From assembly GCF_000190735.1 (NCBI RefSeq), contig NC_015177.1, positions 2,170,001-2,234,000 on the forward strand: a DNA stretch of 64,000 nucleotides. Reading direction: 5' to 3'. Positions 1 through 64,000 of this stretch are shown here, piece by piece. Source of the stretch: Pseudopedobacter saltans DSM 12145 (GTDB lineage Bacteria > Bacteroidota > Bacteroidia > Sphingobacteriales > Sphingobacteriaceae). Both the position numbers and the translations under genes were made by a program. How positions within the stretch are numbered: the stretch's first letter is position 1; every line of letters begins with the position of its first letter. The notes beneath the pieces are model-generated. The model saw only the letters and a list, made by a program, of their open reading frames with translations. It was not told where the DNA came from and ran no database searches.

Positions 1-184
1 GGCCTGCATTCCAAAAAGAAGTTGCCGTTTGTTGAATGGCAGAAGGAAGCAAGCCTGCAACCGTAACCTGAGACCCTTTTAACTTCTCAGGATCATCGTT
101 AATATCCAATTGCTTGTTACAGGATACCAGCAAGCAGATTCCTCCTAAGGCAAGCATAATGGTGTTAAATTTCATCTTTTTCAT
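1..184 (-). CDS. SusD/RagB-family outer-membrane lipoprotein, N-terminal part
   Basis: Only the first 61 residues lie in the window; the gene continues past position 1. It begins MKKMKFN and runs into a lipoprotein signal ending LLVSC, then a Q-L-D-I-N-D-D-P stretch typical of SusD-like proteins. It lies 11 bases downstream of a susC gene on the same strand, the usual partner arrangement. SusD proteins sit on the cell surface and cap the SusC channel to capture oligosaccharides. The substrate cannot be told from this fragment. The pair probably works with the neighbouring amino-sugar locus, because its susC shares an upstream motif with the other susC of the window. Confidence 0.85.
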   Translation of the reverse strand, partial: MKKMKFNTIMLALGGICLLVSCNKQLDINDDPEKLKGSQVTVAGLLPSAIQQTATSFWNAG

Positions 185-195
185 AATCTAAAACC

Positions 196-3100
196 TTAGA
201 ATGTAACATTTAGTCCAAAATAAATATTCCTTGTAGCCGGTATACCTGTTCCTACATAACCTACCGCATTTGATGCAGATCCGTAAGTACTGGATTCCGG
301 ATCAAAACCTACAAAAGGCGTTGTAAGCCATAAATTATTGGCCGTAACAGAAACAGAAGCAGATTTAACAAAACCACTTTTTGGCAAAGCAGATTTTGGC
401 AATCTATATCCCAAAGCTACATTCTGAAGCCTTATCCAGGAACCATCTTGGAAACCGTTATTTTCCGAAGCCAACCTATATTGGAAAGCGTTATTATAAA
501 AATTTTGGTCTATATTAACTTGTATATCATTGGGAACATATTGTGGCGCCTGCGCTGTTCCTGTATTTTTCACACCTTTAAATACTACAATAGTATTACG
601 CATTTCCGTTTCAGCTCCAATTCCGGTAATGTAACGCTGCCATTTTACAATATCATTAACGTAACCACCTTTTCTGAAGCTGAATTGAAAGGAGAAATCA
701 AAATTTTTGTAAGATAATGAAGATCCTAACCCACCAATCCAATCAGGGAAGGCGTTACCTATAAGGTAATTGTCCGATAGTGGTTGCGGAACAATGGGAT
801 ATCCGTCAGGGCCAATTAGAAGCTCTCCGTTATATTTTCCGGATGGATCATCCTTAACCCTTATATAAGGCCAACCATACCAATCTCCGGGTCTGCCTCC
901 TTTTTTAATAATTTGTTTATTCCATGGACTTTCGGGATTGAAAGTAATTTCATTTACTCCTTCTGGCATCGAAAGCACTCTGCCTTTTGTTTGAGACCAA
1001 TTTAGGTTCACATCTAAACTAAAATCCGTGGTTTTAACCAAGTTCGCATTAAGAAGCATTTCTAAAGAATTATTTCTGATTTCGCCGGCATTTGTTACCC
1101 ACAAATCAAAACCACTTGCATAACTTACCGGAACAGGAACAATCTGATCCACACTATTCGTAATCGCATAGTTTACATCCAACATAATCCGGTCTTTCAG
1201 GAATCTTAATTCTGTTCCAAATTCTAGTCCTTTTGTGCGCTCAGGTCTTAAAGTCTCTGAACCGAAAGTAGTTACTCTCGTGATACCACTTACACCTGCA
1301 AAGGCTGGCAAGGTATTATAATAAATACCTATTTGGTAGGGATCAGCGTCTTTCCCCACCTCAGCGTAAGACGCCCTTAGCTTTCCAAACGACAAAAAAG
1401 AATCATTATCCAGCTTTAACGCGTCGCTGAAAACATAACTTAAACTGGCGGATGGATAAAAGAATGAACGATTATCTTTTGGAAGCGTAGAGGACCAGTC
1501 ATTTCTGGCGGTTAAATCCAAAAATAGCTGATTTTTATAGTTAAGCTTTAAATCTCCAAATACCCCAATGATATATCTTTCCGGCCGGATAGAAGTTGTA
1601 GTATAAACTACATAATTATTTATACTTCGAAGATTAGCCACTACGGCCTGTGAACCTGAAGTCACTAAATTACTGCGCTTTATATCGGTGATAGACTGTC
1701 CTACCAATAAAGTTGCCGAGAAATCATCTGTAAATTGCTTGGTTCCTCTCGCTAAAAAATTCGAATTGATTTCTGTGTAACCTATTCTCTGTTCAGTCAT
1801 AGAGCCTTGTCTGGATACCAAAAGCCCAACCTCATTAAAAGATTGTCTAAAATCAGAGTAATTATCAATCCCTATCTTATAATTGAAGTTCAGCCAGCTA
1901 TTAGGCGAATAATCTACGCCGGCCGTTCCAATAATCCTGTTTACATTATCGGTTAAGAAAGAGTTATGTGCAAAATAAAAGGGGTTATCTATCGCTGTGT
2001 TATACACTTTTTGAGATCCATCTGGATTTAGGTAGTCTGCAGGGTCAACGGTGTTGGTATGACGCATAAGATAGAAAATAGCACCAGAACTTATCCCCGT
2101 TCTTGGATTGGTGCCTCCCGATTTTATATAGTTGGCAGAAGCATCGAATTTCAATTTTTCCGATGTTTTGTAATTGGCTGAAAGTTTTATTGAAGTTTTT
2201 CCATAATCTGAATTTGGGGTAACTCCATTCTGGTCAAAATTTGAGAATGAGGTATAATAACTAGCTTTTTCATTACCTCCGCTTATAGTTAAGGAGTTCT
2301 GAAATTGGTGGCCAGTTCCGAAAAACGAATCATAGGGATTATAAACCTTTGTATCGGGACCTATTGGTGGTCCCCAGGTATTTACACTACTGGCCAGGGC
2401 GCCGTTATTTCCATTACCATATCGTGTCTGAATTGGCGGTGTTTTAACCACGTTATCTAAACTATAAGAAGTCTTATATGACACCTCTGTCCTTCCGGAT
2501 TTTCCTGATTTGGTTGTAATAACGATGGCTCCGTTTGCCGCCCGCAGACCATAAAGCACTGACGCCGCCGGGCCTTTCAGCACAGTCATAGTTTCAATAT
2601 CATCTGGATTGAGATCCGCTATACGATTTGTCGTCTGAAAATTATCATTGATCGACGTACCGGCATTTGAAGTAAAATTATCCGTTGCATTCGAAACCGG
2701 AATCCCATCTATCACAAACAAAGGCTGATTGTCTGCACTTGGACTTAAGGAATTTATCCCCCTTACCTGAACCCTAGAACCAGATCCCGCCGCTCCTCCG
2801 GATCCGGTGACTTGCACACCGACTACTTTCCCCTTAAGTGCATTCAGAGCATTTGTTTGATTAGTAGACTCCAAGTCTTTGGCACTGATCTCCTGCACCG
2901 AGTACCCCAGAGATCTTTTATTTTGCCTAACTCCCAGCGCTGTAACTATTACCTCGCTTAAAGCCTGGCTGCTTTCTACCATCGAAATGTTTAGATCATT
3001 GTCATTCGACACAGTTTTTTCCTGCGTTACGAAACCCAAATACGAAAACACCAAAACATCTGTTGGTTTAGCTTTTAGGGTAAATTTACCCTCTGGGTTA

Positions 3101-3264
3101 GTTTGTGTACCTGCGCTAGAATTCTTAATTGTAACCGCTACACCCGCCAGCGGCATATTATCAGCCGCTGATTTAACTACACCCCGAATTGTTTTCTCTT
3201 GTGCGGTAATTGCTTGTATGCACAAAAAGAAGAACAAAAGTAATAACCGTAGTTTCTTGTTCAT
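196..3264 (-). CDS. SusC/RagA-family TonB-dependent outer-membrane transporter
   Basis: This 1022-residue protein starts at the ATG at 3264; a TTG six bases upstream is a less likely start. It has a signal peptide (about 1-22, ending ITA-QE), a carboxypeptidase-regulatory-like domain (about 24-105), a TonB-dependent plug (about 110-235, with the VQVRGI and PLFVIDGIP motifs) and a long beta-barrel ending in the aromatic outer-membrane signal GLNVTF. SusC proteins import oligosaccharides through the outer membrane with TonB energy. Its susD partner follows at once. The upstream region carries the same 19-base motif as the second susC (8420-11884), which suggests co-regulation. The ligand is unknown; peptidoglycan-derived sugars are inferred from context. 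Confidence 0.93.
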   Translation of the reverse strand: MNKKLRLLLLFFFLCIQAITAQEKTIRGVVKSAADNMPLAGVAVTIKNSSAGTQTNPEGKFTLKAKPTDVLVFSYLGFVTQEKTVSNDNDLNISMVESSQALSEVIVTALGVRQNKRSLGYSVQEISAKDLESTNQTNALNALKGKVVGVQVTGSGGAAGSGSRVQVRGINSLSPSADNQPLFVIDGIPVSNATDNFTSNAGTSINDNFQTTNRIADLNPDDIETMTVLKGPAASVLYGLRAANGAIVITTKSGKSGRTEVSYKTSYSLDNVVKTPPIQTRYGNGNNGALASSVNTWGPPIGPDTKVYNPYDSFFGTGHQFQNSLTISGGNEKASYYTSFSNFDQNGVTPNSDYGKTSIKLSANYKTSEKLKFDASANYIKSGGTNPRTGISSGAIFYLMRHTNTVDPADYLNPDGSQKVYNTAIDNPFYFAHNSFLTDNVNRIIGTAGVDYSPNSWLNFNYKIGIDNYSDFRQSFNEVGLLVSRQGSMTEQRIGYTEINSNFLARGTKQFTDDFSATLLVGQSITDIKRSNLVTSGSQAVVANLRSINNYVVYTTTSIRPERYIIGVFGDLKLNYKNQLFLDLTARNDWSSTLPKDNRSFFYPSASLSYVFSDALKLDNDSFLSFGKLRASYAEVGKDADPYQIGIYYNTLPAFAGVSGITRVTTFGSETLRPERTKGLEFGTELRFLKDRIMLDVNYAITNSVDQIVPVPVSYASGFDLWVTNAGEIRNNSLEMLLNANLVKTTDFSLDVNLNWSQTKGRVLSMPEGVNEITFNPESPWNKQIIKKGGRPGDWYGWPYIRVKDDPSGKYNGELLIGPDGYPIVPQPLSDNYLIGNAFPDWIGGLGSSLSYKNFDFSFQFSFRKGGYVNDIVKWQRYITGIGAETEMRNTIVVFKGVKNTGTAQAPQYVPNDIQVNIDQNFYNNAFQYRLASENNGFQDGSWIRLQNVALGYRLPKSALPKSGFVKSASVSVTANNLWLTTPFVGFDPESSTYGSASNAVGYVGTGIPATRNIYFGLNVTF

Positions 3265-3323
3265 AATCAATTAGTTGGTTTAAAATTGTAACCAAAAATT
3301 GTAATAATTGTTTTTCATAAAGG

Positions 3324-3354
3324 CAAAAATAATTCATAAAAACGCATAAACACG
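3324..3354 (-). promoter_or_regulatory. Putative promoter and operator motif upstream of susC
   Basis: On the minus strand TATTTTTG (3324-3331) matches the Bacteroidetes -7 consensus TAnnTTTG. Just upstream lies the motif ATAAAAACGCATAAACACG (plus-strand reading, 3336-3354), found letter for letter upstream of the other susC at 11944-11962. ACGCA occurs twice here at a 10-base step (3342 and 3352). A further AAAACGCAAA lies at 3443-3452. The 3265-3605 stretch holds no gene. The motif is seen directly; the regulator is unknown. Confidence 0.5.
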
Positions 3355-3555
3355 CAAAATATCACTCGTTAAAATCTAAATAGCCGCACAAACACAAGAA
3401 ACTATATGCAAAAACACTTAGATTTAATGCTGTATATTATTGAAAACGCAAAGGAAATCGATTAATTTTCTTATGATTGGTAGTACAAAGTTTGGGAGAT
3501 CGGAAGGTTAACTTGATTCTATATTTTTATTAATCGTTTAGTAATCAATTAATCT

Positions 3556-3590
3556 AAAGAGCTTGATTAGTTGATTGAATCAAGCTCTTT
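3556..3590 (-). terminator. Rho-independent-type hairpin after the GHL10 gene
   Basis: A perfect 13-bp stem (3556-3568 with 3578-3590, AAAGAGCTTGATT arms) with a 9-base loop lies 16 bases past the stop of the minus-strand gene ending at 3606. It closes the susC-susD-DUF4623-GHL10 operon. T runs are short on the minus strand. Confidence 0.75.
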
Positions 3591-3605
3591 TTAGGGCAAT
3601 TTAAA

Positions 3606-5057
3606 TTATTTCTTTTCTATGGTTGACGTAGCTACACTTTCCAGATTATCTACATTTAATGCTGTTACGCAATAAAAGCCTTTTTCTGCGACATTCATTG
3701 TAGTATTATTGGTGATACCTACAACTTTACCTGTAGCTTTCAAATCTGAAAAATAATATACCACACTTCTTAAATTGGCCCCGGATACCTTCCAGGTCAA
3801 TTCATTACCGCTTACGCTTAAATTAGTTGGAACGGTTGGCTTAGGAGCGACTTCCCTACCCGCAAAAGGCATAACGACATTATGACTGTAAAGCTCTTTT
3901 AGTTTATTGGTAATACCAATTCTATTAGCGATAACATCACGAGCTGAATAAATCGCAGAACCTACAACATACTTGTTTTTCTGTGCCAAATCAAATTGTC
4001 TTGCTAGTTGATCTACATTTTGAAATGCAGCTCCGCCATCCGAAGCGCCAAATTTATAATAACCATATCCAATAACAAGCTGTGCTTTCCCCCTAAACTG
4101 AGTCCAATCTGCAAGATTTCCTTCAAAAGGATTTGATGAATTTCCAATTTCCTGGTATAATTGAGGTATTAGGATATCTACCCATCCAGAAGATGTCCAT
4201 TTGGGCAGATCAGCAAACATAGTATTATAATTATAGGTTCTGCTAGCAGCTGGTGAAACTGAAAAAACAACCTCTGGCTTTGTCGATTTTATTGTATTAA
4301 AAACACCTTCAATAGCCTTTTCAACATTACCACGTCTAAAATCATCTTTCTTTGTATAAGCGGCTCCATATTTCACAAAATCAGCATCATCATTATAGGT
4401 GAATCCCGAAGGATAAAAATAGTCATCAAAATGAACCCCGTCCACATTATATTTAGTAATCAGATCTTTTACAATATCATTCAATCGCTGCCTCACTTCT
4501 GGCAAAGCCGGATTATATATACGAATGGTTGGCAAATCAATAACCCAGGAAGAAGGAATAGTGGACGGTAGTGTCGCAAATGAAGCCGACTCCGACGCTC
4601 GGGTAGAAATCCTATAGGGATTCATCCAGGCATGAAATTCCATACCTCTGGCATGTGTTTCATCAATTAAAAACTTTAAAACATCGTAACCCGGGTCTAC
4701 TCCCCTAGTACCGGAAACTGATGCCGACCATGGCTCATAAGGAGAGTTGTAAAATGCATCCGCCATTCCTTTAATCTGAAAAATCACTGCATTAAACTTA
4801 AGCTCTTGAAGACGATCCAACATGTCTTTATATTTTTGCTTTTGAGCAGCTTCCCCTCGTACTCCAGGCCAGTCCAATTCCCATACCGTCGCGAACCAGG
4901 CTGCCCGCATTTCTTTCTTAGGAAAATTCAAATCTGTGGAAACAGGTGGCTCTATACCAGGTGACGGTGTAGGCTTAGTTTCTGAGTCTTTACTACAACT
5001 ATTTAAAACCAGCGCCAAACAAACAAAAATACCTGCGTTAATGAGTAGTCTTTTCAT
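3606..5057 (-). CDS. GHL10 (DUF187) family glycoside-hydrolase lipoprotein
   Basis: 483 residues. A lipoprotein signal ends in LVLNSC with the modified Cys21, followed by S-K-D-S. The GHL10 domain spans about 48-370: it starts with EMRAAWFATVWELDWPGV and includes GMEFHAWMNPYR and DGVHFDDYFYP, the motifs of the DUF187/YngK/DigH family. A fibronectin-like C-terminal domain follows (about 400-480). E. coli DigH, a GHL10 protein, acts on denuded peptidoglycan glycan strands, so a similar substrate is plausible here. It is the last gene of the operon with susC, susD and the DUF4623 lipoprotein. A second GHL10 gene lies at 22706-24193. Confidence 0.88.
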   Translation of the reverse strand: MKRLLINAGIFVCLALVLNSCSKDSETKPTPSPGIEPPVSTDLNFPKKEMRAAWFATVWELDWPGVRGEAAQKQKYKDMLDRLQELKFNAVIFQIKGMADAFYNSPYEPWSASVSGTRGVDPGYDVLKFLIDETHARGMEFHAWMNPYRISTRASESASFATLPSTIPSSWVIDLPTIRIYNPALPEVRQRLNDIVKDLITKYNVDGVHFDDYFYPSGFTYNDDADFVKYGAAYTKKDDFRRGNVEKAIEGVFNTIKSTKPEVVFSVSPAASRTYNYNTMFADLPKWTSSGWVDILIPQLYQEIGNSSNPFEGNLADWTQFRGKAQLVIGYGYYKFGASDGGAAFQNVDQLARQFDLAQKNKYVVGSAIYSARDVIANRIGITNKLKELYSHNVVMPFAGREVAPKPTVPTNLSVSGNELTWKVSGANLRSVVYYFSDLKATGKVVGITNNTTMNVAEKGFYCVTALNVDNLESVATSTIEKK

Positions 5058-5130
5058 ATCATCTATATTAAATGTAACGAAAGCTAAAGGGCATAATTCA
5101 AATCATTATGCCCTATTATTCCGTTGAAAA

Positions 5131-6558
5131 TTAGTCTTTAGCAATATTTACTGGAAACTCAATAATCGCAAATCCTGCGTCTGTAGTAGCACCATAAATC
5201 ATTAGCTTTTGATCTTTACCTTTTGCATCTTTAACCACATAAAATCCTGATTGAGTACCAGGAGCTGTATTTGTAGCTCCGGAAATTAGAAACTCATACA
5301 CAGGCTTTTTCTCGGTTTGTTCAAAAGCTACAAAAGCATCATTTATAGTTGCTCCTCTTGTAATATTATAAACTCTTAACACAGAATTTATACCATTAGG
5401 AGCTCCCCTTGGAATTGTTATTGTCAATAAATACCTCTCTCCATTAAAATTAATGACTCTAGGATCAGCAGAGCCTATCGGTAATGTTGATACAGCAAAA
5501 GTATGAGAGGCCTTACCCGAAGCATCAATTAAAGATATCGGCTTAGAATGCCCGCCTATAATATAAGTTCCCGTATTTCCGACTAAATTAACTGTAGACC
5601 ACTGCTCATAGTTAGTTGCTGTACTAATCAAAGAAACCTCTGTTGATCTGTTATAATTTTCAATCTTAACTCTGATAATATTAGAAGTAGCAGAAGTAAA
5701 AAAGGCATAACCATTACCATTAGCGTCTAAAGCTATAGAAAAATTGTCCCCATGACGTGCTGCCGCCCCTGGGATGGCAGCTACATTAATATCCGCGACT
5801 ACTTCCGGTGTAGATGTGGGGCTAGCCCAATGGTAGAGTTTTAATGGAGATGTAGCGGCCCCCGACAAACTAGCAACGTAAGAATGTCCATTTACCTGAG
5901 CAGCCATATTATAAGAATAAGTACCTCCCGTAACCCCGGTAGTAGACAGTGGAATTGGTGTTTTATCATTAACTTTAAGCTTTTCGACATCCAATAAATG
6001 TACACCAGAAGTTCCTCTACTTGCAATTAATACATATTTACCATCAAACCCAGTTCCTCTTGTAAGTTGCCCTGCAAAAGCTGGATAAACTGCAGCCGGG
6101 CCTTTATTTGCAGAAAAATCATAGACAGTAGGCAGGCTAAAATCTGCACCATAAACTGGAACTTTTAAACGAAGTTTAACCAAATATTCACGATAACGCG
6201 GTAAATTCTGTACTTTAATAACAATAGTTTTTTCACTCTCTCCTTCTAGAAAGGTTACTGGATAAACCTCCTTATCCAATGTTGCGCCATTTGATAATTC
6301 AGCTTCAAATTTCAAATTTTGGAAATTAGTTAAGGTATCTAATCTTGGAAAAGTAATTTCTTTCGTGTCTTCATTTACAACCCCCTCAACCACTCCATTC
6401 CCTGTTTCTCCTGCACTAACAATCTTAATCGACTTTATCACCGTAAAATTGCTACCAGAATCTAAAGCTTCAGGAAAATCATCTGAACAAGAAAACAGAT
6501 TAATCAACACAAACAGACTCGCCAGCCCATATATTGACATTTTATTTAATGATTTCAT
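5131..6558 (-). CDS. DUF4623-type surface lipoprotein with DUF5018-like N-terminal domain
   Basis: 475 residues from the ATG at 6558; an in-frame start at 6582 would add eight residues that do not resemble a signal. The lipoprotein signal ends NLFSC (Cys24). A small beta domain (about 32-125) resembles the DUF5018 type, and a propeller-like region (about 135-470) resembles DUF4623. It lies 29 bases after susD and before a GHL10 hydrolase, the position where Sus-like loci encode surface glycan-binding proteins, so glycan binding is the likely role. The T9SS protein at 24366-25985 shows a related propeller region. The family names are from memory of sequence style and would need a profile search. 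Confidence 0.7.
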   Translation of the reverse strand: MKSLNKMSIYGLASLFVLINLFSCSDDFPEALDSGSNFTVIKSIKIVSAGETGNGVVEGVVNEDTKEITFPRLDTLTNFQNLKFEAELSNGATLDKEVYPVTFLEGESEKTIVIKVQNLPRYREYLVKLRLKVPVYGADFSLPTVYDFSANKGPAAVYPAFAGQLTRGTGFDGKYVLIASRGTSGVHLLDVEKLKVNDKTPIPLSTTGVTGGTYSYNMAAQVNGHSYVASLSGAATSPLKLYHWASPTSTPEVVADINVAAIPGAAARHGDNFSIALDANGNGYAFFTSATSNIIRVKIENYNRSTEVSLISTATNYEQWSTVNLVGNTGTYIIGGHSKPISLIDASGKASHTFAVSTLPIGSADPRVINFNGERYLLTITIPRGAPNGINSVLRVYNITRGATINDAFVAFEQTEKKPVYEFLISGATNTAPGTQSGFYVVKDAKGKDQKLMIYGATTDAGFAIIEFPVNIAKD

Positions 6559-6587
6559 TTTTTCAGTTTTTAAAATTAACAATCAAA

Positions 6588-8402
6588 TTAATTCTGAGGC
6601 CAACCTTCTGTTTGCTTCAAAACGTAACCTCTGGATGCGTATTGATCAATCTGAACTAACCCTACAGGAGTCAAATAAGGATTAATATTTGCTATATTTA
6701 AAAATGGTAAACGAGGCTTATTCGTTTGGTTTTTGTAGAATCCAATCATCAAACCACCATTGGAACCATTATAGATGGTTTCTTTGCCAGTTAAATCTAC
6801 AACAGACAATACATTAACATTCTTGGCCGCTAACTCTGTTGATAGCTCTGTACTAAAATTAACCCATCCACCTGACATCAAATCTTTATTTAAAGTATTA
6901 TCGATATACTCCAATTTTTTCCAGCGCCTTAAATCAGTCAAACGAAAAGTTTCAAATGCAAATTCAAGTCGACGCTCTCTTCTAATTTCCCACAAAAGCG
7001 GAGAAACTTCAGGATCACGATTTGGATCGACTGGTATGGCCCCCAAAACTAAATTTGACACCTTACTAACCCCTCTATCAAGTGCTTCTTGAGCCACAGG
7101 ACGTAGACGTATTTTATTAATAGACTTATTTATATCATCCTGAGAAACAGCCACTCCCCCTAGTGTTTCTAATTCTGCTTTTGCTTCAATCCAATTCAAC
7201 AAAACTTCAGCATAGCGTAAAACAGGAGCATCAGTTTCGTTTTTGTCACCTGTATACTCTGCTGGCAAAGCTTGTCCATTTACTTTTACAGCCTTCTCGA
7301 TTTCCCTAGGAAAATACTTTGTGATATAATACATTGAGCTCCGGTTTAAAGCATTAGGTTTTGAGTAAAACGTAGCCTCAAAACGAGGATCTCTGGTTTT
7401 AATCATGTTAGCCAAATCAAATTTTGCCGCGTCTGCTAAAGTTGAATTTTCAAAAGGCCTGCCATCCGTACATAAATAAGCTTTTAGAAGATCAGTAGTA
7501 GGTCCATTATTAGTAGACTCTTGTAAATTACTATTAGAAGCTATCGAATGGCGAATATTCTGAGCGCCATCATAAACCCGATACAGCACCATATCCTTAT
7601 TACCTTTCAAATCTTTTGACGTGAATTGTAATTTATAATCTGTAACAATATCATATTTACCACTGTTCATATCAATCTGCGCGCACTCTACAACCAATTC
7701 ATAAAACTTTTTAGCTCGCTCAGCATTATTGTAATGGTATTTTTGCCAAGATGCTTCGATAAGCGCTAACCTAGAGATAAAGCCTGCCGCGATGAATCTA
7801 TTTAAATTTTGGTCTCCATCGTTCGTACGAATATTATCCAATACAAAACGCCAATCCGCATAGACATGATCCATCACTTCATTACGTGGAGTTCGAGCCT
7901 TGTACAACTCATTCAGATCCGTATCAGCAACCTCTTTATCAATATATGGAACATCTCCATATATTCTTACCAATTCTGCATACTCAAAGGCTCTAAAAAA
8001 TTTCCCAACAGCTAACCAGTGATTTTTGGCCTCAGCCGTTAAAATATTACTCATTCTTGTTTCAACTCGATCAATCATTATATTAATTGACCGTACATTA
8101 CTATAGCTCCAAATACCACTATTAGGAACCGAACGAGTTAAATTTGGTTGATTACCAAGAACAACCATGTCATCATTATTTGTATTACCAATTAATGGTA
8201 CATTACCACTAGAAAAACCACTTCCATAACCTTCGAAATAATCCGTGTAATATTTGTTAGCATAAAGCCTCACCTTATTTTCACTGGTCCACCCATTCGA
8301 GTTGTCATCTAATGTTGTCAGGGGAGGACGATCTAGAAATTTTTCACAGCTAGAAAAAGAAAGCAATATAGCTGATGTGAATAATATATATTTAAATTTC
8401 AT
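6588..8402 (-). CDS. RagB/SusD-family nutrient-uptake lipoprotein
   Basis: 604 residues. The lipoprotein signal ends SFSSC (Cys19), followed by EKFLDRPP, the usual SusD opening. The TPR-like SusD fold is evident from blocks such as NHWLAVGKFFRAFEYAELVRIYGDVPYID, shown here only in part by the Y-G-D-V-P-Y-I motif near residue 155, and from the C-terminal WEIRRERRLEFAFE block near 475. It lies 17 bases downstream of its susC partner. It would bind the oligosaccharide ligand on the cell surface and seal the SusC barrel. Confidence 0.94.
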   Translation of the reverse strand: MKFKYILFTSAILLSFSSCEKFLDRPPLTTLDDNSNGWTSENKVRLYANKYYTDYFEGYGSGFSSGNVPLIGNTNNDDMVVLGNQPNLTRSVPNSGIWSYSNVRSINIMIDRVETRMSNILTAEAKNHWLAVGKFFRAFEYAELVRIYGDVPYIDKEVADTDLNELYKARTPRNEVMDHVYADWRFVLDNIRTNDGDQNLNRFIAAGFISRLALIEASWQKYHYNNAERAKKFYELVVECAQIDMNSGKYDIVTDYKLQFTSKDLKGNKDMVLYRVYDGAQNIRHSIASNSNLQESTNNGPTTDLLKAYLCTDGRPFENSTLADAAKFDLANMIKTRDPRFEATFYSKPNALNRSSMYYITKYFPREIEKAVKVNGQALPAEYTGDKNETDAPVLRYAEVLLNWIEAKAELETLGGVAVSQDDINKSINKIRLRPVAQEALDRGVSKVSNLVLGAIPVDPNRDPEVSPLLWEIRRERRLEFAFETFRLTDLRRWKKLEYIDNTLNKDLMSGGWVNFSTELSTELAAKNVNVLSVVDLTGKETIYNGSNGGLMIGFYKNQTNKPRLPFLNIANINPYLTPVGLVQIDQYASRGYVLKQTEGWPQN

Positions 8403-8419
8403 TTCTTTCCTTTTAATGA

Positions 8420-11400
8420 TTAAAAACCTAATTGAACTCCAACTGAAGCTGACTTAAAAGTAGGATTTGATGTTCCCGTTCTACCTAAGTTATAGTTAGA
8501 ATCTTTTAACATAGAATATCCTGAAATCGTCTCAGGGTCAATTGGCAAGCCTCTTAATTTATCAAACGTAAACATGTTCTCTAATGAGATAAAGAATCTT
8601 ACATTTGATAACTTAACTCTTTCTACTACTGTTTTTGGAATTGTATATCCTATAGAAATATTCTTAATTCTCAAATACGCCATGTTTAACATATATCTAG
8701 ATTGTGCCCGCATAACGTAACCTTCATCAGCACCATTATAATTCCAAGCTCGAGGATAAAAAGCATTAGTACGATCAGGCCTCCAATAATCCGTCGCAAA
8801 AGTTAAAGGCATCCCTCCCTCTTTTGAATAATATCCTGGGATAGCAAGCTGTCCGGATCCCCAGATTTTTCTTTTTCCAACTCCTTGTAGGAATACTGCT
8901 AAGTCAAAACCTTTCCAATCTGCACCAATACGAAAGCCAAACTGATAACGAGGAGTAATGTTTCCAATCACCACACGGTCACCGGGAGATCCATTTGTAC
9001 CTTTTCCTGCATCAATGTATCCATCACCATTAACATCAACAAACTTGATATCTCCTGGACTAATTAACAAGGTTTGATTACCATCTTCGAAATAAGTTTG
9101 ATACACAGGGTTATCTCCAGCCAGCATATTAGTACGTTTACTAGTGCCATTGTAAATGATGTTAGTTTGTACAAATTTACCATTAGCATCATACACAAAG
9201 TCTTCCGCCTGGAATAAACGATCGGTTACAAACCCATATACATCTCCATATCTTCTTCCTGTAGAATAGGTTGTACTTAACGATCTATCTTCCCATGGGG
9301 TTTCAAAATCAGCACCCTTTGTGATAAATGTAGTTGCATCAGAGATATTTGCCATTAGATTTAAACCCAACCCTTTTTCGAACCGATGGTTAAAATCCAT
9401 TTCCAATTCCCACCCACGTGTACGTAAATTACCATAATTTCCCAGAGGAGCTCCAGTACCTAAAGTTGCTGGTCTAAAATCACCTGCAATAATCATATTA
9501 TTGGTATTTCTCTCAAACCATTCGGCTGTAACACCAAATTTATTTTTGAAAAATTTTAAATCAACTCCAACATTCAGGTGTTCAATATCTTGCCATGTTA
9601 AACCTGCCCCAACCAATCTCGGTGTCCCTATAATAACTGTTGGTGTTCCGGCAGAGCCAATCCATGTTGTTTTCCCTCCTGACGTCATCTCACGCATATA
9701 CAATCCATTACTAATAGATTGATCACCTATACTTCCCCAAGAGGCTCGAAGTTTAGCAAAACTTAAAACTGGATTTAGTGTTTTCAATAAATTTTCTTCA
9801 GACAACACCCAACCTGCCGAGACAGATGGATACCAATTCCATCTCATATAAGACGGAAAACGTGACGAAGCATCCCTCCGAATATTTGCCTCGAGCAAGT
9901 ACTTATTATTGAAAGCATAATTAAAACGACCAAAAAATCCTATTTGAGAATCCCAGTCCCTAAACCCTGATGCCTTTTCGGTACCATCTGCGAAATTAAA
10001 GAAAGGATCTTCAGAATCGAACAATCCATTTCTGCTTGCAGATTGCCAATTTTCATCATTAGCAACAATATTAGTTCCGGCCATAAATTTAAATTCATGC
10101 CCTCCTGCAATATTCAAATTATAGGTAGAAAATGCATTAAATGTATGCTTTCTGCTAAATCTATTTTCTTGTCCATAAAATGTTTGAGCAGGTAGAACGT
10201 AATCTGTCATTGGAAACTGATAGGCCAACATCCCACCATTATCAGTTGGAACTCCATTTTCATCTACATAAATCTGTCGCCCATTTTCATCCCTCCAAGG
10301 CTCCACTCCATACCAATGTGTCTTAGCACTTAATTGAGGTATTGAAGATTTAAAATCTTTAGTCAAAGTGCTGTAAGTATAATCGGCTTGTAAATCCCAT
10401 TTTTTAGTAAACTTAACAGTTGTACCAAGATTAAGATTTAGATATTTATCCGTTTTAACTGCATCTTTAGAAGTTCTGGCAGTATAAGCTGGATCAATGA
10501 TATCTTTACCATTTTCTTGAACCCCGACAGGAAATAAAAGAGACCACCTATACAGATATAGCCAAGGGTCAGCTGCAAATCCTGTTGAGTTTGTTGAATT
10601 GGGATATCTTTTAGTACCTTCTGAATAAAGTGCAGCCCCCCTTAAACTGACATGTTCACTTAACTCTGTTGAAACTTTCAAAGTAGGATTAAAACGTTTG
10701 AAATCATCATGAGGAGCAGGCTTCATCATACCTTGTTGTCCCAAATAGCCTAAACTAAAATAATAATTTGTTCTACCGGTTCTACCGTTCAGCCCCAAAT
10801 TATGTTGATGAGAAAAAGGAAAATCTTTAACCATTGCATCAACAGGATCATAAAGTCTATAGCCAAATTTTTGCGTTCCATCCCATATCCAGTCACGTCC
10901 ATAAACTACCGGATCATTATTACCTATAACCCCTCCATACTTATCTTGCCATTCTCTTATTTTTTCTAAACTAGCTCTATCAACACGCCAAAAACCACCT
11001 GCAGGGCCTGCTTGTCGCATATTTTCGTGGGCATCAACCGTATATTCCAATCCTTCAATACCTGCTAATTCAATTTTCTTAAATGGAGACTGCCATGAAA
11101 GATTATTTGAATAAGTTACATTGTTGCTTTCAGTTTTAGCCCCTTTCTTCATTGTCACCAAGACTACTCCGAAAGCTGCTTTTGCTCCATAAATTGAGGC
11201 TGAAGCAGCATCTTTCAAAACAGTAATGCTTTCTATATCATTTGGATTAATATACTGAAGACTAGGAACCTCCACATTATCAACTAACAATAGAGGGCTT
11301 GCCCCTCCGTAAGGCGATCCTACTTGACCTCTAATCCTTAATACTGCATCAGAACCAACCTCACCACTGGGAACCACCACTGAAAGTCCCGGCACCGCTC

Positions 11401-11884
11401 CTTGCAGTCCACGACCAGCATCCGAAATAGGCCTACCACCCATAATCTTCTCAACATTTACTGAAGATACTGCACCGGTTAAATGTCCCTTTTTCTGCTG
11501 ACCATAACCAACCACCACAACCTCTTCTAAAACTTTATCCTCGTTATCTAACGAAATATTCATTTGGGAAGAGGTTACGACAAGATCCCTTGGTTTATAA
11601 CCCAAAAAGGACACGCGCAGCGTTTGTCCATTTGTTGCCTCGATCTTAAAATGACCGTTTAAATCAGTCATTGTGGATTTTGAGGTTCCCACAACAGAAA
11701 CCGATGCTCCTGCAATAGGACCATCCTTATCAGACACCGTACCTTGTACGATATTCTGTTGCATCCCTCGGCGAGATGCTCCTTCTAAAAGATCTCTAGA
11801 CGCCACCTTCACCCAAGTCTCAGCATGGAGTTCGGGTAACAATAAAAATCCTAAAGCAGCAGAGAAGAGTAATGATTTTCTCAT
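8420..11884 (-). CDS. SusC/RagA-family TonB-dependent outer-membrane transporter
   Basis: 1154 residues. A signal peptide covers about 1-21. A short segment and a carboxypeptidase-regulatory-like domain (about 45-115) follow, then the TonB-box-like EEVVVVGYG near 120, the plug domain (about 130-250, with LLLVDNVEVP and YINPNDIESITVLKDA) and a barrel ending VGVQLGF. First gene of an operon with susD (17 bases downstream), a DUF4623 lipoprotein and GHL10. Its upstream region holds the 19-base motif shared with the first susC. Imports the oligosaccharide released by surface enzymes; peptidoglycan fragments are the inferred ligand. Confidence 0.94.
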   Translation of the reverse strand: MRKSLLFSAALGFLLLPELHAETWVKVASRDLLEGASRRGMQQNIVQGTVSDKDGPIAGASVSVVGTSKSTMTDLNGHFKIEATNGQTLRVSFLGYKPRDLVVTSSQMNISLDNEDKVLEEVVVVGYGQQKKGHLTGAVSSVNVEKIMGGRPISDAGRGLQGAVPGLSVVVPSGEVGSDAVLRIRGQVGSPYGGASPLLLVDNVEVPSLQYINPNDIESITVLKDAASASIYGAKAAFGVVLVTMKKGAKTESNNVTYSNNLSWQSPFKKIELAGIEGLEYTVDAHENMRQAGPAGGFWRVDRASLEKIREWQDKYGGVIGNNDPVVYGRDWIWDGTQKFGYRLYDPVDAMVKDFPFSHQHNLGLNGRTGRTNYYFSLGYLGQQGMMKPAPHDDFKRFNPTLKVSTELSEHVSLRGAALYSEGTKRYPNSTNSTGFAADPWLYLYRWSLLFPVGVQENGKDIIDPAYTARTSKDAVKTDKYLNLNLGTTVKFTKKWDLQADYTYSTLTKDFKSSIPQLSAKTHWYGVEPWRDENGRQIYVDENGVPTDNGGMLAYQFPMTDYVLPAQTFYGQENRFSRKHTFNAFSTYNLNIAGGHEFKFMAGTNIVANDENWQSASRNGLFDSEDPFFNFADGTEKASGFRDWDSQIGFFGRFNYAFNNKYLLEANIRRDASSRFPSYMRWNWYPSVSAGWVLSEENLLKTLNPVLSFAKLRASWGSIGDQSISNGLYMREMTSGGKTTWIGSAGTPTVIIGTPRLVGAGLTWQDIEHLNVGVDLKFFKNKFGVTAEWFERNTNNMIIAGDFRPATLGTGAPLGNYGNLRTRGWELEMDFNHRFEKGLGLNLMANISDATTFITKGADFETPWEDRSLSTTYSTGRRYGDVYGFVTDRLFQAEDFVYDANGKFVQTNIIYNGTSKRTNMLAGDNPVYQTYFEDGNQTLLISPGDIKFVDVNGDGYIDAGKGTNGSPGDRVVIGNITPRYQFGFRIGADWKGFDLAVFLQGVGKRKIWGSGQLAIPGYYSKEGGMPLTFATDYWRPDRTNAFYPRAWNYNGADEGYVMRAQSRYMLNMAYLRIKNISIGYTIPKTVVERVKLSNVRFFISLENMFTFDKLRGLPIDPETISGYSMLKDSNYNLGRTGTSNPTFKSASVGVQLGF

Positions 11885-11938
11885 GTTCAGATTATTAAAT
11901 CGGTTTATAAATTCGAACCACTAGCATTAATGCATATT

Positions 11939-11962
11939 AAAAGATAAAAACGCATAAACACG
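11939..11962 (-). promoter_or_regulatory. Putative promoter and operator motif upstream of the second susC
   Basis: On the minus strand TATCTTTT (11939-11946) is one base from the -7 consensus TAnnTTTG. It abuts the 19-base motif ATAAAAACGCATAAACACG (plus-strand reading, 11944-11962), identical to 3336-3354. AAAACGCAAAAT occurs again at 12099-12110. The gap 11885-12253 has no gene. Confidence 0.5.
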
Positions 11963-12253
11963 AATCTAATTTAAGCATAAATCCGAAACTTACAACTTAT
12001 ATTTTTTTTATTTTACACCACAAATGAGCAAATACAAACAAAATACACTCAAAAAGCTCATTTAAGCAAACAGGAAGTAAAAAAAATAAAACAGCAATAA
12101 AACGCAAAATAAAGCAACAACAGGTAGGTGGGATCTAAAAATCGGAAGTATGAAGAAGCGAGAAAGACATTTGAATAATAGTATAAAACTTCAAACTGAA
12201 TAAGTGCTGTGAACTTATTTAAGAAAAGCCATAAAAAAGCCCGTGAAATACCT

Positions 12254-13658
12254 AGGGCACTGAAAAAGTCCCCTTAAGATTGGGCTAAAAAAGGAGTGTA
12301 AAACAACAGTTTTCTGCTCTTTTTTCGTATCTTGAAGTAGGCTTTAACGGACATCAGGATACTTTCCACCCAACAAAAAATACTGTTCAGTTCCTATTCA
12401 GGACTGTACAATATCATTGTTCCAAAAGACAATCTACTTCGAAAAATCAACGATCTTATCGATTTCAGTTTTATCTATGACAAGCTTTCGAAGAAGTATT
12501 GCCACACTAATGGACGCAACGCTGAAAGTCCCATCAAGATGTTCAAGTACCTTTTGTTAAAAACAATTTACACCGTGTCGGATGTAGATGTCGTCGCTCC
12601 AGATATGATATGTCCTTTAAATACTTTCTTGAAATGGCCCCTGAGGAGGATGTGATCAATTCAAGTTCGCTTACAAATTCCGTAAAATACGATTAAAAGA
12701 TATGGATCTATTGAACCTGTTGATCAATAAGACCGTAACGATTGCCCTTGAAAAGGGTATTATTAAGTCAAAGTCCATCATCGTAGACGCGACCCATACC
12801 CCATTCCAGATCGCCCCCTTATTCAGCATTGGAAGTACTCAAGGAGCGTTCCAAGCTGTTAAGGAAAGCAATATATCAGATTGATGAGGATTACAAAGGA
12901 CATCTACCACAAAAGAACGAATCCAACGACCTGGATCAAGAGCTTACCTATTGCAGGGAATTACAGAGGGTCCTTGACCAGGATCAATCTATCAGTCAAA
13001 TACCGGCTGTGAAAGAAAAGCTGAACCTTTTAAAGGAAACTTCCGCTATAACAAGGACGCAGGGATGTTTGTCTGTCCGGCAGATCATTTGTCCATCAAA
13101 AAAGCTCGGGGAGGAAAACGAACGGAGTGAGTAATCAAGTTGACAGCTATTGCTTTGATGTAGAGAAGTGTAGGGTTTGCCCTCTTAGAGAAGGATGTTA
13201 CAAGGAAGGAGCAAGAACTAAGTCCTATTCAATCTCCGTAAAAACTGATCTTTACAAAGATCAGATAGCTTTTCAGGAATCAGATTATTATGGCAGAAAG
13301 TCTAAGGAGAGATATAAAATCGAAGCAAAGAACAGTGAGCTCAAGAATGTCCATGGTTATGGAAGAGCAGATTCCTATGGTGACCAAAATATGGAAATGC
13401 AGGGTGCAATGGCCATCTTCACAGTAAATTTGAAAAGAATCCTGAAATTGATCTAAAAAGGAGGAGTATTACCTCAAAAACAGTCGAATTGGGATACTCA
13501 AAACTCCAAATATTAAGTCCTAGTCGACGAAACCTACAATAAGGCCATGAAAAAACAAGCTCCAGAAATCCTTTAAACAAAAATGACCGAGTAAGGTAAA
13601 TCCTGTACTCAGTCATTTCTTAAGACTCATTAAAATGTTAAAGCTTTTTCAGTGCCCT
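12254..13658 (+). mobile_element. Decayed IS1182-family insertion sequence
   Basis: Terminal inverted repeats of 15 bases (AGGGCACTGAAAAAG at 12254-12268 and its exact complement at 13644-13658) bound a transposase remnant. The 8-base GAAATACC at 12245-12252 and 13660-13667 looks like the target duplication. The element is about 1.4 kb with an internally deleted transposase, so it cannot move by itself. Confidence 0.8.
12359..13456 (+). pseudogene. IS1182-family transposase, broken
   Basis: Conceptual translation across frames gives LYNIIVPKDNLLRKI, MFKYLLLKTIYTVSDVDVV, KSKSIIVDATHT, then CRVCPLREGCYKEG and YGRADSYGDQN, all hallmarks of IS1182-type DDE transposases of Bacteroidetes. The start codon has become ATA at 12359. 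There are frameshifts near 12600, 12670 and 13050-13100 and an in-frame deletion near 12810 that removes the segment after the DATHT motif. Several independent lesions mean the element is old. Confidence 0.85.
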
Positions 13659-13752
13659 CGAAATACCGGGTCTTTTCAAAAATTTAAAAATAAAGTTTTT
13701 ACAAACTTTTGAGTGCAAGTCATATCCAGAGTCTAATAACCCTACAAATCAC

Positions 13753-16572
13753 TTATATACAATCATCCACGAGATAAACTATAGACTCGTAATTTTTACC
13801 AACCGCATCCGACAAAGACATTTCACAAGTTTTACTAGAGGAATAATAACCATCAAACGAACCACAGGTATTTATTTCTCGGGCTTCCATTTCTGTAGCA
13901 GATTGGGTTAATTCCGGAAACAGAAAACCTCTGTCTCCTGCCATGCCACAACAATTAGCATTAAATGGCATTACTACTTCTTCTGCAAAGAAATCCGCCA
14001 CCTTTTTAAACTTAGCATTTAATCCCATTTTCTTTAGCGAGCAAACTGGATGCAGCACAATCCTTTGCTTTTTACGCTGCAAGCTCACTCTTGGGATAAT
14101 AAACTCATCTATATATTCTATACTATCTATAATCCTCAAAGTATCTAAACGCTTTTTATTTTCTTCCGTCAGATAGTTTCTGGCACCTTGTAAAGTATGC
14201 GTACAAGAACTTACGTCAAGCATTACTGGCAGCTGGCCTTTATTACTCTCTTCCCAAATTTGTTCAACAGTTCTGTTTACGCTATATTCAAAAGCTTTCT
14301 GGTAACCTTTAGAAGAAAACATCTGCCCACAACACATCGATCCTATTTTATCCGGTATTTTAAAGCTAATCCCAACCTTAGCCGAAATACTTGCTATAGT
14401 ATCTATAATATTTTTTTTACCGTCTATTGCCGCACCCCCCATCATCCTCGAAATACAGGTCGGCATATAAACCACAGCATCAACACTTTGCTGTTTATAT
14501 TTAGAGGTGATATTTCCAGTAGACTTTATCTGATTGGACCATTGAGGAATCGCCGGGATAACTTCTTTAACAGCCTTGGTTATTTTAGTAAGTGCATTCC
14601 CGCCCAAGACACCATTGATACCATTAGCCGCTTTAACTCCAAATTCGGTAGCGGAAGATGCAAAAGCAAAGTTTTTAGCTATCTGGAGCGCTACGCTATT
14701 AGCAAAATCACTATGGTTTTCTCTTCTCAGTCTTTTCACCAGATCTCCCGTATTAATATCAACCGGACAAGCAGAAGCACAAAGTCCGTCAACTGCACAG
14801 GTATCTAAACCATCGTATTGATATTGATCCAGCAGCTCTTCATATTTAGCTTTCTCGCCTTTTTTCTTCAATATTGTAAGCTCTCGCCTTACAACTATAC
14901 GCCTGCGGGGAGTTAACGTAATATTTCTACTCGGACATACATGCTCACAATAGCCACATTCCATACATTTATCTACCTCGTGTTCTACTGTTGGCAAATC
15001 TTTAAGATTCGTTATATGGGCTTTTGTATTGTCATTGATAATAACTCCCGGATTTAGCAGGTTCTTAGGATCAATAACCTCTTTCAACCGCTTCATGATC
15101 GCATAAATCTCGGTTCCCCACTCTGTTGCAATGAACGGAGCCATATTTCTTCCCGTACCATGCTCCGCCTTCAATGTCCCCCTGTATTTCTCAACCACTA
15201 AAAGAACTACATCTTTTAAAAATCTATCATATCGCTCTATTTCCTGTTGAGATTGAAAAGATTGCGTTACGACAAAATGGATATTTCCATCCTTAGCATG
15301 CCCAAAAATAATTGCATTTGTATAGTCATAGGCCTTAAATAGCTTTTGAAGATCCAAAATAGCATCTCCCAAGGTCTCGACAGGAAAAGCTATATCTTCC
15401 AAAATCACGGTAGATCCGCTAGCTCTAACGGCACCAACAGATGGAAACATTCCCTTTCTAAGTGTCCACAAAAAAGCTTGTTCTCCCGGAACCTGCGTAA
15501 ATACAGCAGGACTAAGCAAGCTTAATTCTTCCGAAAGGCTTAAAAACTGATTTATTTTAACGTTCAGCTCGTCATTCGTGTTGGCCTGGTATTCAATTAG
15601 CAGCGCCGCAGCGGCCTCAGGTAAGGTTTTTAAAATATCCGGGACTCCCTTAATATGTTCTATAGAACGAAGAGATGCTCTATCCATTAACTCAACAGCC
15701 TCTGCACCAGATGCTGTTAAAGGTATAATTGCCTTGCAGGCTTCATAAATATCCGGAAAATAGAGTAAAGCCGTAGATTTTTCTTTATAATCGTCAACAG
15801 TGTTCATAACCGCTTCGGCGATAAAACCAAGCGTACCTTCTCCTCCGATTAACAAATGAGCCAGAATATCCAAAGGATGTTCATAATCTATAAAAGAATT
15901 AACAGAATACCCTACTGTATTTTTTGTCTGATATTTATGACGAATAATATTGAAAAGATCGGGATTTGAAATAATCTGAGACCTTAAACCGGTCAGAGTT
16001 TCAAATATATCATTACACTCTTTTTCAAAACGCTCATAATCACTTTGATTCTCCGTACTAAAGCATTTCCCATTAGGGAGAACGAATTTGATATACTTGG
16101 TGGTATGATAAGAATTAGCATGTACACCACAACACATTCCGCTTGAATTGTTAGACAAAATCCCTCCCATCATAGCCGAGTTTATGCTGGATGGATCTGG
16201 ACCTATTTTCTTGCCAAAACTCTTTAATTTGTTATTTACAGCTGCTCCGATAATGCCGGGTTGCACCCTAATCTGTAGTCCCCCGTTTTCCACATGTGCC
16301 TTATCCCAATATTGACTTAAATCTACCAAAATCCCATCTGTTATGGATTGCCCGGAAAGACTGGTTCCCCCGGTTCTGAAAGTCATAGGCACCTGATGTT
16401 GATGGGAAAAACGAAATAACGCAATGACTTCGTCCACAGCTATAGGCCGCACCACTGCTTTAGGTGTAAGATGGTAAAAACCCGCATCTGCAGCATATGA
16501 CACTACATCTATCAACCTATCCTTTATTCTATCCGCAGGAATTATTGCTTTTAAAAGTTCGCCAATATTCAT
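13753..16572 (-). CDS. FAD/Fe-S D-lactate dehydrogenase (FAD-linked oxidase plus heterodisulfide-reductase-like domains)
   Basis: 939 residues from the ATG at 16572; the nine extra residues before it lack an ATG. FAD-binding PCMH domain (about 30-260, with RTGGTSLSGQS and GGILSNNSSGM), FAD-oxidase C-terminal domain (about 270-525, ending KEVIDPKNLLNPG), two 4Fe-4S cysteine clusters (CMECGYCEHVCP near 545 and CAVDGLCASACP near 605) and a C-terminal CCG-type region (SMCCGQ, NCCGMAGD). This layout is that of membrane-associated D-lactate/glycolate-type dehydrogenases that pass electrons to quinones. It lies in one operon downstream of murQ and the symporter. MurQ releases D-lactate, so D-lactate is the likely substrate, converted to pyruvate. 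Glycolate or another 2-hydroxy acid remains possible. Confidence 0.88.
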   Translation of the reverse strand: MNIGELLKAIIPADRIKDRLIDVVSYAADAGFYHLTPKAVVRPIAVDEVIALFRFSHQHQVPMTFRTGGTSLSGQSITDGILVDLSQYWDKAHVENGGLQIRVQPGIIGAAVNNKLKSFGKKIGPDPSSINSAMMGGILSNNSSGMCCGVHANSYHTTKYIKFVLPNGKCFSTENQSDYERFEKECNDIFETLTGLRSQIISNPDLFNIIRHKYQTKNTVGYSVNSFIDYEHPLDILAHLLIGGEGTLGFIAEAVMNTVDDYKEKSTALLYFPDIYEACKAIIPLTASGAEAVELMDRASLRSIEHIKGVPDILKTLPEAAAALLIEYQANTNDELNVKINQFLSLSEELSLLSPAVFTQVPGEQAFLWTLRKGMFPSVGAVRASGSTVILEDIAFPVETLGDAILDLQKLFKAYDYTNAIIFGHAKDGNIHFVVTQSFQSQQEIERYDRFLKDVVLLVVEKYRGTLKAEHGTGRNMAPFIATEWGTEIYAIMKRLKEVIDPKNLLNPGVIINDNTKAHITNLKDLPTVEHEVDKCMECGYCEHVCPSRNITLTPRRRIVVRRELTILKKKGEKAKYEELLDQYQYDGLDTCAVDGLCASACPVDINTGDLVKRLRRENHSDFANSVALQIAKNFAFASSATEFGVKAANGINGVLGGNALTKITKAVKEVIPAIPQWSNQIKSTGNITSKYKQQSVDAVVYMPTCISRMMGGAAIDGKKNIIDTIASISAKVGISFKIPDKIGSMCCGQMFSSKGYQKAFEYSVNRTVEQIWEESNKGQLPVMLDVSSCTHTLQGARNYLTEENKKRLDTLRIIDSIEYIDEFIIPRVSLQRKKQRIVLHPVCSLKKMGLNAKFKKVADFFAEEVVMPFNANCCGMAGDRGFLFPELTQSATEMEAREINTCGSFDGYYSSSKTCEMSLSDAVGKNYESIVYLVDDCI

Positions 16573-16661
16573 AACAGCACAAATTTTGAAACAAAACAAA
16601 AATAGTTATAGTTCATCCAAGTTTTAAACCTGTAGAACTATAACTATCAAAAAATATCTAG

Positions 16662-18134
16662 TTAGACAACTTTATCTGCTCTGCGGCTTGTTAGCAACAT
16701 ACAGAACATAGTTATTAACGCATTAATAATAATTAATTCAAAACCTATCGAATAACCGAACCAATTTAAAGACTCTTTATCGATAACAAAAGCTATTGCT
16801 GGCGATAAAACACAGATATAGGGTATCAATTTATCTGCAACAGCTCTTCTACTTATCATACCAAAAGTAAATAAGCCCAACAATGGGCCATAAGTATATC
16901 CCGCCGCTTTGAAGATTGCATTTACAACGGAATCATCATTGATAATTTTAAACACCAATACCACTAAAAATATTACAAAAGAGAATGCAATATGAACCCA
17001 ATGTCTTTGTTTAACTAATTTAGGATCATTGGTATCAGTCTTTTTATCAAAATGAAGAAAATCTACACAGAATGAAGTTGTTAAAGCTGTCAATGCAGAA
17101 TCTGTAGTCGCAAAAGTCGCAGCCGTCAAACCCAGCATAAAAATCACAGCGGGTACCACTCCTAAATAATTTAGAGCTATTTCGGGGAACAAATGGTCTG
17201 GAGTTCCCAACGAAGCCACGTCGATACCTTTTGAATGGGCATAGATATACAATAGAGCTCCCACGCTTAGGAAAAACATGTTCATCACAACAAATATCCC
17301 TGTAAATGACAACATGTTCTTTTGTGCTTCCCAGATATTTTTACAGCTTAAATTTTTTTGCATCAGGTCCTGATCCAGTCCCGTCATGGCAATGGTAATA
17401 AAAATACCGCCTAAAAATTGTTTAATAAAATGATTTTTATTGGATCCAAAATCATCCCAAAAGAATATTTTCGAATACGAACTCTCTTTTACAGCCTCAA
17501 AAGTATGTTTCAGATCAATATTCAATCCTTTTGAGATAAAATAAATTGACAAAACCACAGAAGATAAAAGAAATACCGTTTGTAATGTATCAGTAATAAT
17601 AATAGTCTTTAAACCGCCTTTAAATGTGTAAGACCATATGAGCAATAAACAGATTACAATGGTACACCAAAATGGCACATTCCAGGCATCAAAAATAAAT
17701 TTCTGAAGCACAATTGCCACTAAATAAAGCCTGAATGCGGACCCTATAGTTCTGGAAATCAAAAATATCATGGCCCCCGATTTGTAACTCCAGTACCCAA
17801 ATCTCTTTTCTAAATAAGTGTAAATAGAAATCAGGTTCATCCGATAATAAAGAGGCAAAAGCACCGTAGCTATCAGGACAAAACCTACCGCATTACCTAA
17901 AACAAACTGAAAGTATCCGAATGAACTCTTTTCCACCGCACCGGGAACTGAAATAAATGTAACCCCCGAAAGCGCTGTACCAATCATTCCAAAAGCAACA
18001 AAGTACCATTTAGAATTCCTATTGGCTATGAAAAAACTCGAATTATCAGACGAGTTTTTAGATGTAAAATAAGATATAACGATTAATACGGAGAAGTATA
18101 TAACCAGAAATAATAAAAGCAAAGAAGGAGACAT
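16662..18134 (-). CDS. Sodium:solute symporter (SSS family)
   Basis: 490 residues with about 13 predicted membrane segments. The SSS signature is seen in GMIGTALSGVTFISVPGAV (near 55) and in GLTAATFATTDSALTALTTS (near 335), which carries the conserved serines of the sodium site. It lies between murQ (94 bases upstream) and the D-lactate dehydrogenase (89 bases downstream) on the same strand. It probably carries MurNAc, an anhydro-MurNAc disaccharide or a related amino sugar through the inner membrane; the substrate is inferred from neighbours only. Confidence 0.9.
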   Translation of the reverse strand: MSPSLLLLFLVIYFSVLIVISYFTSKNSSDNSSFFIANRNSKWYFVAFGMIGTALSGVTFISVPGAVEKSSFGYFQFVLGNAVGFVLIATVLLPLYYRMNLISIYTYLEKRFGYWSYKSGAMIFLISRTIGSAFRLYLVAIVLQKFIFDAWNVPFWCTIVICLLLIWSYTFKGGLKTIIITDTLQTVFLLSSVVLSIYFISKGLNIDLKHTFEAVKESSYSKIFFWDDFGSNKNHFIKQFLGGIFITIAMTGLDQDLMQKNLSCKNIWEAQKNMLSFTGIFVVMNMFFLSVGALLYIYAHSKGIDVASLGTPDHLFPEIALNYLGVVPAVIFMLGLTAATFATTDSALTALTTSFCVDFLHFDKKTDTNDPKLVKQRHWVHIAFSFVIFLVVLVFKIINDDSVVNAIFKAAGYTYGPLLGLFTFGMISRRAVADKLIPYICVLSPAIAFVIDKESLNWFGYSIGFELIIINALITMFCMLLTSRRADKVV

Positions 18135-18228
18135 ATATTCCTATTTATTCCTAAAATTAATTTAAGCCGTTTCTGCGATACAAGATGATAATAATTGTTA
18201 GAACAATTGTATATCCGATAAAAATAAT

Positions 18229-19038
18229 TTAATGATGATTATAGCTCTCAATTGCTCTTCTCACGTTACCGTATTCTTCAAGCAATTGCGCAGCTTTTTG
18301 TTCATTCACTCCGGTCTCTGCCATAATCATCCTTGTCCCTCTGCTTACCAATTTACTATTAGTCAGCTGCATATCAACCATTTTATTCCCTTTCACTCTC
18401 CCCAACTGAATCATAACAGCTGTACTTATCATATTTAAAACTAATTTTTGTGCAGTACCGGATTTCATTCTGGTAGAACCAGAAACAAATTCGGGCCCTA
18501 CTACAACCTCTACCGGAAATTTCGCTTCCTGCGCTATAGGACTTCCCGAATTACATACTACGCATCCGGTAACAATTCCGGTTTTATTCGCCTGTTCTAG
18601 CCCACCAATTACATATGGCGTTGTTCCCGAAGCCGCAATACCTATTACCACATCATCTTCATTGATACCAAATCCCTGAAGATCCTTCCAGGCCTGTTCC
18701 ATATCATCTTCAGCATTTTCCACGGCTTTTCTAATAGCCGTATCACCGCCAGCTATAATTCCCACTATCCAATCAAATGGCACACCGAAAGTTGGCGGGC
18801 ATTCAGAAGCATCCAACACACCTAATCTACCGCTTGTTCCCGCACCAATGTAAAATATCCTCCCCCCTTTCTTCATGCATTCTACTGCTACAGCCACCAG
18901 CTTTTCTATTTGCGGTATTGCTTTTGCCACTGAAGCGGGCACAGATGCATCTTCTTTATTTATATTGGTCAGAATTTCGTTCACAGACATATTTTCTAAA
19001 CCATTATAGCTTGATTCTTGTTCAGTTGTAAATTCCAT
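18229..19038 (-). CDS. murQ: N-acetylmuramic acid 6-phosphate etherase
   Basis: 269 residues from the ATG at 19038; a GTG three codons upstream is less likely. A SIS-domain protein with the MurQ blocks GAGTSGRLGVLDASECPPTFG (given in part: G-A-G-T-S-G-R-L-G, then D-A-S-E-C-P-P), the second acidic patch AVENAEDD and VSGSTRMKSGTAQK. Glu in the D-A-S-E block corresponds to a catalytic Glu of E. coli MurQ. It cleaves the lactyl ether of MurNAc-6-phosphate to GlcNAc-6-phosphate plus D-lactate in the cytoplasm. It sits between a NagZ-type GH3 gene (25 bases upstream) and the symporter. No MurNAc kinase is visible in the window. Confidence 0.96.
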   Translation of the reverse strand: MEFTTEQESSYNGLENMSVNEILTNINKEDASVPASVAKAIPQIEKLVAVAVECMKKGGRIFYIGAGTSGRLGVLDASECPPTFGVPFDWIVGIIAGGDTAIRKAVENAEDDMEQAWKDLQGFGINEDDVVIGIAASGTTPYVIGGLEQANKTGIVTGCVVCNSGSPIAQEAKFPVEVVVGPEFVSGSTRMKSGTAQKLVLNMISTAVMIQLGRVKGNKMVDMQLTNSKLVSRGTRMIMAETGVNEQKAAQLLEEYGNVRRAIESYNHH

Positions 19039-19063
19039 AATACACACACTAAAAATTAAAATT

Positions 19064-20755
19064 CTATAATCCTGCTCCGTACGGATAGGTTGTATCTATG
19101 CTCACCGGCAAACGACCAGAAGTCGTTATTTTGTTTCTTAATAATTTAAAGGCAGTTTCCTGCATCACCTCATCGTCTTCATAACAAGCCACCAGATTTT
19201 TAGCAGCAGTAAATTTATTGATAACATAAGGGCTCCCGAATACCAAGCTCAATACGTTATTCTTTTTTAAAACCGCATTAATCAAACTTATAGATGATGC
19301 TGATATTCCAAAGTTGTTGGCAGGATTTTTACTGTATTGATGCAGTCCCAGAATAATTGCACCATACTTATCATTTAGCTTGTTCAATATTTGTGTCACT
19401 TCATCCATAGAAGCATCATTAGCTAATAAATAAACGTCTGTATTGTAATTAGATTTTAGCAATCGGGATAAATTATTATCTGATTTTAATCCAACGCCTA
19501 CATAAGCGACTTTTGCCGTATCAGACAGATCAAATAATTGGGAATCAGTTTTATTAAGTACGGTAATAGCCTTTTCGTACACAGCCGTTTTTACTTTATA
19601 AACATCTTTATTCAAATCTGCCGTTATGTTAGTCGTATCAACTGGTTTTAACTGATTTAGCCCTAAATGGTATTTAGACAAAAGCACTCGGTTTACTTTT
19701 TGATCGATATCTTTCCAGGACAATTCCCCTTTTCTTATCGCTTTTCTTATACTTTTGACACTTCCTCTAATATCTCCGGGAAGACAAAGCATGTCGTTAC
19801 CCGCTATAATCGATTTGGCAGAAGCTAATCCCTGAGGATAAAATTTGGCAACGCCCTTCATTTCCAACGCATCAGTAAATGTCAATCCCTGATAAGCGAT
19901 TTCATTCCTCAAAAGATCAGTCACATTATTTTTAGATAGAGAAGTAGCCTTGTTTTCTTCCGTATCAATAGCCGGAATATATAAATGCGCCATCATCATA
20001 CTACCAACGCCTGCTTTTGCTAAAGCTTTAAAAGGAAAAAGTTCCAGGTTATTTAATTCTTCCCTTGATTTTAAAATAACCGGTAAATCATAATGAGAAT
20101 CAACATTTACGTCCCCATGACCCGGAAAGTGCTTGGCGCAGGCCATAATCCCCTCATCCTGCATTCCTTTCATTATTGCTGTTCCCATCAAAGCTACCAT
20201 TTCCTTGTTTTCTCCAAAAGAGCGTACATTAATTACCGGATTGGCTGGATTATTATTGATATCAACAACTGGTGCATAGTTTACCTGAATACCCGCCCTG
20301 TGACATTGGTCTGCTATAGCTTTTCCTACCCTGTATGCAAGAGCAGTATCCCGGGTAGCCCCCATAGTTAGCTGGTTAGGAAAAGGCTTTACATCCGAGA
20401 ATCGCATCCCCAATCCCGTTTCTCCGTCAACTGTCACCATCAATGGCACTTTCGATATAGATTGCAATCTATTTAAAACCTCCGCTTGCCTCACAGCCGC
20501 GCCCTGAAACAAACAAAGTGCCCCTATTTTATATTTTCTGATATCCTTGCTTACCTTTTCTTCAAAAAATACATCCTTATTGCCTTGCCTTTCCGATACC
20601 CGGATCACCATAAGCTGTGCTATCTTCTGCTTCTTATTTAACTTCTTTTGCACACTATCTGCCCACAGAACCGCTTCGGGAGTTTTTTGTAAAAATTCCT
20701 GAGCACAAACACTCAAAGAACTACAAAATGCCCATACAAAAAACAGTTTCTTCAT
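19064..20755 (-). CDS. NagZ-type beta-N-acetylhexosaminidase, glycoside hydrolase family 3
   Basis: 563 residues with a signal peptide ending SVCAQ, so the enzyme is periplasmic. The GH3 N-terminal domain (about 35-370) has VPLMVTVDGETGLGMRF and the NagZ-specific catalytic loop KHFPGHGDVNVDSHYDLP near 205, where the Asp/His dyad (D-S-H) replaces the usual GH3 acid. The nucleophile Asp lies in TFTDALEMKGV near 290. A C-terminal GH3_C-like region follows. It would release GlcNAc from GlcNAc-MurNAc fragments. It lies 11 bases after the phosphoesterase gene and 25 before murQ. Longer than cytoplasmic NagZ (about 340 residues), as is usual for exported Bacteroidetes GH3 forms. Confidence 0.93.
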   Translation of the reverse strand: MKKLFFVWAFCSSLSVCAQEFLQKTPEAVLWADSVQKKLNKKQKIAQLMVIRVSERQGNKDVFFEEKVSKDIRKYKIGALCLFQGAAVRQAEVLNRLQSISKVPLMVTVDGETGLGMRFSDVKPFPNQLTMGATRDTALAYRVGKAIADQCHRAGIQVNYAPVVDINNNPANPVINVRSFGENKEMVALMGTAIMKGMQDEGIMACAKHFPGHGDVNVDSHYDLPVILKSREELNNLELFPFKALAKAGVGSMMMAHLYIPAIDTEENKATSLSKNNVTDLLRNEIAYQGLTFTDALEMKGVAKFYPQGLASAKSIIAGNDMLCLPGDIRGSVKSIRKAIRKGELSWKDIDQKVNRVLLSKYHLGLNQLKPVDTTNITADLNKDVYKVKTAVYEKAITVLNKTDSQLFDLSDTAKVAYVGVGLKSDNNLSRLLKSNYNTDVYLLANDASMDEVTQILNKLNDKYGAIILGLHQYSKNPANNFGISASSISLINAVLKKNNVLSLVFGSPYVINKFTAAKNLVACYEDDEVMQETAFKLLRNKITTSGRLPVSIDTTYPYGAGL

Positions 20756-20766
20756 TTATCGATATC

Positions 20767-22608
20767 TTAAAAATTATACGCTAAACAATTAATTTTACCA
20801 TCCATGGTACTTACCAACACTTTATTATTTCCTATCGGAAGAACAACATTAACCAAACTATTGGATGTTTTGTATTGCCATACTACATCTCCGGATTTTC
20901 TATCCAATGCACTTACCAGCCCCGATTGAGACGGCACGAAAATCAATCCACTATCTTCAACTATCGCTGTCGGGCTAATTTCATAGGGTAAACTCAAGCT
21001 GGATTTCCAGTTTTCATTATACTCAGACTCCCTTGTAGATGCTCCAATAACCTTTCCATCCATAGTTTTTGCATAAACCGTGGACGAATCTCCAGAAATG
21101 CCAATAGATTCTCTTACCCTGTTATGTGGATTTGTGACTCTCCATAAAACTTCTCCCGTATTTGCATCGAAAGCCGTGAAATATCTATCCGGGGCAGCAA
21201 TAAACACTTTCCCATAAGCAGCAACCGGATAGCATGCCGCAGGAGAAAACATCCTATTGGAAGACCCGTTATTCCACTTCCAGATTTCCTTACCTGTTTT
21301 CAGATTCAGCGCATAAAAATACCTTCCCCAGCTTCCAAAAAATACTTTGTTCTGATAAACAAGAGGTTTCGTTACTACAAAGCCCTCTACATCTTTATAT
21401 TCCCAAACCAGTTTACCGTTTAAAATATCTATTGCCCTGAAAATATTATCAGAACTTCCGATATAAGCGACGTTCTGAAAAATTACAGGTGAACCTAACA
21501 CAGCTTTATTTGCTTTGATTTTCCATAGCTGTTTACCATTTTCGGCAGAAAGCCCGTATATAAAATGATCTGATGATCCAACAACAACTATTCCTGAGGC
21601 TACAGCAGGAGTCGAATAAATTTTACCATTGGATTTAAATGTCCAGATTCTTTTGCCTTTTCTTATATCCAGTGCATATACTTCTCCTTTTGTATTTGCT
21701 GTTATGGCATACGTTCCATACAACGAAATCCCAGTTCCTAAATCGCTATCATCCTGATATTCCCAAACTTGCTTTACTTTCGTTTGTTTTTTATTTACAT
21801 CATAAGAAGGTCTTTTATAAACAATCGAATCTGACTTATACTCCGACAGTTTTAAAGTCAACCAGGCGTCATTTAAGGGCATTAAAGGCCGCTTTTCCTG
21901 AAAAGAAGCGACTCCATTAGAAATGGTTATAATATTATATCCCCCTATCGAATCCTTAGCTCTTAAATTAGAGCGGCACATAACATTAGCTATTCCTTCA
22001 GAATTATATAATTTATTGATGTGGCCATGGCCACAAAGCATAAACTGAATATTCTTCTTTTTTAACAAATCCAGCGCACTGTACCAATTATTCAAAGATG
22101 AATCTTGTGGATAATGATTAACATATACAATTGGCCGATTTCCGGCTCTACCCAGTGCTTTTTCTAGCCAGACAATATCTTCGCGTGGGATTTGCCCTGG
22201 TCCCATACGCATATTCGGCCCTGAACCCGTTCCTAAAAACACTACCCCCTTATGCTCAAATTCAAAGGTACTTCTGCCAAAGACTGTATTAAAAGTATTG
22301 GCTCCGCTTTCAGACCAATTGCTATCATGGTTTCCGGGAACTACATACCAGGGTTTATTCAGCTTATCGAGTATTGTTTTCGCTATATTAAGTTCTTCGT
22401 CAGAACCAAATTCGGTGACATCACCTGACAAAATCACAAATTCAATTTCTTTACTTTTATTGATATCGTTTACGGTATTTTCTAAATCTGCAGCTCCCGT
22501 TGCATTTCCGATATGGGTGTCCGTCACTAATGCAAACTTGATATGATCACCATAAGCCGTACTTAAAGTGATTATCAACAATAGCGAAACAAGTGTCCGT
22601 TTAATCAT
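20767..22608 (-). CDS. Metallophosphoesterase with PQQ-like beta-propeller
   Basis: 613 residues from the ATG at 22608 (MIKRTLVSL); an upstream in-frame start would overlap the palindrome at 22657-22704. Signal peptide (about 1-20). A calcineurin-like phosphoesterase domain (about 20-235) shows all metal ligands: FALVTDTHIG, ILSGDVTE, VPGNHDS and LCGHGHIN. A seven- or eight-bladed PQQ-like propeller follows (about 280-610) with repeated blades such as GKRIWTF, GKQLWKI, GKLVWEY, GKEIWKW, GEVLWRV, GDVVWQY. Such fusions are periplasmic; the propeller may bind glycan or PG. It lies within the murQ operon, but its exact substrate is unknown. Confidence 0.87.
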   Translation of the reverse strand: MIKRTLVSLLLIITLSTAYGDHIKFALVTDTHIGNATGAADLENTVNDINKSKEIEFVILSGDVTEFGSDEELNIAKTILDKLNKPWYVVPGNHDSNWSESGANTFNTVFGRSTFEFEHKGVVFLGTGSGPNMRMGPGQIPREDIVWLEKALGRAGNRPIVYVNHYPQDSSLNNWYSALDLLKKKNIQFMLCGHGHINKLYNSEGIANVMCRSNLRAKDSIGGYNIITISNGVASFQEKRPLMPLNDAWLTLKLSEYKSDSIVYKRPSYDVNKKQTKVKQVWEYQDDSDLGTGISLYGTYAITANTKGEVYALDIRKGKRIWTFKSNGKIYSTPAVASGIVVVGSSDHFIYGLSAENGKQLWKIKANKAVLGSPVIFQNVAYIGSSDNIFRAIDILNGKLVWEYKDVEGFVVTKPLVYQNKVFFGSWGRYFYALNLKTGKEIWKWNNGSSNRMFSPAACYPVAAYGKVFIAAPDRYFTAFDANTGEVLWRVTNPHNRVRESIGISGDSSTVYAKTMDGKVIGASTRESEYNENWKSSLSLPYEISPTAIVEDSGLIFVPSQSGLVSALDRKSGDVVWQYKTSNSLVNVVLPIGNNKVLVSTMDGKINCLAYNF

Positions 22609-22656
22609 TATCTCCAGGGTATAATCTAAATCAAAAATAATAATTAAAATTGATAC

Positions 22657-22704
22657 ATGCATTAGTTTGCGTTTTTAAAATTTTAAAAACGCAAACTAAT
22701 GCAT
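22657..22704. repeat. Perfect 48-base palindrome between two genes
   Basis: The 24-base arms 22657-22680 and 22681-22704 are exact reverse complements with no spacer. Each arm contains the TTTGCGTTTTT / AAAAACGCAAA core that also occurs in the upstream regions of the locus. It sits one base from the stop codon of the GHL10 gene at 22706. It may act as the terminator of that gene, or as an operator for the genes downstream. The arms are AT-rich and no T run follows on the minus strand. Confidence 0.8.
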
Positions 22705-22705
22705 A

Positions 22706-24193
22706 TTATCTTCCTTTTACTGTTTCAGACAGTAAACTTTCGTTTTTCAATCTGTTTAAGGAACTTACCGCATACGTGAATTTTCGTCTTTTCAACTTAT
22801 CTTTTTCCTCAAAAACAGTAGCGGCGGAGTCGAAAGTCACACCTATAATATTTTCCGGATTGTTCACATCGATTTCGTTATTTTTAGGAAAACGATAAAT
22901 TACATAACCAAAAACACGTTCATCTTGCGGCCTTTTCCATCTAAGCACTCCCTTTTTCATTGTCAAATCCTTCGGGGAAACAGGCTTAGAACTGTCTATC
23001 CAATCCATTTCCGGAACCAAAGCTATCTTGGAATACAAATTGGTCCGCAAGGAGTCTTGAAATCCTCCAAGGTTGTTGGTTACCGATTTGGAGCTAAAAT
23101 AAACGCTACCCTGTATGTTAGGGTTCTTTCTTAAATATGCTATTTGCCGTGGCATTTGCGATGGATCATCCCATCCGTTTTTAGTTTCCGTCAATCGATA
23201 AACACCATGCCCTACATACACATGCTTTCCATAAGCGTTGCTCCCCCACCAATCCAGCAATTTCTCATAAGCCGCGGGTGCATAGTTAAATGGGAAGTAT
23301 ATTTGCGGATTCACATAGTCAATCCAGCCTTTTTCGGTCCACTTTAAAACATCTGCATATAATGCGGAATAGCCAGACAGTCCATTGGTATCAGAACCTT
23401 TGGGGTCCTCTTTTTTATTTCGCCAGATTCCGAATGGGCTGACACCAAATTTCACATAAGGTTTCTCTTTCTTAATATTATCAGCTACTGATTTTATCAA
23501 TAAATCTACATTATTCCTTCTCCAATCATGAATATCTGTAAAACCATTTGGATAGCGAGCAAATGTTGTCGTATCAGGCATAAGCTCTGCAGCTGGATAC
23601 GGATAGAAATAGTCGTCAAAATGAACACCATCGATATCATAATTTTTAACCACATTAATGATAATTTTATTAATATAGTCTCTTACTTCCGGCAAGCCCG
23701 GATCAAAAAATTTCTTTTTTGAATAGGTAAAGAACCATTCAGGCTTCTGATGAGTGATATGGTTCGGACTAACTAAACTTTCGTTGCTGTCATTCGTAGC
23801 CCTGTATGGATTAAACCAGGCATGCAGCTCCATTCCTCTTCTATGTGCCTCCCGAATAGCAAATTCCAGGGGATCATAAAATGGCTCCGGAGCTTTCCCT
23901 TGCTGGCCTGCGATGAAATAACTCCACAACTCTTCCCCATTTGCATAGAAGGCATCGGCTGAAGGACGAACCTGAAACATGATCGCATTCATTTTATTTT
24001 TCTGATGCTCATCCAATATTCTAATCAGTTCATCTTTTTGCAAATCCGAACTTAAGCCTGCCTTTGATGGCCAATCGATATTTTTTACGGTTGCAATCCA
24101 AACACCTCTGAATTCTCTCTTAGGCGGTATTTTAGCAAATAAATCACCAATTATAATAGTTGAGGCTATAAATAAAAAAATATTTTTTTTCAT
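22706..24193 (-). CDS. GHL10 (DUF187) family glycoside hydrolase, periplasmic
   Basis: 495 residues. A signal peptide (about 1-20, ending DLFA-K) without lipobox contrasts with the lipoprotein paralogue at 3606-5057. The GHL10 domain (about 25-375) starts REFRGVWIATVKNIDWPS and has AIMFQVRPSADAFY, GMELHAWFNPYRA and GVHFDDYFYPYP. A fibronectin-like tail follows (about 400-490). It likely cleaves glycan strands, by analogy with the GHL10 protein DigH. It follows the T9SS protein gene by 172 bases and precedes the phosphoesterase. The gap 24194-24365 holds AAACGCA at 24325-24331, a fragment of the locus motif. Confidence 0.88.
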   Translation of the reverse strand: MKKNIFLFIASTIIIGDLFAKIPPKREFRGVWIATVKNIDWPSKAGLSSDLQKDELIRILDEHQKNKMNAIMFQVRPSADAFYANGEELWSYFIAGQQGKAPEPFYDPLEFAIREAHRRGMELHAWFNPYRATNDSNESLVSPNHITHQKPEWFFTYSKKKFFDPGLPEVRDYINKIIINVVKNYDIDGVHFDDYFYPYPAAELMPDTTTFARYPNGFTDIHDWRRNNVDLLIKSVADNIKKEKPYVKFGVSPFGIWRNKKEDPKGSDTNGLSGYSALYADVLKWTEKGWIDYVNPQIYFPFNYAPAAYEKLLDWWGSNAYGKHVYVGHGVYRLTETKNGWDDPSQMPRQIAYLRKNPNIQGSVYFSSKSVTNNLGGFQDSLRTNLYSKIALVPEMDWIDSSKPVSPKDLTMKKGVLRWKRPQDERVFGYVIYRFPKNNEIDVNNPENIIGVTFDSAATVFEEKDKLKRRKFTYAVSSLNRLKNESLLSETVKGR

Positions 24194-24365
24194 AATGTAT
24201 AAGGTATAACAGACTTCAGAATATGCCTTGACATATTTCTTTTAATTGATAAAACATTTTGAATTAAGCATTTGCCACATTTATAACAAGTGCTATTAAC
24301 ATACAGGTTTTCATTAAACCTACTAAACGCAATAAATCTAACCACGGAGATACCATAACCATATA

Positions 24366-25985
24366 CTATCTTTTCACGATTTTGTGACTTTTCACGTCGG
24401 CTTCACTACCTGTAACCTTCAAAAAATAAACCCCTGTAGGATAGTCTTTTAAAGAAATAGAAATCATCGCCTCTGAGGAAGTCCCAGACAACAACAACTT
24501 ACCCATTGAATTATAAACCAGATAGTTGATTTCAGACCTTAACACATTATCTATATTAACAAGGTCTGCCGTAGGGTTTGGATAAACATAAACCTTACTT
24601 AAACCGCTTTTTATGAATTTAACATCATACAATTTAAACTCTCCATTTTTATCTACCTGTTTTAGCCTATAATAATTGATACCGTTTAAAGGGCTTTCAT
24701 CTATAAATTGATAATTAAGAACAGAGTTAGAATTCCCGCTTTCTGCTTTTGAAGCAATGGACCCAATAATTTCAAAATTTTGACCGTCTCCAGAACGCTG
24801 CACCTCAAATTTATCGTTATTACTTTCGCTTTGAGTTTTCCATACAAGGGTGTTTTTGCCGTTTTTGATGGAAGCGGTAAAATCGGATAAGGAAACTGGA
24901 AGGGTACCGTCTAAATTAAATGTCAAAGAATATTTAGAAATAGCATTATTTGTAACCAATTGATACAAATTCAACGTATATTTTCCACCTGAAAAGTCAC
25001 TGGCCTTAACAATATTCTTCGATAAACTTACATCTGAAAAACCAGAATTAGATGTAGCACTAAACGTATAATTACCTCCATTTAGTGTTTTCACCAGACT
25101 ATAATTCGTATTTTTATCATACTCGTTACCTAAGATTTTATATACTCTAATATTTTTCCCTACTGCTAAACTTCCCCCGGTTACGGCTAAAAATCCCGTT
25201 TCATTAATACTAAAATATTTAATCTGCGAAAAAGCTGTATTCGATGTTCCATCATAAATTATCGCAGGTAAGATGTACGAATCATAACTACCTGTATTAG
25301 AGTTATATTTAAAAAATTTCTTTGCTATCCCTCCTGTATTTGACGATACAAAAAAACTGGACTTCGACAAATCTGCTTCATCTGGAACTATTGAGATAGA
25401 CATATCCGCAGAAGCTGTCCCCATATCAATAGAACGCACAAAATCAACTCCATTGGATATATTTCTTTTATATATATAAACTACATTAGTAGTAGAACCT
25501 CCAATAAACAAAACCGCCTGATCACCGTAACCTGCTACATCAAAAGAATCTCCCATTCTAGGCATAGACGACATCCCGGATGGATACGGCAAAGACAAAG
25601 GAATTATAGCAGAATTCTCATTCGCTAAGTAGTTTACTGCAATAGACTGTCCGTCAGAAGAACTTGAAACAGCCGTTCGCATTGTGACAGAATAAATCTC
25701 TCCACTTTCAGTAACTCTTATCTTGGTATTCTGAAAACCGGTTCCAGGAATAATATCTTTAACATAAGAACCGTTGTTCGGATTTAAAATATCAACTTTC
25801 CCTCCTCTTGTAGAAACATATACCCGCTCTCCTCCCTTATAATAAGACAAGGAATAAGTTTGACTCGATGAAGTAAATTGGCCAACCCCGGTACTACCTA
25901 GTACTTGCCAATCATAATCACCTTGTGCATTAGTATTTACCCCTATAAAAAGCATAGGAATTAAATAGCGTAATTTTTTTTTCAT
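24366..25985 (-). CDS. T9SS-exported protein with DUF4623-like propeller
   Basis: 539 residues. Signal peptide (1-20, ending NTNA-Q), a propeller-like region (about 25-350) with resemblance to the DUF4623 part of the lipoprotein at 5131-6558 (compare SSMPRMGDSFDVAGYGDQA here with GAAARHGDNFSIALDANGN there), a linker domain beginning LPVSLSDFTA, and a type IX sorting domain (about 465-539) with VYVYPNPTADLVNI, YNSMGKLL and PTGVYFLKVTG. The protein would be secreted to the surface by T9SS and may bind the locus substrate. First gene of the right half of the locus. Confidence 0.8.
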   Translation of the reverse strand: MKKKLRYLIPMLFIGVNTNAQGDYDWQVLGSTGVGQFTSSSQTYSLSYYKGGERVYVSTRGGKVDILNPNNGSYVKDIIPGTGFQNTKIRVTESGEIYSVTMRTAVSSSSDGQSIAVNYLANENSAIIPLSLPYPSGMSSMPRMGDSFDVAGYGDQAVLFIGGSTTNVVYIYKRNISNGVDFVRSIDMGTASADMSISIVPDEADLSKSSFFVSSNTGGIAKKFFKYNSNTGSYDSYILPAIIYDGTSNTAFSQIKYFSINETGFLAVTGGSLAVGKNIRVYKILGNEYDKNTNYSLVKTLNGGNYTFSATSNSGFSDVSLSKNIVKASDFSGGKYTLNLYQLVTNNAISKYSLTFNLDGTLPVSLSDFTASIKNGKNTLVWKTQSESNNDKFEVQRSGDGQNFEIIGSIASKAESGNSNSVLNYQFIDESPLNGINYYRLKQVDKNGEFKLYDVKFIKSGLSKVYVYPNPTADLVNIDNVLRSEINYLVYNSMGKLLLSGTSSEAMISISLKDYPTGVYFLKVTGSEADVKSHKIVKR

Positions 25986-26324
25986 GTGTTCGATTTTTAG
26001 TTTTTGATATAATTAGTTAATTGATTTTATTTCAAACCCTCTCTTATCAATCACACAAAAACCGATTTTATCTTCTTTATCCTACAAAAACATCCATCGC
26101 CTCGATGCCCGCGCAATACAGCAGCTGCTAAGCTCTCGCTAATATTTGGAAAGAAAATAAGAATGAAAATGCAAGTAAAAGCGTTGCCATGATCGGTTTT
26201 ATGCTGTTTTACAAAGTAATATTACAAAATATAATTAAATAAATGCATAAAGCAGCAAAAATAACAACACAAAAACGCAAAAAAATAAATATAGAGCCGA
26301 TTGCATTACTGCAATCAAAGTCCC
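25986..26324 (-). promoter_or_regulatory. Upstream region of the T9SS protein gene
   Basis: No gene is seen in these 339 bases. AAAAACGCAA at 26271-26280 and a GCATAAAGCAGC stretch at 26245-26256 echo the motif upstream of the susC genes. I found no convincing -33/-7 pair. Confidence 0.35.
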
Positions 26325-27179
26325 TTAAAACTTTAAGTGCTTAACAGTTAAACCGTTAGTAATTAATTGCCGTAAAGAATCTATCCCAACGCGTAGATGC
26401 AGCTCTACAAAACCCTGCGATTGCTTGGTTGCATCGCCTTCTGATGTCTTCACCCCTTCCGGAGTCATAGGTTGATCGGAAACCAATAATAATGCGCCCG
26501 TGGGAATACTATTGGCAAAACCTACAGTAAATATAGTTGCGGTCTCCATATCTATGGCCATAGCCCTTAAAGACTGTAAATACTTTTTAAACTCCTTGTC
26601 ATGCTCCCAAACGCGTCTGTTAGTAGTATATACGGTTCCGGTCCAATAATCTCTCGAGTGCTCTCTAATTGTTGTAGAAATGGCTTTCTGCAAAGCGAAA
26701 GCTGGCAATGCAGGAACTTCTGCAGGAAGATAATCGCTGGATGTCCCTTCGCCCCGGATTGCGGCTATTGGCAGAATGAAATCACCTATATTATTTTTTG
26801 TTTTTAAACCTCCGCATTTACCCAAAAACAATACAGCTTTAGGTTTTATGGCGGTAAGTAAATCCATAACGGTCGCAGCAAGCGGGCTTCCCATTCCAAA
26901 ATTGATAATGGTTATTCCCTCGGCAGTTACACTTTGCATAGGCTTATCTAAACCATATATGGGGGCATTATCGTTCCATTCCGAAAAAAGCTCCAGATAC
27001 TTAGAAAAATTTGTAAGCAAGATATACTCTCCAAACTCCTTTAAAGGTTTACCTGTATACCTGGGCAACCAATTATTCACGATATCGGATTTTGTTTTCA
27101 AGCCTTTCTTTATAGGAGAATTCACTTCCTTATCCGGAGTCTTTACCAGAGCCTTTTTAACAGTTTTCTCTTCGTTCAT
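26325..27179 (-). CDS. amn: AMP nucleosidase
   Basis: 284 residues from the ATG at 27179 (MNEEKTVKK); a TTG start at 27203 would overlap nothing useful. A PNP/UDP phosphorylase-fold domain (about 80-260) has INFGMGSPLAATVMDLL, VLFLGKCGG, IAAIRGEGTSSDY and AIDMETATIF, the substrate-site blocks of the Bacteroidetes AMP nucleosidases. It hydrolyses AMP to adenine and ribose 5-phosphate. The short Bacteroidetes form lacks the long N-terminal domain of E. coli Amn. It lies downstream of clpX, separated by a terminator. Confidence 0.9.
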   Translation of the reverse strand: MNEEKTVKKALVKTPDKEVNSPIKKGLKTKSDIVNNWLPRYTGKPLKEFGEYILLTNFSKYLELFSEWNDNAPIYGLDKPMQSVTAEGITIINFGMGSPLAATVMDLLTAIKPKAVLFLGKCGGLKTKNNIGDFILPIAAIRGEGTSSDYLPAEVPALPAFALQKAISTTIREHSRDYWTGTVYTTNRRVWEHDKEFKKYLQSLRAMAIDMETATIFTVGFANSIPTGALLLVSDQPMTPEGVKTSEGDATKQSQGFVELHLRVGIDSLRQLITNGLTVKHLKF

Positions 27180-27205
27180 AAGTATGAGTATTTCGTTAAA
27201 CAAAA

Positions 27206-27228
27206 TCGCCCCGGCTTTACCGGGGCGA
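27206..27228 (-). terminator. Terminator after clpX
   Basis: A 9-bp GC-rich stem (TCGCCCCGG, 27206-27214 with 27220-27228) and a 5-base loop, followed on the minus strand by TTTTGTTT, lies 6 bases past the clpX stop. Confidence 0.85.
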
Positions 27229-27234
27229 CATATA

Positions 27235-28476
27235 TTAAGCTACTTTCAATTTTTTCAAATCCGACTTTTCGAATTTCTCTTTGGCATAATCCAGATCTAT
27301 CGTCAGCTTCTTGGATTTCTGCTTTTCCGAAGGAATCTCGAACATCGCATCAATCATAATTGCCTCGCAAATGGATCTTAATCCCCTTGCTCCCAGTTTA
27401 AACTCCAGTGCTTTATCTACTATAAATTCGTAAACTTCTTTTGAAAATTCTAAGGCTATATCCTCAAATTCAAATAATTTTTGATACTGTTTGATTAACG
27501 AGTTTTTAGGCTCCGTCAAAATATTCAGCAAGGTTTCCCTATCTAGCGGATTCAAATAAGTAAGTACTGGCACACGACCGATAAGTTCTGGTATCAATCC
27601 AAAAGATTTCAAATCCTGCGGCGTAATGTATTTATATAGATTATTAATATCTATATCGTCATTTTCCTTCGCAAACTTATAACCAACTGTCTGTGTTCTC
27701 AATCTATTTGCGATTTTCTTTTCAATGCCATCAAAAGCACCACCACAGATAAACAGGATATTATTGGTATTTACAGGAATCATTTTCTGATCAGGGTGCT
27801 TTCTGCCCCCCTGTGGCGGAACATTAACAATAGTCCCTTCTAATATTTTCAATAAAGCCTGTTGAACACCTTCTCCTGATACATCTCTGGTAATAGAAGG
27901 ATTATCACTTTTACGCGCCACTTTATCAACCTCGTCAATGTAAACTATTCCTCTTTCTGCCGCAGCAACATCATAATCAGCTGCCTGCAATAACCTCGTC
28001 AGAATACTTTCCACATCTTCACCTACATAACCTGCCTCGGTAAGTACCGTAGCGTCACAGATACAGAAAGGTACATTTAAGATCTTAGCAATCGTTTTAG
28101 CCAGTAAAGTTTTACCCGTACCGGTTTCTCCAACCATCATAATGTTAGATTTCTCTATCTCCACCTCATCTTTACCAACCTTTTGGTTCAAGCGTTTGTA
28201 GTGATTATAAACCGCTACAGAAAGTACCTTTTTTGCACTATCTTGCCCAATTACATACTGATCAAGATGCCTCTTGATCTCCAAAGGTTTAAGTAGTGTC
28301 AGGGTTGCCTGAACATTTTTATTCTTTCGCGAGGCAAATTCTTCTAAAAGAATATCATTGGCCTGCGCTACACATTTATCACAAATATGAGCATCAAGGC
28401 CAGCTATAAGCATTAAAGAATCCTGCTTACTTGCTCCACAAAAAGAACACCTAACATCTTTTTCTTTCTTATTCAT
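27235..28476 (-). CDS. clpX: ATP-dependent Clp protease ATP-binding subunit ClpX
   Basis: 413 residues. An N-terminal zinc-binding domain has Cys10, Cys13, Cys32 and Cys35. The AAA+ domain has Walker A GETGTGKT near 118, Walker [10 protein letters not shown] near 180, the pore-loop GYVGEDVE and the C-terminal small domain with GARGLRSI. Unfolds tagged substrates and feeds them to ClpP. The ATG overlaps the clpP stop by eight bases, so the two are translationally coupled. Confidence 0.98.
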
Positions 28477-29176
28477 TTGTTTTATTAGCGTTTACTCCCA
28501 ATACCTCATCAACCATTCCATAATGTTTAGCCTCTTCCGCTTTCATCCAGTAATCCCTGTCTGATGATCTCTCCACCCATTCGTAAGATTGGCCAGAATG
28601 TTTAGAGATGATATCGTAAAGTTCTTGTTTCAACTTCAACATCTCTCTTAAATTAATTTCCATATCCGCTGCAACCCCCTGCGCTCCGCCGGACGGTTGA
28701 TGAATCATAATCCTGGCGTGTGGTAAAGCAGCTCTTTTACCCTTTGCACCTGCACACATTAAAACAGCTCCCATAGAAGCAGCCATACCTGTACAAATTG
28801 TGGCTACATCAGGCGAAATAAACTGCATCGTATCATAAATCCCCAAACCTGCATATACGGACCCTCCCGGAGAGTTGATATAGATCTGAATATCACGCTT
28901 CGCATCTGTAGATTGCAAAAACAATAGCTGAGCCTGAATGATATTTGCATTCTGATCATAAATAGCATCTCCTAAAAAGATAATCCTATCCATCATCAAA
29001 CGTGAAAACACGTCCATTTGCGCAACATTCAGCTGCCTTTCTTCAATGATATAAGGTGTCATCGAAGTTGGCATATGCAAGCCCTGTACGTTATTAATAT
29101 ATTTATCTACATGCATTCCACCAATTCTATGGTGTTTTACAGCGTATTTTCTAAATTCGTTTTTGTCTATCTTCAT
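28469..29176 (-). CDS. clpP: ATP-dependent Clp protease proteolytic subunit
   Basis: 235 residues from the ATG at 29176 (MKIDKNEF). Catalytic Ser134 in GMAASMGA, His159 in [10 protein letters not shown] and Asp208 in SSDRDYWM are present. It carries an N-terminal extension of about 30 residues relative to E. coli ClpP, as is common in Bacteroidetes. Forms the tetradecameric chamber that degrades proteins unfolded by ClpX, encoded directly downstream. Confidence 0.97.
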
Positions 29177-29384
29177 GGTATTAAATAAGTCGTTTTCTAA
29201 TATCACCATCTAAGGCTTTGCACAATATAAGATTTTCCCCGTTTTTCCGAGTCGCTTTATTGTTCAATATTATGTAATATTTTTTAGCGAACGAAAATCT
29301 AAGCTATAAAAAATAGCTGAGTTTTTTTGAAACACCCTAATGTTCTATATAACAGCGATTTTGAAATTTAGTTGTAAAAAAACA

Positions 29385-29413
29385 AAAAGCAGCCCTAAAA
29401 AAGAGCTGCTTTT
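29385..29413 (-). terminator. Terminator after trigger factor
   Basis: A 9-bp stem AAAAGCAGC (29385-29393 with 29405-29413) is followed on the minus strand by TTTTTGTTTTTTT. It lies 21 bases past the tig stop and separates tig from clpP. Confidence 0.85.
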
Positions 29414-29433
29414 AATATCGATGAAAGATTCGC

Positions 29434-30777
29434 TTATTTTTCTAAATCCTGAAATTTAGTATAATCGATTTCTTTTTTGTCCAATGTGATCACATTTTTA
29501 AGGTAATCAAACACCTTTTGTGCTCTTACTTCATCAAAAATACGGTTTGCATTTTCTTTCTCCTGCAAGAACTGAACAGCGTACTGGTTTAATTGTTCTT
29601 CTGTTAAAGCTTGTGGGCTGTACATTCTGAACTGAGCATCCAAACGTTGTTTTGCAGTTTCTAAAACTTCTTCGTATTTGATTTCAAGGTTATTGTCTTT
29701 AACGATTTTGTTTTCTACTAAAGTCCATTTTAGGTTTTTAGCAAAATCCTCATAACCTTTATCCAATTCTTCATCAGAAAGCTCTTTGTTAACTACTTTC
29801 AACCATCTTTTCAGGAATTCGTCCGGAAGAGCGATTTTAGCTGTTTTCTCAGAACCGTATTGGTAAAGATCAGCAGCTAATTTACGGTCGGCATCCTGAG
29901 CAACCATTGCACCTACTTCTTCTGCAATTTTAGCTTTGAATTCTTCTTCTGTTTTCACAGCGTCAGCACCGAAAAGCTTATCGTAAAACTCCTGGTTTAA
30001 ATCTGCTTCTTCTAACCTGTTTACGTTTTTAACTGTTAATTTGAATTTACCTTTAGGAGACTCTGTTCCTTCTTCTAATTTCAAAATTCTTCTCAATTGC
30101 TCATCATCATTGATCGCTTTTACCAAATCAAAAGACTCAACAACATCATCTTTTTTAAGGCCGATCAATTTCTTTTGTGCTTTATCTTCTACGATTTCCA
30201 GTCTTAAAGAAGTAGTTGTTTTCACCCCACCTTCTTTTTCAGAACCATCATCGTTCAGCTCTACTAAATCTCCAAAAATAACATCTCCTGCTTCTACAAC
30301 TTCAGGATTAGTCATTTTTCCATAGCTTCTTCTGATATTTTTGATTCTTGAATTTAAAGTTTCATCATCAACTTTAATATCGTAAGAAACCAATTTATCT
30401 TTAGAATTGAATTCAATATTTATCTCAGGAGCAAGACCCAATTCGTAATTAAATACAAATTCATCATTGAAATCCCATTTAAAAGCAGTATCATCTTCTT
30501 TCGGGAGCGGCTGTCCAAGGATTTGCAGATTATTTTCCTGGATATAATTATTTACAGACTCGGAAAGTAAGTTATTAATTTCATCTACAAGAATACTTTT
30601 TCCATACATTTTTTTGATATGTGCAGGAGGAACCATTCCAGGACGGAATCCTGGTAATTTCGCTTTCTTTGCCTGGTCTTTAATTGCTTTCTCTACTTTC
30701 GCCTGATAATCTTCAGGAGAAATTTTTACTGTTACAATCGCGTTAAGATCACCGATTTTTTCCTGTGTAATATTCAT
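29434..30777 (-). CDS. tig: Trigger factor
   Basis: 447 residues. The N-terminal ribosome-binding domain (about 1-115) has the signature GFRPGMVPPAHIKKMYG near 43-59, where E. coli has the GFRxGK loop. The central PPIase-like region is divergent (about 150-235) and the C-terminal domain helical, as is normal for Bacteroidetes. Ribosome-associated chaperone. It lies upstream of clpP-clpX, the conserved tig-clpP-clpX order. Confidence 0.96.
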   Translation of the reverse strand: MNITQEKIGDLNAIVTVKISPEDYQAKVEKAIKDQAKKAKLPGFRPGMVPPAHIKKMYGKSILVDEINNLLSESVNNYIQENNLQILGQPLPKEDDTAFKWDFNDEFVFNYELGLAPEINIEFNSKDKLVSYDIKVDDETLNSRIKNIRRSYGKMTNPEVVEAGDVIFGDLVELNDDGSEKEGGVKTTTSLRLEIVEDKAQKKLIGLKKDDVVESFDLVKAINDDEQLRRILKLEEGTESPKGKFKLTVKNVNRLEEADLNQEFYDKLFGADAVKTEEEFKAKIAEEVGAMVAQDADRKLAADLYQYGSEKTAKIALPDEFLKRWLKVVNKELSDEELDKGYEDFAKNLKWTLVENKIVKDNNLEIKYEEVLETAKQRLDAQFRMYSPQALTEEQLNQYAVQFLQEKENANRIFDEVRAQKVFDYLKNVITLDKKEIDYTKFQDLEK

Positions 30778-30822
30778 TTGTGATGATTTTATTATCTCTA
30801 AATAAATGTCTTTAAAAAAATA

Positions 30823-30852
30823 AAACCCGCCACCCTATTGGGTGGCGGGTTT
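30823..30852 (-). terminator. Terminator after tRNA-Leu
   Basis: A perfect 13-bp stem (AAACCCGCCACCC, 30823-30835 with 30840-30852) with a 4-base loop, followed on the minus strand by TTTTATTTTTTT. It lies 8 bases downstream of the tRNA and upstream of tig. Confidence 0.93.
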
Positions 30853-30860
30853 ACCTCTGG

Positions 30861-30942
30861 TGCGGAAGAAGGGACTCGAACCCCCACGCCTCGCGGCGCC
30901 AGATCCTAAGTCTGGTGCGGCTACCAATTACGCCACTTCCGC
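30861..30942 (-). tRNA. tRNA-Leu (anticodon UAG)
   Basis: 82 bases. The 7-bp acceptor stem GCGGAAG/CTTCCGC is closed, with discriminator A. The anticodon loop CTTAGGA gives anticodon TAG between CCAGA/TCTGG stems. A long variable arm and the GGTTCGAGTCC T-loop fit a class II tRNA-Leu. CCA is not encoded. Confidence 0.95.
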
Positions 30943-31087
30943 GTTTTCCTCTAAACCAGTATTACTACCGATTTGGGATTGCAAAGATAAAAGGAGTTCT
31001 TATATTTTTCAAACATTTTTTACTTTTTTTAGCCAAAAACTTTATCAAAATCAAAAACTCACTAGCTATCAGCAAATTAATTTTAAA

Positions 31088-31495
31088 CTATTTTTCAGAA
31101 AGTTCTAAAATACGGTCGAATTCGTGCTTCTTCAAAGGCATTACAGACAAACGCCCCTGTCTTACCAATGCAATATCCTGTAAATATTCGTCTTTCTTAA
31201 TCTGCTCTAAACTAACTGGGTTTTTCAAAGTCTCTACCGGAGAAATATCTACTACTACCCAATTGCTATCGTCTGTTGTTGGATCCTGGTAAAACTCTTT
31301 AACCACTTTAGCCACTCCTACCACACACTTCCCTTCGTTACTATGATAAAACATCACTAAATCCTCTTCTTTCATAGCTTTCAGATTATTTCTGGCCTGA
31401 TAATTACGCACACCATCCCAAAAAGTGCGTCCATCTTTATTAAATTGTTCCCAGCTATATTTAAAAGGTTCTGACTTTACTAACCAATAATTCAT
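31088..31495 (-). CDS. EVE domain-containing protein
   Basis: 135 residues, filled by an EVE (DUF55) domain: MNYWLVKSEPFKYSWEQF, WDGVRNYQARNNL, DLVMFYHSNEGKCVVGVAKV and the C-terminal MPLKKHEFDRIL. EVE domains are PUA-like folds that bind modified bases in nucleic acids. The role in this host is unknown. It reads on its own on the minus strand upstream of the tRNA-Leu. Confidence 0.93.
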   Translation of the reverse strand: MNYWLVKSEPFKYSWEQFNKDGRTFWDGVRNYQARNNLKAMKEEDLVMFYHSNEGKCVVGVAKVVKEFYQDPTTDDSNWVVVDISPVETLKNPVSLEQIKKDEYLQDIALVRQGRLSVMPLKKHEFDRILELSEK

Positions 31496-31878
31496 ATTTA
31501 TCCTTGTTTATGATTTGTTGAAGAGTTCCCCCCTTCAACTCGCTTTATATTTCCCAAATTCAAAACTATGTAAATCAAAAACAATAAGAAAATACTTAAA
31601 GAAAAATACCAAAGATGTAAAGAAGTTGCATATAGAGGAATCTTAAACGAATCCCTAGGGTTTGCTATACAAATTTGTTTATTTAACAATTTATCTAATT
31701 TGTTTCGCTATCCATTTTTCTGAAATTGATTTACTGTTAAATTAAAATGGTTTTTATATATTTATAAAAACATAAAGCGAAATTCGTATATAGAGATGGA
31801 TTGGCGAAACTATTCATCTTTTTGTTTCGCTAATCGTGATGTTACCTGCAATCTTAACTCAAACCGTATAAATCAGAG
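31496..31878. other. Intergenic stretch between EVE gene and Crp gene
   Basis: No convincing gene. A 63-codon minus-strand frame (31498-31689) opens only with TTG, encodes one hydrophobic stretch and is left uncalled. The divergent promoters of the EVE and Crp genes must lie here; I see no clear consensus. Confidence 0.5.
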
Positions 31879-32454
31879 ATGTCCGAAATTTTCAAAAAAC
31901 ATATAACTAAATTCGCAAAGGTTTCTGACGATGAATTTGAAGAAATTAAAAAATTCTTTGACACGAAAGAGGTCGCCAAAAAAGAAAATCTATTAGAGGA
32001 GGGACAAATTTGCAGGCATCATTATTTTGTTTTGAGCGGTTTGTTACGAAAGTTTTACATCAACGAAAAAGGCACTGAACAAACCACTGAATTTGCCGTT
32101 GAAACTTGGTGGCTTACAGATAACTTTGCCTACGAAAACGAAGTTCCTACGGAATTTTATATTCAGGCTGTAGAAAAATCTACGATATTGTATATTACTA
32201 CAGATAAACAGGAAAAATTATTAAGAGAATTTCCTGTGATGGAACGCTATTTCCGTTTTGTTTACCAACGGGCTTATGCAGCGGCTCAAAAGCGCATTAA
32301 ATTTCTTTTTTCGTTTTCAAAAGAAGAGTTTTATTTTCAAGCCGTTAGAAATCACCCCGAATTTGTGCAACGTGTTCCCCAATATTTAATCGCTTCTTAT
32401 CTAGGTTTCACTCCCGAGTATTTAAGCGAAATCCGAAAGAGGCTTCTTTCTTAA
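31879..32454 (+). CDS. Crp/Fnr-family transcriptional regulator
   Basis: 191 residues. A cyclic-nucleotide-binding-like beta barrel (about 15-120, with LLEEGQICRHHYFVLSGLLRKFY) is followed by a helix and a short helix-turn-helix (about 165-190, VPQYLIASYLGFTPEYLSEIRK). No FNR cysteine cluster is present and the cAMP-binding Arg is not evident, so the effector is unknown. Bacteroidetes have many such proteins next to the gene they control; the target here is probably the AhpD-like gene 68 bases downstream. Confidence 0.88.
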   Translation: MSEIFKKHITKFAKVSDDEFEEIKKFFDTKEVAKKENLLEEGQICRHHYFVLSGLLRKFYINEKGTEQTTEFAVETWWLTDNFAYENEVPTEFYIQAVEKSTILYITTDKQEKLLREFPVMERYFRFVYQRAYAAAQKRIKFLFSFSKEEFYFQAVRNHPEFVQRVPQYLIASYLGFTPEYLSEIRKRLLS

Positions 32455-32522
32455 ACCAGTTTAAGTTTTTTTATTTCCTTATTCTGCAATTTTGCATTAA
32501 ACAATTTTAAAAAAATTATATA

Positions 32523-32975
32523 ATGCAAAAACGATTTAACTTTAAGGAAGTTGCACCAAGTGCACTAAAAGCGATGGTTGGCTTAGAAATGTATCTTTCA
32601 AAGGCTTCTATATCTAAAACATCTAAAGAACTTATAAAAATCCGTGCTTCACAAATTAATGGTTGTGCCTATTGTATCAACATTCACACTCAAGACGCAA
32701 TTAAAAGTGGAGAAACAAATCAGCGCATTTTTTTACTGAATGCTTGGAGAGAGGCTGAAGATATTTTTACGGAAGAAGAAAAAGTAGTGTTGGCGATAAC
32801 GGAAGAGATAACATTAATCCATCAAAATGGATTGTCAGATGACACCTATTCAACCGCATTACAGTTTTTTAGCGAAACTCAAATTGCAGATATTATAACT
32901 GCCATAATTACCATCAACCTCTGGAACAGGGTCGTACTAAGCACCCACTTACCAATAGGACAAAGTCTTGCATAG
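32523..32975 (+). CDS. AhpD-like carboxymuconolactone decarboxylase family protein
   Basis: 150 residues. The alkylhydroperoxidase-like motif NGCAYCINIHTQDA gives Cys48, Cys51 and His55, the redox CxxC-x3-H centre. The second half is helical, as in the family. Likely a small peroxidase-type or radical-scavenging protein. It follows a Crp/Fnr regulator on the same strand and ends in a strong terminator. Confidence 0.9.
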   Translation: MQKRFNFKEVAPSALKAMVGLEMYLSKASISKTSKELIKIRASQINGCAYCINIHTQDAIKSGETNQRIFLLNAWREAEDIFTEEEKVVLAITEEITLIHQNGLSDDTYSTALQFFSETQIADIITAIITINLWNRVVLSTHLPIGQSLA

Positions 32976-32984
32976 GACTATTAT

Positions 32985-33014
32985 AAAAAAGCAGGTTTAA
33001 CAACCTGCTTTTTT
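32985..33014 (+). terminator. Terminator after the AhpD-like gene
   Basis: A 13-bp stem (AAAAAAGCAGGTT, 32985-32997 with 33002-33014) with a 4-base loop ending in six T. Confidence 0.92.
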
Positions 33015-33488
33015 ACACAAAAGGATATTTTTGTAATTTAGCTTGTGCCTAACAATGGTATGCGAAATATTCGATGAGTAATTGAAGGTTACTCAAATGA
33101 GTGTTATTAGACGTGAACAATAAAAGACTGCAGGTAACAAGGTATTATCAAAAGTCTTATTATAAACCCTTAATTTACAAGGCTTTTACCTACTTTACAC
33201 AACACATAGTACAACATAAGTACAACTTATCGAAATAAATACTAAACACATACAAAAGCAAGGATTTTTACACATAAAATCTCTGCTTTTTTGTTGAAAT
33301 ACATTCTTGTTTCTTCTCCTATTCTACTCTACAGATTGCAGTTCTGACCTTTCAATTTATGCGTTTTCGGTGCGATAGCACTCTATTACACTGCATTACA
33401 ACATCTTACATATTGTCCATTTCGCAAGGCTATAGGAACTTTGTAAAAGCTATAGCAATCAAATATTTAACTCTTAAATTTTAAAGAA
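33015..33488. other. Gene-free stretch, likely left edge of the integrated island
   Basis: No gene. It contains AGTACAAC twice as direct repeats (33205-33225), and the same word recurs near the integrase end at about 57,483, which could be recombinase arm sites. Island-type genes begin at 33489. The exact junction is not identified. Confidence 0.35.
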
Positions 33489-34292
33489 ATGGCAAGACAA
33501 AAAGGACTTATGAAGTATGTCGGAACAATTGGCGATGTACGACACTTCAAAATAAAAGGTCAACAAGGATTTTTCGCCGGAATGGTTGGTGGACCAACCG
33601 CTGAACAAGTAAATAACGCTCCCGAATTTGAACGTACGCGTGAAAACATGAACGAGTTTGGAGGTTGTGCAAGAGCTGGCAAATCGGTTCGTACTGCATT
33701 ATCAGCTTTAATGTCTAAAATGGCAGATAGTCAAGTTACAGGTCGATTAACATCTATTATGAAGAAAATCAATTTGGAAGATGGAACAGAAGCCAGAGGT
33801 TATCGAAAAGTCGAGATCTCAACACAAAGAAATTATTTGTTAGGTTTTGAGTTTGATAAAAAGCTATCACTAAATGGTGTCTTCAATGCTCCCTATGATG
33901 TAGAACATACCGTAGGACGTGAAAGTGCTGACTTTATCATTGCTCCTTTTAATCCAGCTGATTTAATTGCAGCTCCTTCAGGTACAACACATTTCCGATT
34001 AATTAACGCTTTGGCGGTGGTTTCTGATTTTGTGTATAACGCAACAACAGGAACGTATGAACCTGACGATATTCTTAATAATGAATTAAGTATCGTTGAG
34101 TATTCAGATTATATTCCATTGAATACAGCTTATGCAGGTTCTACGTTGACGGCTACGCTTCCAGGTACTCCAACTTTAGGAACTAATGTCACAGTATTGC
34201 AGTGTATCGGGATTGAATTTTTCCAAGAGGTCAACGGTAATTATTACGCTTTCAACTCTGGAAACTGTTTGCGAATTGAAGATGCATTTTAA
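33489..34292 (+). CDS. Conserved hypothetical protein beginning MARQKG
   Basis: 267 residues. I recognise the style of the N-terminus (basic MARQKGLMKYVGTIGDVRHF, then an FERTRENMNEFGGCARAGK block) as recurrent in Bacteroidetes, always of unknown function. No signal peptide or membrane segment is visible. The second half is beta-rich with a Thr/Gly/Pro-rich stretch near 220, of the kind found in structural or surface modules. It has its own terminator, then a DUF5675 gene and two small membrane-protein genes on the same strand. A phage-derived or secretion-linked module is possible. Confidence 0.75.
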   Translation: MARQKGLMKYVGTIGDVRHFKIKGQQGFFAGMVGGPTAEQVNNAPEFERTRENMNEFGGCARAGKSVRTALSALMSKMADSQVTGRLTSIMKKINLEDGTEARGYRKVEISTQRNYLLGFEFDKKLSLNGVFNAPYDVEHTVGRESADFIIAPFNPADLIAAPSGTTHFRLINALAVVSDFVYNATTGTYEPDDILNNELSIVEYSDYIPLNTAYAGSTLTATLPGTPTLGTNVTVLQCIGIEFFQEVNGNYYAFNSGNCLRIEDAF

Positions 34293-34306
34293 GCTCCACA
34301 TAATTT

Positions 34307-34331
34307 AAGCCTTCTTCATCAAAGAAGGCTT
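34307..34331 (+). terminator. Terminator between the MARQKG gene and DUF5675
   Basis: A 10-bp stem (AAGCCTTCTT, 34307-34316 with 34322-34331), 5-base loop and five T. Confidence 0.85.
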
Positions 34332-34360
34332 TTTTGTTTAATCCCAAAATCATACTTCAG

Positions 34361-34813
34361 ATGAAAACAAAAATCATAAGAGTTGCCCAAGGCAAACAAA
34401 GTACATTAAGCCATCTATATATTGACGATATCTTTCAATGCTATCTGTTGGAGGATAAAATCAGAGCTGCTAAAATTCCTAAACAAACGGCTATACCTAT
34501 TGGAGATTATACTCTTCGATTAAATACGTGGGGCGGTATGAATGCCGAATACAGACAGAAATTTCCGAATGTTCACAAAGGAATGATTGAAATAAATGGA
34601 TTACCCAATTTCAGTTATGTGTATATCCATATCGGGAATACTTACCGACAAACCGCAGGTTGTCCCTTGTGTGGTTTTGGTTTTGAATTGGTAGATGGTG
34701 ATTTCCAAATTGTACGTAGTAAAGATGCTTATCAAATGATTTATCCAAAGCTTTTAGAAATTGCTCAAAGCAAAGAAAATCAAATCAGTATCGAGAACAA
34801 TTTCCAATTCTAA
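34361..34813 (+). CDS. DUF5675 family protein
   Basis: 150 residues from the ATG at 34361. A DUF5675 domain with TLSHLYIDDIFQCYLLEDK, AIPIGDYTLRL and the block YIHIGNTYRQTAGCPLCGFG near 95-115. The pattern H-x-G-N ... T-x-G-C resembles the His/Cys catalytic core of L,D-transpeptidases, which is my inference. Followed 12 bases later by a small membrane-protein gene. Function unknown; a cell-wall or lysis-type role would fit the holin-like neighbours. Confidence 0.82.
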   Translation: MKTKIIRVAQGKQSTLSHLYIDDIFQCYLLEDKIRAAKIPKQTAIPIGDYTLRLNTWGGMNAEYRQKFPNVHKGMIEINGLPNFSYVYIHIGNTYRQTAGCPLCGFGFELVDGDFQIVRSKDAYQMIYPKLLEIAQSKENQISIENNFQF

Positions 34814-34825
34814 AAAGTCAAGACA

Positions 34826-35089
34826 ATGGAATATGCAATCACATTAAACGTTGTTTTTGGCTCTGTAATTAGTTTATTGTTGACCGTTGTCGCTTACTTT
34901 ATGAAGCAGCTTCATTCCGATTTCAAGAAAATGGAAAAGGATTTAACCGAAGTCAAAACAATGGCTTTACTCATCAAAACAGAGTTTAAAAACAGTTATG
35001 ATCTACTCAATCAAAAGGTAGATTATTTGGAACATCGGGTCAATATTATTGAACAAAAAAATTTTAAACATTCAAGCAATGAAAAATGA
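34826..35089 (+). CDS. Small membrane protein with coiled-coil tail
   Basis: 87 residues. One N-terminal membrane segment (about 5-25, VVFGSVISLLLTVVAYF) followed by a charged heptad-like helix (about 28-78) ending VDYLEHRVNIIEQK. The shape resembles small holin-accessory or hemolysin-XhlA-like phage proteins, but no family is recognised. It overlaps the next gene by 11 bases. Confidence 0.7.
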   Translation: MEYAITLNVVFGSVISLLLTVVAYFMKQLHSDFKKMEKDLTEVKTMALLIKTEFKNSYDLLNQKVDYLEHRVNIIEQKNFKHSSNEK

Positions 35090-35330
35090 TAATTTAAACA
35101 TCGTCGAGCGTGTAAAAGCTCCAACACCGAAATGGTTCAAAATTGTGAGAACTATCGGTATCACCTTAACCGCTGTAGGCAGTGCAATTTTAGCTGCTCC
35201 GGTAGCTATTCCTGCTACCATCGTTACTGTGGCTGGTTACTTAACCCTAGGCGGAACCATTGCCACAGCTGTGGCTCAAACAGCTATTCAAGCTGAAGAA
35301 AGTGAGCAAAAGCAAGAAAACGAAAAGTAA
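35079..35330 (+). CDS. Small membrane protein, holin-like shape
   Basis: 83 residues from the ATG at 35079, which overlaps the end of the preceding gene. Two close hydrophobic segments (about 22-42 and 45-66) rich in Ala, Gly, Ile and Val are flanked by a basic N-terminus and an acidic Gln/Glu tail. Last gene of the four-gene module; a terminator follows at 35351. No family recognised. Confidence 0.7.
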   Translation: MKNDNLNIVERVKAPTPKWFKIVRTIGITLTAVGSAILAAPVAIPATIVTVAGYLTLGGTIATAVAQTAIQAEESEQKQENEK

Positions 35331-35350
35331 ATTTTATACGTTTCAAATGT

Positions 35351-35375
35351 AAATCCTGTCCTTTGGGCAGGATTT
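35351..35375 (+). terminator. Terminator of the DUF5675 module
   Basis: An 11-bp stem with one G-T pair (AAATCCTGTCC, 35351-35361 with 35365-35375) followed by TTT. Confidence 0.8.
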
Positions 35376-35486
35376 TTTGTTTTCTACATCACATTGCATC
35401 AATTTTATAACATAGTGCGTTTATATAGCCTTTATATGTTACTTAGATATGAAATATCGGTTAATCGGTGGGAATGGTTGAAGCAA

Positions 35487-35515
35487 AAGAAAGTAGCCTT
35501 TTGGGCTACTTTCTT
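35487..35515 (-). terminator. Terminator overlapping the stop of the DUF6943 gene
   Basis: A 12-bp stem (AAGAAAGTAGCC, 35487-35498 with 35504-35515) includes the TAG stop at 35506-35508. The minus strand continues TTTTGC. Confidence 0.75.
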
Positions 35516-35928
35516 AAATGTCTTGCAATATAGATACGTTTGAGTTCAGAAATGAGTAAAAGCTGTTCGTACATTTGGCGTTCTTTAACTTCTAAAGCTT
35601 TGACTTTTTGAACATCGGCTTTGAAAATCTTTTCTTTTCCTTTTAGATGTTGGATTTGTTCCGCTAAAAGGGTTTTAAATTCATTGATGCGGATAAATGG
35701 AATGACCGAACCAATTAAATACGGATGAAAAGCTTTTGCTTTCCATAATCCAAATAAAAGATTGCGGTACATATCCAATTCTTGTTGGTTTTTGCATTGA
35801 ATTAAGAAACAATTCGGGCACGGTTGCTCCAAAGGTTTACCGGAATTTAAACCTTTGCACAGGGCGTACAATTCAAAATTTGACTTTTGATTTTTTGGGT
35901 TGTACGTTGAAATTTTAACGGCTTTCAT
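35506..35928 (-). CDS. DUF6943-like hypothetical protein
   Basis: 140 residues from the ATG at 35928 (MKAVKISTYN); a GTG 18 codons upstream is less likely. Blocks KGLNSGKPLEQPCPNCFLI, LFGLWKAKAFHPYLIGSVIPFIRI and a helical C-terminus match, from memory, a family found in mobile islands of Flavobacteria and Sphingobacteria. Function unknown. Convergent with the DUF5675 module. Confidence 0.7.
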   Translation of the reverse strand: MKAVKISTYNPKNQKSNFELYALCKGLNSGKPLEQPCPNCFLIQCKNQQELDMYRNLLFGLWKAKAFHPYLIGSVIPFIRINEFKTLLAEQIQHLKGKEKIFKADVQKVKALEVKERQMYEQLLLISELKRIYIARHLRK

Positions 35929-35982
35929 ATCGCTACATTTTGAGGTTAGCTCCGTTTGTTTCTTTGTCGTGGTGGCTACCAC

Positions 35983-37024
35983 TGAATATTTTTACAAAGA
36001 AAAAAACAGAAAAAAAAGAAAGCCATTGAAAAGGTGGCGGGGCAAAAAAGCCAAAAGGAAACGGAATAAATCCCGAAGGGTGGTGAAATCATTTCGTGGA
36101 GTTTACGGAGCGAAACAATAATTTTGCCATTATGCCGTAGTCTTTTGGATTTTTTATTGTGCGTTGGCATTGTGCGGAGCCACCTACTTTTGCTTGTCTT
36201 TTTGTTCTTTTTTCTTTTGGAAAAATGCGGTTGACTTCCTTTTGAGCGTGGGCAATGGGGCAAATACGTCGCAGTAAAAAATAAAGCATACCAAAATGTG
36301 AAGCGTTGGAAAAAAGCAAGGGTATGCGGAACGCAATACGCTTGCTGTGCGGTGTTGCAATAAGGTGTGTAGGCAATGAAACGGAATGAATGGAGGTAAA
36401 TTTTGCTTTAGCCTACCGAAATGGAATGTAGTGCATTGCCGAAACACTTTATGCAACACATGGGTATCACAAAAAACGAATGCTTTATTTTTTTACTGCA
36501 CCGCTGAAATGGGTGGTGGGGCGTGAGGGAAAAAAGCGTTGGCAAGGCGTTGGCGGAAAAAATACGGCTTCCACTCCCCGAAAAATAGCTCCACTAGCCT
36601 ATTGCATTGGGCTATTTTTTCGGGGAGTGGCTATGGCATTGGCTATTTTACATAATGTTATTATAGGCTATTACAGCGCAGGGATAGTCGCCTATAAGCA
36701 TGGCGGTAATAGACTATAATGCCACGTTATGTAACTTAGCTTCCGACGATTTGCATACTGGCATAAACGAAACGGTGGTGGTGGTTGGAGTGAAGTGTCT
36801 TTTTGCTTTGTTTTTTGAGCCGATGGACAGCTCTTTGCCACCGCAGGAACGAGGATGGCAATGTGCTGAAAGTGCGTAGGCAAAAACAACGCAAAAAGTA
36901 TGACAGTTGCAAACGGCGGCAATGCCATAGAAGACAGACGAAGTGTTGGCTTTGTGTGGTTGCCGTCTGGCTAAAGCCGTATTTTTTCTGTGCGTGGGCT
37001 GTGCGTGGGCAAGAATAGTTTATC
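35983..37024. other. About 1 kb without a credible gene, G-rich on the plus strand
   Basis: All frames here are short and overlapping, with compositions (runs of Lys/Arg or Cys/Phe) unlike proteins. The stretch is visibly richer in G on the plus strand than its neighbours and full of short words such as GCGTTGG, GTGGGCAATG and GCGTGGGC. It contains a large hairpin at 36571-36630. It might encode a structured RNA or hold an origin or transfer site; nothing proves either. Confidence 0.4.
36571..36630. repeat. Long near-perfect hairpin
   Basis: The arm 36571-36589 (CCACTCCCCGAAAAATAGC) pairs with 36611-36630 over 19 bases with one extra T in the right arm; the loop is 21 bases. It lies in the gene-free G-rich stretch. 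There is no T run on either strand, so it is not an ordinary terminator. Confidence 0.8.
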
Positions 37025-37537
37025 TTACTTCCAAAGCTTTAATCTCTTTTCAATCTCTGCGACTAAGGGCTTATTATTCTGAAAAATAAAATTAGTTGCT
37101 ACGAGTTGTTCAAGTTTTATGGCAGCTTGTTTCTTTGAGAGAACATTTGCTTCTACAAGCTTATCAAATATCCAAATCATACCGTGATATTCAATGTCCT
37201 TATTTTTAGCACAATTACGCACTGTTTTGTCGCTACTTAAAACACAAGCATCTAATTTATTAGCAACGTGTAAAACGGATTTATCGGTTTCAGATAAAGA
37301 TTTAGGATAGGGTTCTGATTGGATTTGAAGAAAATCTTCTTCTTTGAGATTATGAACAATAAGCCTATCAACAGATTGATAGGCTTTTAAAATTTGTTGT
37401 TGTTCAGAATATAATTCAAAATAAACTGAAGTCGTTGTATGTATGTCTATTTCAAGTTGAAAAAATGCATTAACAAGATCCAAATCATAAAGATCTATAA
37501 AAATACATGCATCCGTAACAGCTATTTTTAATTTCAT
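37025..37537 (-). CDS. PIN-domain protein, probable toxin of an ImmA/PIN pair
   Basis: 170 residues from the ATG at 37537. PIN-like acidic residues are seen in KIAVTDACIFIDL (Asp9), SETDKSVLHVANKL and LSSDKTVRNCAK. PIN domains are RNases. The gene starts 36 bases after the stop of an HTH-ImmA/IrrE gene on the same strand, the arrangement of COG2856-type antitoxin with a PIN (DUF4411-like) toxin. Toxin activity is inferred from the pair. Confidence 0.75.
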   Translation of the reverse strand: MKLKIAVTDACIFIDLYDLDLVNAFFQLEIDIHTTTSVYFELYSEQQQILKAYQSVDRLIVHNLKEEDFLQIQSEPYPKSLSETDKSVLHVANKLDACVLSSDKTVRNCAKNKDIEYHGMIWIFDKLVEANVLSKKQAAIKLEQLVATNFIFQNNKPLVAEIEKRLKLWK

Positions 37538-37573
37538 TCTTCGGTGTGGTATTTGACATTTGGAGAACAATAA

Positions 37574-38638
37574 TTAAAACATCGGTTGATGTTGTTTTTT
37601 AAATTCAGCCAAAGATTGATTAGATAATGAAGCTGCTTTTGACATTGAAATCTGGTCTTCAATCAAAGCTCTAAATAATAATTGTTCAAAGCGATTACTC
37701 TCTTCAATCCCTTGATATTCTACAGGTTCGTCAACTTTCCAATTTTGTTGTCTAATTAAGAAGAAGAATTGTTTAGTATAATTTTCATTAATAATCCCAC
37801 AAACTTTTGCTCTCATTACAATTGCTTGCATTGAGATACCGTACTGTTTTTTAATATTACCCAATTCTAAAGTTGAAAGCTTAGTACGATGTTTTCCTAA
37901 TTCTGCTATAATGGTTTCTTCAGGAAGTAGCATTGCACCTGCAAACTGATGACATAAAGTTTCTTTTTGTTTATCAGTCACATCACCCAAATCTAAAAGT
38001 AAATGAGCCAACTCGTGAAGCAATGTAAAACGTATTCTATCTGGCTTATTGGCTTTTCTTTCATTGTAAGCTACAACCGGGATATAACCATTTACAAAAG
38101 TTTGTAAACCGTCAAAATCCTCATCGACATTCAGCTTTACTACTTTTATATTCTTATCTTCTAAAAGTTCAACGATGTTGAATATTGGACCATTACCTAA
38201 TGACCATTTTTCTCTCAAAAGATTTGCAGCTTGATTTACCCGCTCATAAGTAGTAACCTTTCCAAAGTCTTTTAAAGGATTATCAAAACTATGAGGAAGT
38301 CCAATGATTTCTTCTAATTCTAAATAGCGTGAAAGATACTCTTTGGTAGTTTCGTTAATAATAGCTTTGTCTTTTGGTGATACCTTACTTGAAATCCGAT
38401 ATTCAATATCACTGAACTCCACTTTAGTTGTTCTGAAAAAATAATCAGGGCTAATATTAAGAGCTTTGCTTAGCATATTAATTTTTTCTGCATCGGGAAT
38501 CACTTCACCTTTTTCGTAACGATGCAACGCCTGACGAGATAAAGTTCCGCCTAAAGCATCAGCCAAATCCTGCAATGAGAAACCATTCATAAGACGGGCT
38601 GACTTAAATCTTTCCGCAAATATTGCTTTTGTTTCCAT
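37574..38638 (-). CDS. XRE-family HTH plus ImmA/IrrE metallopeptidase, probable antitoxin/regulator
   Basis: 354 residues from the ATG at 38638. An XRE helix-turn-helix (about 8-62, FSLQDLADALGGTLSRQALHRYEKG) is fused to an ImmA/IrrE domain with zinc motif HELAH at 208-212. Such proteins bind DNA as repressors and are inactivated by, or carry out, proteolysis. First gene of a two-gene unit with the PIN protein. A consensus promoter lies just upstream (38660-38667). Confidence 0.9.
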   Translation of the reverse strand: METKAIFAERFKSARLMNGFSLQDLADALGGTLSRQALHRYEKGEVIPDAEKINMLSKALNISPDYFFRTTKVEFSDIEYRISSKVSPKDKAIINETTKEYLSRYLELEEIIGLPHSFDNPLKDFGKVTTYERVNQAANLLREKWSLGNGPIFNIVELLEDKNIKVVKLNVDEDFDGLQTFVNGYIPVVAYNERKANKPDRIRFTLLHELAHLLLDLGDVTDKQKETLCHQFAGAMLLPEETIIAELGKHRTKLSTLELGNIKKQYGISMQAIVMRAKVCGIINENYTKQFFFLIRQQNWKVDEPVEYQGIEESNRFEQLLFRALIEDQISMSKAASLSNQSLAEFKKQHQPMF

Positions 38639-38659
38639 TGTATAAAATATTTTGTACTG

Positions 38660-38667
38660 CAAAGGTA
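38660..38667 (-). promoter_or_regulatory. Promoter -7 box of the HTH-ImmA/PIN operon
   Basis: On the minus strand TACCTTTG matches TAnnTTTG exactly, with TTG about 20 bases upstream. It lies 22 bases before the ATG at 38638. Confidence 0.6.
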
Positions 38668-38820
38668 ACTATTATAGTTGACAAACACAACTTATTACCG
38701 ACATTTTGTAACACCAACTTGTAACTGTGACAAAAATTCATATTGCCGTAACACTATAAAACAAGACATTATGTCACGAATAGCATGAAAACTGACTGGT
38801 TTACATAATTGGTTGACAAG

Positions 38821-38851
38821 TTTGTTTTTTGGAATACATTTTGTAACTTTA
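38821..38851 (+). promoter_or_regulatory. Promoter of the cyclase operon
   Basis: TTTG (38821-38824), a 19-base spacer and TAACTTTA (38844-38851, one mismatch to TAnnTTTG) fit the Bacteroidetes primary promoter. It lies 48 bases before the first ATG of the five-gene operon at 38900. Confidence 0.6.
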
Positions 38852-38899
38852 CATTTAAGTGCAAATAGGTGCATTTATAACTTTTTAAATATTATAAAA

Positions 38900-39226
38900 A
38901 TGGGCAAGTACCAAATTAAAAGAACCAGTAATGGTCAATTTCGCTGGACATTGAAAGCGACAAATGGAGAAACACTTATAACAAGTGAAACTTATGTAAG
39001 TAAACAAGGTTGCCTTGATGGTGTGGCAAGTAGTAAGGTTTGTGTAGCCGACAAAAACTTTGATAAGAAAACATCCACTTCAGGACAGCCGTACTTTAAT
39101 CAGTTAGCGAACAACTATCAGGTTTTAGGAACAAGCGAAATGTATTCCTCTACTTCTGCAAGAGATAACGGTATTGATAGCGTAAAACGTAACGCTCCAA
39201 CTGCAACAATTGAAGACTTAACTTAA
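38900..39226 (+). CDS. YegP/DUF1508 family protein
   Basis: 108 residues from the ATG at 38900; longer versions lack family support. Two DUF1508 repeats: GQFRWTLKATNGETLITSE with QGCLDGVASSK, then GQPYFNQLANNYQVLGTSE with ARDNGIDSVKRNAP. YegP-like proteins are small dimer-like folds of unknown function. First gene of a co-directional run of five genes that includes a Pycsar-type cyclase; the next gene begins 17 bases later. Confidence 0.9.
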   Translation: MGKYQIKRTSNGQFRWTLKATNGETLITSETYVSKQGCLDGVASSKVCVADKNFDKKTSTSGQPYFNQLANNYQVLGTSEMYSSTSARDNGIDSVKRNAPTATIEDLT

Positions 39227-39243
39227 TTATTAAATAATAAAAA

Positions 39244-39465
39244 ATGAAAAAAAATCAACATGTAGTGCCTAACGGGGACAAATGGGCTGTAAAAGGAGCC
39301 GGAAACGAAAAAAATACACGCGTTGTAGATACGCAAAAAGAAGCTATCAACATAGCCCGTGAAATTGCTAAAAATCAGAAATCCGAATTAGTAATCCATA
39401 GACCTGACGGCAGAATACGTGATAAGGATAGTTTTGGAAATGATCCACGTAATATAAAAGGGTAA
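39244..39465 (+). CDS. DUF2188 family protein
   Basis: 73 residues. The DUF2188 pattern is clear: HVVPNGDKWAVKGAGNEK, then TQKEAINIAREIAKNQKSELVIHRPDGRI. Function unknown; the family is widespread as a short stand-alone protein. It lies 17 bases after the YegP-like gene and 9 bases before the membrane effector, inside the putative defence operon. Whether it takes part in the defence is open. Confidence 0.88.
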   Translation: MKKNQHVVPNGDKWAVKGAGNEKNTRVVDTQKEAINIAREIAKNQKSELVIHRPDGRIRDKDSFGNDPRNIKG

Positions 39466-39474
39466 TAACTGTAT

Positions 39475-39978
39475 ATGGATTACGTTAAAAAAATTGAAAC
39501 ATTAAAACATAGTATTGATCGATACGACCATTACTACGATAGTATTAATAATAAAGCTAACTTATTTTTGACCTTAAATACTTTTTTACTAGGCGGAATT
39601 ATAACAGGTTATTATAGTATTAAAACTACTATTGATGGTAGGTTTGATATTATGTTTTTTGTTTCTATTGCGCTAATAAGCTGTTTTGCTAGCATTTTCT
39701 ACACATTGTGGTCTATAATACCCTATTTGAACAAACAATCTGATAGTATCAACGGCTCTCAACTAAGTTTTGGGAATGTTGCCAATGTCTCGTTGACAAG
39801 CTTTAAGCAGATGTTTGACTCCGTGACCGAAGAAAAGCTGTATGAAGATTATTTAGAGCAAGCACACTTATTAGCTAAAGGATTGCAGATTAAATTCTGC
39901 AGATTAAGAACAGCAACCTACCTACTGGGTATTTGCTTTGGTTGTATTATAATTATTGGAATTAAAATTTTAACATAA
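39475..39978 (+). CDS. Pycsar-type membrane effector (PycTM/DUF5706-like)
   Basis: 167 residues. An N-terminal helix (RYDHYYDSINNKANLFLTLN, residues 16-35) leads into membrane segments at about 30-50 and 59-85; a cytosolic helical part (about 90-145) is followed by a third membrane segment (147-166). This matches the Pycsar effector PycTM, which is activated by cyclic UMP or CMP and damages the membrane of infected cells. The gene ends 5 bases before a class III cyclase gene, the canonical Pycsar order. Substrate nucleotide unknown. Confidence 0.82.
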   Translation: MDYVKKIETLKHSIDRYDHYYDSINNKANLFLTLNTFLLGGIITGYYSIKTTIDGRFDIMFFVSIALISCFASIFYTLWSIIPYLNKQSDSINGSQLSFGNVANVSLTSFKQMFDSVTEEKLYEDYLEQAHLLAKGLQIKFCRLRTATYLLGICFGCIIIIGIKILT

Positions 39979-39983
39979 CGCGT

Positions 39984-41009
39984 ATGAATCAAAAACTCTA
40001 CAAAAACTATGCTGATGATATCGCTCAATATTTGAGACAGGGTAAAAAAAACGATATCAACAAATCATTTAGTACAGGTCAACTAAATGAAGGTAAATCG
40101 TCTAATATTGAATTAAGATGGTTAGACAGAACCAAAAATGAAGCAGATTTCCTAAGCTTAAGTGCTTTAGACACAGTTACATCATATGATACAAAATATC
40201 ACGAAAAACTAGGTGCGCATCCAAGCTTTAACCATCTAAAAGGAACCAAAAAAGTAGAACATCACTATATTGTATCGATGTTTATTGATGTTCGAAATTC
40301 AACAGGACTATTTAAAAAATATACTCCTGAAGTTGTAGCTAATATTTGTAGAACGATACAATTAGCAGCTATTCATACTTGTTGGTACTTTGATGGGTAT
40401 ATTCATCGCTTACAAGGGGATGGATTAATGGTCTATTTTGGAGGAAAAGGAACAGCCAAGCAAAAGGCAATTGACAACGCATTATTAGCTGCCTCTTTCG
40501 TAAATTATTTCGTTAAAAATGATTTAAAGAATCTTTTTGATGAACAAGGCGTAAATCGTATTTATACGCGTATTGGAATCGATTTTGGTGATGATGAAGA
40601 CACTATATGGCATGACACAGGAGCTGGTGAGTGCAGTGAAGTCACTACTACGAGCTTACATACTAGCTTAGCCAGTAAGTTGCAATCGCAAGCTGAAAGC
40701 AATGGAATTGTAGTAGGTCATCACGTTTATCAATTAAAGTTGACACATGAGGATTATTTCAAGTATAAGAAATACAAAAAAGACGGTGTTGAAAAAGACT
40801 ATATCTATGAAATACCCGATGAGGGATTTAGATACAAACAATACGATTTTAATTGGGAACGTTATCTTAAAAATCATCCGTTAATAACTACTGACGAAGA
40901 AGGGAATTTAATTCTTAGCGGAAACCCAAAACATAATAGTACACATATTAACACTTTCATACCTCAACTTGAAAAGAATGTTGAACAATACAAGCCTTAC
41001 CTTAAATAG
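39984..41009 (+). CDS. Pycsar-type class III nucleotide cyclase
   Basis: 341 residues. The cyclase domain (about 92-260) has the metal-binding Asp102 in SMFIDVRNSTGLF and Asp146 in IHRLQGDGLMVYF. The segment that in adenylate cyclases holds the transition-state Asn and Arg reads HTSLASKLQ here, so Ser228 and Lys232 occupy those places. There is an N-terminal region (1-90) and a C-terminal tail (260-341). Next to a PycTM-like gene this is read as a pyrimidine cyclase that makes cUMP or cCMP upon phage infection. The end overlaps the next gene by 32 bases. Confidence 0.85.
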   Translation: MNQKLYKNYADDIAQYLRQGKKNDINKSFSTGQLNEGKSSNIELRWLDRTKNEADFLSLSALDTVTSYDTKYHEKLGAHPSFNHLKGTKKVEHHYIVSMFIDVRNSTGLFKKYTPEVVANICRTIQLAAIHTCWYFDGYIHRLQGDGLMVYFGGKGTAKQKAIDNALLAASFVNYFVKNDLKNLFDEQGVNRIYTRIGIDFGDDEDTIWHDTGAGECSEVTTTSLHTSLASKLQSQAESNGIVVGHHVYQLKLTHEDYFKYKKYKKDGVEKDYIYEIPDEGFRYKQYDFNWERYLKNHPLITTDEEGNLILSGNPKHNSTHINTFIPQLEKNVEQYKPYLK

Positions 41010-41658
41010 AGGTTTTAAAATAAGGAACTTTGAGGAAGATAAGATTGCCATTTTAAAGAGTAACCCTGGACTGCATTTTGTAATTCAAAATGATGGAACA
41101 TATATTTTTAGTGGCAATTATTATCTAAAGAACGATGAAGGGAAATTGATAAAGTCATTCAATGTCAAAATTACACCTCTAAAAAATTATCCTAATAGTG
41201 TACCCATAGTTTATTCGACTGGTGATGAAATAGAAAAAATAGATGATTATCATATAAGTAAAGAAGGAATTATCTGTTTCGATCATACTTACACTCTTAA
41301 CAAACTTGCATCAGGAGGACTAAGGTTATACGATTTCATCGAATTTTATTTTCCAAAATACTTTTCTTGGGTATTGCTTAAGCAATGTGAAAAGGCAGAG
41401 AACTTAAAAGAATGGGCGCATCAAGACAATGGTACAATTCAATATTTTCAGGAAATATTAAGAATTAGTGACATTGATAAAATCTGTGATTTTTTAGATT
41501 GTTATTTAAAAGTATCGAAACCATCCAGAAATGAAAAATGCTATTGCGGTTCAGGAATTAAACTAAAAAATTGTCACCTTGACGCTGTTAACATTCTTCG
41601 AGCAACTTCGAAAAAAGAACTTCAAAATGATTATCATAAAATTAAAAAGGTCAAATAG
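40978..41658 (+). CDS. E2-like ubiquitin-conjugating fold protein with C-terminal SEC-C zinc motif
   Basis: 226 residues from the ATG at 40978, which overlaps the cyclase gene by 32 bases. The core (about 15-135) shows the E2/UBC order: a FNVKITPLKNYPNSVPIV strand-turn with the Y-P-x-x-x-P motif near 71-76, then DYHISKEGIICFD, where Cys100 falls in the place of the E2 active cysteine (H-P-N-x-x-x-x-G-x-I-C-L in eukaryotic E2). The C-terminus carries a SEC-C motif (Cys188, Cys190, Cys199, His200). E2-like proteins accompany CBASS nucleotidyltransferases and conjugate them to targets. Such a partner in a Pycsar operon is unusual. Last gene of the operon. Confidence 0.72.
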   Translation: MLNNTSLTLNRGFKIRNFEEDKIAILKSNPGLHFVIQNDGTYIFSGNYYLKNDEGKLIKSFNVKITPLKNYPNSVPIVYSTGDEIEKIDDYHISKEGIICFDHTYTLNKLASGGLRLYDFIEFYFPKYFSWVLLKQCEKAENLKEWAHQDNGTIQYFQEILRISDIDKICDFLDCYLKVSKPSRNEKCYCGSGIKLKNCHLDAVNILRATSKKELQNDYHKIKKVK

Positions 41659-41679
41659 CTATACAACTATTTGACCTTT
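41646..41679 (+). terminator. Terminator of the cyclase operon
   Basis: A perfect 13-bp stem (AAAGGTCAAATAG, 41646-41658 with 41667-41679) that includes the stop codon, 8-base loop, then GTTTTTT. It also faces the end of the convergent hsdR gene. Confidence 0.9.
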
Positions 41680-41687
41680 GTTTTTTA

Positions 41688-44600
41688 TTATCGTTGGGTA
41701 TTGAAGTTTTGAAACGAATTTGCCATCATTTTATAGAGTGTATTGGCAAAGAATGAGCGGAACTCTGGGTTGTCGTTAAATTCTTTAAACACTTCAAAAT
41801 TAGAGTCGATGTGTTCCATTAGTTTTTGTTGTAAAATGGTATCGAACGTAATCTTGGCATTTTGTTCGTCTGAATAACTGTATGCATCAATAAACGCTTG
41901 GTCTTGCGCTACATCTTTTACGAGTTCGTCTGCTAATTTACGTACTTTGTCTTCGTTGGTAAATTCGGTACCAAAGCGTGTATTGAATTCTGACACAATC
42001 TCTGAAAGGTATTCTAACTCAGGTTCTAACACGCCTCCTTTTACTTCTGTTGGAATCGGTTTTAATTCGTCGCCTTGTTGTAGGTAGATACGATCTGTTT
42101 GTAATAAGCGGTATTTCACGCTATCCATATCTATGCTATCCAGAACACCTTTGGATAAATCTTCGCCTACAGGACGTTGAATTTTGTTTTGCAGGTGGTT
42201 TAAGTACACATACAAACTTTCTAGATATCCACTTTCAAAGGGTACAATTTGAGAAAGGAATACGTACAAACGCACAAACGACTTGCATTTCACTCTAAAA
42301 TCCTCTTGCTCCTCTTCAGACAACACCTCATTAAATTCCTTCACCGCTTTGTTTAATAAGCCATGAACGGTATCTAATGGTTTATTCTTAATAATCGCAG
42401 ATGTAAATGCATACACATCTTCTTGCTCATAGATTTGGTAGGTATCTAAGATCGATTGCAAGTCGAACAACTTATGATGATCTGTTTTATCTGCTAAAAT
42501 GGTTGTTTCGTAGAATGGCTTAAATGAATTTTCGATTTCCTCTACGGTGTTGGCAAAGTCTAATACAAACGTATCGTCTTTACCCGCTGTGGTTCTGTTG
42601 AGACGTGATAATGTTTGCACCGCATTAACACCGCCCAACTTTTTATCGACATACATGGTATGCAATAAAGGTTGGTCGAAGCCCGTTTGGAACTTGCTTG
42701 CCACGATTAAGAAACGGTATTCGGGTTTCTTGAACTCGTCTGCGATTAAGCCACTGGAAAAATGATTTAATGATGCTTCTGTTTCGCCATCTATATCGCC
42801 AGAAAATGCCACAATAGATTTGAACGGCAAATTATTTTCCGCCAAATACTTATCGAATGCGTGTTTATAAAGAACAGCATTTTTCCGGCTAGAAGTTACC
42901 ACCATTGCTTTAGCCAAACCATTGATTTTACGTTGATGGATGACATTTTCTATGAAATGATTGATGATAATTTTCGTTTTTTTATCAATGGAAGCTGGGT
43001 GGCTTTCTACGTATTGTTTTAATTTTTTCTGCGCTCTTTGTTTATCGAATTTAGGATCATCTTCTGCTTTCTTGTACAAGCTGTAGAAACTGTTATAGGT
43101 GGTATAGCTTTTTAGTACATCTTCGATAAAACGCTCTTCGATGGCTTGTTTCATCGAATACAAATGAAACGCTTCGTATTTGGTTTGGTCGCCTACTTCA
43201 TAAGGTTTACCAAATAATTGTAAAGTTTTATTTTTAGGTGTAGCCGTAAAAGCAAAATAGCTGGCATTATCCAAGAGCTTACGCGATTTGGCAATCATTT
43301 GCAATAAAGCATCGTTGCTTTCGGCATTGTCATCTTCTACTGTTTGTTCGTCTTCGTCTGTTTCTTCCGTTAACTCTTTGTATAAAGCCTCGTTTAGCTT
43401 ACGCAAAGTATTACCGCTGGTACTGCTGTGGGCTTCGTCTATGATGATGGCAAAATTATTGGTTGCCAACTCGCCCATTTCTGCTGCGATAACAGGGAAT
43501 TTTTGAATGGTAGAAATGATTATTTTCTTCCCATCTTTCAAGGCTTCCTTTAACTGACGAGAACCATCGGTAATAGGCTCTACCAAACCTTTTGTTTTCT
43601 CGAATTGTAAAACGTTTTTTTGGATTTGGCTGTCTAATACTTTTCTATCGGTAACGATAATAATGCTATCAAACACATTTTTATTATCGGTATTGTATAA
43701 TGAAGCCAACTGATGTGCTAACCAGGAAATAGAATTGGATTTGCCCGATCCTGCCGAATGTTGGATTAGGTATTTTTGCCCCGTACCGTTTTGTTTAGCA
43801 TCGGCTAATAATTCTCGAACAGCGTCGAGCTGATGGAAACGTGGGAAAATTAATTTTTGTGATTTCGTCTTCTCAAACGTACCGTCTTTGTTAATTTTTT
43901 CGCCCTCTTCTTCAAACAACTGCACATAGTTTTGGATAATCTCTGTTAAGGTATCTTTTCGCAAGATGTCTTTCCAAAGATAATCTACCTTAATGCCTCC
44001 GTTCTCTGGATTGCCCGCACCGTTGTTGTTGCCTTTGTTGAAAGGTAAGAAATACGAACTTTCGCCTTTGAGATGCGTGGTCATATACACCAATTCGGTA
44101 TCTACCGCAAAATGCACCAACATACGCCCTAGTTTGAACAATGGCTCTTTGGGATCACGATCTTGTTTGTACTGCTTTATGGCATCCTTAACGGTTTGGT
44201 GGGTAAACTCATTTTTAAGTTCGAAGGAGATGATTGGTAAACCGTTGATGAACACCACCATATCCAAGGTATTGTTGTTTAACTTAGAATATGGTACCTG
44301 ACGCATTACCGAGAAAATATTCTGTTGGTATAAAGCCACCAATTCTTGATTCAGCGTTTGGTTGGGTTTGTCGTAAAACAAACGAAACTTAATGTTATTG
44401 ACCACCAATTCTTTACGCAATAGGTTGATGATACCGCCCACAGCCATACCCCGAGCAAAGCGAATTTGCGACAAAGTACGGTTGATTTCCTTTAGCATGG
44501 TACGTTTATAGTCGCCTCCTGTAGATTTTTCTAAGGCGGCCACTGCTTTGGGCTGTGTAGCTTCTAAGAACTGAAACAACAATTCTTGATCGACCAAATA

Positions 44601-44714
44601 CTCTTTATCAAAATTGGTACGGTGGCGTAAGGTGTAGCCGTTGCCGTGTGTGGTATCGGTTAAGTAATTGGTAAAATGTATTTCAAATCCTATTTCTTTG
44701 GTATTGGTGCTCAT
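41688..44714 (-). CDS. hsdR: Type I restriction endonuclease subunit R
   Basis: 1008 residues. An N-terminal nuclease domain (about 20-260) has the PD-(D/E)xK-like LDMVVFINGLPIISFELKN (E-x-K). A superfamily 2 helicase core follows with Walker A IQHSAGSGKSNS near 320, DEAH in AIIIDEAHSSTS near 420 and the C-terminal helicase motif FQTGFDQPLLHTMYVDKKL near 705. Translocates and cuts DNA not methylated by the HsdM/HsdS partner. Last gene of the operon with hsdM, DUF3800, a hypothetical gene and hsdS. Confidence 0.96.
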   Translation of the reverse strand: MSTNTKEIGFEIHFTNYLTDTTHGNGYTLRHRTNFDKEYLVDQELLFQFLEATQPKAVAALEKSTGGDYKRTMLKEINRTLSQIRFARGMAVGGIINLLRKELVVNNIKFRLFYDKPNQTLNQELVALYQQNIFSVMRQVPYSKLNNNTLDMVVFINGLPIISFELKNEFTHQTVKDAIKQYKQDRDPKEPLFKLGRMLVHFAVDTELVYMTTHLKGESSYFLPFNKGNNNGAGNPENGGIKVDYLWKDILRKDTLTEIIQNYVQLFEEEGEKINKDGTFEKTKSQKLIFPRFHQLDAVRELLADAKQNGTGQKYLIQHSAGSGKSNSISWLAHQLASLYNTDNKNVFDSIIIVTDRKVLDSQIQKNVLQFEKTKGLVEPITDGSRQLKEALKDGKKIIISTIQKFPVIAAEMGELATNNFAIIIDEAHSSTSGNTLRKLNEALYKELTEETDEDEQTVEDDNAESNDALLQMIAKSRKLLDNASYFAFTATPKNKTLQLFGKPYEVGDQTKYEAFHLYSMKQAIEERFIEDVLKSYTTYNSFYSLYKKAEDDPKFDKQRAQKKLKQYVESHPASIDKKTKIIINHFIENVIHQRKINGLAKAMVVTSSRKNAVLYKHAFDKYLAENNLPFKSIVAFSGDIDGETEASLNHFSSGLIADEFKKPEYRFLIVASKFQTGFDQPLLHTMYVDKKLGGVNAVQTLSRLNRTTAGKDDTFVLDFANTVEEIENSFKPFYETTILADKTDHHKLFDLQSILDTYQIYEQEDVYAFTSAIIKNKPLDTVHGLLNKAVKEFNEVLSEEEQEDFRVKCKSFVRLYVFLSQIVPFESGYLESLYVYLNHLQNKIQRPVGEDLSKGVLDSIDMDSVKYRLLQTDRIYLQQGDELKPIPTEVKGGVLEPELEYLSEIVSEFNTRFGTEFTNEDKVRKLADELVKDVAQDQAFIDAYSYSDEQNAKITFDTILQQKLMEHIDSNFEVFKEFNDNPEFRSFFANTLYKMMANSFQNFNTQR

Positions 44715-44761
44715 ACTCTAGTTATTCGTTTGGGTGCATTGGTTATTGGTTTATCTATAGG

Positions 44762-46036
44762 TTACGCTATGGACAATTGACCCGTAACGGCATTGCTGAT
44801 TAAAGCCTCTTTGTACTCGGCTACTAAGCGTAATTCTTCTTCGGTTTTAAAAATGGTTTCGTCTATGGTTTTGGTTTCAGATTTAATTTTTGCGATGATG
44901 TCCTTTTGGATATTAATATCTTTTGGATATGAAATTAAAACATTCGATATATCGGCAATACTTAATCCTACACGAGTTACACCAGTTGCATTAACTTCAA
45001 ATTGACTATTTACTTCTTTAGATTCAATTTTTCTAAATAAAAATTCATCCAATATAATTTCTTGATTTGCTCTAATCATTGCTAAATGGTAGGCACATAC
45101 AAGATTGTCAATATTTTCTGATACAAAAGCTGGAATTCCGATGTCGTTAGCTGATTCACTATCTTTAGTTATAATAATATCACCTTTAAACACTTTGAAT
45201 TTTTCAATTTCTTCTAATGTTGCAGTAGCTAGCATAAATTCAATATTATTTGTGATGTAGTCATTCTTATAAACATCAACATAATTGCAAAGCTTTACTT
45301 TAACTTCTCCTTTATGCGTTAATTTATCGACATTACTAAATTTAATATCTGAAATATGTTTTAGTTTATGCGTCACCCAATTAATACTATCCTCATCTTC
45401 TGACTTATTTACATGAGAGTTTATCACACTCTGTCTTTGTTCTTTAAGTAGGTTGATGAGTTGTTTTTTATCTGCGATGAATTGGTTGATTTGCTCGCAC
45501 TTTTTGTCGAGGAAATTATTAATTTTCCTTACTGTTTCTATTTCGTTAGGAATAGCAACTTTTAAAACAGAATATTTATTTCCATTGAAGTTAAATATTG
45601 TACTCTCTATTGCTTCAGTACTTAGTTGATATTTGAAATATTTTGAGAATGAAAAATAATAAAGCCATTTTGAAATATCTATATTCTTAGGCTTAAACTT
45701 TACAAGAAAACCTGCATAAGTATATTCTTCTTCATTTTTATGGAAGTAACAACGACCTATTGTTCCACTTCTTGAGAATAAAACATCGCCTTTATTCAAA
45801 AAGTAACCTTCTGGAACATTCTTTTTTGCAATAAAAATTCCTCCTTCACCAATATTCCCATTTTCATCAATATCTGTTGTACGTAAAAATCTAACACCAG
45901 ATTCTTCATATTTAGAATTGGGTATATTAACTCCATACGTATTCTTTTCAGTACATAAGTTTTTTAATCTTTGCATTCTCCAATTTTCAGGCAAATCAAA
46001 ACTTACAGTATTATATTTAATTGTGTTATTGTTCAT
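44762..46036 (-). CDS. hsdS: Type I restriction-modification specificity subunit S
   Basis: 424 residues with two target-recognition domains: the first about 15-165 (ENWRMQRLKNLC, NKGDVLFSRSGTIGRCYF), the central conserved helix about 170-210 (INNFLDKKCEQINQFIADKKQLINLLKEQRQ in part), the second about 215-375 and the distal helix ending AVTGQLSIA. Determines the DNA sequence recognised. The TRDs are the fast-changing parts, so the target cannot be predicted. 173 bases separate it from the upstream gene, so it may also have its own promoter. Confidence 0.94.
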   Translation of the reverse strand: MNNNTIKYNTVSFDLPENWRMQRLKNLCTEKNTYGVNIPNSKYEESGVRFLRTTDIDENGNIGEGGIFIAKKNVPEGYFLNKGDVLFSRSGTIGRCYFHKNEEEYTYAGFLVKFKPKNIDISKWLYYFSFSKYFKYQLSTEAIESTIFNFNGNKYSVLKVAIPNEIETVRKINNFLDKKCEQINQFIADKKQLINLLKEQRQSVINSHVNKSEDEDSINWVTHKLKHISDIKFSNVDKLTHKGEVKVKLCNYVDVYKNDYITNNIEFMLATATLEEIEKFKVFKGDIIITKDSESANDIGIPAFVSENIDNLVCAYHLAMIRANQEIILDEFLFRKIESKEVNSQFEVNATGVTRVGLSIADISNVLISYPKDINIQKDIIAKIKSETKTIDETIFKTEEELRLVAEYKEALISNAVTGQLSIA

Positions 46037-46179
46037 TATATGTTCTCGCTTTTGGGCGTTATGGTCTGCTTTGTTTGCAGGGTATTTTTATAAATTTTGT
46101 TAAAAAGTATTACAAATCGAAATACAATTTGTATATTTGCAGAGTTCTTTACCTAGAGTCTGGAACCTACAAAGGTCTT

Positions 46180-46206
46180 AAACGTTGAACCCGCAAATCA
46201 ACGTTT
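46180..46206 (+). terminator. Hairpin with T run in the gap before hsdS
   Basis: A 9-bp stem (AAACGTTGA, 46180-46188 with 46198-46206) followed on the plus strand by TTTTAT. The T run points to the plus strand, where no gene ends. A TATATTTG box lies at 46132-46139, 41 bases upstream, so a short plus-strand RNA is conceivable. It could equally serve the minus-strand gene that ends at 46210. Confidence 0.4.
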
Positions 46207-46209
46207 TTT

Positions 46210-46650
46210 TTATGCTTTATAATCAGGGCTATTCATAATTTTCTCCAAGTTCTCCTCTATTTCTACCACATAAGCAGTAGTAAAACGAGCTTTCTGCTCT
46301 GCGTAAATATGGATAACTACTACATAATTACCTTTTACTAAAGCTACTCGACGACTACCATCATATGATTTTTTACTCGAATCCCAACCAACTTTAAGTA
46401 CTGCATCTGGATCTTGTAAAGCCTCTTTTATCCAATAAAAACGTTCTAATCTTTTAGTGGATAGTATAGACTTATCTTTTTTTCTACGATTAGCACTTTC
46501 GAAAAAACAATGATCGAACATCTCTGAATAAAACGCTACAACAATACCGTCAATGGTTTTAATTTCCATTTCGCAATATTCCTTACTCCACATCTCTCGG
46601 AGCTGGTCTTCTGTATATTCAGCTGGATTAATTAATTGATACGCTACCAT
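46210..46650 (-). CDS. Hypothetical protein in the restriction operon, possible PBECR-like nuclease
   Basis: 146 residues. No signal or membrane segment. Blocks LERFYWIKEALQDPDAVLKVGW and NYVVVIHIYAEQKARFTTAYVV look like the small RNase fold called PBECR/BECR found in toxins and phage proteins, but this is a resemblance of pattern only. It overlaps the DUF3800 gene by 7 bases, so the two are coupled. Role in or beside the type I system is unknown. Confidence 0.7.
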   Translation of the reverse strand: MVAYQLINPAEYTEDQLREMWSKEYCEMEIKTIDGIVVAFYSEMFDHCFFESANRRKKDKSILSTKRLERFYWIKEALQDPDAVLKVGWDSSKKSYDGSRRVALVKGNYVVVIHIYAEQKARFTTAYVVEIEENLEKIMNSPDYKA

Positions 46651-47339
46651 CCTCCTTGAAGATTGATTTTAAATACATTAAATTTTTCTTCCCACTTGGA
46701 CGTTGGCGCAATTTCTTTCGACAAATATTTATTTTCGATGTATTCTATTAACTTCAGCTTTGCTGTACTAGTCGCTTTTTTATTGAATTTGGATACCACC
46801 AAACCTGTAAGGATATCTGCCAGCTGAATACCCAAAGACTGCTCGGAAGGTAAGCCTTGCACCTGCGTAACATCCGAGGTCAGGTTGGAACGATCTAGTG
46901 TATGTTCTAGCTCTTTGAGTCTGCCTTTGTTACGGTTTTTCTTAAGGTCGGTGAATATGGCGTAATCATTAAAATCAAAAATCCAATGTTTTAATAATTG
47001 GTAATAGAATTTGTAGAAGCCCAATTCTGCATCTTCGCTATTGAAACGCATATTATCTACTTTACCCGCCTCAATCAATATCACTCTAAAGCGAATGTAA
47101 CCTGCATTGAAAAAGAAATCTATGACCTCTTTGTACAAATCCAAATGAGCGGGAGAAATTTTCTTCCACTTCAACTCGGTTTTGATGTTGTACTTTTGTT
47201 TAATCTCATTCAGCCCTTTTTTAAGCAAATCCCGATTTTCGGCAGGCAACCAGATACCTCCGATGCCCGTGTACAGGTGTGCATCTTTGCGTGTAAGGGC
47301 TTCAAGACCACTTTCGTCACAATATACTTCGAACTTCAT
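46644..47339 (-). CDS. DUF3800 domain-containing protein
   Basis: 231 residues. DUF3800 signature: FEVYCDESG at the start, FTDLKKNRNKGR in the middle and QSLGIQLADILTGLV near 180, the acidic residues of an RNase H-like fold. Often found in defence islands and inside restriction operons. 12 bases separate it from hsdM and it overlaps the next gene by 7 bases. A nuclease activity is inferred. Confidence 0.85.
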   Translation of the reverse strand: MKFEVYCDESGLEALTRKDAHLYTGIGGIWLPAENRDLLKKGLNEIKQKYNIKTELKWKKISPAHLDLYKEVIDFFFNAGYIRFRVILIEAGKVDNMRFNSEDAELGFYKFYYQLLKHWIFDFNDYAIFTDLKKNRNKGRLKELEHTLDRSNLTSDVTQVQGLPSEQSLGIQLADILTGLVVSKFNKKATSTAKLKLIEYIENKYLSKEIAPTSKWEEKFNVFKINLQGGW

Positions 47340-47351
47340 ATGCAGCTGGCT

Positions 47352-49592
47352 TTATTCTACAATCTCTTTTAATAATTTATCGGCAGATTTTTCGATTTCG
47401 AAAATATCTTTTGCAATTTCTGACAATTGACGTGGAGCCTTGTATTGGTAGAAATATTTATTGAAATTGATTTCGTAGCCAATTTTTGTTTCTTCAGGAT
47501 TCCACCACGCATCAGGCGCAAAAGGCAATACCTCCGTTTCAAAGAACGCTTGAATATCTTGCTTCAATGGGATATTTTCAGTGTCTTTCAAATTAGAATC
47601 CGAAACGTAATTGATGGTACCATCTTTACTTACCGATTTAATTTCGGCTTCTGCCTTCTTATCAAACCAAGTGATGCATTTACGGATATCTTTCACATCT
47701 TTGGCAGCGTATTTTAAATTGTTCTTTTTACCATATTCTTTGAACTTTTTGTTGAACGCATTAATGTCGTATAAGGGTTCTGTACCAAATTCTTTTGCCA
47801 TTGCGGTAACCTCTTGCATTAACTGTTTATCACGCAACCACGACTTAATATCGGTAACTTGAGCATAGATTTTCTTTTGCTTTTTGTTGAGATTAGCTAC
47901 CACCAATTCGGCTGGTTCTTCGTCTTCGCTATCTTCCTCGTTCAAGAAATATTCTAATACAAAATTCTCTACGGCTTGTCTGCTTTCTGCATCCGAGCTG
48001 TACACTTGCTCACCACATTCGGCATAGATTAATTTTCTTAATTCGGTATTATCCGAAGCGAAACGAATTTCTGCTGTATGCTTAGCATCTAGTTGAATGG
48101 CAAAACGAGAAGGACGGTGTACGATGATTTGCGCAAAACCAAACTCGTTATTGTCAAATATTTTACTATGTGGAGTCTCTTTAAATTCTAAATATAGCTC
48201 CGTAACCTTTTTGATGTGTTCTGGCTTCAGCTCATTACGTTTACTCCCTAAAGATTTTGCACGTTTACCAAAAAAAGCTTCGTTATTGGCATTGATTAAC
48301 TGTACTTTTCCTTTGCGATGCTCCGGCTTACGGTTTGTAATGATTAAGATAAAAGTTGGAATACCTGTATTGTAAAACATATCATTTGGTAAAGCAATAA
48401 CTGCTTCTAGCATATCTTTTTCAATAATATGCTTACGGATTTCGCTTTCACCTTGCCCAGCATCTCCTGTAAATAAAGCCGAACCATTGTGTACCGAAGC
48501 AATACGAGAACCTAAGTCGGTTTCTTTCATCTTGCTTAGCATATGCATCACGAACATGAGCTGACCATCGTTGACACGTGTAGTCGCCGCATCTGCATCG
48601 TACTCTTTCTGAATGATAAATCTTCTATCTACAATTTTACCGCCACCTGCTTTAGTAAGAATATCCTTATCGTCCTTCCAAGACGTACCGTACGGTGGAT
48701 TGGTCAACATAAAGTCGAACTTTAAGTCGTTATCGAAACCGTATTGTGATAAGGTACTACCGAAAACAATTTTATCAGGGTCTTCATTTTTCAGCAACAT
48801 ATCCGATTTAGAAATCGCATAAATGGTTGGTGTATTCTCTTGACCGTATAAATGAATGGTTGCTTTGGATTTGATTTTTCCCGTATCATCGGTCATGAAA
48901 TTTTTACTCTCCGTTAACATTGCCCCAGAACCTGCACAAGGGTCATAGACTAAAAAGCTGCCTTGCTGTATTTTATCTTTAACAGGAAGGAAAATAATAT
49001 TGGTCATTAACTCGATAATCTCACGAGGTGTAAAGTGTCGTCCAGCTTCGGCATTCGTCGCTTCGTTGAATCTTCTTAACAAATCCTCGAACACATACCC
49101 CATTGATAACGGTGGTAATGCATCTATCGATAAATCTATTTTATTGGAACAGAATTTTTGAATGACTGCGAATAGTTTTTCGGCTTCGTCCAAAGTATCA
49201 ATTTCATTTCTGAATTTGAATCTTGAAATAATATCTTGCACATTAGGAGAAAAACCGTCTAAATAATTGATGAAATTCGCCTTAATATTTGCAGAATCAT
49301 TCAATAATGACTTTAAAGTAAATGGAGAAGTATTGTAAAAAGCTACGCCAGAACCTTGCTTGTCACTTTTTAGCAAAGAATCTAAATTGTCTAATTTGTC
49401 TTTGTATTTATTGTAGGTATCAATTACCCTGTCTTTGGTAGGCTCTAGTACCAAATCTAAACGACGAATTACCGTCATTGGTAAAATGACATCTTTATAC
49501 TTACTAGGCTCGTAGGTATTAATTAAGTGGTCGTCAGCAATGCTGTATATAAATCGAATTAAAGGATCTAAATCCTTAGTATTTATGCTCAT
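47352..49592 (-). CDS. hsdM: Type I restriction-modification methyltransferase subunit M
   Basis: 746 residues. An N-terminal HsdM domain (about 1-165) is followed by the N6-adenine methylase domain with SAM motif DPCAGSGAM near 220 and catalytic motif NPPYGTSW near 300. The C-terminal extension (about 490-746) is longer than in E. coli HsdM and coiled-coil-like near its end. Methylates adenine in the target chosen by HsdS. First gene of the five-gene operon. Confidence 0.96.
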   Translation of the reverse strand: MSINTKDLDPLIRFIYSIADDHLINTYEPSKYKDVILPMTVIRRLDLVLEPTKDRVIDTYNKYKDKLDNLDSLLKSDKQGSGVAFYNTSPFTLKSLLNDSANIKANFINYLDGFSPNVQDIISRFKFRNEIDTLDEAEKLFAVIQKFCSNKIDLSIDALPPLSMGYVFEDLLRRFNEATNAEAGRHFTPREIIELMTNIIFLPVKDKIQQGSFLVYDPCAGSGAMLTESKNFMTDDTGKIKSKATIHLYGQENTPTIYAISKSDMLLKNEDPDKIVFGSTLSQYGFDNDLKFDFMLTNPPYGTSWKDDKDILTKAGGGKIVDRRFIIQKEYDADAATTRVNDGQLMFVMHMLSKMKETDLGSRIASVHNGSALFTGDAGQGESEIRKHIIEKDMLEAVIALPNDMFYNTGIPTFILIITNRKPEHRKGKVQLINANNEAFFGKRAKSLGSKRNELKPEHIKKVTELYLEFKETPHSKIFDNNEFGFAQIIVHRPSRFAIQLDAKHTAEIRFASDNTELRKLIYAECGEQVYSSDAESRQAVENFVLEYFLNEEDSEDEEPAELVVANLNKKQKKIYAQVTDIKSWLRDKQLMQEVTAMAKEFGTEPLYDINAFNKKFKEYGKKNNLKYAAKDVKDIRKCITWFDKKAEAEIKSVSKDGTINYVSDSNLKDTENIPLKQDIQAFFETEVLPFAPDAWWNPEETKIGYEINFNKYFYQYKAPRQLSEIAKDIFEIEKSADKLLKEIVE

Positions 49593-49943
49593 ACTGTAAT
49601 GTAAAATCTATGTATTTATAGCATCTAATGATGAAATTAGGTGCATTTTTATGAATTGTAAATATAATCATTTTAAGATGATAATACCATCAGATCACAA
49701 AGGAAAGATAAGTAGGATAAGTAACTTTCCTCAAAAAGATATTTTTGTATTTCGTAGCAAAATAAAAACGGATTTATATGGATAATGGAAAGCAAATGAG
49801 TGAAACGAGTGTTTCCGATTGCGTTACTTCTATTTGTTTTGGCTTGTTTTTTAGCGAAGCTAAAAAGTAAAAAATGTTTCTGCTCAAAAATGCTTATCCT
49901 ACTTATCCTCTGCATTGGAAGTATAAAGGTGCAAAATGCACCT
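49593..49943. other. Gap between hsdM and the primase-helicase gene, with an inverted repeat
   Basis: No credible gene. GATAAGTAGGATAAG (49707-49721) and its exact complement (49893-49907) lie 171 bases apart. The hsdM promoter must be at the left end; the region may also be part of a replication or excision site, since a primase-helicase and an excisionase-like gene adjoin. Confidence 0.5.
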
Positions 49944-52094
49944 TTAAGAATTATCAAAACGAAGTTTTGATTGTTCGGGTTCGGGGACTGGTGGTAAAGT
50001 TGGTTCTTTTTCTTTGTTCTTCTGTTCTACTTCGTCCCATTGTAATTCACGCACTGCATACACGTACCCATTCTTTTTGGATAGTCGAAAATAGCCGTGT
50101 TTCTTTAAAGCTTTTCCTAATTTCATAACTGTACCGTCTGTAATGTTTAATTTGGCTTTATCGGCTAATTTGGCTGCAATTTGCGTGGTATTTAGAAATG
50201 CATTTGCGGTATCTCTATCAGCAATTTCGAACCAAGTTAATAGCAATTCTTCTTCTGGACTACGGATTTGATACTGCTCGTTGTTCGCATTAATTTCTTT
50301 AATTTCTTCTTGATTGAACCAATATCTAAAACCATCTTGTACCAATTGTTTGGCTTGTGCAAAGGCTAAATTGATATCGATATTATGAGCGTATTCGATA
50401 TGCTCCACCTCAAAACATAAGAAACGACGAGAACCTGTGGTATCGTTTAAAAACTGAGCGGTATTTACCGAACCTGCAAACGATGCTCTGCGAGGTAACG
50501 ATTCGTTGTTATGTCCGTAAGCTTTACGAATACGGATGTGCGTTTTGGTAATCAATTCTTTGAGTGTGCCTATTTCGGTACGGTTTAGGTTTTCTAATTC
50601 ATCTAGATTAATCAGCATACATTCCGCCAAATGGATTAAAGTATCTTTATTGTTGGGATTAATCGTACCCGAAAACATATAATCTTTCAAAGGTTTAGGC
50701 ATCAATTTTTCAATCCAAGTGGTTTTCCCTACGCCTTGTTTACCACTGAAAACAATAACCGTTTGATTGATGGCTTTTTCGTTGGTAACACAAGCTACCA
50801 TAGCCACAAACCATTTTTTGAAACAGACTTGCCATAAATCCTGCTTTGTTGTAGTAATGGTATTGGCTAAATCGTTGATGTAATCTTGTTCTGCATTTGC
50901 CAAAGGCAAATGATCGAAATACTCTTTAAATGGATCGTGTTGTTCGCAAAAATCGGAACGTAACAAATTACGCAGTGTATTGATGTTGCATTTTACTTTT
51001 GCTTTTAGAATTTCTCGTAAAATGGAGTTTTCGACAAAATCGGTAATGGGTTTCCACATGGTGGCTTTGATGGTTTTGTATTCCATTTTACCCGTCACTA
51101 CATTGTATCTGAAATTGTAACGGTAGTTTAGGAAGTTTTCTAAACGGTCTATAAAACTTGGTTTTTCTTCCTCTTCGGCTTCCTCGTTATTATAATTTGA
51201 ATCGCTATTAGGATTTCTCGACAAGCTCGAAATGACAGTACTATTTTGTTCGTTTTTCCCATATTCTGCCGTGTTGGAATAGGCAGAATTGACCGATGCC
51301 ATTACTTCGGTTGCATCGTAATTGTAATCGGCTAAGATGTAACCCATAGCAATTGCTAGAGGTATGCCTTTTCGATTGAGATTACAAGCTAATTGATGTA
51401 CAAAATTATTGCGATTGCCCTCAACATAAGTTTCTTTTTTCTCTGTGAAACGGACACAATGTTCGTAAACAACATCGTAAGATTGGGGTGTTTCGCCATT
51501 GGATGAAGTAGTTCCTTCGGCAAGCTCGGTATGACAGCTTTCAATCTTTTCTATAACAGGAAATACGCTTGCACTTTCATTATAATACAATTCGGGATCA
51601 TTGGAAATAAAGCATAAACGCGTAACATCTTTACCCGATTTATCTATTGGCAAAGCCAATAGTTCTTCATAATATTTTTGCAATTTTAGAAAAGCTTCTT
51701 TGTGTTGGGATTGTTCGGAGTTTACTTTTACTAAAATTTTTAATCCATTGCCCGAAGGACTTGTAAACGAAGCCAATGTATATTCGTTTTGATTTGCCAA
51801 TGCTTTGGCATTGGTTAATTGTTCCGCAGAAAGTTTATCGATATCCAACACTACAACTTGGGTATAGGCTGAAATAAATTCAGGTTTTCTACCGCCTTTA
51901 AAACTTGCTGAAGGTGTGAAAGCAGGCAAAGATTTCTTTGCCCTTTCATATGCTTCCATTTTGTTATCTGCTAAGGACTTTCTCAAATAGGTTATCACGT
52001 TTTTATACATTCCGTTTTTGATGTCGTCCAATACTTCAGTGATTTTTTGGTTTTGTACCACTTCATTGAAGTTTTTGAAAATACTTACTACCAT
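49944..52094 (-). CDS. BT4734/VirE-type primase fused to VapE-like helicase
   Basis: 716 residues. An N-terminal BT4734-like primase-polymerase domain (about 1-190, AYTQVVVLDIDKL and SPSGNGLKILVKV), a VirE N-terminal-like region, then a VapE/P-loop domain (about 390-640) with Walker A FSGKQGVGKTTW and Walker B CMLINLDELENL. Found in integrated islands of Bacteroidetes, where it likely replicates the excised form. Two copies of a short palindromic repeat are inserted in frame (51211-51236 and 51509-51536) and encode low-complexity linkers. Confidence 0.88.
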   Translation of the reverse strand: MVVSIFKNFNEVVQNQKITEVLDDIKNGMYKNVITYLRKSLADNKMEAYERAKKSLPAFTPSASFKGGRKPEFISAYTQVVVLDIDKLSAEQLTNAKALANQNEYTLASFTSPSGNGLKILVKVNSEQSQHKEAFLKLQKYYEELLALPIDKSGKDVTRLCFISNDPELYYNESASVFPVIEKIESCHTELAEGTTSSNGETPQSYDVVYEHCVRFTEKKETYVEGNRNNFVHQLACNLNRKGIPLAIAMGYILADYNYDATEVMASVNSAYSNTAEYGKNEQNSTVISSLSRNPNSDSNYNNEEAEEEEKPSFIDRLENFLNYRYNFRYNVVTGKMEYKTIKATMWKPITDFVENSILREILKAKVKCNINTLRNLLRSDFCEQHDPFKEYFDHLPLANAEQDYINDLANTITTTKQDLWQVCFKKWFVAMVACVTNEKAINQTVIVFSGKQGVGKTTWIEKLMPKPLKDYMFSGTINPNNKDTLIHLAECMLINLDELENLNRTEIGTLKELITKTHIRIRKAYGHNNESLPRRASFAGSVNTAQFLNDTTGSRRFLCFEVEHIEYAHNIDINLAFAQAKQLVQDGFRYWFNQEEIKEINANNEQYQIRSPEEELLLTWFEIADRDTANAFLNTTQIAAKLADKAKLNITDGTVMKLGKALKKHGYFRLSKKNGYVYAVRELQWDEVEQKNKEKEPTLPPVPEPEQSKLRFDNS
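51211..51236. repeat. Dispersed palindromic repeat inside a coding gene, copy 1
   Basis: Reads GGATTTCTCGACAAGCTCGA then AATGAC; it shares the CAAGCTCG-x-x-ATGACAG core with copy 2. Words of this kind are common between genes in Bacteroidetes. Here it encodes the linker T-V-I-S-S-L-S-R-N-P. Confidence 0.75.
51509..51536. repeat. Dispersed palindromic repeat inside a coding gene, copy 2
   Basis: Reads GTAGTTCCTTCGGCAAGCTC then GGTATGAC, the same element as copy 1 with a TTCGG variant arm. It encodes the linker C-H-T-E-L-A-E-G-T-T in the primase-helicase gene. Confidence 0.75.
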
Positions 52095-52133
52095 TCTCTT
52101 TAGAAATTAGAGGTTAGACTTTAGAAATTTGAA

Positions 52134-52415
52134 CTACTTCTTTGAAAAGGATTTGTTGTAATGCTCATTCAGAAGCTTTTCTACGTCTGATAGTTTGTAG
52201 TAGATTTTGTTGCCAACTTGGGAGAATGAAATACGCCCTTCATCTCTCCAGGTTTGAGCGGTACGTTTTGATATCTTCATCAACAATAGAAATTCTTGAT
52301 TGTCTAAAAACGTATCTTTCTTAGGATCGTTCTTGGCATTTAAGCGGTTGGTGATTTCGTCTAATCGTTGTACAAGGTCTGTGTACTGTTCTTTGGATAA
52401 GATAATTGCTTCCAT
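52134..52415 (-). CDS. Helix-turn-helix (HTH_17) excisionase-like protein
   Basis: 93 residues. The MerR-like winged helix (about 38-85, FLLLMKISKRTAQTWRDEGRISFSQVGNKIYY) matches the excisionase-type HTH_17 proteins that accompany tyrosine recombinases in Bacteroidetes elements. Precedes the primase-helicase gene by 39 bases on the same strand. Likely regulates excision or transcription of the element. Confidence 0.85.
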   Translation of the reverse strand: MEAIILSKEQYTDLVQRLDEITNRLNAKNDPKKDTFLDNQEFLLLMKISKRTAQTWRDEGRISFSQVGNKIYYKLSDVEKLLNEHYNKSFSKK

Positions 52416-52471
52416 AATTTTATAATTTAAAGTTTATAGAAGCAAAGTTGTGCAATAGAAAAAAGTCAAAA

Positions 52472-52496
52472 AGTCCCGAAATGGTCTTTCGGGACT
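52472..52496 (-). terminator. Terminator after the 302-residue hypothetical gene
   Basis: A 10-bp stem (AGTCCCGAAA, 52472-52481 with 52487-52496) followed on the minus strand by TTTTTGACTTTTTT. Confidence 0.85.
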
Positions 52497-52504
52497 AAAT
52501 AGTT

Positions 52505-53413
52505 TTATAAGAGTTTGTCTATGTCTATTCTTTTATGAGGTTTGGGGCGTTTATCGGATTTGGAAGGTGTAAGCAATGTTTTGACTGTTTCAGGACTTAA
52601 ATCCTTACCGTCCTTATCCACAAATGAATTAACGATAATTGCTACCATATCATTGATACTACCATCAATAATAGGTTTACCTACAATAAACAACTCACGG
52701 TGTAATTGGTAAAAAATATCTACAAACTGATTGATATTGCAGTTGATTTTCACTTTTTTATAGGGTAATCCGGTTTGGAAATTATGCAATTGTTGTCGAG
52801 CTAAATCTTCTGTTAGTTTGATGATGTGTTGGATATGGTCGATTTCCTTTTGGCATTGGTCGGCATAGTCTGGTAATTTGGGATTGATAAAATCGATACT
52901 TGCTTGTTCGTAATCGAAACGTTCTTTTGTTAGCATCATTATCTTATCCGTATAATCTTCCATTGCGTTGACTTTACTTTTCATTTCTCTAAAAGAAAAA
53001 TATCGTTCTTCACACTCTGCATTAATATATTGCATAGGTGGCTTCACTACTCTATGACGGTTGCGAAGTGGTTCTAGCTCTTTTCGCTTACTTTCTAACA
53101 CCGTATAACATTTTATCATACGTCCTCTATTATCAGAAGCAAAAAAGAGTTCTTCATTTTCAAAAAACAGCTTTTCTAATTTGTTCAGCCATTTAATAGG
53201 ATCGGAAACCAAAGCCGTGTGATGTGTGATAAAATCGGGTATTAAACGGTACGGTAATTTGAAGATTTTACTCATTAATACCTTACAATAATTTTCATTG
53301 GATAAACCATTATCATTGTAAATATCGAAATGTGGATTCTCTGCAAGTTCCTTTGAAACCGCTGAAAATTCTGTAAAAATTACATATTTTTTGATTTGGT
53401 AATTGTGTGGCAT
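52505..53413 (-). CDS. Hypothetical protein of the island, RteC-like at the C-terminus
   Basis: 302 residues, mostly helical and without signal or membrane segment. The C-terminal part (about 215-285, NQFVDIFYQLHRELFI and NDMVAIIVNSFVDKDGKDL) resembles the C-terminal region of RteC-type regulators found in Bacteroidetes mobile elements; the rest is not recognised. It lies between the excisionase-like gene and the ars operon. A regulatory role in the element is a guess. Confidence 0.65.
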   Translation of the reverse strand: MPHNYQIKKYVIFTEFSAVSKELAENPHFDIYNDNGLSNENYCKVLMSKIFKLPYRLIPDFITHHTALVSDPIKWLNKLEKLFFENEELFFASDNRGRMIKCYTVLESKRKELEPLRNRHRVVKPPMQYINAECEERYFSFREMKSKVNAMEDYTDKIMMLTKERFDYEQASIDFINPKLPDYADQCQKEIDHIQHIIKLTEDLARQQLHNFQTGLPYKKVKINCNINQFVDIFYQLHRELFIVGKPIIDGSINDMVAIIVNSFVDKDGKDLSPETVKTLLTPSKSDKRPKPHKRIDIDKLL

Positions 53414-53485
53414 AGGACATTAAGTTAAATTATTTTAATATAACAAAACTCAACATATTAGCTGTGTTAAAATTTCAAACCCAAA

Positions 53486-54520
53486 CTAGTGTTTATAAAA
53501 CATATCCTTCAACCACAAACTCGCTTTAACCAATAGGATTAAAACAGGCACTTCGACCAATGGACCTATAACGCCTACAAATGCTTGGGGTGAATGGATG
53601 CCAAATAAAGCGATAGCAACTGCAATGGCTAATTCGAAATTATTACCTGTAGCGGTAAATGCTATCGAAGCATTTTTATCATAAGGAACTTTCATTGCCC
53701 TATTAATAAAGAAACTTACGAAGAACATCAGCACAAAATAAATAACCAAAGGAATTGCAACTTTTACTACATCCATTGGCAATTCAAGTATTTTATCTCC
53801 TTTCAAACTAAACATCACCACGATGGTGAATAATAATGCATATAGTGTTATAGGAGATATTTTGGGTACAAATACACGATTATACCATTCAATACCTTTT
53901 GATTTAATGAGTGTATAACGTGTGATAAAACCTGCTAAAAAAGGAATGCCTAAATAGATGAAAACACTTTTGGTTACTTCCATCATGGAAACCGAAACAT
54001 TAAAATTGGCTAAACCTAATTTATTTGGCAATACATTGATAAATAACCAGACTAAAAAGCTATAAAACAATACTTGGAAAATACTATTCAATGCTACTAA
54101 CATTGCGGTATATTCTCTATTTGCTTTGGCTAAATCACTCCAAACAATAACCATTGCAATACACCTCGCTAATCCAATAAGAATTAATCCAGACATATAG
54201 TCGGGTTCGTCGTGTAGAAATAGAACTGCCAAGCCAAACATTAAAATTGTTCCAATTAACCAATTAAGCAACAAGGAAATTCCTATAACCTTTTTATTTT
54301 TAAATGCTTGAGGTAAGAGTGTATAATCAACCTTTGCTAATGGAGGAAACATCATAATAATTAAACCTAATGCCAAAGGAATATTAGTTGTACCCACACT
54401 TAAACTTTCTACCACCATAGGCATATTAGGAAATACATATCCAATCGTTACCCCTGCTATCATTGCAATAAATATCCATAATGTTAGATATCTATCGAGA
54501 AATTTTAGTTTTGGTTGCAT
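53486..54520 (-). CDS. arsB: Arsenite efflux transporter, ACR3 family
   Basis: 344 residues with ten predicted membrane segments. The ACR3 family pattern is seen in [14 protein letters not shown] and in [21 protein letters not shown], which holds the conserved functional cysteine, and in [20 protein letters not shown]. Exports arsenite. Last gene of the operon arsR, DUF6428, arsC-like, acr3; starts 3 bases after the stop of the arsC-like gene. Confidence 0.95.
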
Positions 54521-54523
54521 CGT

Positions 54524-55138
54524 TTATTTTGTGATTTGTGAAAATATGTACATCATTTCGGTTGCGATTTGAATGCTGCGTTGCTTATAAACCTCAGTTT
54601 GTCGAAGCGTTCCATCCGAAATTTTAGGATCTTCGTAAGTAATGGGTATTCTTTTTTCTGCACCTGCAATAAAAGGGCAACCTTCATCTGCTTTCGAACA
54701 AGTCATTATAGCACCAAATTGTGAAACAGGATTGAAAGCATTATCGTATTTTTTAGAAAAACCAATAATAGGCATTTCGTTTTCATCAAACTTAATAGCG
54801 TAAATAGGATTATTAGTTTCGGAAATTTTGAATATTTGAAAACCTTGATTTTCTAGTGTTTCAGCTACTTTTGGAAACAATGCAGTTTCTTCCGTCCCCC
54901 CAGAATAACAGTACACATTCGAAATATCAAAATATACTGATGCTACTTGCGCCCAAACTTGCGACAAATGACTTCTACGTGAATTGTGAGTGCAAATGAA
55001 GTTGAGATTTACGGCTTTATTTTGATTTACTTTTTGTTGAATGTAATCTACCAAAGGCTGTAGAACAGCCTTACGATCGGTAGATATTGTTTCTAAATTT
55101 ATAAACTTATTTAAGTAAACTTTTAGTTGTGGGTACAT
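54524..55138 (-). CDS. arsC: Arsenate reductase-like low-molecular-weight phosphatase
   Basis: 204 residues. LNFICTHNSRRSHLSQVWA has the P-loop C-x-x-N-S-x-R-S of arsenate reductases of the phosphotyrosine-phosphatase fold. A second Cys pair occurs in MTCSKADEGCPFI. Longer at the N-terminus than classic ArsC (about 130 residues), as usual in the Bacteroidetes versions. Reduces arsenate to arsenite for the ACR3 pump encoded next. Confidence 0.9.
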   Translation of the reverse strand: MYPQLKVYLNKFINLETISTDRKAVLQPLVDYIQQKVNQNKAVNLNFICTHNSRRSHLSQVWAQVASVYFDISNVYCYSGGTEETALFPKVAETLENQGFQIFKISETNNPIYAIKFDENEMPIIGFSKKYDNAFNPVSQFGAIMTCSKADEGCPFIAGAEKRIPITYEDPKISDGTLRQTEVYKQRSIQIATEMMYIFSQITK

Positions 55139-55157
55139 TGTTATTGTGTTTAGAATT

Positions 55158-55622
55158 TTAACAACATCCTGAATTAGGGGTGCAGCAAGATGACTGTAGT
55201 TCTGATAATTTTATTTTTGGTTTTTGTGAAGGAATACCACAAGCATCTTCAGCTAAACAAGCTGTCTTCTTATTTTTCAGGATAAAATGTTTTCCGTTGA
55301 ATTCTAAATCGTATTTACCGATTGTACCTGCTTGATATTCTACTTCTATTTCAGAATCTTCAATACCTAATTTAGCTTCAGAAACTTCTATAATATGTAA
55401 AAGTTTACCTGGTTTTAAACGGTGCTCGTAATCATCAGCATTCCATAGTTGGAAGTTCACTACTTTTTCATTTCTGATAGTTCCTCCACAATCGATAAAA
55501 TTTTTAGTGATTTGTCCTACCTCTGTAATGTGAAAGTGTTCAGGTACGAAAGTTCCGTCTTCTAATTGAAATTCAACATTTTCTAATGTTGGCAATATTT
55601 CTTTAATTTCTGATAATTTCAT
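55158..55622 (-). CDS. DUF6428 family protein of the ars operon
   Basis: 154 residues. DUF6428-like sequence with KLSEIKEILPTLENVEFQLEDG, VPEHFHITEVG and a C-terminal Cys-rich tail (SCCTPNSGCC) that could bind arsenite. Function not established; the family is regularly found between arsR and arsC in Bacteroidetes. The start lies 117 bases downstream of the arsR stop, with an operator copy in the gap. Confidence 0.85.
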   Translation of the reverse strand: MKLSEIKEILPTLENVEFQLEDGTFVPEHFHITEVGQITKNFIDCGGTIRNEKVVNFQLWNADDYEHRLKPGKLLHIIEVSEAKLGIEDSEIEVEYQAGTIGKYDLEFNGKHFILKNKKTACLAEDACGIPSQKPKIKLSELQSSCCTPNSGCC

Positions 55623-55698
55623 AACAAATGAATTTTAGTTTTTAATAAAGTGATATTAATGATAAAAGCTTTTATAGTTGTTATTTATAATAATGTAT

Positions 55699-55716
55699 TA
55701 TAGCAATATTACGATA
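55699..55716. promoter_or_regulatory. ArsR operator copy between arsR and DUF6428
   Basis: TATAGCAATATTACGATA differs from the copy at 56084-56101 (TATCGCAATATTACGATA) in one base of 18. This suggests a second controlled promoter for the downstream genes. Confidence 0.75.
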
Positions 55717-55739
55717 CGTATGTGCTGAAAAAAATGCCT

Positions 55740-56069
55740 TTAACAGCATTGTTTTACATTTACATCTTGTTTGAAGAAAGTAACTAACTCGCTTTGTATT
55801 TCGTTCCAAACTTTTTCCTCAATACAATAACAAACCGATTTACCTTCTATCGAACCTTGTATAATACCAATGTTTTTAAGTTCTTTTAAATGTTGTGATA
55901 TTGTTGCTTGTGCCAAACCTAATTCGTCTACCAAATCATTACAAATACAAGCCTTTTGGTTGATAATATGCTGTAAAATAGCGATACGAGCAGGATGTCC
56001 CAAAACCTTAAACAATACTGCTAAACGGTTTTGTTCTTCTGTAAATATTTCTGTTTTAGTAATTCCCAT
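55740..56069 (-). CDS. arsR: ArsR/SmtB-family arsenic-responsive repressor
   Basis: 109 residues. Winged helix (about 15-90) with HPARIAILQHIINQKACICNDLVDELGLAQATISQHLKEL; the metal-site Cys pair lies in ACICND and a Cys pair is at the C-terminus (VKQCC). Releases DNA when arsenite binds. It heads the ars genes and faces an operator just upstream. Confidence 0.95.
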   Translation of the reverse strand: MGITKTEIFTEEQNRLAVLFKVLGHPARIAILQHIINQKACICNDLVDELGLAQATISQHLKELKNIGIIQGSIEGKSVCYCIEEKVWNEIQSELVTFFKQDVNVKQCC

Positions 56070-56080
56070 ATCTTACATAT

Positions 56081-56104
56081 TTATATCGCAATATTACGAT
56101 ATAA
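56081..56104. promoter_or_regulatory. ArsR operator upstream of arsR
   Basis: A perfect palindrome with 8-base arms, TTATATCG (56081-56088) and CGATATAA (56097-56104), around CAATATTA. It is 12 bases upstream of the arsR start and recurs at 55699-55716. Confidence 0.8.
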
Positions 56105-56148
56105 ATTCTTTACTTCAAAATAATTCAATAAAAATTTAGTTATTGAAT

Positions 56149-57366
56149 TTAATTCACGTATTGTTCAACCGCTTTATCCAATTCTTCGCTGATTATTTTG
56201 GCGTAAATCTGTGTAATACCGATATCGGAATGATCCATTAATTTTGAAACATATTCAATCCGCATACCATTATTTAAAGCATTGGTAGCAAATGTATGAC
56301 GGCTTAAATGAAATGATAATGTAAAAGGCAATTCCATTGCTTTACCTAATCTACGTAGTTTCTGACCGCATAAAATGTTCTTCGCATTAATGATATGTGC
56401 TTCGGTATCTTTGTTCATTTCAAACAATTCCTGATCTTCGATAATTGGAAAGATAAAGTCGGATGGTTTGGCTATTTCTGATTTATATTGCTGTAAAATA
56501 TCTAAAGCTTGTTGTCCTATTTTAAAACTATGTTGACGACCTGTTTTGCGTATCGTTTTGGTGATTCTATTTTCCTTTGCATTAAAGTTTTCCCATTTGA
56601 GTGTGACTACATCACTGAATCGTAAACCTCCTGCATACACCGAAAAAATGAACATATCTCTGAATACCTCGTCTTTTCCTTCGTATTCTATTTTGAAGTT
56701 TTTCAATTGCTCCAACTGCTCTTTGTTTAAGAATAATCGTTTGCCTTTATCTCTTTTTATTTGAACTTTTGAAAATGGATATAATGAATCTGGTATAATA
56801 TCTTCTCTCGCTGCTTCCTTGAACATTAAAGACAAAATTCTGATGGAATAATGTATGGTTGTTGCTCCATTTTTCAGTGTGTTTGACATATAATTGATGT
56901 AATCTTTCAACATCGTAACTGTAATATCATCAAAATATAATTCTTCGTCCTTTACAAACTTCTTGAACTTCTCTACATATTGTACATAGTTTCTATGAGT
57001 TGCTACGGAAACAGTTCCTTTGATACGAGCACATCTATTTTTACAGTATTCAAAAAACAACTCGGCATCTTTGCCCTTAATAGCTTCTTTTAATTTTTTA
57101 GCTGAAACATTTTTACGCTTTCTTTCGTGATCTGCTACCAAACCTTGAGCATCTGCAATCTTTTGAGCTAAGAAAGCATTCATTCTTGCACTATTGGAAT
57201 GACTCTTTTTTACTTTCTGCTTTGCATCATCCCACTCTGTAGTTTTTAGCTTTACTCCAGTTGTAATGAACTTTGTTTTTCTATCCTTAATGACACGAAT
57301 GTATAACGGACTTTGTCCTGCTTTATCCTCTTGACTGGTTCTAAGAATTAATTTTATTGAAGCCAT
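56149..57366 (-). CDS. Tyrosine recombinase / site-specific integrase
   Basis: 405 residues. N-terminal arm-binding region, a SAM-like core-binding domain (about 100-205) and the catalytic domain (about 215-400) with Arg in YAGGLRFSDVV, H-x-x-R in FHLSRHTFATNAL and the nucleophile Tyr in DIGITQIYAKI. Family of Bacteroidetes mobile-element integrases. It lies at the right end of the island, facing inward, as expected for the integrase of the element. Confidence 0.95.
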   Translation of the reverse strand: MASIKLILRTSQEDKAGQSPLYIRVIKDRKTKFITTGVKLKTTEWDDAKQKVKKSHSNSARMNAFLAQKIADAQGLVADHERKRKNVSAKKLKEAIKGKDAELFFEYCKNRCARIKGTVSVATHRNYVQYVEKFKKFVKDEELYFDDITVTMLKDYINYMSNTLKNGATTIHYSIRILSLMFKEAAREDIIPDSLYPFSKVQIKRDKGKRLFLNKEQLEQLKNFKIEYEGKDEVFRDMFIFSVYAGGLRFSDVVTLKWENFNAKENRITKTIRKTGRQHSFKIGQQALDILQQYKSEIAKPSDFIFPIIEDQELFEMNKDTEAHIINAKNILCGQKLRRLGKAMELPFTLSFHLSRHTFATNALNNGMRIEYVSKLMDHSDIGITQIYAKIISEELDKAVEQYVN

Positions 57367-57609
57367 AACGATAAGATTTTAGAATGGTTATACTATATTT
57401 ATAATCTAATGCAAAGTGATGAAGTGCTTTTTTAATTGGCTATATCAAAGCGGTGCAACGCGATACTAAGGTACAACTTTTAGTACAACAAAACAATGTT
57501 TTACTTGCATTTTGTTGCACTAAATTGAAATTATTAAATTCATAAATAGCTGATATATAAGCAATATAAAGAAATATGAAACATACGATTTAATATTTTT
57601 GATAACATT

Positions 57610-57716
57610 GTATTGCCAAAAGCGGGGCTGAACGGCTTCGATTAAGCATTTGTGCAAGGTTCAACTTTCGTTCGTCGATTGAACTTTTGTGCTAAAAACC
57701 CCGCCTTCGGCAATAC
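57610..57716. repeat. Large imperfect hairpin upstream of the caspase gene
   Basis: The arm GTATTGCCAAAAGCGGGG (57610-57627) pairs with 57699-57716 at 16 of 18 positions. Inner parts (AGGTTCAA with TTGAACTT) extend the fold. About 107 bases in all, reminiscent of attC-like folded recombination sites, though no integron integrase is near. Confidence 0.6.
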
Positions 57717-57723
57717 CCGAACC

Positions 57724-57739
57724 GTTGGCTGTAATTATA
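57724..57739. repeat. Inverted repeat, left member around the caspase gene
   Basis: GTTGGCTGTAATTATA is matched at 15 of 16 positions by the reverse complement of 59070-59085. Together the two bracket the caspase gene closely: 12 bases before the start codon and directly over the stop codon. Confidence 0.7.
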
Positions 57740-57751
57740 TGCCCCACCAAG

Positions 57752-59074
57752 ATGAACAAAATAATAGCAATAGCAATTGACGAATATTCAGATCCGACAA
57801 TTAAGAATCTTCAAAACTGTATAAAAGACATAAATTTACTCATCGATACTTTGTCAAATCTCTATGAGTTTGATTCATTTGAACTATTTACAAAGCCTGA
57901 ACAAACTACATTATCATTTTTATATGATGAACTTTATAATGAGTTCATTAATTCTGTGGATTCAGATAACATACTCTTATTATTTGCTGGTCACGGTGAG
58001 TTCAACCCTAATCTAGGAACAACATATTGGCTATGCTCTGACTCAAAGAAGAACAGTGTAACAACTTGGTTCAACCTTAATGATTTACTAAAATTTTTTA
58101 GTGCATCTCCAGCAAAACACATCGCTTTAATTTCAGATAGCTGTTTTTCAGGTGCAATATTTGAAATTAATAGAGGTGGTGGAACAGTAGCATTAGATGG
58201 AAAGTTTTCAAGACAAGCTTTAACTTCAGGTGGACTAGAAAAAGTTAGTGATGGTATTGAAAACAGTCCATTTAATACAGTTCTAATTGATGTTTTGAAA
58301 GATAATACTTCAGAGAAATTATCATTTAATCAACTTTCGGAAAGAACAATACTACAGTTTAATCAAAAAAGAGAACAAACACCCGAATTTGGCTCTTTGA
58401 TAAGTTCCGGGGATAAAGGTGGGACGTTTTTTTTCAAACGTAAGTTAGATGGTTCTAGTATTATAAAATCTATACAAATTCCATTAGAAATTAATCAAGA
58501 AGTTAAAATTGACAGCACATTTGAGATACCATTTTTCAATGAAAATAAGTATTTCAATAATAATTTTATCAATGCTTTTGTTCAGCAATTAGGATATTCT
58601 ATCATTAATGATGTCCGTGTTTTTATTACCGAAGACGAAGGCTATTCTATATCTCGTAGTAGTGAAATGGAATTTTATCTTGAGGTTGGGTACAATATAC
58701 ATACTTTAAATGAAAAGTTTCTAAGCGTGACAATTGGACGAAGTGATTATTTTGGAGGGGCTCATCCGAATCATTATATTTATAGTATAAATTTTGCATT
58801 CAAACCTGATAGAAAGATTTCACTCTATGATATTTTAGATTACAGCAATTTCTCTAACCTAGAAAATTTTTTATCCACAATGATAGACCAATATGGAGAT
58901 GAAGAATGCAAAGAAATACTTAATGAATACTCTACTTTTGAATATACATCTCAACTTGATTTTTATTTTAATGACACAATTTTCACAATTGATTTTATGA
59001 ATTTGTTACCTCACGCATTTAAAGGATGCGGGAGTTTAGAAATTCCTATAGACAAAATAAAGTTCAAAATATAA
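57752..59074 (+). CDS. Caspase (peptidase C14) fused to a DUF3298-like domain
   Basis: 440 residues from the ATG at 57752 (MNKIIAIAID); 21 codons of upstream open frame are unlikely to be used. The caspase domain (about 1-250) has catalytic His81 in LLLFAGHGEF and Cys131 in ALISDSCFSGA. A linker leads to a C-terminal domain (about 290-440) with SVTIGRSDYFGGAHPNHYIYS, the DUF3298 (RsiV/PdaC-type) G-G-A-H-P-N signature. In RsiV that domain senses lysozyme. The fusion of a death-type protease with this domain is unusual. No signal peptide is seen, so it acts in the cytoplasm. Flanked by inverted repeats as if it were a cassette. Confidence 0.85.
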   Translation: MNKIIAIAIDEYSDPTIKNLQNCIKDINLLIDTLSNLYEFDSFELFTKPEQTTLSFLYDELYNEFINSVDSDNILLLFAGHGEFNPNLGTTYWLCSDSKKNSVTTWFNLNDLLKFFSASPAKHIALISDSCFSGAIFEINRGGGTVALDGKFSRQALTSGGLEKVSDGIENSPFNTVLIDVLKDNTSEKLSFNQLSERTILQFNQKREQTPEFGSLISSGDKGGTFFFKRKLDGSSIIKSIQIPLEINQEVKIDSTFEIPFFNENKYFNNNFINAFVQQLGYSIINDVRVFITEDEGYSISRSSEMEFYLEVGYNIHTLNEKFLSVTIGRSDYFGGAHPNHYIYSINFAFKPDRKISLYDILDYSNFSNLENFLSTMIDQYGDEECKEILNEYSTFEYTSQLDFYFNDTIFTIDFMNLLPHAFKGCGSLEIPIDKIKFKI

Positions 59075-59085
59075 CTACAGCCAAC
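59070..59085. repeat. Inverted repeat, right member around the caspase gene
   Basis: TATAACTACAGCCAAC, reverse complement of 57724-57739 with one mismatch. It overlaps the TAA stop of the caspase gene. Confidence 0.7.
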
Positions 59086-59241
59086 ACGGGTAACTGTTGC
59101 ACAACTACAATTTTCCAAGAAAATACAAAATATCAGACTTTGTTTAAGCCTTTTTAAGCGAGGTTTGTTTTAAAAAAGAATTTAGGTTTTGGATTTTTAA
59201 AGAAGCCGGTATCGGCTAAAAACAAACTATATATGGCCCTT

Positions 59242-59585
59242 TCAAACAAACAAAGGCTTGCTTTTTTGTAAAGCTATGCTTAAAACCAGAGGCCTCTTAC
59301 GTTCAAACTTCAGGTATTTCTTCAAATTATAAGCATAGGGCTGCCATGAGCACATGCTTGTTCGTCTGTGCCATCCCGCGGCTGTTCAACCGTTTCATGT
59401 TGTGGTTGTTGAGCGGGGTTCCCAAAACCGGCTCTACCGTGGAACTCCGCCGCTTCACCAATCTGCGATGGTAAGCTTTGTTCTCGCTTAGCTTTTGATG
59501 CATCTTGTCGTAAAGTGGTTTATGGATACTGTTATCAAGCTTTTTGAAATGGCTGACCTTACCACAGTATTCTGAACTGGCTATT
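59242..59585 (-). pseudogene. C-terminal remnant of an IS1182-type transposase
   Basis: Minus-strand translation gives LVKRRSSTVEPVLGT, MAQTNKHVLMAAL and, after a one-base insertion, YNLKKYLKFERKRPL, the C-terminal end of IS1182-family transposases of Bacteroidetes, with a stop at 59242-59244. The N-terminal two thirds are missing. It is a different copy from the element at 12254-13658. The rest of the 59086-59781 stretch shows nothing I can name. Confidence 0.8.
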
Positions 59586-59781
59586 GCTATTTCCAGGCAT
59601 ATCCTTATTTGTAATCCCTATGCTTTGGTTCTCCTTCCCAAACACATTATATTCGTTTTTTATTTATCTTTATTCAAGCCCAAGCTTAAGTTGCCGTTAA
59701 CCTCCACACTACGCAAGCTGGCGGACTGCTATATTCCATTTGGGAAGAGCAACACAAACGATTTAACTGGACAAGTAATTT

Positions 59782-60522
59782 ATGTTTAGACATAAGGGAA
59801 AGACAAGAACATTAAAGCATAATTTAAATATTGCTTCTTTGTTGTCTTTTGTGGCAGGAATTGTAAATGTAGCTGGTTTTTTAGCTGTCCAACGCTTAAC
59901 AACAAATGTAACGGGGCATTTTGCTTTTTTTGTTGACGAAATTTTTAAACTCAATTTTTGGCAAGGGTTTATCTATTTTTTATACATTTTCTTCTTCTTT
60001 TTAGGTTCATTTGCATCGAACTTTATTGTTGAAACCATATCAAAAACAAGCGACAGATTAATTTATATAATCCCCACCATTGTCGAAAGTATTATCCTTC
60101 TTTTATTAGCAGTATCGGGACAGTTTTTAATTTCTAAAAATCCCAATCTTCTTGCTTGTTCTTTGCTATTTGCTATGGGATTACAAAATTCATTAGTAAC
60201 AAAAATTTCTAATGCAACTGTTAGAACCACGCACCTAACGGGATTATTTACAGACTTAGGGATTGAGCTGTCACAGCTTTTCTTTTATAGAGAAAAGGAC
60301 CAAAAAGTAAAACTTTACTCTTCTATCAAATTGCGCCTAACTATTATTACCTTTTTCTTTTTTGGAGGGCTTTTGGGAGGCATTCTTTATCCGACTTTAG
60401 GGCTTTATATACTAGCCATTGCAGCTACAGTATTAATAATTGGGGTAATCTATGACAACTTAAAATTAAGACTAATCATCCAAAGCAGGAAACATCATCA
60501 CGAAAAGAAAAGCGACCTATAA
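59782..60522 (+). CDS. DUF1275 (YoaK-like) membrane protein
   Basis: 246 residues with about six membrane segments. SFVAGIVNVAGFLAVQRLTTNVTGHFAFF and LFAMGLQNSLVTKISNATVRTTHLTGLFTDLG are characteristic of the DUF1275 family. Function unknown. Upstream lies a transposase remnant, so the promoter has probably been replaced. No operon partners. Confidence 0.92.
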   Translation: MFRHKGKTRTLKHNLNIASLLSFVAGIVNVAGFLAVQRLTTNVTGHFAFFVDEIFKLNFWQGFIYFLYIFFFFLGSFASNFIVETISKTSDRLIYIIPTIVESIILLLLAVSGQFLISKNPNLLACSLLFAMGLQNSLVTKISNATVRTTHLTGLFTDLGIELSQLFFYREKDQKVKLYSSIKLRLTIITFFFFGGLLGGILYPTLGLYILAIAATVLIIGVIYDNLKLRLIIQSRKHHHEKKSDL

Positions 60523-60612
60523 CAAGATATTCAGAATAGACCTTCTCCTTCGGCTCTCCCTCGTTTCTCTTACATTTCTCCTTGGCTCCTTTGTACCATC
60601 TCCCTTGCAACA

Positions 60613-60706
60613 CTTACAATTGTCTTACGTTTGTCTTACGTTCCTCTTACGATTGTCCTACGTTTTTCTTACGATTGTCCTACGTTTCTCTTACGTCGCT
60701 CTTACG
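60613..60706. repeat. Nine tandem repeats phased at exactly 11 bases
   Basis: C[TC]TAC starts at 60613, 60624, 60635, 60646, 60657, 60668, 60679, 60690 and 60701. The unit reads TTGTCTTACGT with variation before the core. 11 bases is close to one helical turn and not a codon multiple. The stretch lies in the 60523-60821 gap, which has no gene. Confidence 0.85.
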
Positions 60707-60821
60707 GTATGAAAGAAAATCGCAGGAAAAGTGCAGGAAGAATACAAGCAAAGCGACAGATGAGTACAGGTTTTGGTAACAAGCAATTGTGAAGAATTGC
60801 ACCAGAAGTGTAACTATTTAA

Positions 60822-61383
60822 GAGGAAGCAACTGAAGGTCTTATTTATCCCAAAGCTATATGGCAGTATGCCAGAGGATTAGCTTATTTAGGAAAGAATG
60901 ATGTAAAGAGTGCGCGAAAATGAATCAATCACTTTGAACAAAATTGCCACTGACACAAGTTTGCTACATCTCTTCATTTGGGGTATCAATACTACAGCAG
61001 ATCTAGCTCAAATTGCATCAAAAGTACTTGCTGCAGGAATAGCTATGAAGGAAAAGAACTATGGAAGCTCTGTTTCTCTACTTAAAGAAGCCGTTGCAAT
61101 GGAAGATCATCTTAATTACAATGAACCTCCTGACTGGTTTTTCTCGGTAAGATACCATCTTGGAGCAGCATTGATTCGAGATAAAAAATATAGTGAAGCC
61201 GAAAAAATATACAGACAGGATTTACAAATATGGAAGAAAAACGGATGGGCGCTGATAGGGTTATATAATTCGTTAATAATTCAGCATAAAAACAACGCTG
61301 CGCAGACGGTCAAATCCGCTTTTGATCAGTCCTGGCAATATGCTGACATAAAAATCAAATCTTCTTCAAATATCTTCAATTGA
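60822..61383 (+). pseudogene. TPR protein, N-terminally truncated and frameshifted
   Basis: From about 60822 the frame reads EEATEGLIYPKAIWQYARGLAYLGKND; it breaks at about 60915 and continues in another frame through SVSLLKEAVAMEDHLNYN, PPDWFFSVRYHLGAALI, YSEAEKIYRQDL and WALIGLYNSL, which are TPR units. The joined product matches the C-terminal half of a typical Bacteroidetes TPR protein. No start codon or upstream half remains. Confidence 0.7.
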
Positions 61384-61465
61384 AATAACAAAAAATTAAC
61401 ACTTTAAAGCAACAGCTTGGAACATTGTTTGCTTTATTTCAGGTATCTATCTAATAATCAAAAAC

Positions 61466-61472
61466 AAGGAGG
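61466..61472 (+). promoter_or_regulatory. Perfect Shine-Dalgarno of the Hsp20 gene
   Basis: AAGGAGG lies 6 bases before the ATG at 61479. Such sequences are rare in this phylum and absent from the other genes in the window that I checked. Confidence 0.75.
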
Positions 61473-61478
61473 TTTATT

Positions 61479-61913
61479 ATGGCAAATCTTGCAAGACAAA
61501 ACAGGGGAATGTCCCCTTGGGTTGATTTCTTTAATGTCGACAATTTTTTCGACAACAACTGGTTAAAAAGTTTCGACAAAGAATTTCCGGCTGTAAACAT
61601 TGCCGAAAACGAACAAAATTATGCGCTTGAAGTTATTGCGCCGGGATTTAAGAAAGAAGACTTCAACCTAAAGGTGGATGACGACATTTTGACTATCAGC
61701 GCAGAAACAAAATCAGATACGCAGGAAGACAATAAAAAGAAGGAGTACACAAGAAGAGAATACAATTTCCGCTCATTTACCAGAAGTTTCCGTTTACCCG
61801 AGAATGTTAAAGACAACGACATCAAAGCTTCTTATTCTGACGGTGTGCTCCATTTAACCTTGCCAAAATCAGAAGTACAGGTTAAAGCAAGTAAAGAAAT
61901 CAGTATCGAGTAG
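61479..61913 (+). CDS. Hsp20/alpha-crystallin small heat-shock protein
   Basis: 144 residues. N-terminal arm (1-35), alpha-crystallin domain (about 36-135) with VNIAENEQNYALEVIAPGF, DFNLKVDDDILTISAE and the GVLHLTLPKSE block near 124, and a short tail. ATP-independent chaperone that holds unfolding proteins. Single gene with a strong ribosome site and a terminator at 61927. Confidence 0.97.
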   Translation: MANLARQNRGMSPWVDFFNVDNFFDNNWLKSFDKEFPAVNIAENEQNYALEVIAPGFKKEDFNLKVDDDILTISAETKSDTQEDNKKKEYTRREYNFRSFTRSFRLPENVKDNDIKASYSDGVLHLTLPKSEVQVKASKEISIE

Positions 61914-61926
61914 TCCGAATCCCTAT

Positions 61927-61967
61927 AACAGCCTTTTTGTATGCTGCCAATCTGCAAAAAGGCTGTT
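61927..61967 (+). terminator. Terminator of the Hsp20 gene
   Basis: A perfect 13-bp stem (AACAGCCTTTTTG, 61927-61939 with 61955-61967), 15-base loop, followed by TTAATTCTT. Confidence 0.8.
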
Positions 61968-62029
61968 TAATTCTTCCCTTCTTCTATCACTTCCAGATTT
62001 TATTATATTCGTGTTGTTAATAGAATAGC

Positions 62030-62485
62030 ATGATAAAAAATATTTTTGAGGCAAATGTGGTACAGGAACTTATCAACCGCATTAGCTCTTTACGCTCGGA
62101 TAGTCAACCTTCCTGGGGAAAGATGTCCGTTGCCGAAATGCTGGCACATTGTAATGTTACCTACGAAATGGTTTATGAAGACAAGCATCCGAAACCAAAT
62201 GCTTTTAAAAGATTTCTGCTAAAAATGTTTGTTAAGAATATGGTTGTGGGGGAAAAACCTTATAAGCAAAATAGTCCCACTGCTTCGGAATTTATCATTA
62301 AAGACAGCAAAAATTTTGAAGAAGAGAAACAAAGGCTGGTCCATTATATCAAAAGAACACAAGAGCTTGGAGAAGCTCATTTCGAGGGTAAAGAATCACA
62401 CTCTTTCGGTGTATTAGACACAAAAGAATGGAACAATATGTTTTATAAACACCTGGACCACCACCTCACACAATTTGGTGTATAA
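62030..62485 (+). CDS. DUF1569 (DinB-like) protein
   Basis: 151 residues. DUF1569 four-helix fold with WGKMSVAEMLAHCNVTYEMV (metal-type His), and the C-terminal YKHLDHHLTQFG His pair, which resemble the three-His site of DinB-fold enzymes. Function unknown. Confidence 0.9.
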   Translation: MIKNIFEANVVQELINRISSLRSDSQPSWGKMSVAEMLAHCNVTYEMVYEDKHPKPNAFKRFLLKMFVKNMVVGEKPYKQNSPTASEFIIKDSKNFEEEKQRLVHYIKRTQELGEAHFEGKESHSFGVLDTKEWNNMFYKHLDHHLTQFGV

Positions 62486-62492
62486 TTTTAAA

Positions 62493-62529
62493 GAGGTTGA
62501 TATTGTATAAGAATACAAAAAACAACCTC
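62493..62529. terminator. Weak bidirectional hairpin between convergent genes
   Basis: GAGGTTG (62493-62499) pairs with CAACCTC (62523-62529); an inner TTGTAT/ATACAA extends it. Lies between the DUF1569 and DUF493 stops. Confidence 0.5.
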
Positions 62530-62535
62530 CTTATT

Positions 62536-62859
62536 TTAAAGCATCATGATACCTTCTATCGTTCCGGCTTTTTTGTAGTAAGCCACAACTTCATCTGCAT
62601 CTTTAACCTCTTTCAGAATAGTTACGGATACATAACTACCATTTTTTGATTCATTTTTCTGAATGGTATCTTCAGGAAATATTGTCTTTAAATCTTCTAT
62701 CCTACCTTCTTGGTTCTTTACAATAAATTTGAAATTGTATTTACCGGGGAAAGCCTGCACCTGTTCCAGTTTCTCTTTGAAAGTAACATAAAAGTCTTTT
62801 CCTTTATCTAACCCGTCATCTAAATTCTGAAAATTAATTATCTTATTTTGATCTTCCAT
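62536..62859 (-). CDS. DUF493 (YbeD-like) family protein
   Basis: 107 residues, alpha/beta ferredoxin-like fold of the DUF493 family: YVTFKEKLEQVQAFPGKYNFKFIVKN and NGSYVSVTILKEVKDADEVVAYYKKAGTIEG. A possible small regulatory protein; function unknown. Stands alone. Confidence 0.92.
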   Translation of the reverse strand: MEDQNKIINFQNLDDGLDKGKDFYVTFKEKLEQVQAFPGKYNFKFIVKNQEGRIEDLKTIFPEDTIQKNESKNGSYVSVTILKEVKDADEVVAYYKKAGTIEGIMML

Positions 62860-63057
62860 ACTAATCCATATTACATTTTTTAAACCATAAAAAACATCAA
62901 GTAAGCACCAGGCTCTCTAAGAGCAAACCCGTACTTTCTATGCTTTGCGTTTAATATTTTTTTTAATTTAACAATCAAAAGCTATACCTGTTCTAAAAAT
63001 TGCTAATTTGTCAGTCGTTTCTGTATTTGAATGCGCTTTACAAACTTATCACGTGAC

Positions 63058-63648
63058 ATGACCGAAAAAGAAAAAATGCTTGCTGGCTTGCCGTATAATG
63101 CTCAGGATGAAATATTGATGAAGGAAAGAAGACATGCCAAACGCCTGCTCAGACAGCTTAATATTTCCGAGTATCTGGTTACAAAAACTGCCAAAAGCAT
63201 TATTCGGGAATTGATCCCTAACACGTCCGGGAAATTATACATTGAACCACCATTCCATTGCGATTATGGCTATAACATTTATTGCGGAGAGAATGTCTAT
63301 TTCAATGTTAACTGTGTACTGCTGGATGTTTGTAAGATAGATATTGGTAATAACGTTATGTTTGGTCCTAATGTCCAGATTTATACGGCTACGCATCCAT
63401 TGAATTTTAAAGAAAGATTGGAATACGAATTGGGAAAACCTATCAGCATAGGTAATAATTGCTGGATTGGCGGCAATACAACCATATGTCCCGGTGTAAA
63501 AATCGGTAACCGAAGTGTTATTGGCGCGGGCTCTGTTGTTACCAAAGATATTCCCGAGGATTGTCTCGCGGTAGGTAATCCGGCTAAGGTGATAAAAACG
63601 CTGAATAAATCAGACTTACCTGCTGATATCTACAATAATTTGCTTTGA
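63058..63648 (+). CDS. Maltose/galactoside-type O-acetyltransferase
   Basis: 196 residues from the ATG at 63058 (MTEKEKMLAGLPY), the family's normal start; an ATG at 63031 would add nine residues. The Mac N-terminal helix region (about 5-55) is followed by a left-handed hexapeptide beta-helix with catalytic His in YTATHPLN near 119 and the IGNNCWIGGNTTICPGVKIGNRSVIGAGSVVTKD series, shown in part. Transfers acetyl to sugars from acetyl-CoA. Its 3' end overlaps the convergent TPR gene by 33 bases. Confidence 0.95.
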   Translation: MTEKEKMLAGLPYNAQDEILMKERRHAKRLLRQLNISEYLVTKTAKSIIRELIPNTSGKLYIEPPFHCDYGYNIYCGENVYFNVNCVLLDVCKIDIGNNVMFGPNVQIYTATHPLNFKERLEYELGKPISIGNNCWIGGNTTICPGVKIGNRSVIGAGSVVTKDIPEDCLAVGNPAKVIKTLNKSDLPADIYNNLL

Positions 63649-64000
63649 TCGCTCTATCTGATTCAGGATATCCTTTCTGCCAGAATTTTCATTAAGAACT
63701 TTCTTAAAGTCTGCTATGGAAGAATTTGCTGCAGAGATTACCGCATTTTTATTGTAAACTCCGTTTATTTTTTGGCTTTTATAAATTCCATATTCCTGAT
63801 AGGCCAATCCCCTGTTCTGATAAAATTTCATATCGGCAGGAGTTAAGGATATTCCCGTAGTAAAATCCTTAATTGCGCCTAATAACAATGGTTCTTTATC
63901 ACTTGAATTTAGATCCTTTATCTGTTGGCAGAGATTCATCTTAGCCTTTCCTCGGTAATAGTAAGCGATAGATTCATCCGGCTTAAAGGAAATAAGCTTA
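63616..64000 (-). CDS. TPR-type protein, C-terminal part
   Basis: 128 residues seen; the frame is open to the window edge and the protein is longer. TPR-like units: DESIAYYYRGKAKMNLCQQI, LLLGAIKDFTTGISLTPADMKFYQNRGLAYQEYG and SIADFKKVLNENSG. Protein-protein scaffold; partner unknown. Convergent with and overlapping the acetyltransferase gene. Confidence 0.75.
   Translation of the reverse strand, partial: KLISFKPDESIAYYYRGKAKMNLCQQIKDLNSSDKEPLLLGAIKDFTTGISLTPADMKFYQNRGLAYQEYGIYKSQKINGVYNKNAVISAANSSIADFKKVLNENSGRKDILNQIERSKQIIVDISR

Follow-up and report, generated by a model that had tools for sequence, protein, structure and literature searches.

Gene content and layout of the locus

The window analysed here is a 64,000-nucleotide stretch of the genome of the soil bacterium Pseudopedobacter saltans DSM 12145 (NC_015177.1, positions 2,170,001 to 2,234,000). 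The locus occupies its left end and contains the following features, numbered from the first nucleotide of the window.

1..184, minus strand: start of a SusD-like lipoprotein gene, the remainder of which lies beyond the window (G000:C1:2168730-2170184; L005:14730-16184, PF12771 185.5 bits)
196..3270, minus strand: second SusC-like TonB-dependent receptor of the locus (PF07715/PF13715)
3606..5057, minus strand: GHL10b, exported GHL10 lipoprotein, Cwp19-like (PF02638 209.5 bits; Cwp19 5oq2 E=1.9e-78)
5131..6582 (likely start 6558), minus strand: DUF4623 lipoprotein, propeller-like (PF15416 899 bits)
6588..8402, minus strand: SusD (PF07980 102.5 bits)
8420..11884, minus strand: SusC (TIGR04056 744.1 bits, exceeding the cut-off)
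12417..13456, plus strand: broken transposase (DDE_Tnp_1_6) in an IS remnant (from ORFs; PF13751 54.5 bits for 13127-13456)
13753..16599 (likely start 16572), minus strand: DLD, a dehydrogenase with FAD, 4Fe-4S, and cysteine-rich domains (PF02913, PF01565, Fer4_8, CCG)
16662..18134, minus strand: SSF symporter (PF00474)
18229..19047, minus strand: MurQ, MurNAc-6-phosphate etherase (TIGR00274 313.8 bits versus a cut-off of 302)
19064..20755, minus strand: GH3, exported NagZ-type beta-N-acetylglucosaminidase (PF00933 259.6 bits)
20767..22662 (likely start 22608), minus strand: MPPE, exported calcineurin-like phosphoesterase with a PQQ/BamB-like propeller (PF00149, PF13360)
22706..24193, minus strand: GHL10a, exported GHL10, Cwp19-like (PF02638 236.1 bits; Cwp19 5oq2 E=5.2e-96)
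24366..25985, minus strand: T9SS-tagged secreted protein (TIGR04183 43.7 bits)

An earlier note on this DNA had described GH3, MurQ, the symporter, the dehydrogenase, two GHL10 proteins, SusC/SusD, and surface proteins between 3606 and 25985, and all of them were confirmed there, on the minus strand. The locus, however, extends to the left of 3606 and past the window edge: another SusC/SusD-like pair belongs to it, as does a gene for a DeoR regulator (G000:2165665-2166408) that is 74% identical to the DeoR of related locus L050. The SusD-like gene shares 72-74% identity with the gene at the syntenic position in related loci L046 and L050. In the same two loci, a receptor upstream of MPPE-GH3-MurQ-SSF-DLD shares 79% identity with receptor 196..3270, and the counterpart in L075 shares 70% over 762 residues. 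On the right, membership of the T9SS protein is uncertain, and no clustered counterpart was found in the first 60 stretches fetched.

The intergenic gaps from GHL10a through the dehydrogenase measure 11-94 nt, an operon-like spacing. SusC and SusD are separated by 17 nt, and 1868 nt carrying the transposase remnant lie between the GHL10a-DLD run and the SusC-GHL10b run. As in Sus-type PULs, adjoining SusC and SusD genes are accompanied by exported enzymes, here GHL10 and GH3 with signal-like N termini (by eye for GH3). The N terminus of GHL10b is lipobox-like, LNSC, again by eye. The predicted model of the DUF4623 protein (pLDDT 84.3) has 4ftd, a DUF4623 structure, as its best fold match (TMq 0.83, 42% identity); this lipoprotein is a possible surface glycan-binding protein.

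MurQ exceeds its curated cut-off, and its best solved matches are the etherases 4s12 and 4lzj. The motif KH(F/I)PGxGxxxxD(S/T)H is typical of NagZ-type GH3 enzymes. GH3 of the locus carries it as KHFPGHGDVNVDSH at residue 208, and it is present in 31 of 34 GH3 or GH3-beta-lactamase proteins of related loci with an SSF-MurQ pair. GH3 matches PDB 6k5j and B. subtilis YbbD/NagZ; it scores 150.6 bits against the NCBIfam equivalog PRK05337, below the cut-off of 207, and is a longer, exported form.

The earlier note had likened the GHL10 proteins to DigH, which we take to be a GHL10 protein, acting on denuded strands. The GHL10 domain is indeed there, and both proteins are close to Cwp19. The GHL10 domain of Cwp19 has lytic transglycosylase activity, and reducing-end products were obtained where the terminal MurNAc carried no peptide, according to the available part of PMC6016235; DigH is described in the accessible text of PMC12288456 as a denuded-glycan hydrolase. 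Because both GHL10 proteins resemble a lytic transglycosylase, anhydro-MurNAc is the likely intermediate.

Conservation of the SSF-MurQ pair

MurQ is present in at least 118 of 121 genomes of the family. By coordinates, and with some genomes fragmented, SSF and MurQ are no more than 3.5 kb apart in at least 46 of the 121. SSF at E<=1e-90 occurs in only 67 of 296 genomes of the phylum. As 79 of 125 listed SSF copies have no listed MurQ beside them, SSF need not be specific for MurNAc; in the locus it is the proposed importer of (anhydro-)MurNAc. The best match to the AmpG-type curated model TIGR00901 reaches 117.7 bits versus a cut-off of 350.

For comparison we used 61 distinct SSF-MurQ loci, chosen by similarity and not randomly, in which MPPE occurs 34 times, a GH3-beta-lactamase fusion 25, GHL10 22, NamZ 22, DLD 21, an MR_MLE epimerase-like protein 9, AnmK 6, NlpC/P60 5, and BadF 0. 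The same loci also hold GH9 (21), polysaccharide deacetylase (16), and GH18 (6). A contrast set of 96 stretches lacking the SSF-MurQ pair contains NamZ, MPPE, MLE, NlpC, and BadF 0 times each; AnmK occurs once and DLD seven times, these eight having been fetched deliberately. A distant GH3 adjoins MurQ in five stretches outside the SSF-MurQ loci, so the GH3-MurQ pairing alone is not diagnostic. Sequence and synteny together establish the gene set, the operon-like layout, and the conservation of the locus.

A putative route from glycan strand to D-lactate

These comparisons support the proposal of the earlier note that the cluster serves uptake and breakdown of peptidoglycan glycans, since homologous loci carry NamZ, GH3-beta-lactamase, NlpC/P60, and MR_MLE, and the GHL10 proteins match Cwp19. 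Our main reading, to which we assign a probability of about 0.7, is that the cell uses this Sus-type locus to feed on peptidoglycan glycans by way of anhydro-MurNAc, AnmK, MurQ, and D-lactate. Peptidoglycan fragments would be bound by SusD, the DUF4623 protein, and surface GHL10b, and would enter through SusC. MPPE would first take a phosphoryl group off the fragments, the exported GHL10 enzymes would cleave the bond between MurNAc and GlcNAc, chiefly by lytic transglycosylation, and GH3, likewise exported, would release GlcNAc. SSF would move (anhydro-)MurNAc inward, where AnmK, encoded outside the locus, would form MurNAc-6-phosphate. MurQ would convert this to GlcNAc-6-phosphate and D-lactate, and the FAD/Fe-S dehydrogenase would oxidize D-lactate to pyruvate and pass electrons to respiration. 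P. saltans is strictly aerobic according to the available text of PMC3236043.

The earlier note remarked that no MurNAc kinase is seen in the window. The locus contains none, and candidates sit elsewhere in the genome: one AnmK (345.6 bits, away from the locus) and BadF kinases. The missing kinase is probably AnmK, as AnmK is found in 6 of the 61 SSF-MurQ loci and BadF in none. The search for a BadF-type MurNAc kinase that the note had proposed was run and did find BadF in the genome; at E<=1e-10, however, BadF is absent from the P. saltans locus and from all 61 related loci, and it was demoted from main candidate to rival.

It would not be surprising, though it is not what we expect, if free MurNAc rather than anhydro-MurNAc were imported, having been freed by a GHL10 hydrolase or NamZ, and were phosphorylated by a BadF kinase as in Tannerella. 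NamZ yields MurNAc in free form, for which a kinase other than AnmK is required; besides its 22 occurrences in the SSF-MurQ loci, it has one copy in the P. saltans genome, unlinked to the locus and adjoining a formyltransferase gene. Two of the genomic BadF kinases have matches among kinases of the Tannerella type with solved structures (8oqw, E=1.2e-69; 8oqk, E=5.4e-59), and a third, divergent homologue at L004:12163-13014 scores 191 bits against a purpose-built profile, with no Pfam match. The reducing-end products of Cwp19 and the hydrolase activity described for DigH also favour free MurNAc. Besides the locus counts, the MurNAc pocket of the kinases speaks against it. The accessible part of PMC10465942 places Ser133 and Pro134 there in MurK (8oqw is taken as MurK because it has these residues), but in our alignments both matched BadF kinases read Asp-Ser at these positions. 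The surroundings of one of them, moreover, fit GlcNAc use: a NagB/PIG-L fusion, accompanied by MFS and ROK genes, is found 3 kb away.

The label "quinone-type D-lactate dehydrogenase" given to DLD in the earlier note is not supported by the sequence. E. coli Dld has a C-terminal domain that binds the membrane and is not known to contain Fe-S clusters, whereas DLD has Fer4 and CCG domains and the Dld C-terminal domain is absent from its domain list. Among the 25 NCBIfam families listed, DLD meets no equivalog cut-off (YdiJ model, 188.9 bits versus 1350; GlcD model, 179.8 versus 567.9). Its best PDB match is LctD 7qh2 (E=7.3e-30). The note also held that the dehydrogenase closes the MurQ pathway. 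Its association with MurQ and SSF recurs (21 of 61 loci), in Sphingobacteriaceae, Pontibacter, and Flavobacterium, while D-lactate as the substrate is something we infer.

The link of DLD to MurQ and SSF is real. Of the 21 DLD-bearing loci, 17 have DLD directly after SSF, with a gap of 3-245 nt; the distance is 13-24 nt in four loci of Pontibacter and 7.6-9.1 kb in four of the Flavobacteriia type. No DLD lies beside the pair in 32 of 46 listed SSF-MurQ genomes. In a tree built from 24 DLDs, of which 17 are linked and 7 unlinked, there are 4 label changes, a number reached in 14 of 500 shuffles; the linked copies do not form one clade, and a single origin of the cluster-linked DLDs is not supported. 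We consider it unlikely that DLD acts on another D-2-hydroxy acid and that its position is coincidental or regulatory. The top NCBIfam score, far under the cut-off, is that of YdiJ, a D-2-hydroxyglutarate dehydrogenase, and SSF is not adjoining in 26 of the 40 family genomes carrying DLD (a few of them broken assemblies). Against this, DLD is within 3.5 kb of SSF in the other 14, where about 0.1 genome would be expected by chance (estimated for a 7 kb target in a genome of about 4 Mb, over 40 genomes), and SSF recurs near DLD at the Pontibacter and Flavobacteriia-type distances. Oxidation of the D-lactate released by MurQ is the proposed role of DLD.

Two further readings concern the substrate of the whole locus. 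That it recycles the cell's own wall and not foreign peptidoglycan is quite unlikely. The near-universal presence of MurQ in the family is what a recycling enzyme would show, but the genome has a second MurQ (L085) whose surroundings, next to a gene for an S41 protease, are those usual for unlinked copies. The MurQ of the window, by contrast, goes with surface lipoproteins and two SusC/D-like pairs of the outer membrane. We give still less credence to another amino-sugar polymer, such as chitin oligosaccharides, with MurQ serving incidental MurNAc. The GH9, deacetylase, and GH18 genes of the related loci would suit such a substrate, and a GH3-beta-lactamase enzyme cleaves chito-oligosaccharides according to the available text of PMC6987092. 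What argues against chitin is the recurrence of NamZ, NlpC/P60, epimerase-like, AnmK, and DLD genes in SSF-MurQ loci. To our knowledge, none of these has a role in chitin use.

The metal-ligand motifs of MPPE are invariant across 25 aligned sequences, and its predicted model has a pLDDT of 87.9. The fold search lists were filled by propeller matches, so that the phosphoesterase domain was barely sampled; by sequence, this domain weakly matches 2dxl, a phosphohydrolase entry (E=1e-8). In 3 of the 61 loci a NAGPA phosphodiester glycosidase replaces MPPE, once fused to a phosphoesterase domain; L111 is a relative in which Metallophos and NAGPA are fused. The linkage unit of teichoic acid is GlcNAc-1-phosphate on C6 of MurNAc. 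The conserved exported phosphoesterase may strip such linkages. The wider idea is doubtful: that the loci serve feeding on Gram-positive walls, with MPPE (or NAGPA) first removing the linkage unit to make the glycan edible, followed by lytic cleavage, import through SSF, the AnmK and MurQ steps, and respiration of D-lactate.

Comparison with known systems

Peptidoglycan is an abundant carbon and nitrogen source in soil, and few publications that we came across deal with outer-membrane loci devoted to taking it up. For SusC/SusD pairs and DUF4623 proteins that lack a proposed substrate, the locus suggests one. Several of its parts lend themselves to testing: SSF may be the importer of (anhydro-)MurNAc, AnmK and MurQ would form a route that leads into respiration of D-lactate, the GHL10 enzymes would serve nutrition and not autolysis or the separation of cells, and the conserved phosphoesterase may act on strands carrying teichoic acid.

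The muropeptide rescue operon of B. subtilis comprises NagZ, AmiE, NamZ, and MurQ, with uptake by a PTS. A NagZ-like GH3 and MurQ are common to it and the P. saltans locus, whose relatives add NamZ and GH3-beta-lactamase fusions; the proposed uptake in P. saltans is by SusCD and SSF instead.

Cwp19 is an autolysin (PMC6016235) and DigH a cell-separation enzyme (PMC12288456) in the accessible parts of these papers, whereas the GHL10 genes of P. saltans lie in a Sus-type nutrient locus. MPPE has both the calcineurin-like and the PQQ propeller domain listed for the ShfP group in the available text of PMC11188070; ShfP is a Bacillus forespore protein, whereas MPPE is exported and belongs to a Bacteroidota PUL.

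In Tannerella forsythia, the transporter, MurNAc kinase, and MurQ form one operon, murTKQ, for exogenous MurNAc, to which the SSF-MurQ pair can be likened (PMC5790795, in the part available). The transporter is assigned to the sodium symporter superfamily in the introduction of that paper and to MFS in its discussion. The kinase gene lies between transporter and MurQ in Tannerella, whereas neither the P. saltans locus nor any of the 61 related loci contains BadF. No AnmK is predicted for T. forsythia in the accessible text of PMC7670621, whereas P. saltans has AnmK outside the locus.

The closest counterpart is the murein-type PUL of about 27 kb in a Urechidicola symbiont, most genes of which its authors place in murein metabolism. 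As given in the available text of PMC10199937, it has two susCD pairs, deoR, a sodium co-transporter, murQ, and GH3, and these components also occur together in P. saltans. It further names nagB, ampG, ampD, dacA, and an L-Ala-D/L-Glu epimerase, none of which is seen in the P. saltans locus; its gene list, in that text, is without lactate dehydrogenase, AnmK, phosphoesterase, and DUF4623. In a literature search that was thin on subscription journals, we found no publication joining a peptidoglycan PUL to D-lactate oxidation or AnmK. A murein-type PUL has already been sketched in print, in the available part of PMC10199937, and what the present locus adds is the D-lactate link, the AnmK link, and the conserved exported phosphoesterase.

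Layout and extent of the locus

The window corresponds to G000:C1:2170001-2234000 of a single 4,635,236-base chromosome (G000, the P. saltans genome). Pedobacter (now Pseudopedobacter) saltans 113T is described as a strictly aerobic soil bacterium (PMC3236043). All genes named in the earlier note, which proposed a peptidoglycan sugar utilisation locus linked to D-lactate use, were found in the window on the minus strand. The features are as follows (G000 marks chromosome positions).

G000:2165665-2166408, DeoR regulator
G000:2168730-2170184, SusD-like protein, with a 158-residue protein next to it
196-3270, TonB receptor, forming a left-flank trio with these two proteins
3606-5057, minus, GHL10b
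5131-6582, minus, DUF4623 protein
6588-8402, minus, SusD
8420-11884, minus, SusC
12255-13657, insertion sequence (IS) remnant between the two runs
13753-16599, minus, FAD/Fe-S dehydrogenase (DLD)
16662-18134, minus, symporter (SSF)
18229-19047, minus, MurQ
19064-20755, minus, GH3
20767-22662, minus, exported phosphoesterase with PQQ propeller (MPPE)
22706-24193, minus, GHL10a

Neighbouring genes from GHL10a through the dehydrogenase are separated by 11 to 94 nt, and the second run, from SusC through SusD and DUF4623 to GHL10b, has gaps of 17, 5 and 73 nt. The 1868 nt between the runs contain a plus-strand DDE transposase with a broken frame; the remnant has matching ends, GGGCACTGAAAAAG and its reverse complement, as read by eye.

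The genes assigned to 3606-25985 stand, but the boundary does not, as the receptor, the SusD-like protein and the DeoR gene extend the locus further left. In L046 and L050, stretches from two genomes of the same genus, the trio is situated directly upstream of MPPE-GH3-MurQ-SSF-DLD, and its members are 79% (receptor), 72-74% (SusD-like) and 60-65% (158-residue protein) identical to those of P. saltans. The whole order, trio and core, recurs in L075, where a GH3-beta-lactamase replaces GH3 and the identities of the trio are 70% (over 762 residues), 61% and 52%, respectively. The DeoR regulator shares 74% identity with its counterpart next to the L050 cluster. In other genera, SusC-SusD-DUF4623-GHL10b precedes MPPE or MurQ, and SSF (e.g. 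L048, L055, L062, L073, L076 and L088; SusC was counted where the stretch extends that far). The window thus joins two modules, each of which stands ahead of the same core in relatives. Relatives have the trio upstream of the core, whereas it is downstream in P. saltans, which makes the locus look rearranged in this genome. Separately, the SSF beside MurQ in L046 (10362-11839, genome G108) is interrupted by a stop codon, and its neighbours look intact.

Partners and distribution of the SSF-MurQ pair

The partner census covered 160 fetched stretches and the window's first 31 kb (161 in total). L046-L104 surround MurQ matches, for the most part those with better scores. L106-L185 hold the top 80 of 584 places that encode SSF in named genomes, and MurQ is next to SSF in 22 of these 80. 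L186-L195 were chosen since SSF and MurQ are close together in phylum searches. L105 and L196-L205 were chosen deliberately: one stretch for a GHL10 locus, seven for unlinked DLD, two for unlinked SSF and one for AnmK. SSF and MurQ occur on the same strand within 6 kb in 65/161 stretches, which reduce to 61 distinct loci after removal of four duplicates by SSF sequence; 96 stretches lack the pair. Family names come from scanning one or two members of each family with Pfam, extended by profiles built for this analysis.

Table. Families in SSF-MurQ loci and, where given, in stretches without the pair
SusC-like: 42/61; 2/96
MPPE: 34/61; 0/96
SusD-like: 31/61
DeoR: 27/61; 0/96
GH3-beta-lactamase: 25/61; 2/96
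GHL10: 22/61; 3/96
NamZ: 22/61; 0/96
DLD: 21/61; 7/96 (all seven chosen deliberately)
GH9: 21/61; 0/96
Deacetylase: 16/61
HGSNAT-like: 10/61
GH3: 9/61; 5/96
DUF4623: 9/61
MLE (MR_MLE epimerase-like): 9/61; 0/96
DUF5009: 9/61; 2/96
NagB/PIG-L: 8/61
AnmK: 6/61; 1/96 (chosen deliberately)
GH18: 6/61; 1/96
NlpC/P60: 5/61; 0/96
NAGPA: 3/61
BadF: 0/61; 0/96

A GH9 with a CelD_N domain, e.g. L070:10688-13212, occupies the place that GH3 has in the window, often with a polysaccharide deacetylase, and is possibly a glucosaminidase acting on de-acetylated strands. At L128:4041-7692, in a NamZ-MurQ-SSF cluster, a DUF1611 protein has an MR_MLE epimerase-like gene and an amino-acid permease next to it, suggesting use of stem peptides too.

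Among 121 sampled family genomes, MurQ was found in 118 (E<=1e-20), an SSF homologue in 115 (E<=1e-120) and DLD in 40 (E<=1e-100). SSF lies no more than 3.5 kb from MurQ in at least 46 family genomes, and DLD is that close to SSF in 14 of the 40 DLD-bearing genomes and not in the other 26, a few assemblies being fragmented. In the phylum sample (n=296), 67 genomes have SSF (E<=1e-90) and 211 have MurQ (E<=1e-40), and outside the family the pairing occurs in Pontibacter, Cesiribacter and Flavobacterium. Three metagenome-assembled records titled Rhizobium or Williamsia (L166, L168 and L179) carry an SSF 64-65% identical to that of the window; their titles look like mislabelled bins because the flanks resemble Bacteroidota records (judged by ORF lengths, L168 is like Flavobacterium loci and L179 like L175).

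Proposed glycan cutting, import and phosphorylation

Both GHL10 proteins are close in sequence to Cwp19 (GHL10a, E=5.2e-96; GHL10b, E=1.9e-78), whose GHL10 domain is reported to act as a lytic transglycosylase and to give some products with reducing ends when the terminal MurNAc has no peptide (PMC6016235). DigH, named in the earlier note, is a hydrolase of denuded glycans according to PMC12288456. The GH3 protein carries the NagZ-type motif, with matches to B. subtilis YbbD/NagZ and a GH3 beta-N-acetylglucosaminidase, but scores below one curated NagZ cut-off. A distant GH3 adjoins MurQ in five stretches without SSF, so this pairing alone is not diagnostic. Since the N terminus of GH3 resembles a signal sequence, GlcNAc would come off before import. 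SSF, present in one copy in this genome (E<=1e-120), is the best candidate importer. MurQ-unlinked SSF copies, as in L110 and similar loci, share a recurring neighbourhood in many Sphingobacteriaceae; the copy in L110 lies between a recR-like gene and a lysine-decarboxylase-like gene.

The earlier note saw no MurNAc kinase in the window; AnmK is encoded elsewhere in the genome in one copy (345.6 bits, cut-off 24). Given GHL10 enzymes that are probably lytic, a route from anhydro-MurNAc through AnmK to MurQ is our first choice. The main rival is a free-MurNAc route. The genome also encodes two BadF kinases that miss the Pfam cut-off but are clearly homologous to solved Tannerella-type kinases. 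BadF is inside none of the 61 SSF-MurQ loci, and AnmK is inside six (L074, L180, L184, L190, L192 and L194). In MurK, Ser133 and Pro134 are tied to MurNAc binding (PMC10465942); alignments place Asp-Ser there in these two closer kinases, which makes their MurNAc activity uncertain. One of them is 3 kb from a NagB-like/PIG-L de-N-acetylase fusion (L006:1767-3704, G000:1199767-1201704) with MFS and ROK genes nearby, an arrangement that fits GlcNAc use; the fusion probably performs the step from GlcNAc-6-phosphate to fructose-6-phosphate. A third, divergent BadF homologue (L004:12163-13014, G000:2150163-2151014) lies directly before a GAPDH gene and gives 191 bits to the profile built here and no Pfam match.

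Phosphoesterase, dehydrogenase and known systems

The metal-binding motifs of MPPE (DTH, GD, GNHD, NH and GHGH) are invariant across 25 aligned sequences. GlcNAc-1-phosphate at C6 of MurNAc forms the linkage unit of wall teichoic acid, so removal of this linkage would be a coherent putative role for MPPE. MPPE was not seen in three SSF-MurQ loci with NAGPA, as if NAGPA replaced it there. In L111 (4923-8768), a 1281-residue protein with NAGPA, Golvesin_C, Metallophos and CHRD domains is next to MurQ on the opposite strand; L115 has a similar-sized protein matching the NAGPA profile, and L120 (14358-15209) a lone NAGPA protein. The ShfP study reports that calcineurin-like domains can be fused to PQQ propellers or to NAGPA, and cites PhoD as acting on teichoic acids (PMC11188070).

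DLD contains FAD_binding_4, FAD-oxidase_C, 4Fe-4S and CCG domains and reaches no NCBIfam equivalog cut-off among the matches listed (25 of 30 families). Among solved structures its best match is LctD, a subunit of lactate dehydrogenase (E=7.3e-30). Its architecture is probably shared by Shewanella Dld-II, an Fe-S D-lactate dehydrogenase. In 17 of the 21 DLD loci, DLD directly follows SSF after 3 to 245 nt; in the remaining four, of Flavobacteriia type, it is 7.6 to 9.1 kb away. In a tree of 24 full-length DLD sequences (17 linked, 7 unlinked), the linked copies do not form one clade; the linkage label is somewhat clustered (4 changes, 14/500 shuffles as low). The context argues for D-lactate as the putative substrate.

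In the literature searched, we found no peptidoglycan-type PUL linked to AnmK or to the oxidation of D-lactate. For GH3-beta-lactamase fusions, one characterised member was reported as of 2020 (PMC6987092). Tannerella murTKQ is the experimental precedent for MurNAc import (PMC5790795). A murein-type PUL sketched for a Urechidicola symbiont comprises two susCD pairs, deoR, a sodium co-transporter, murQ, nagB and GH3/18/171/10 (PMC10199937).
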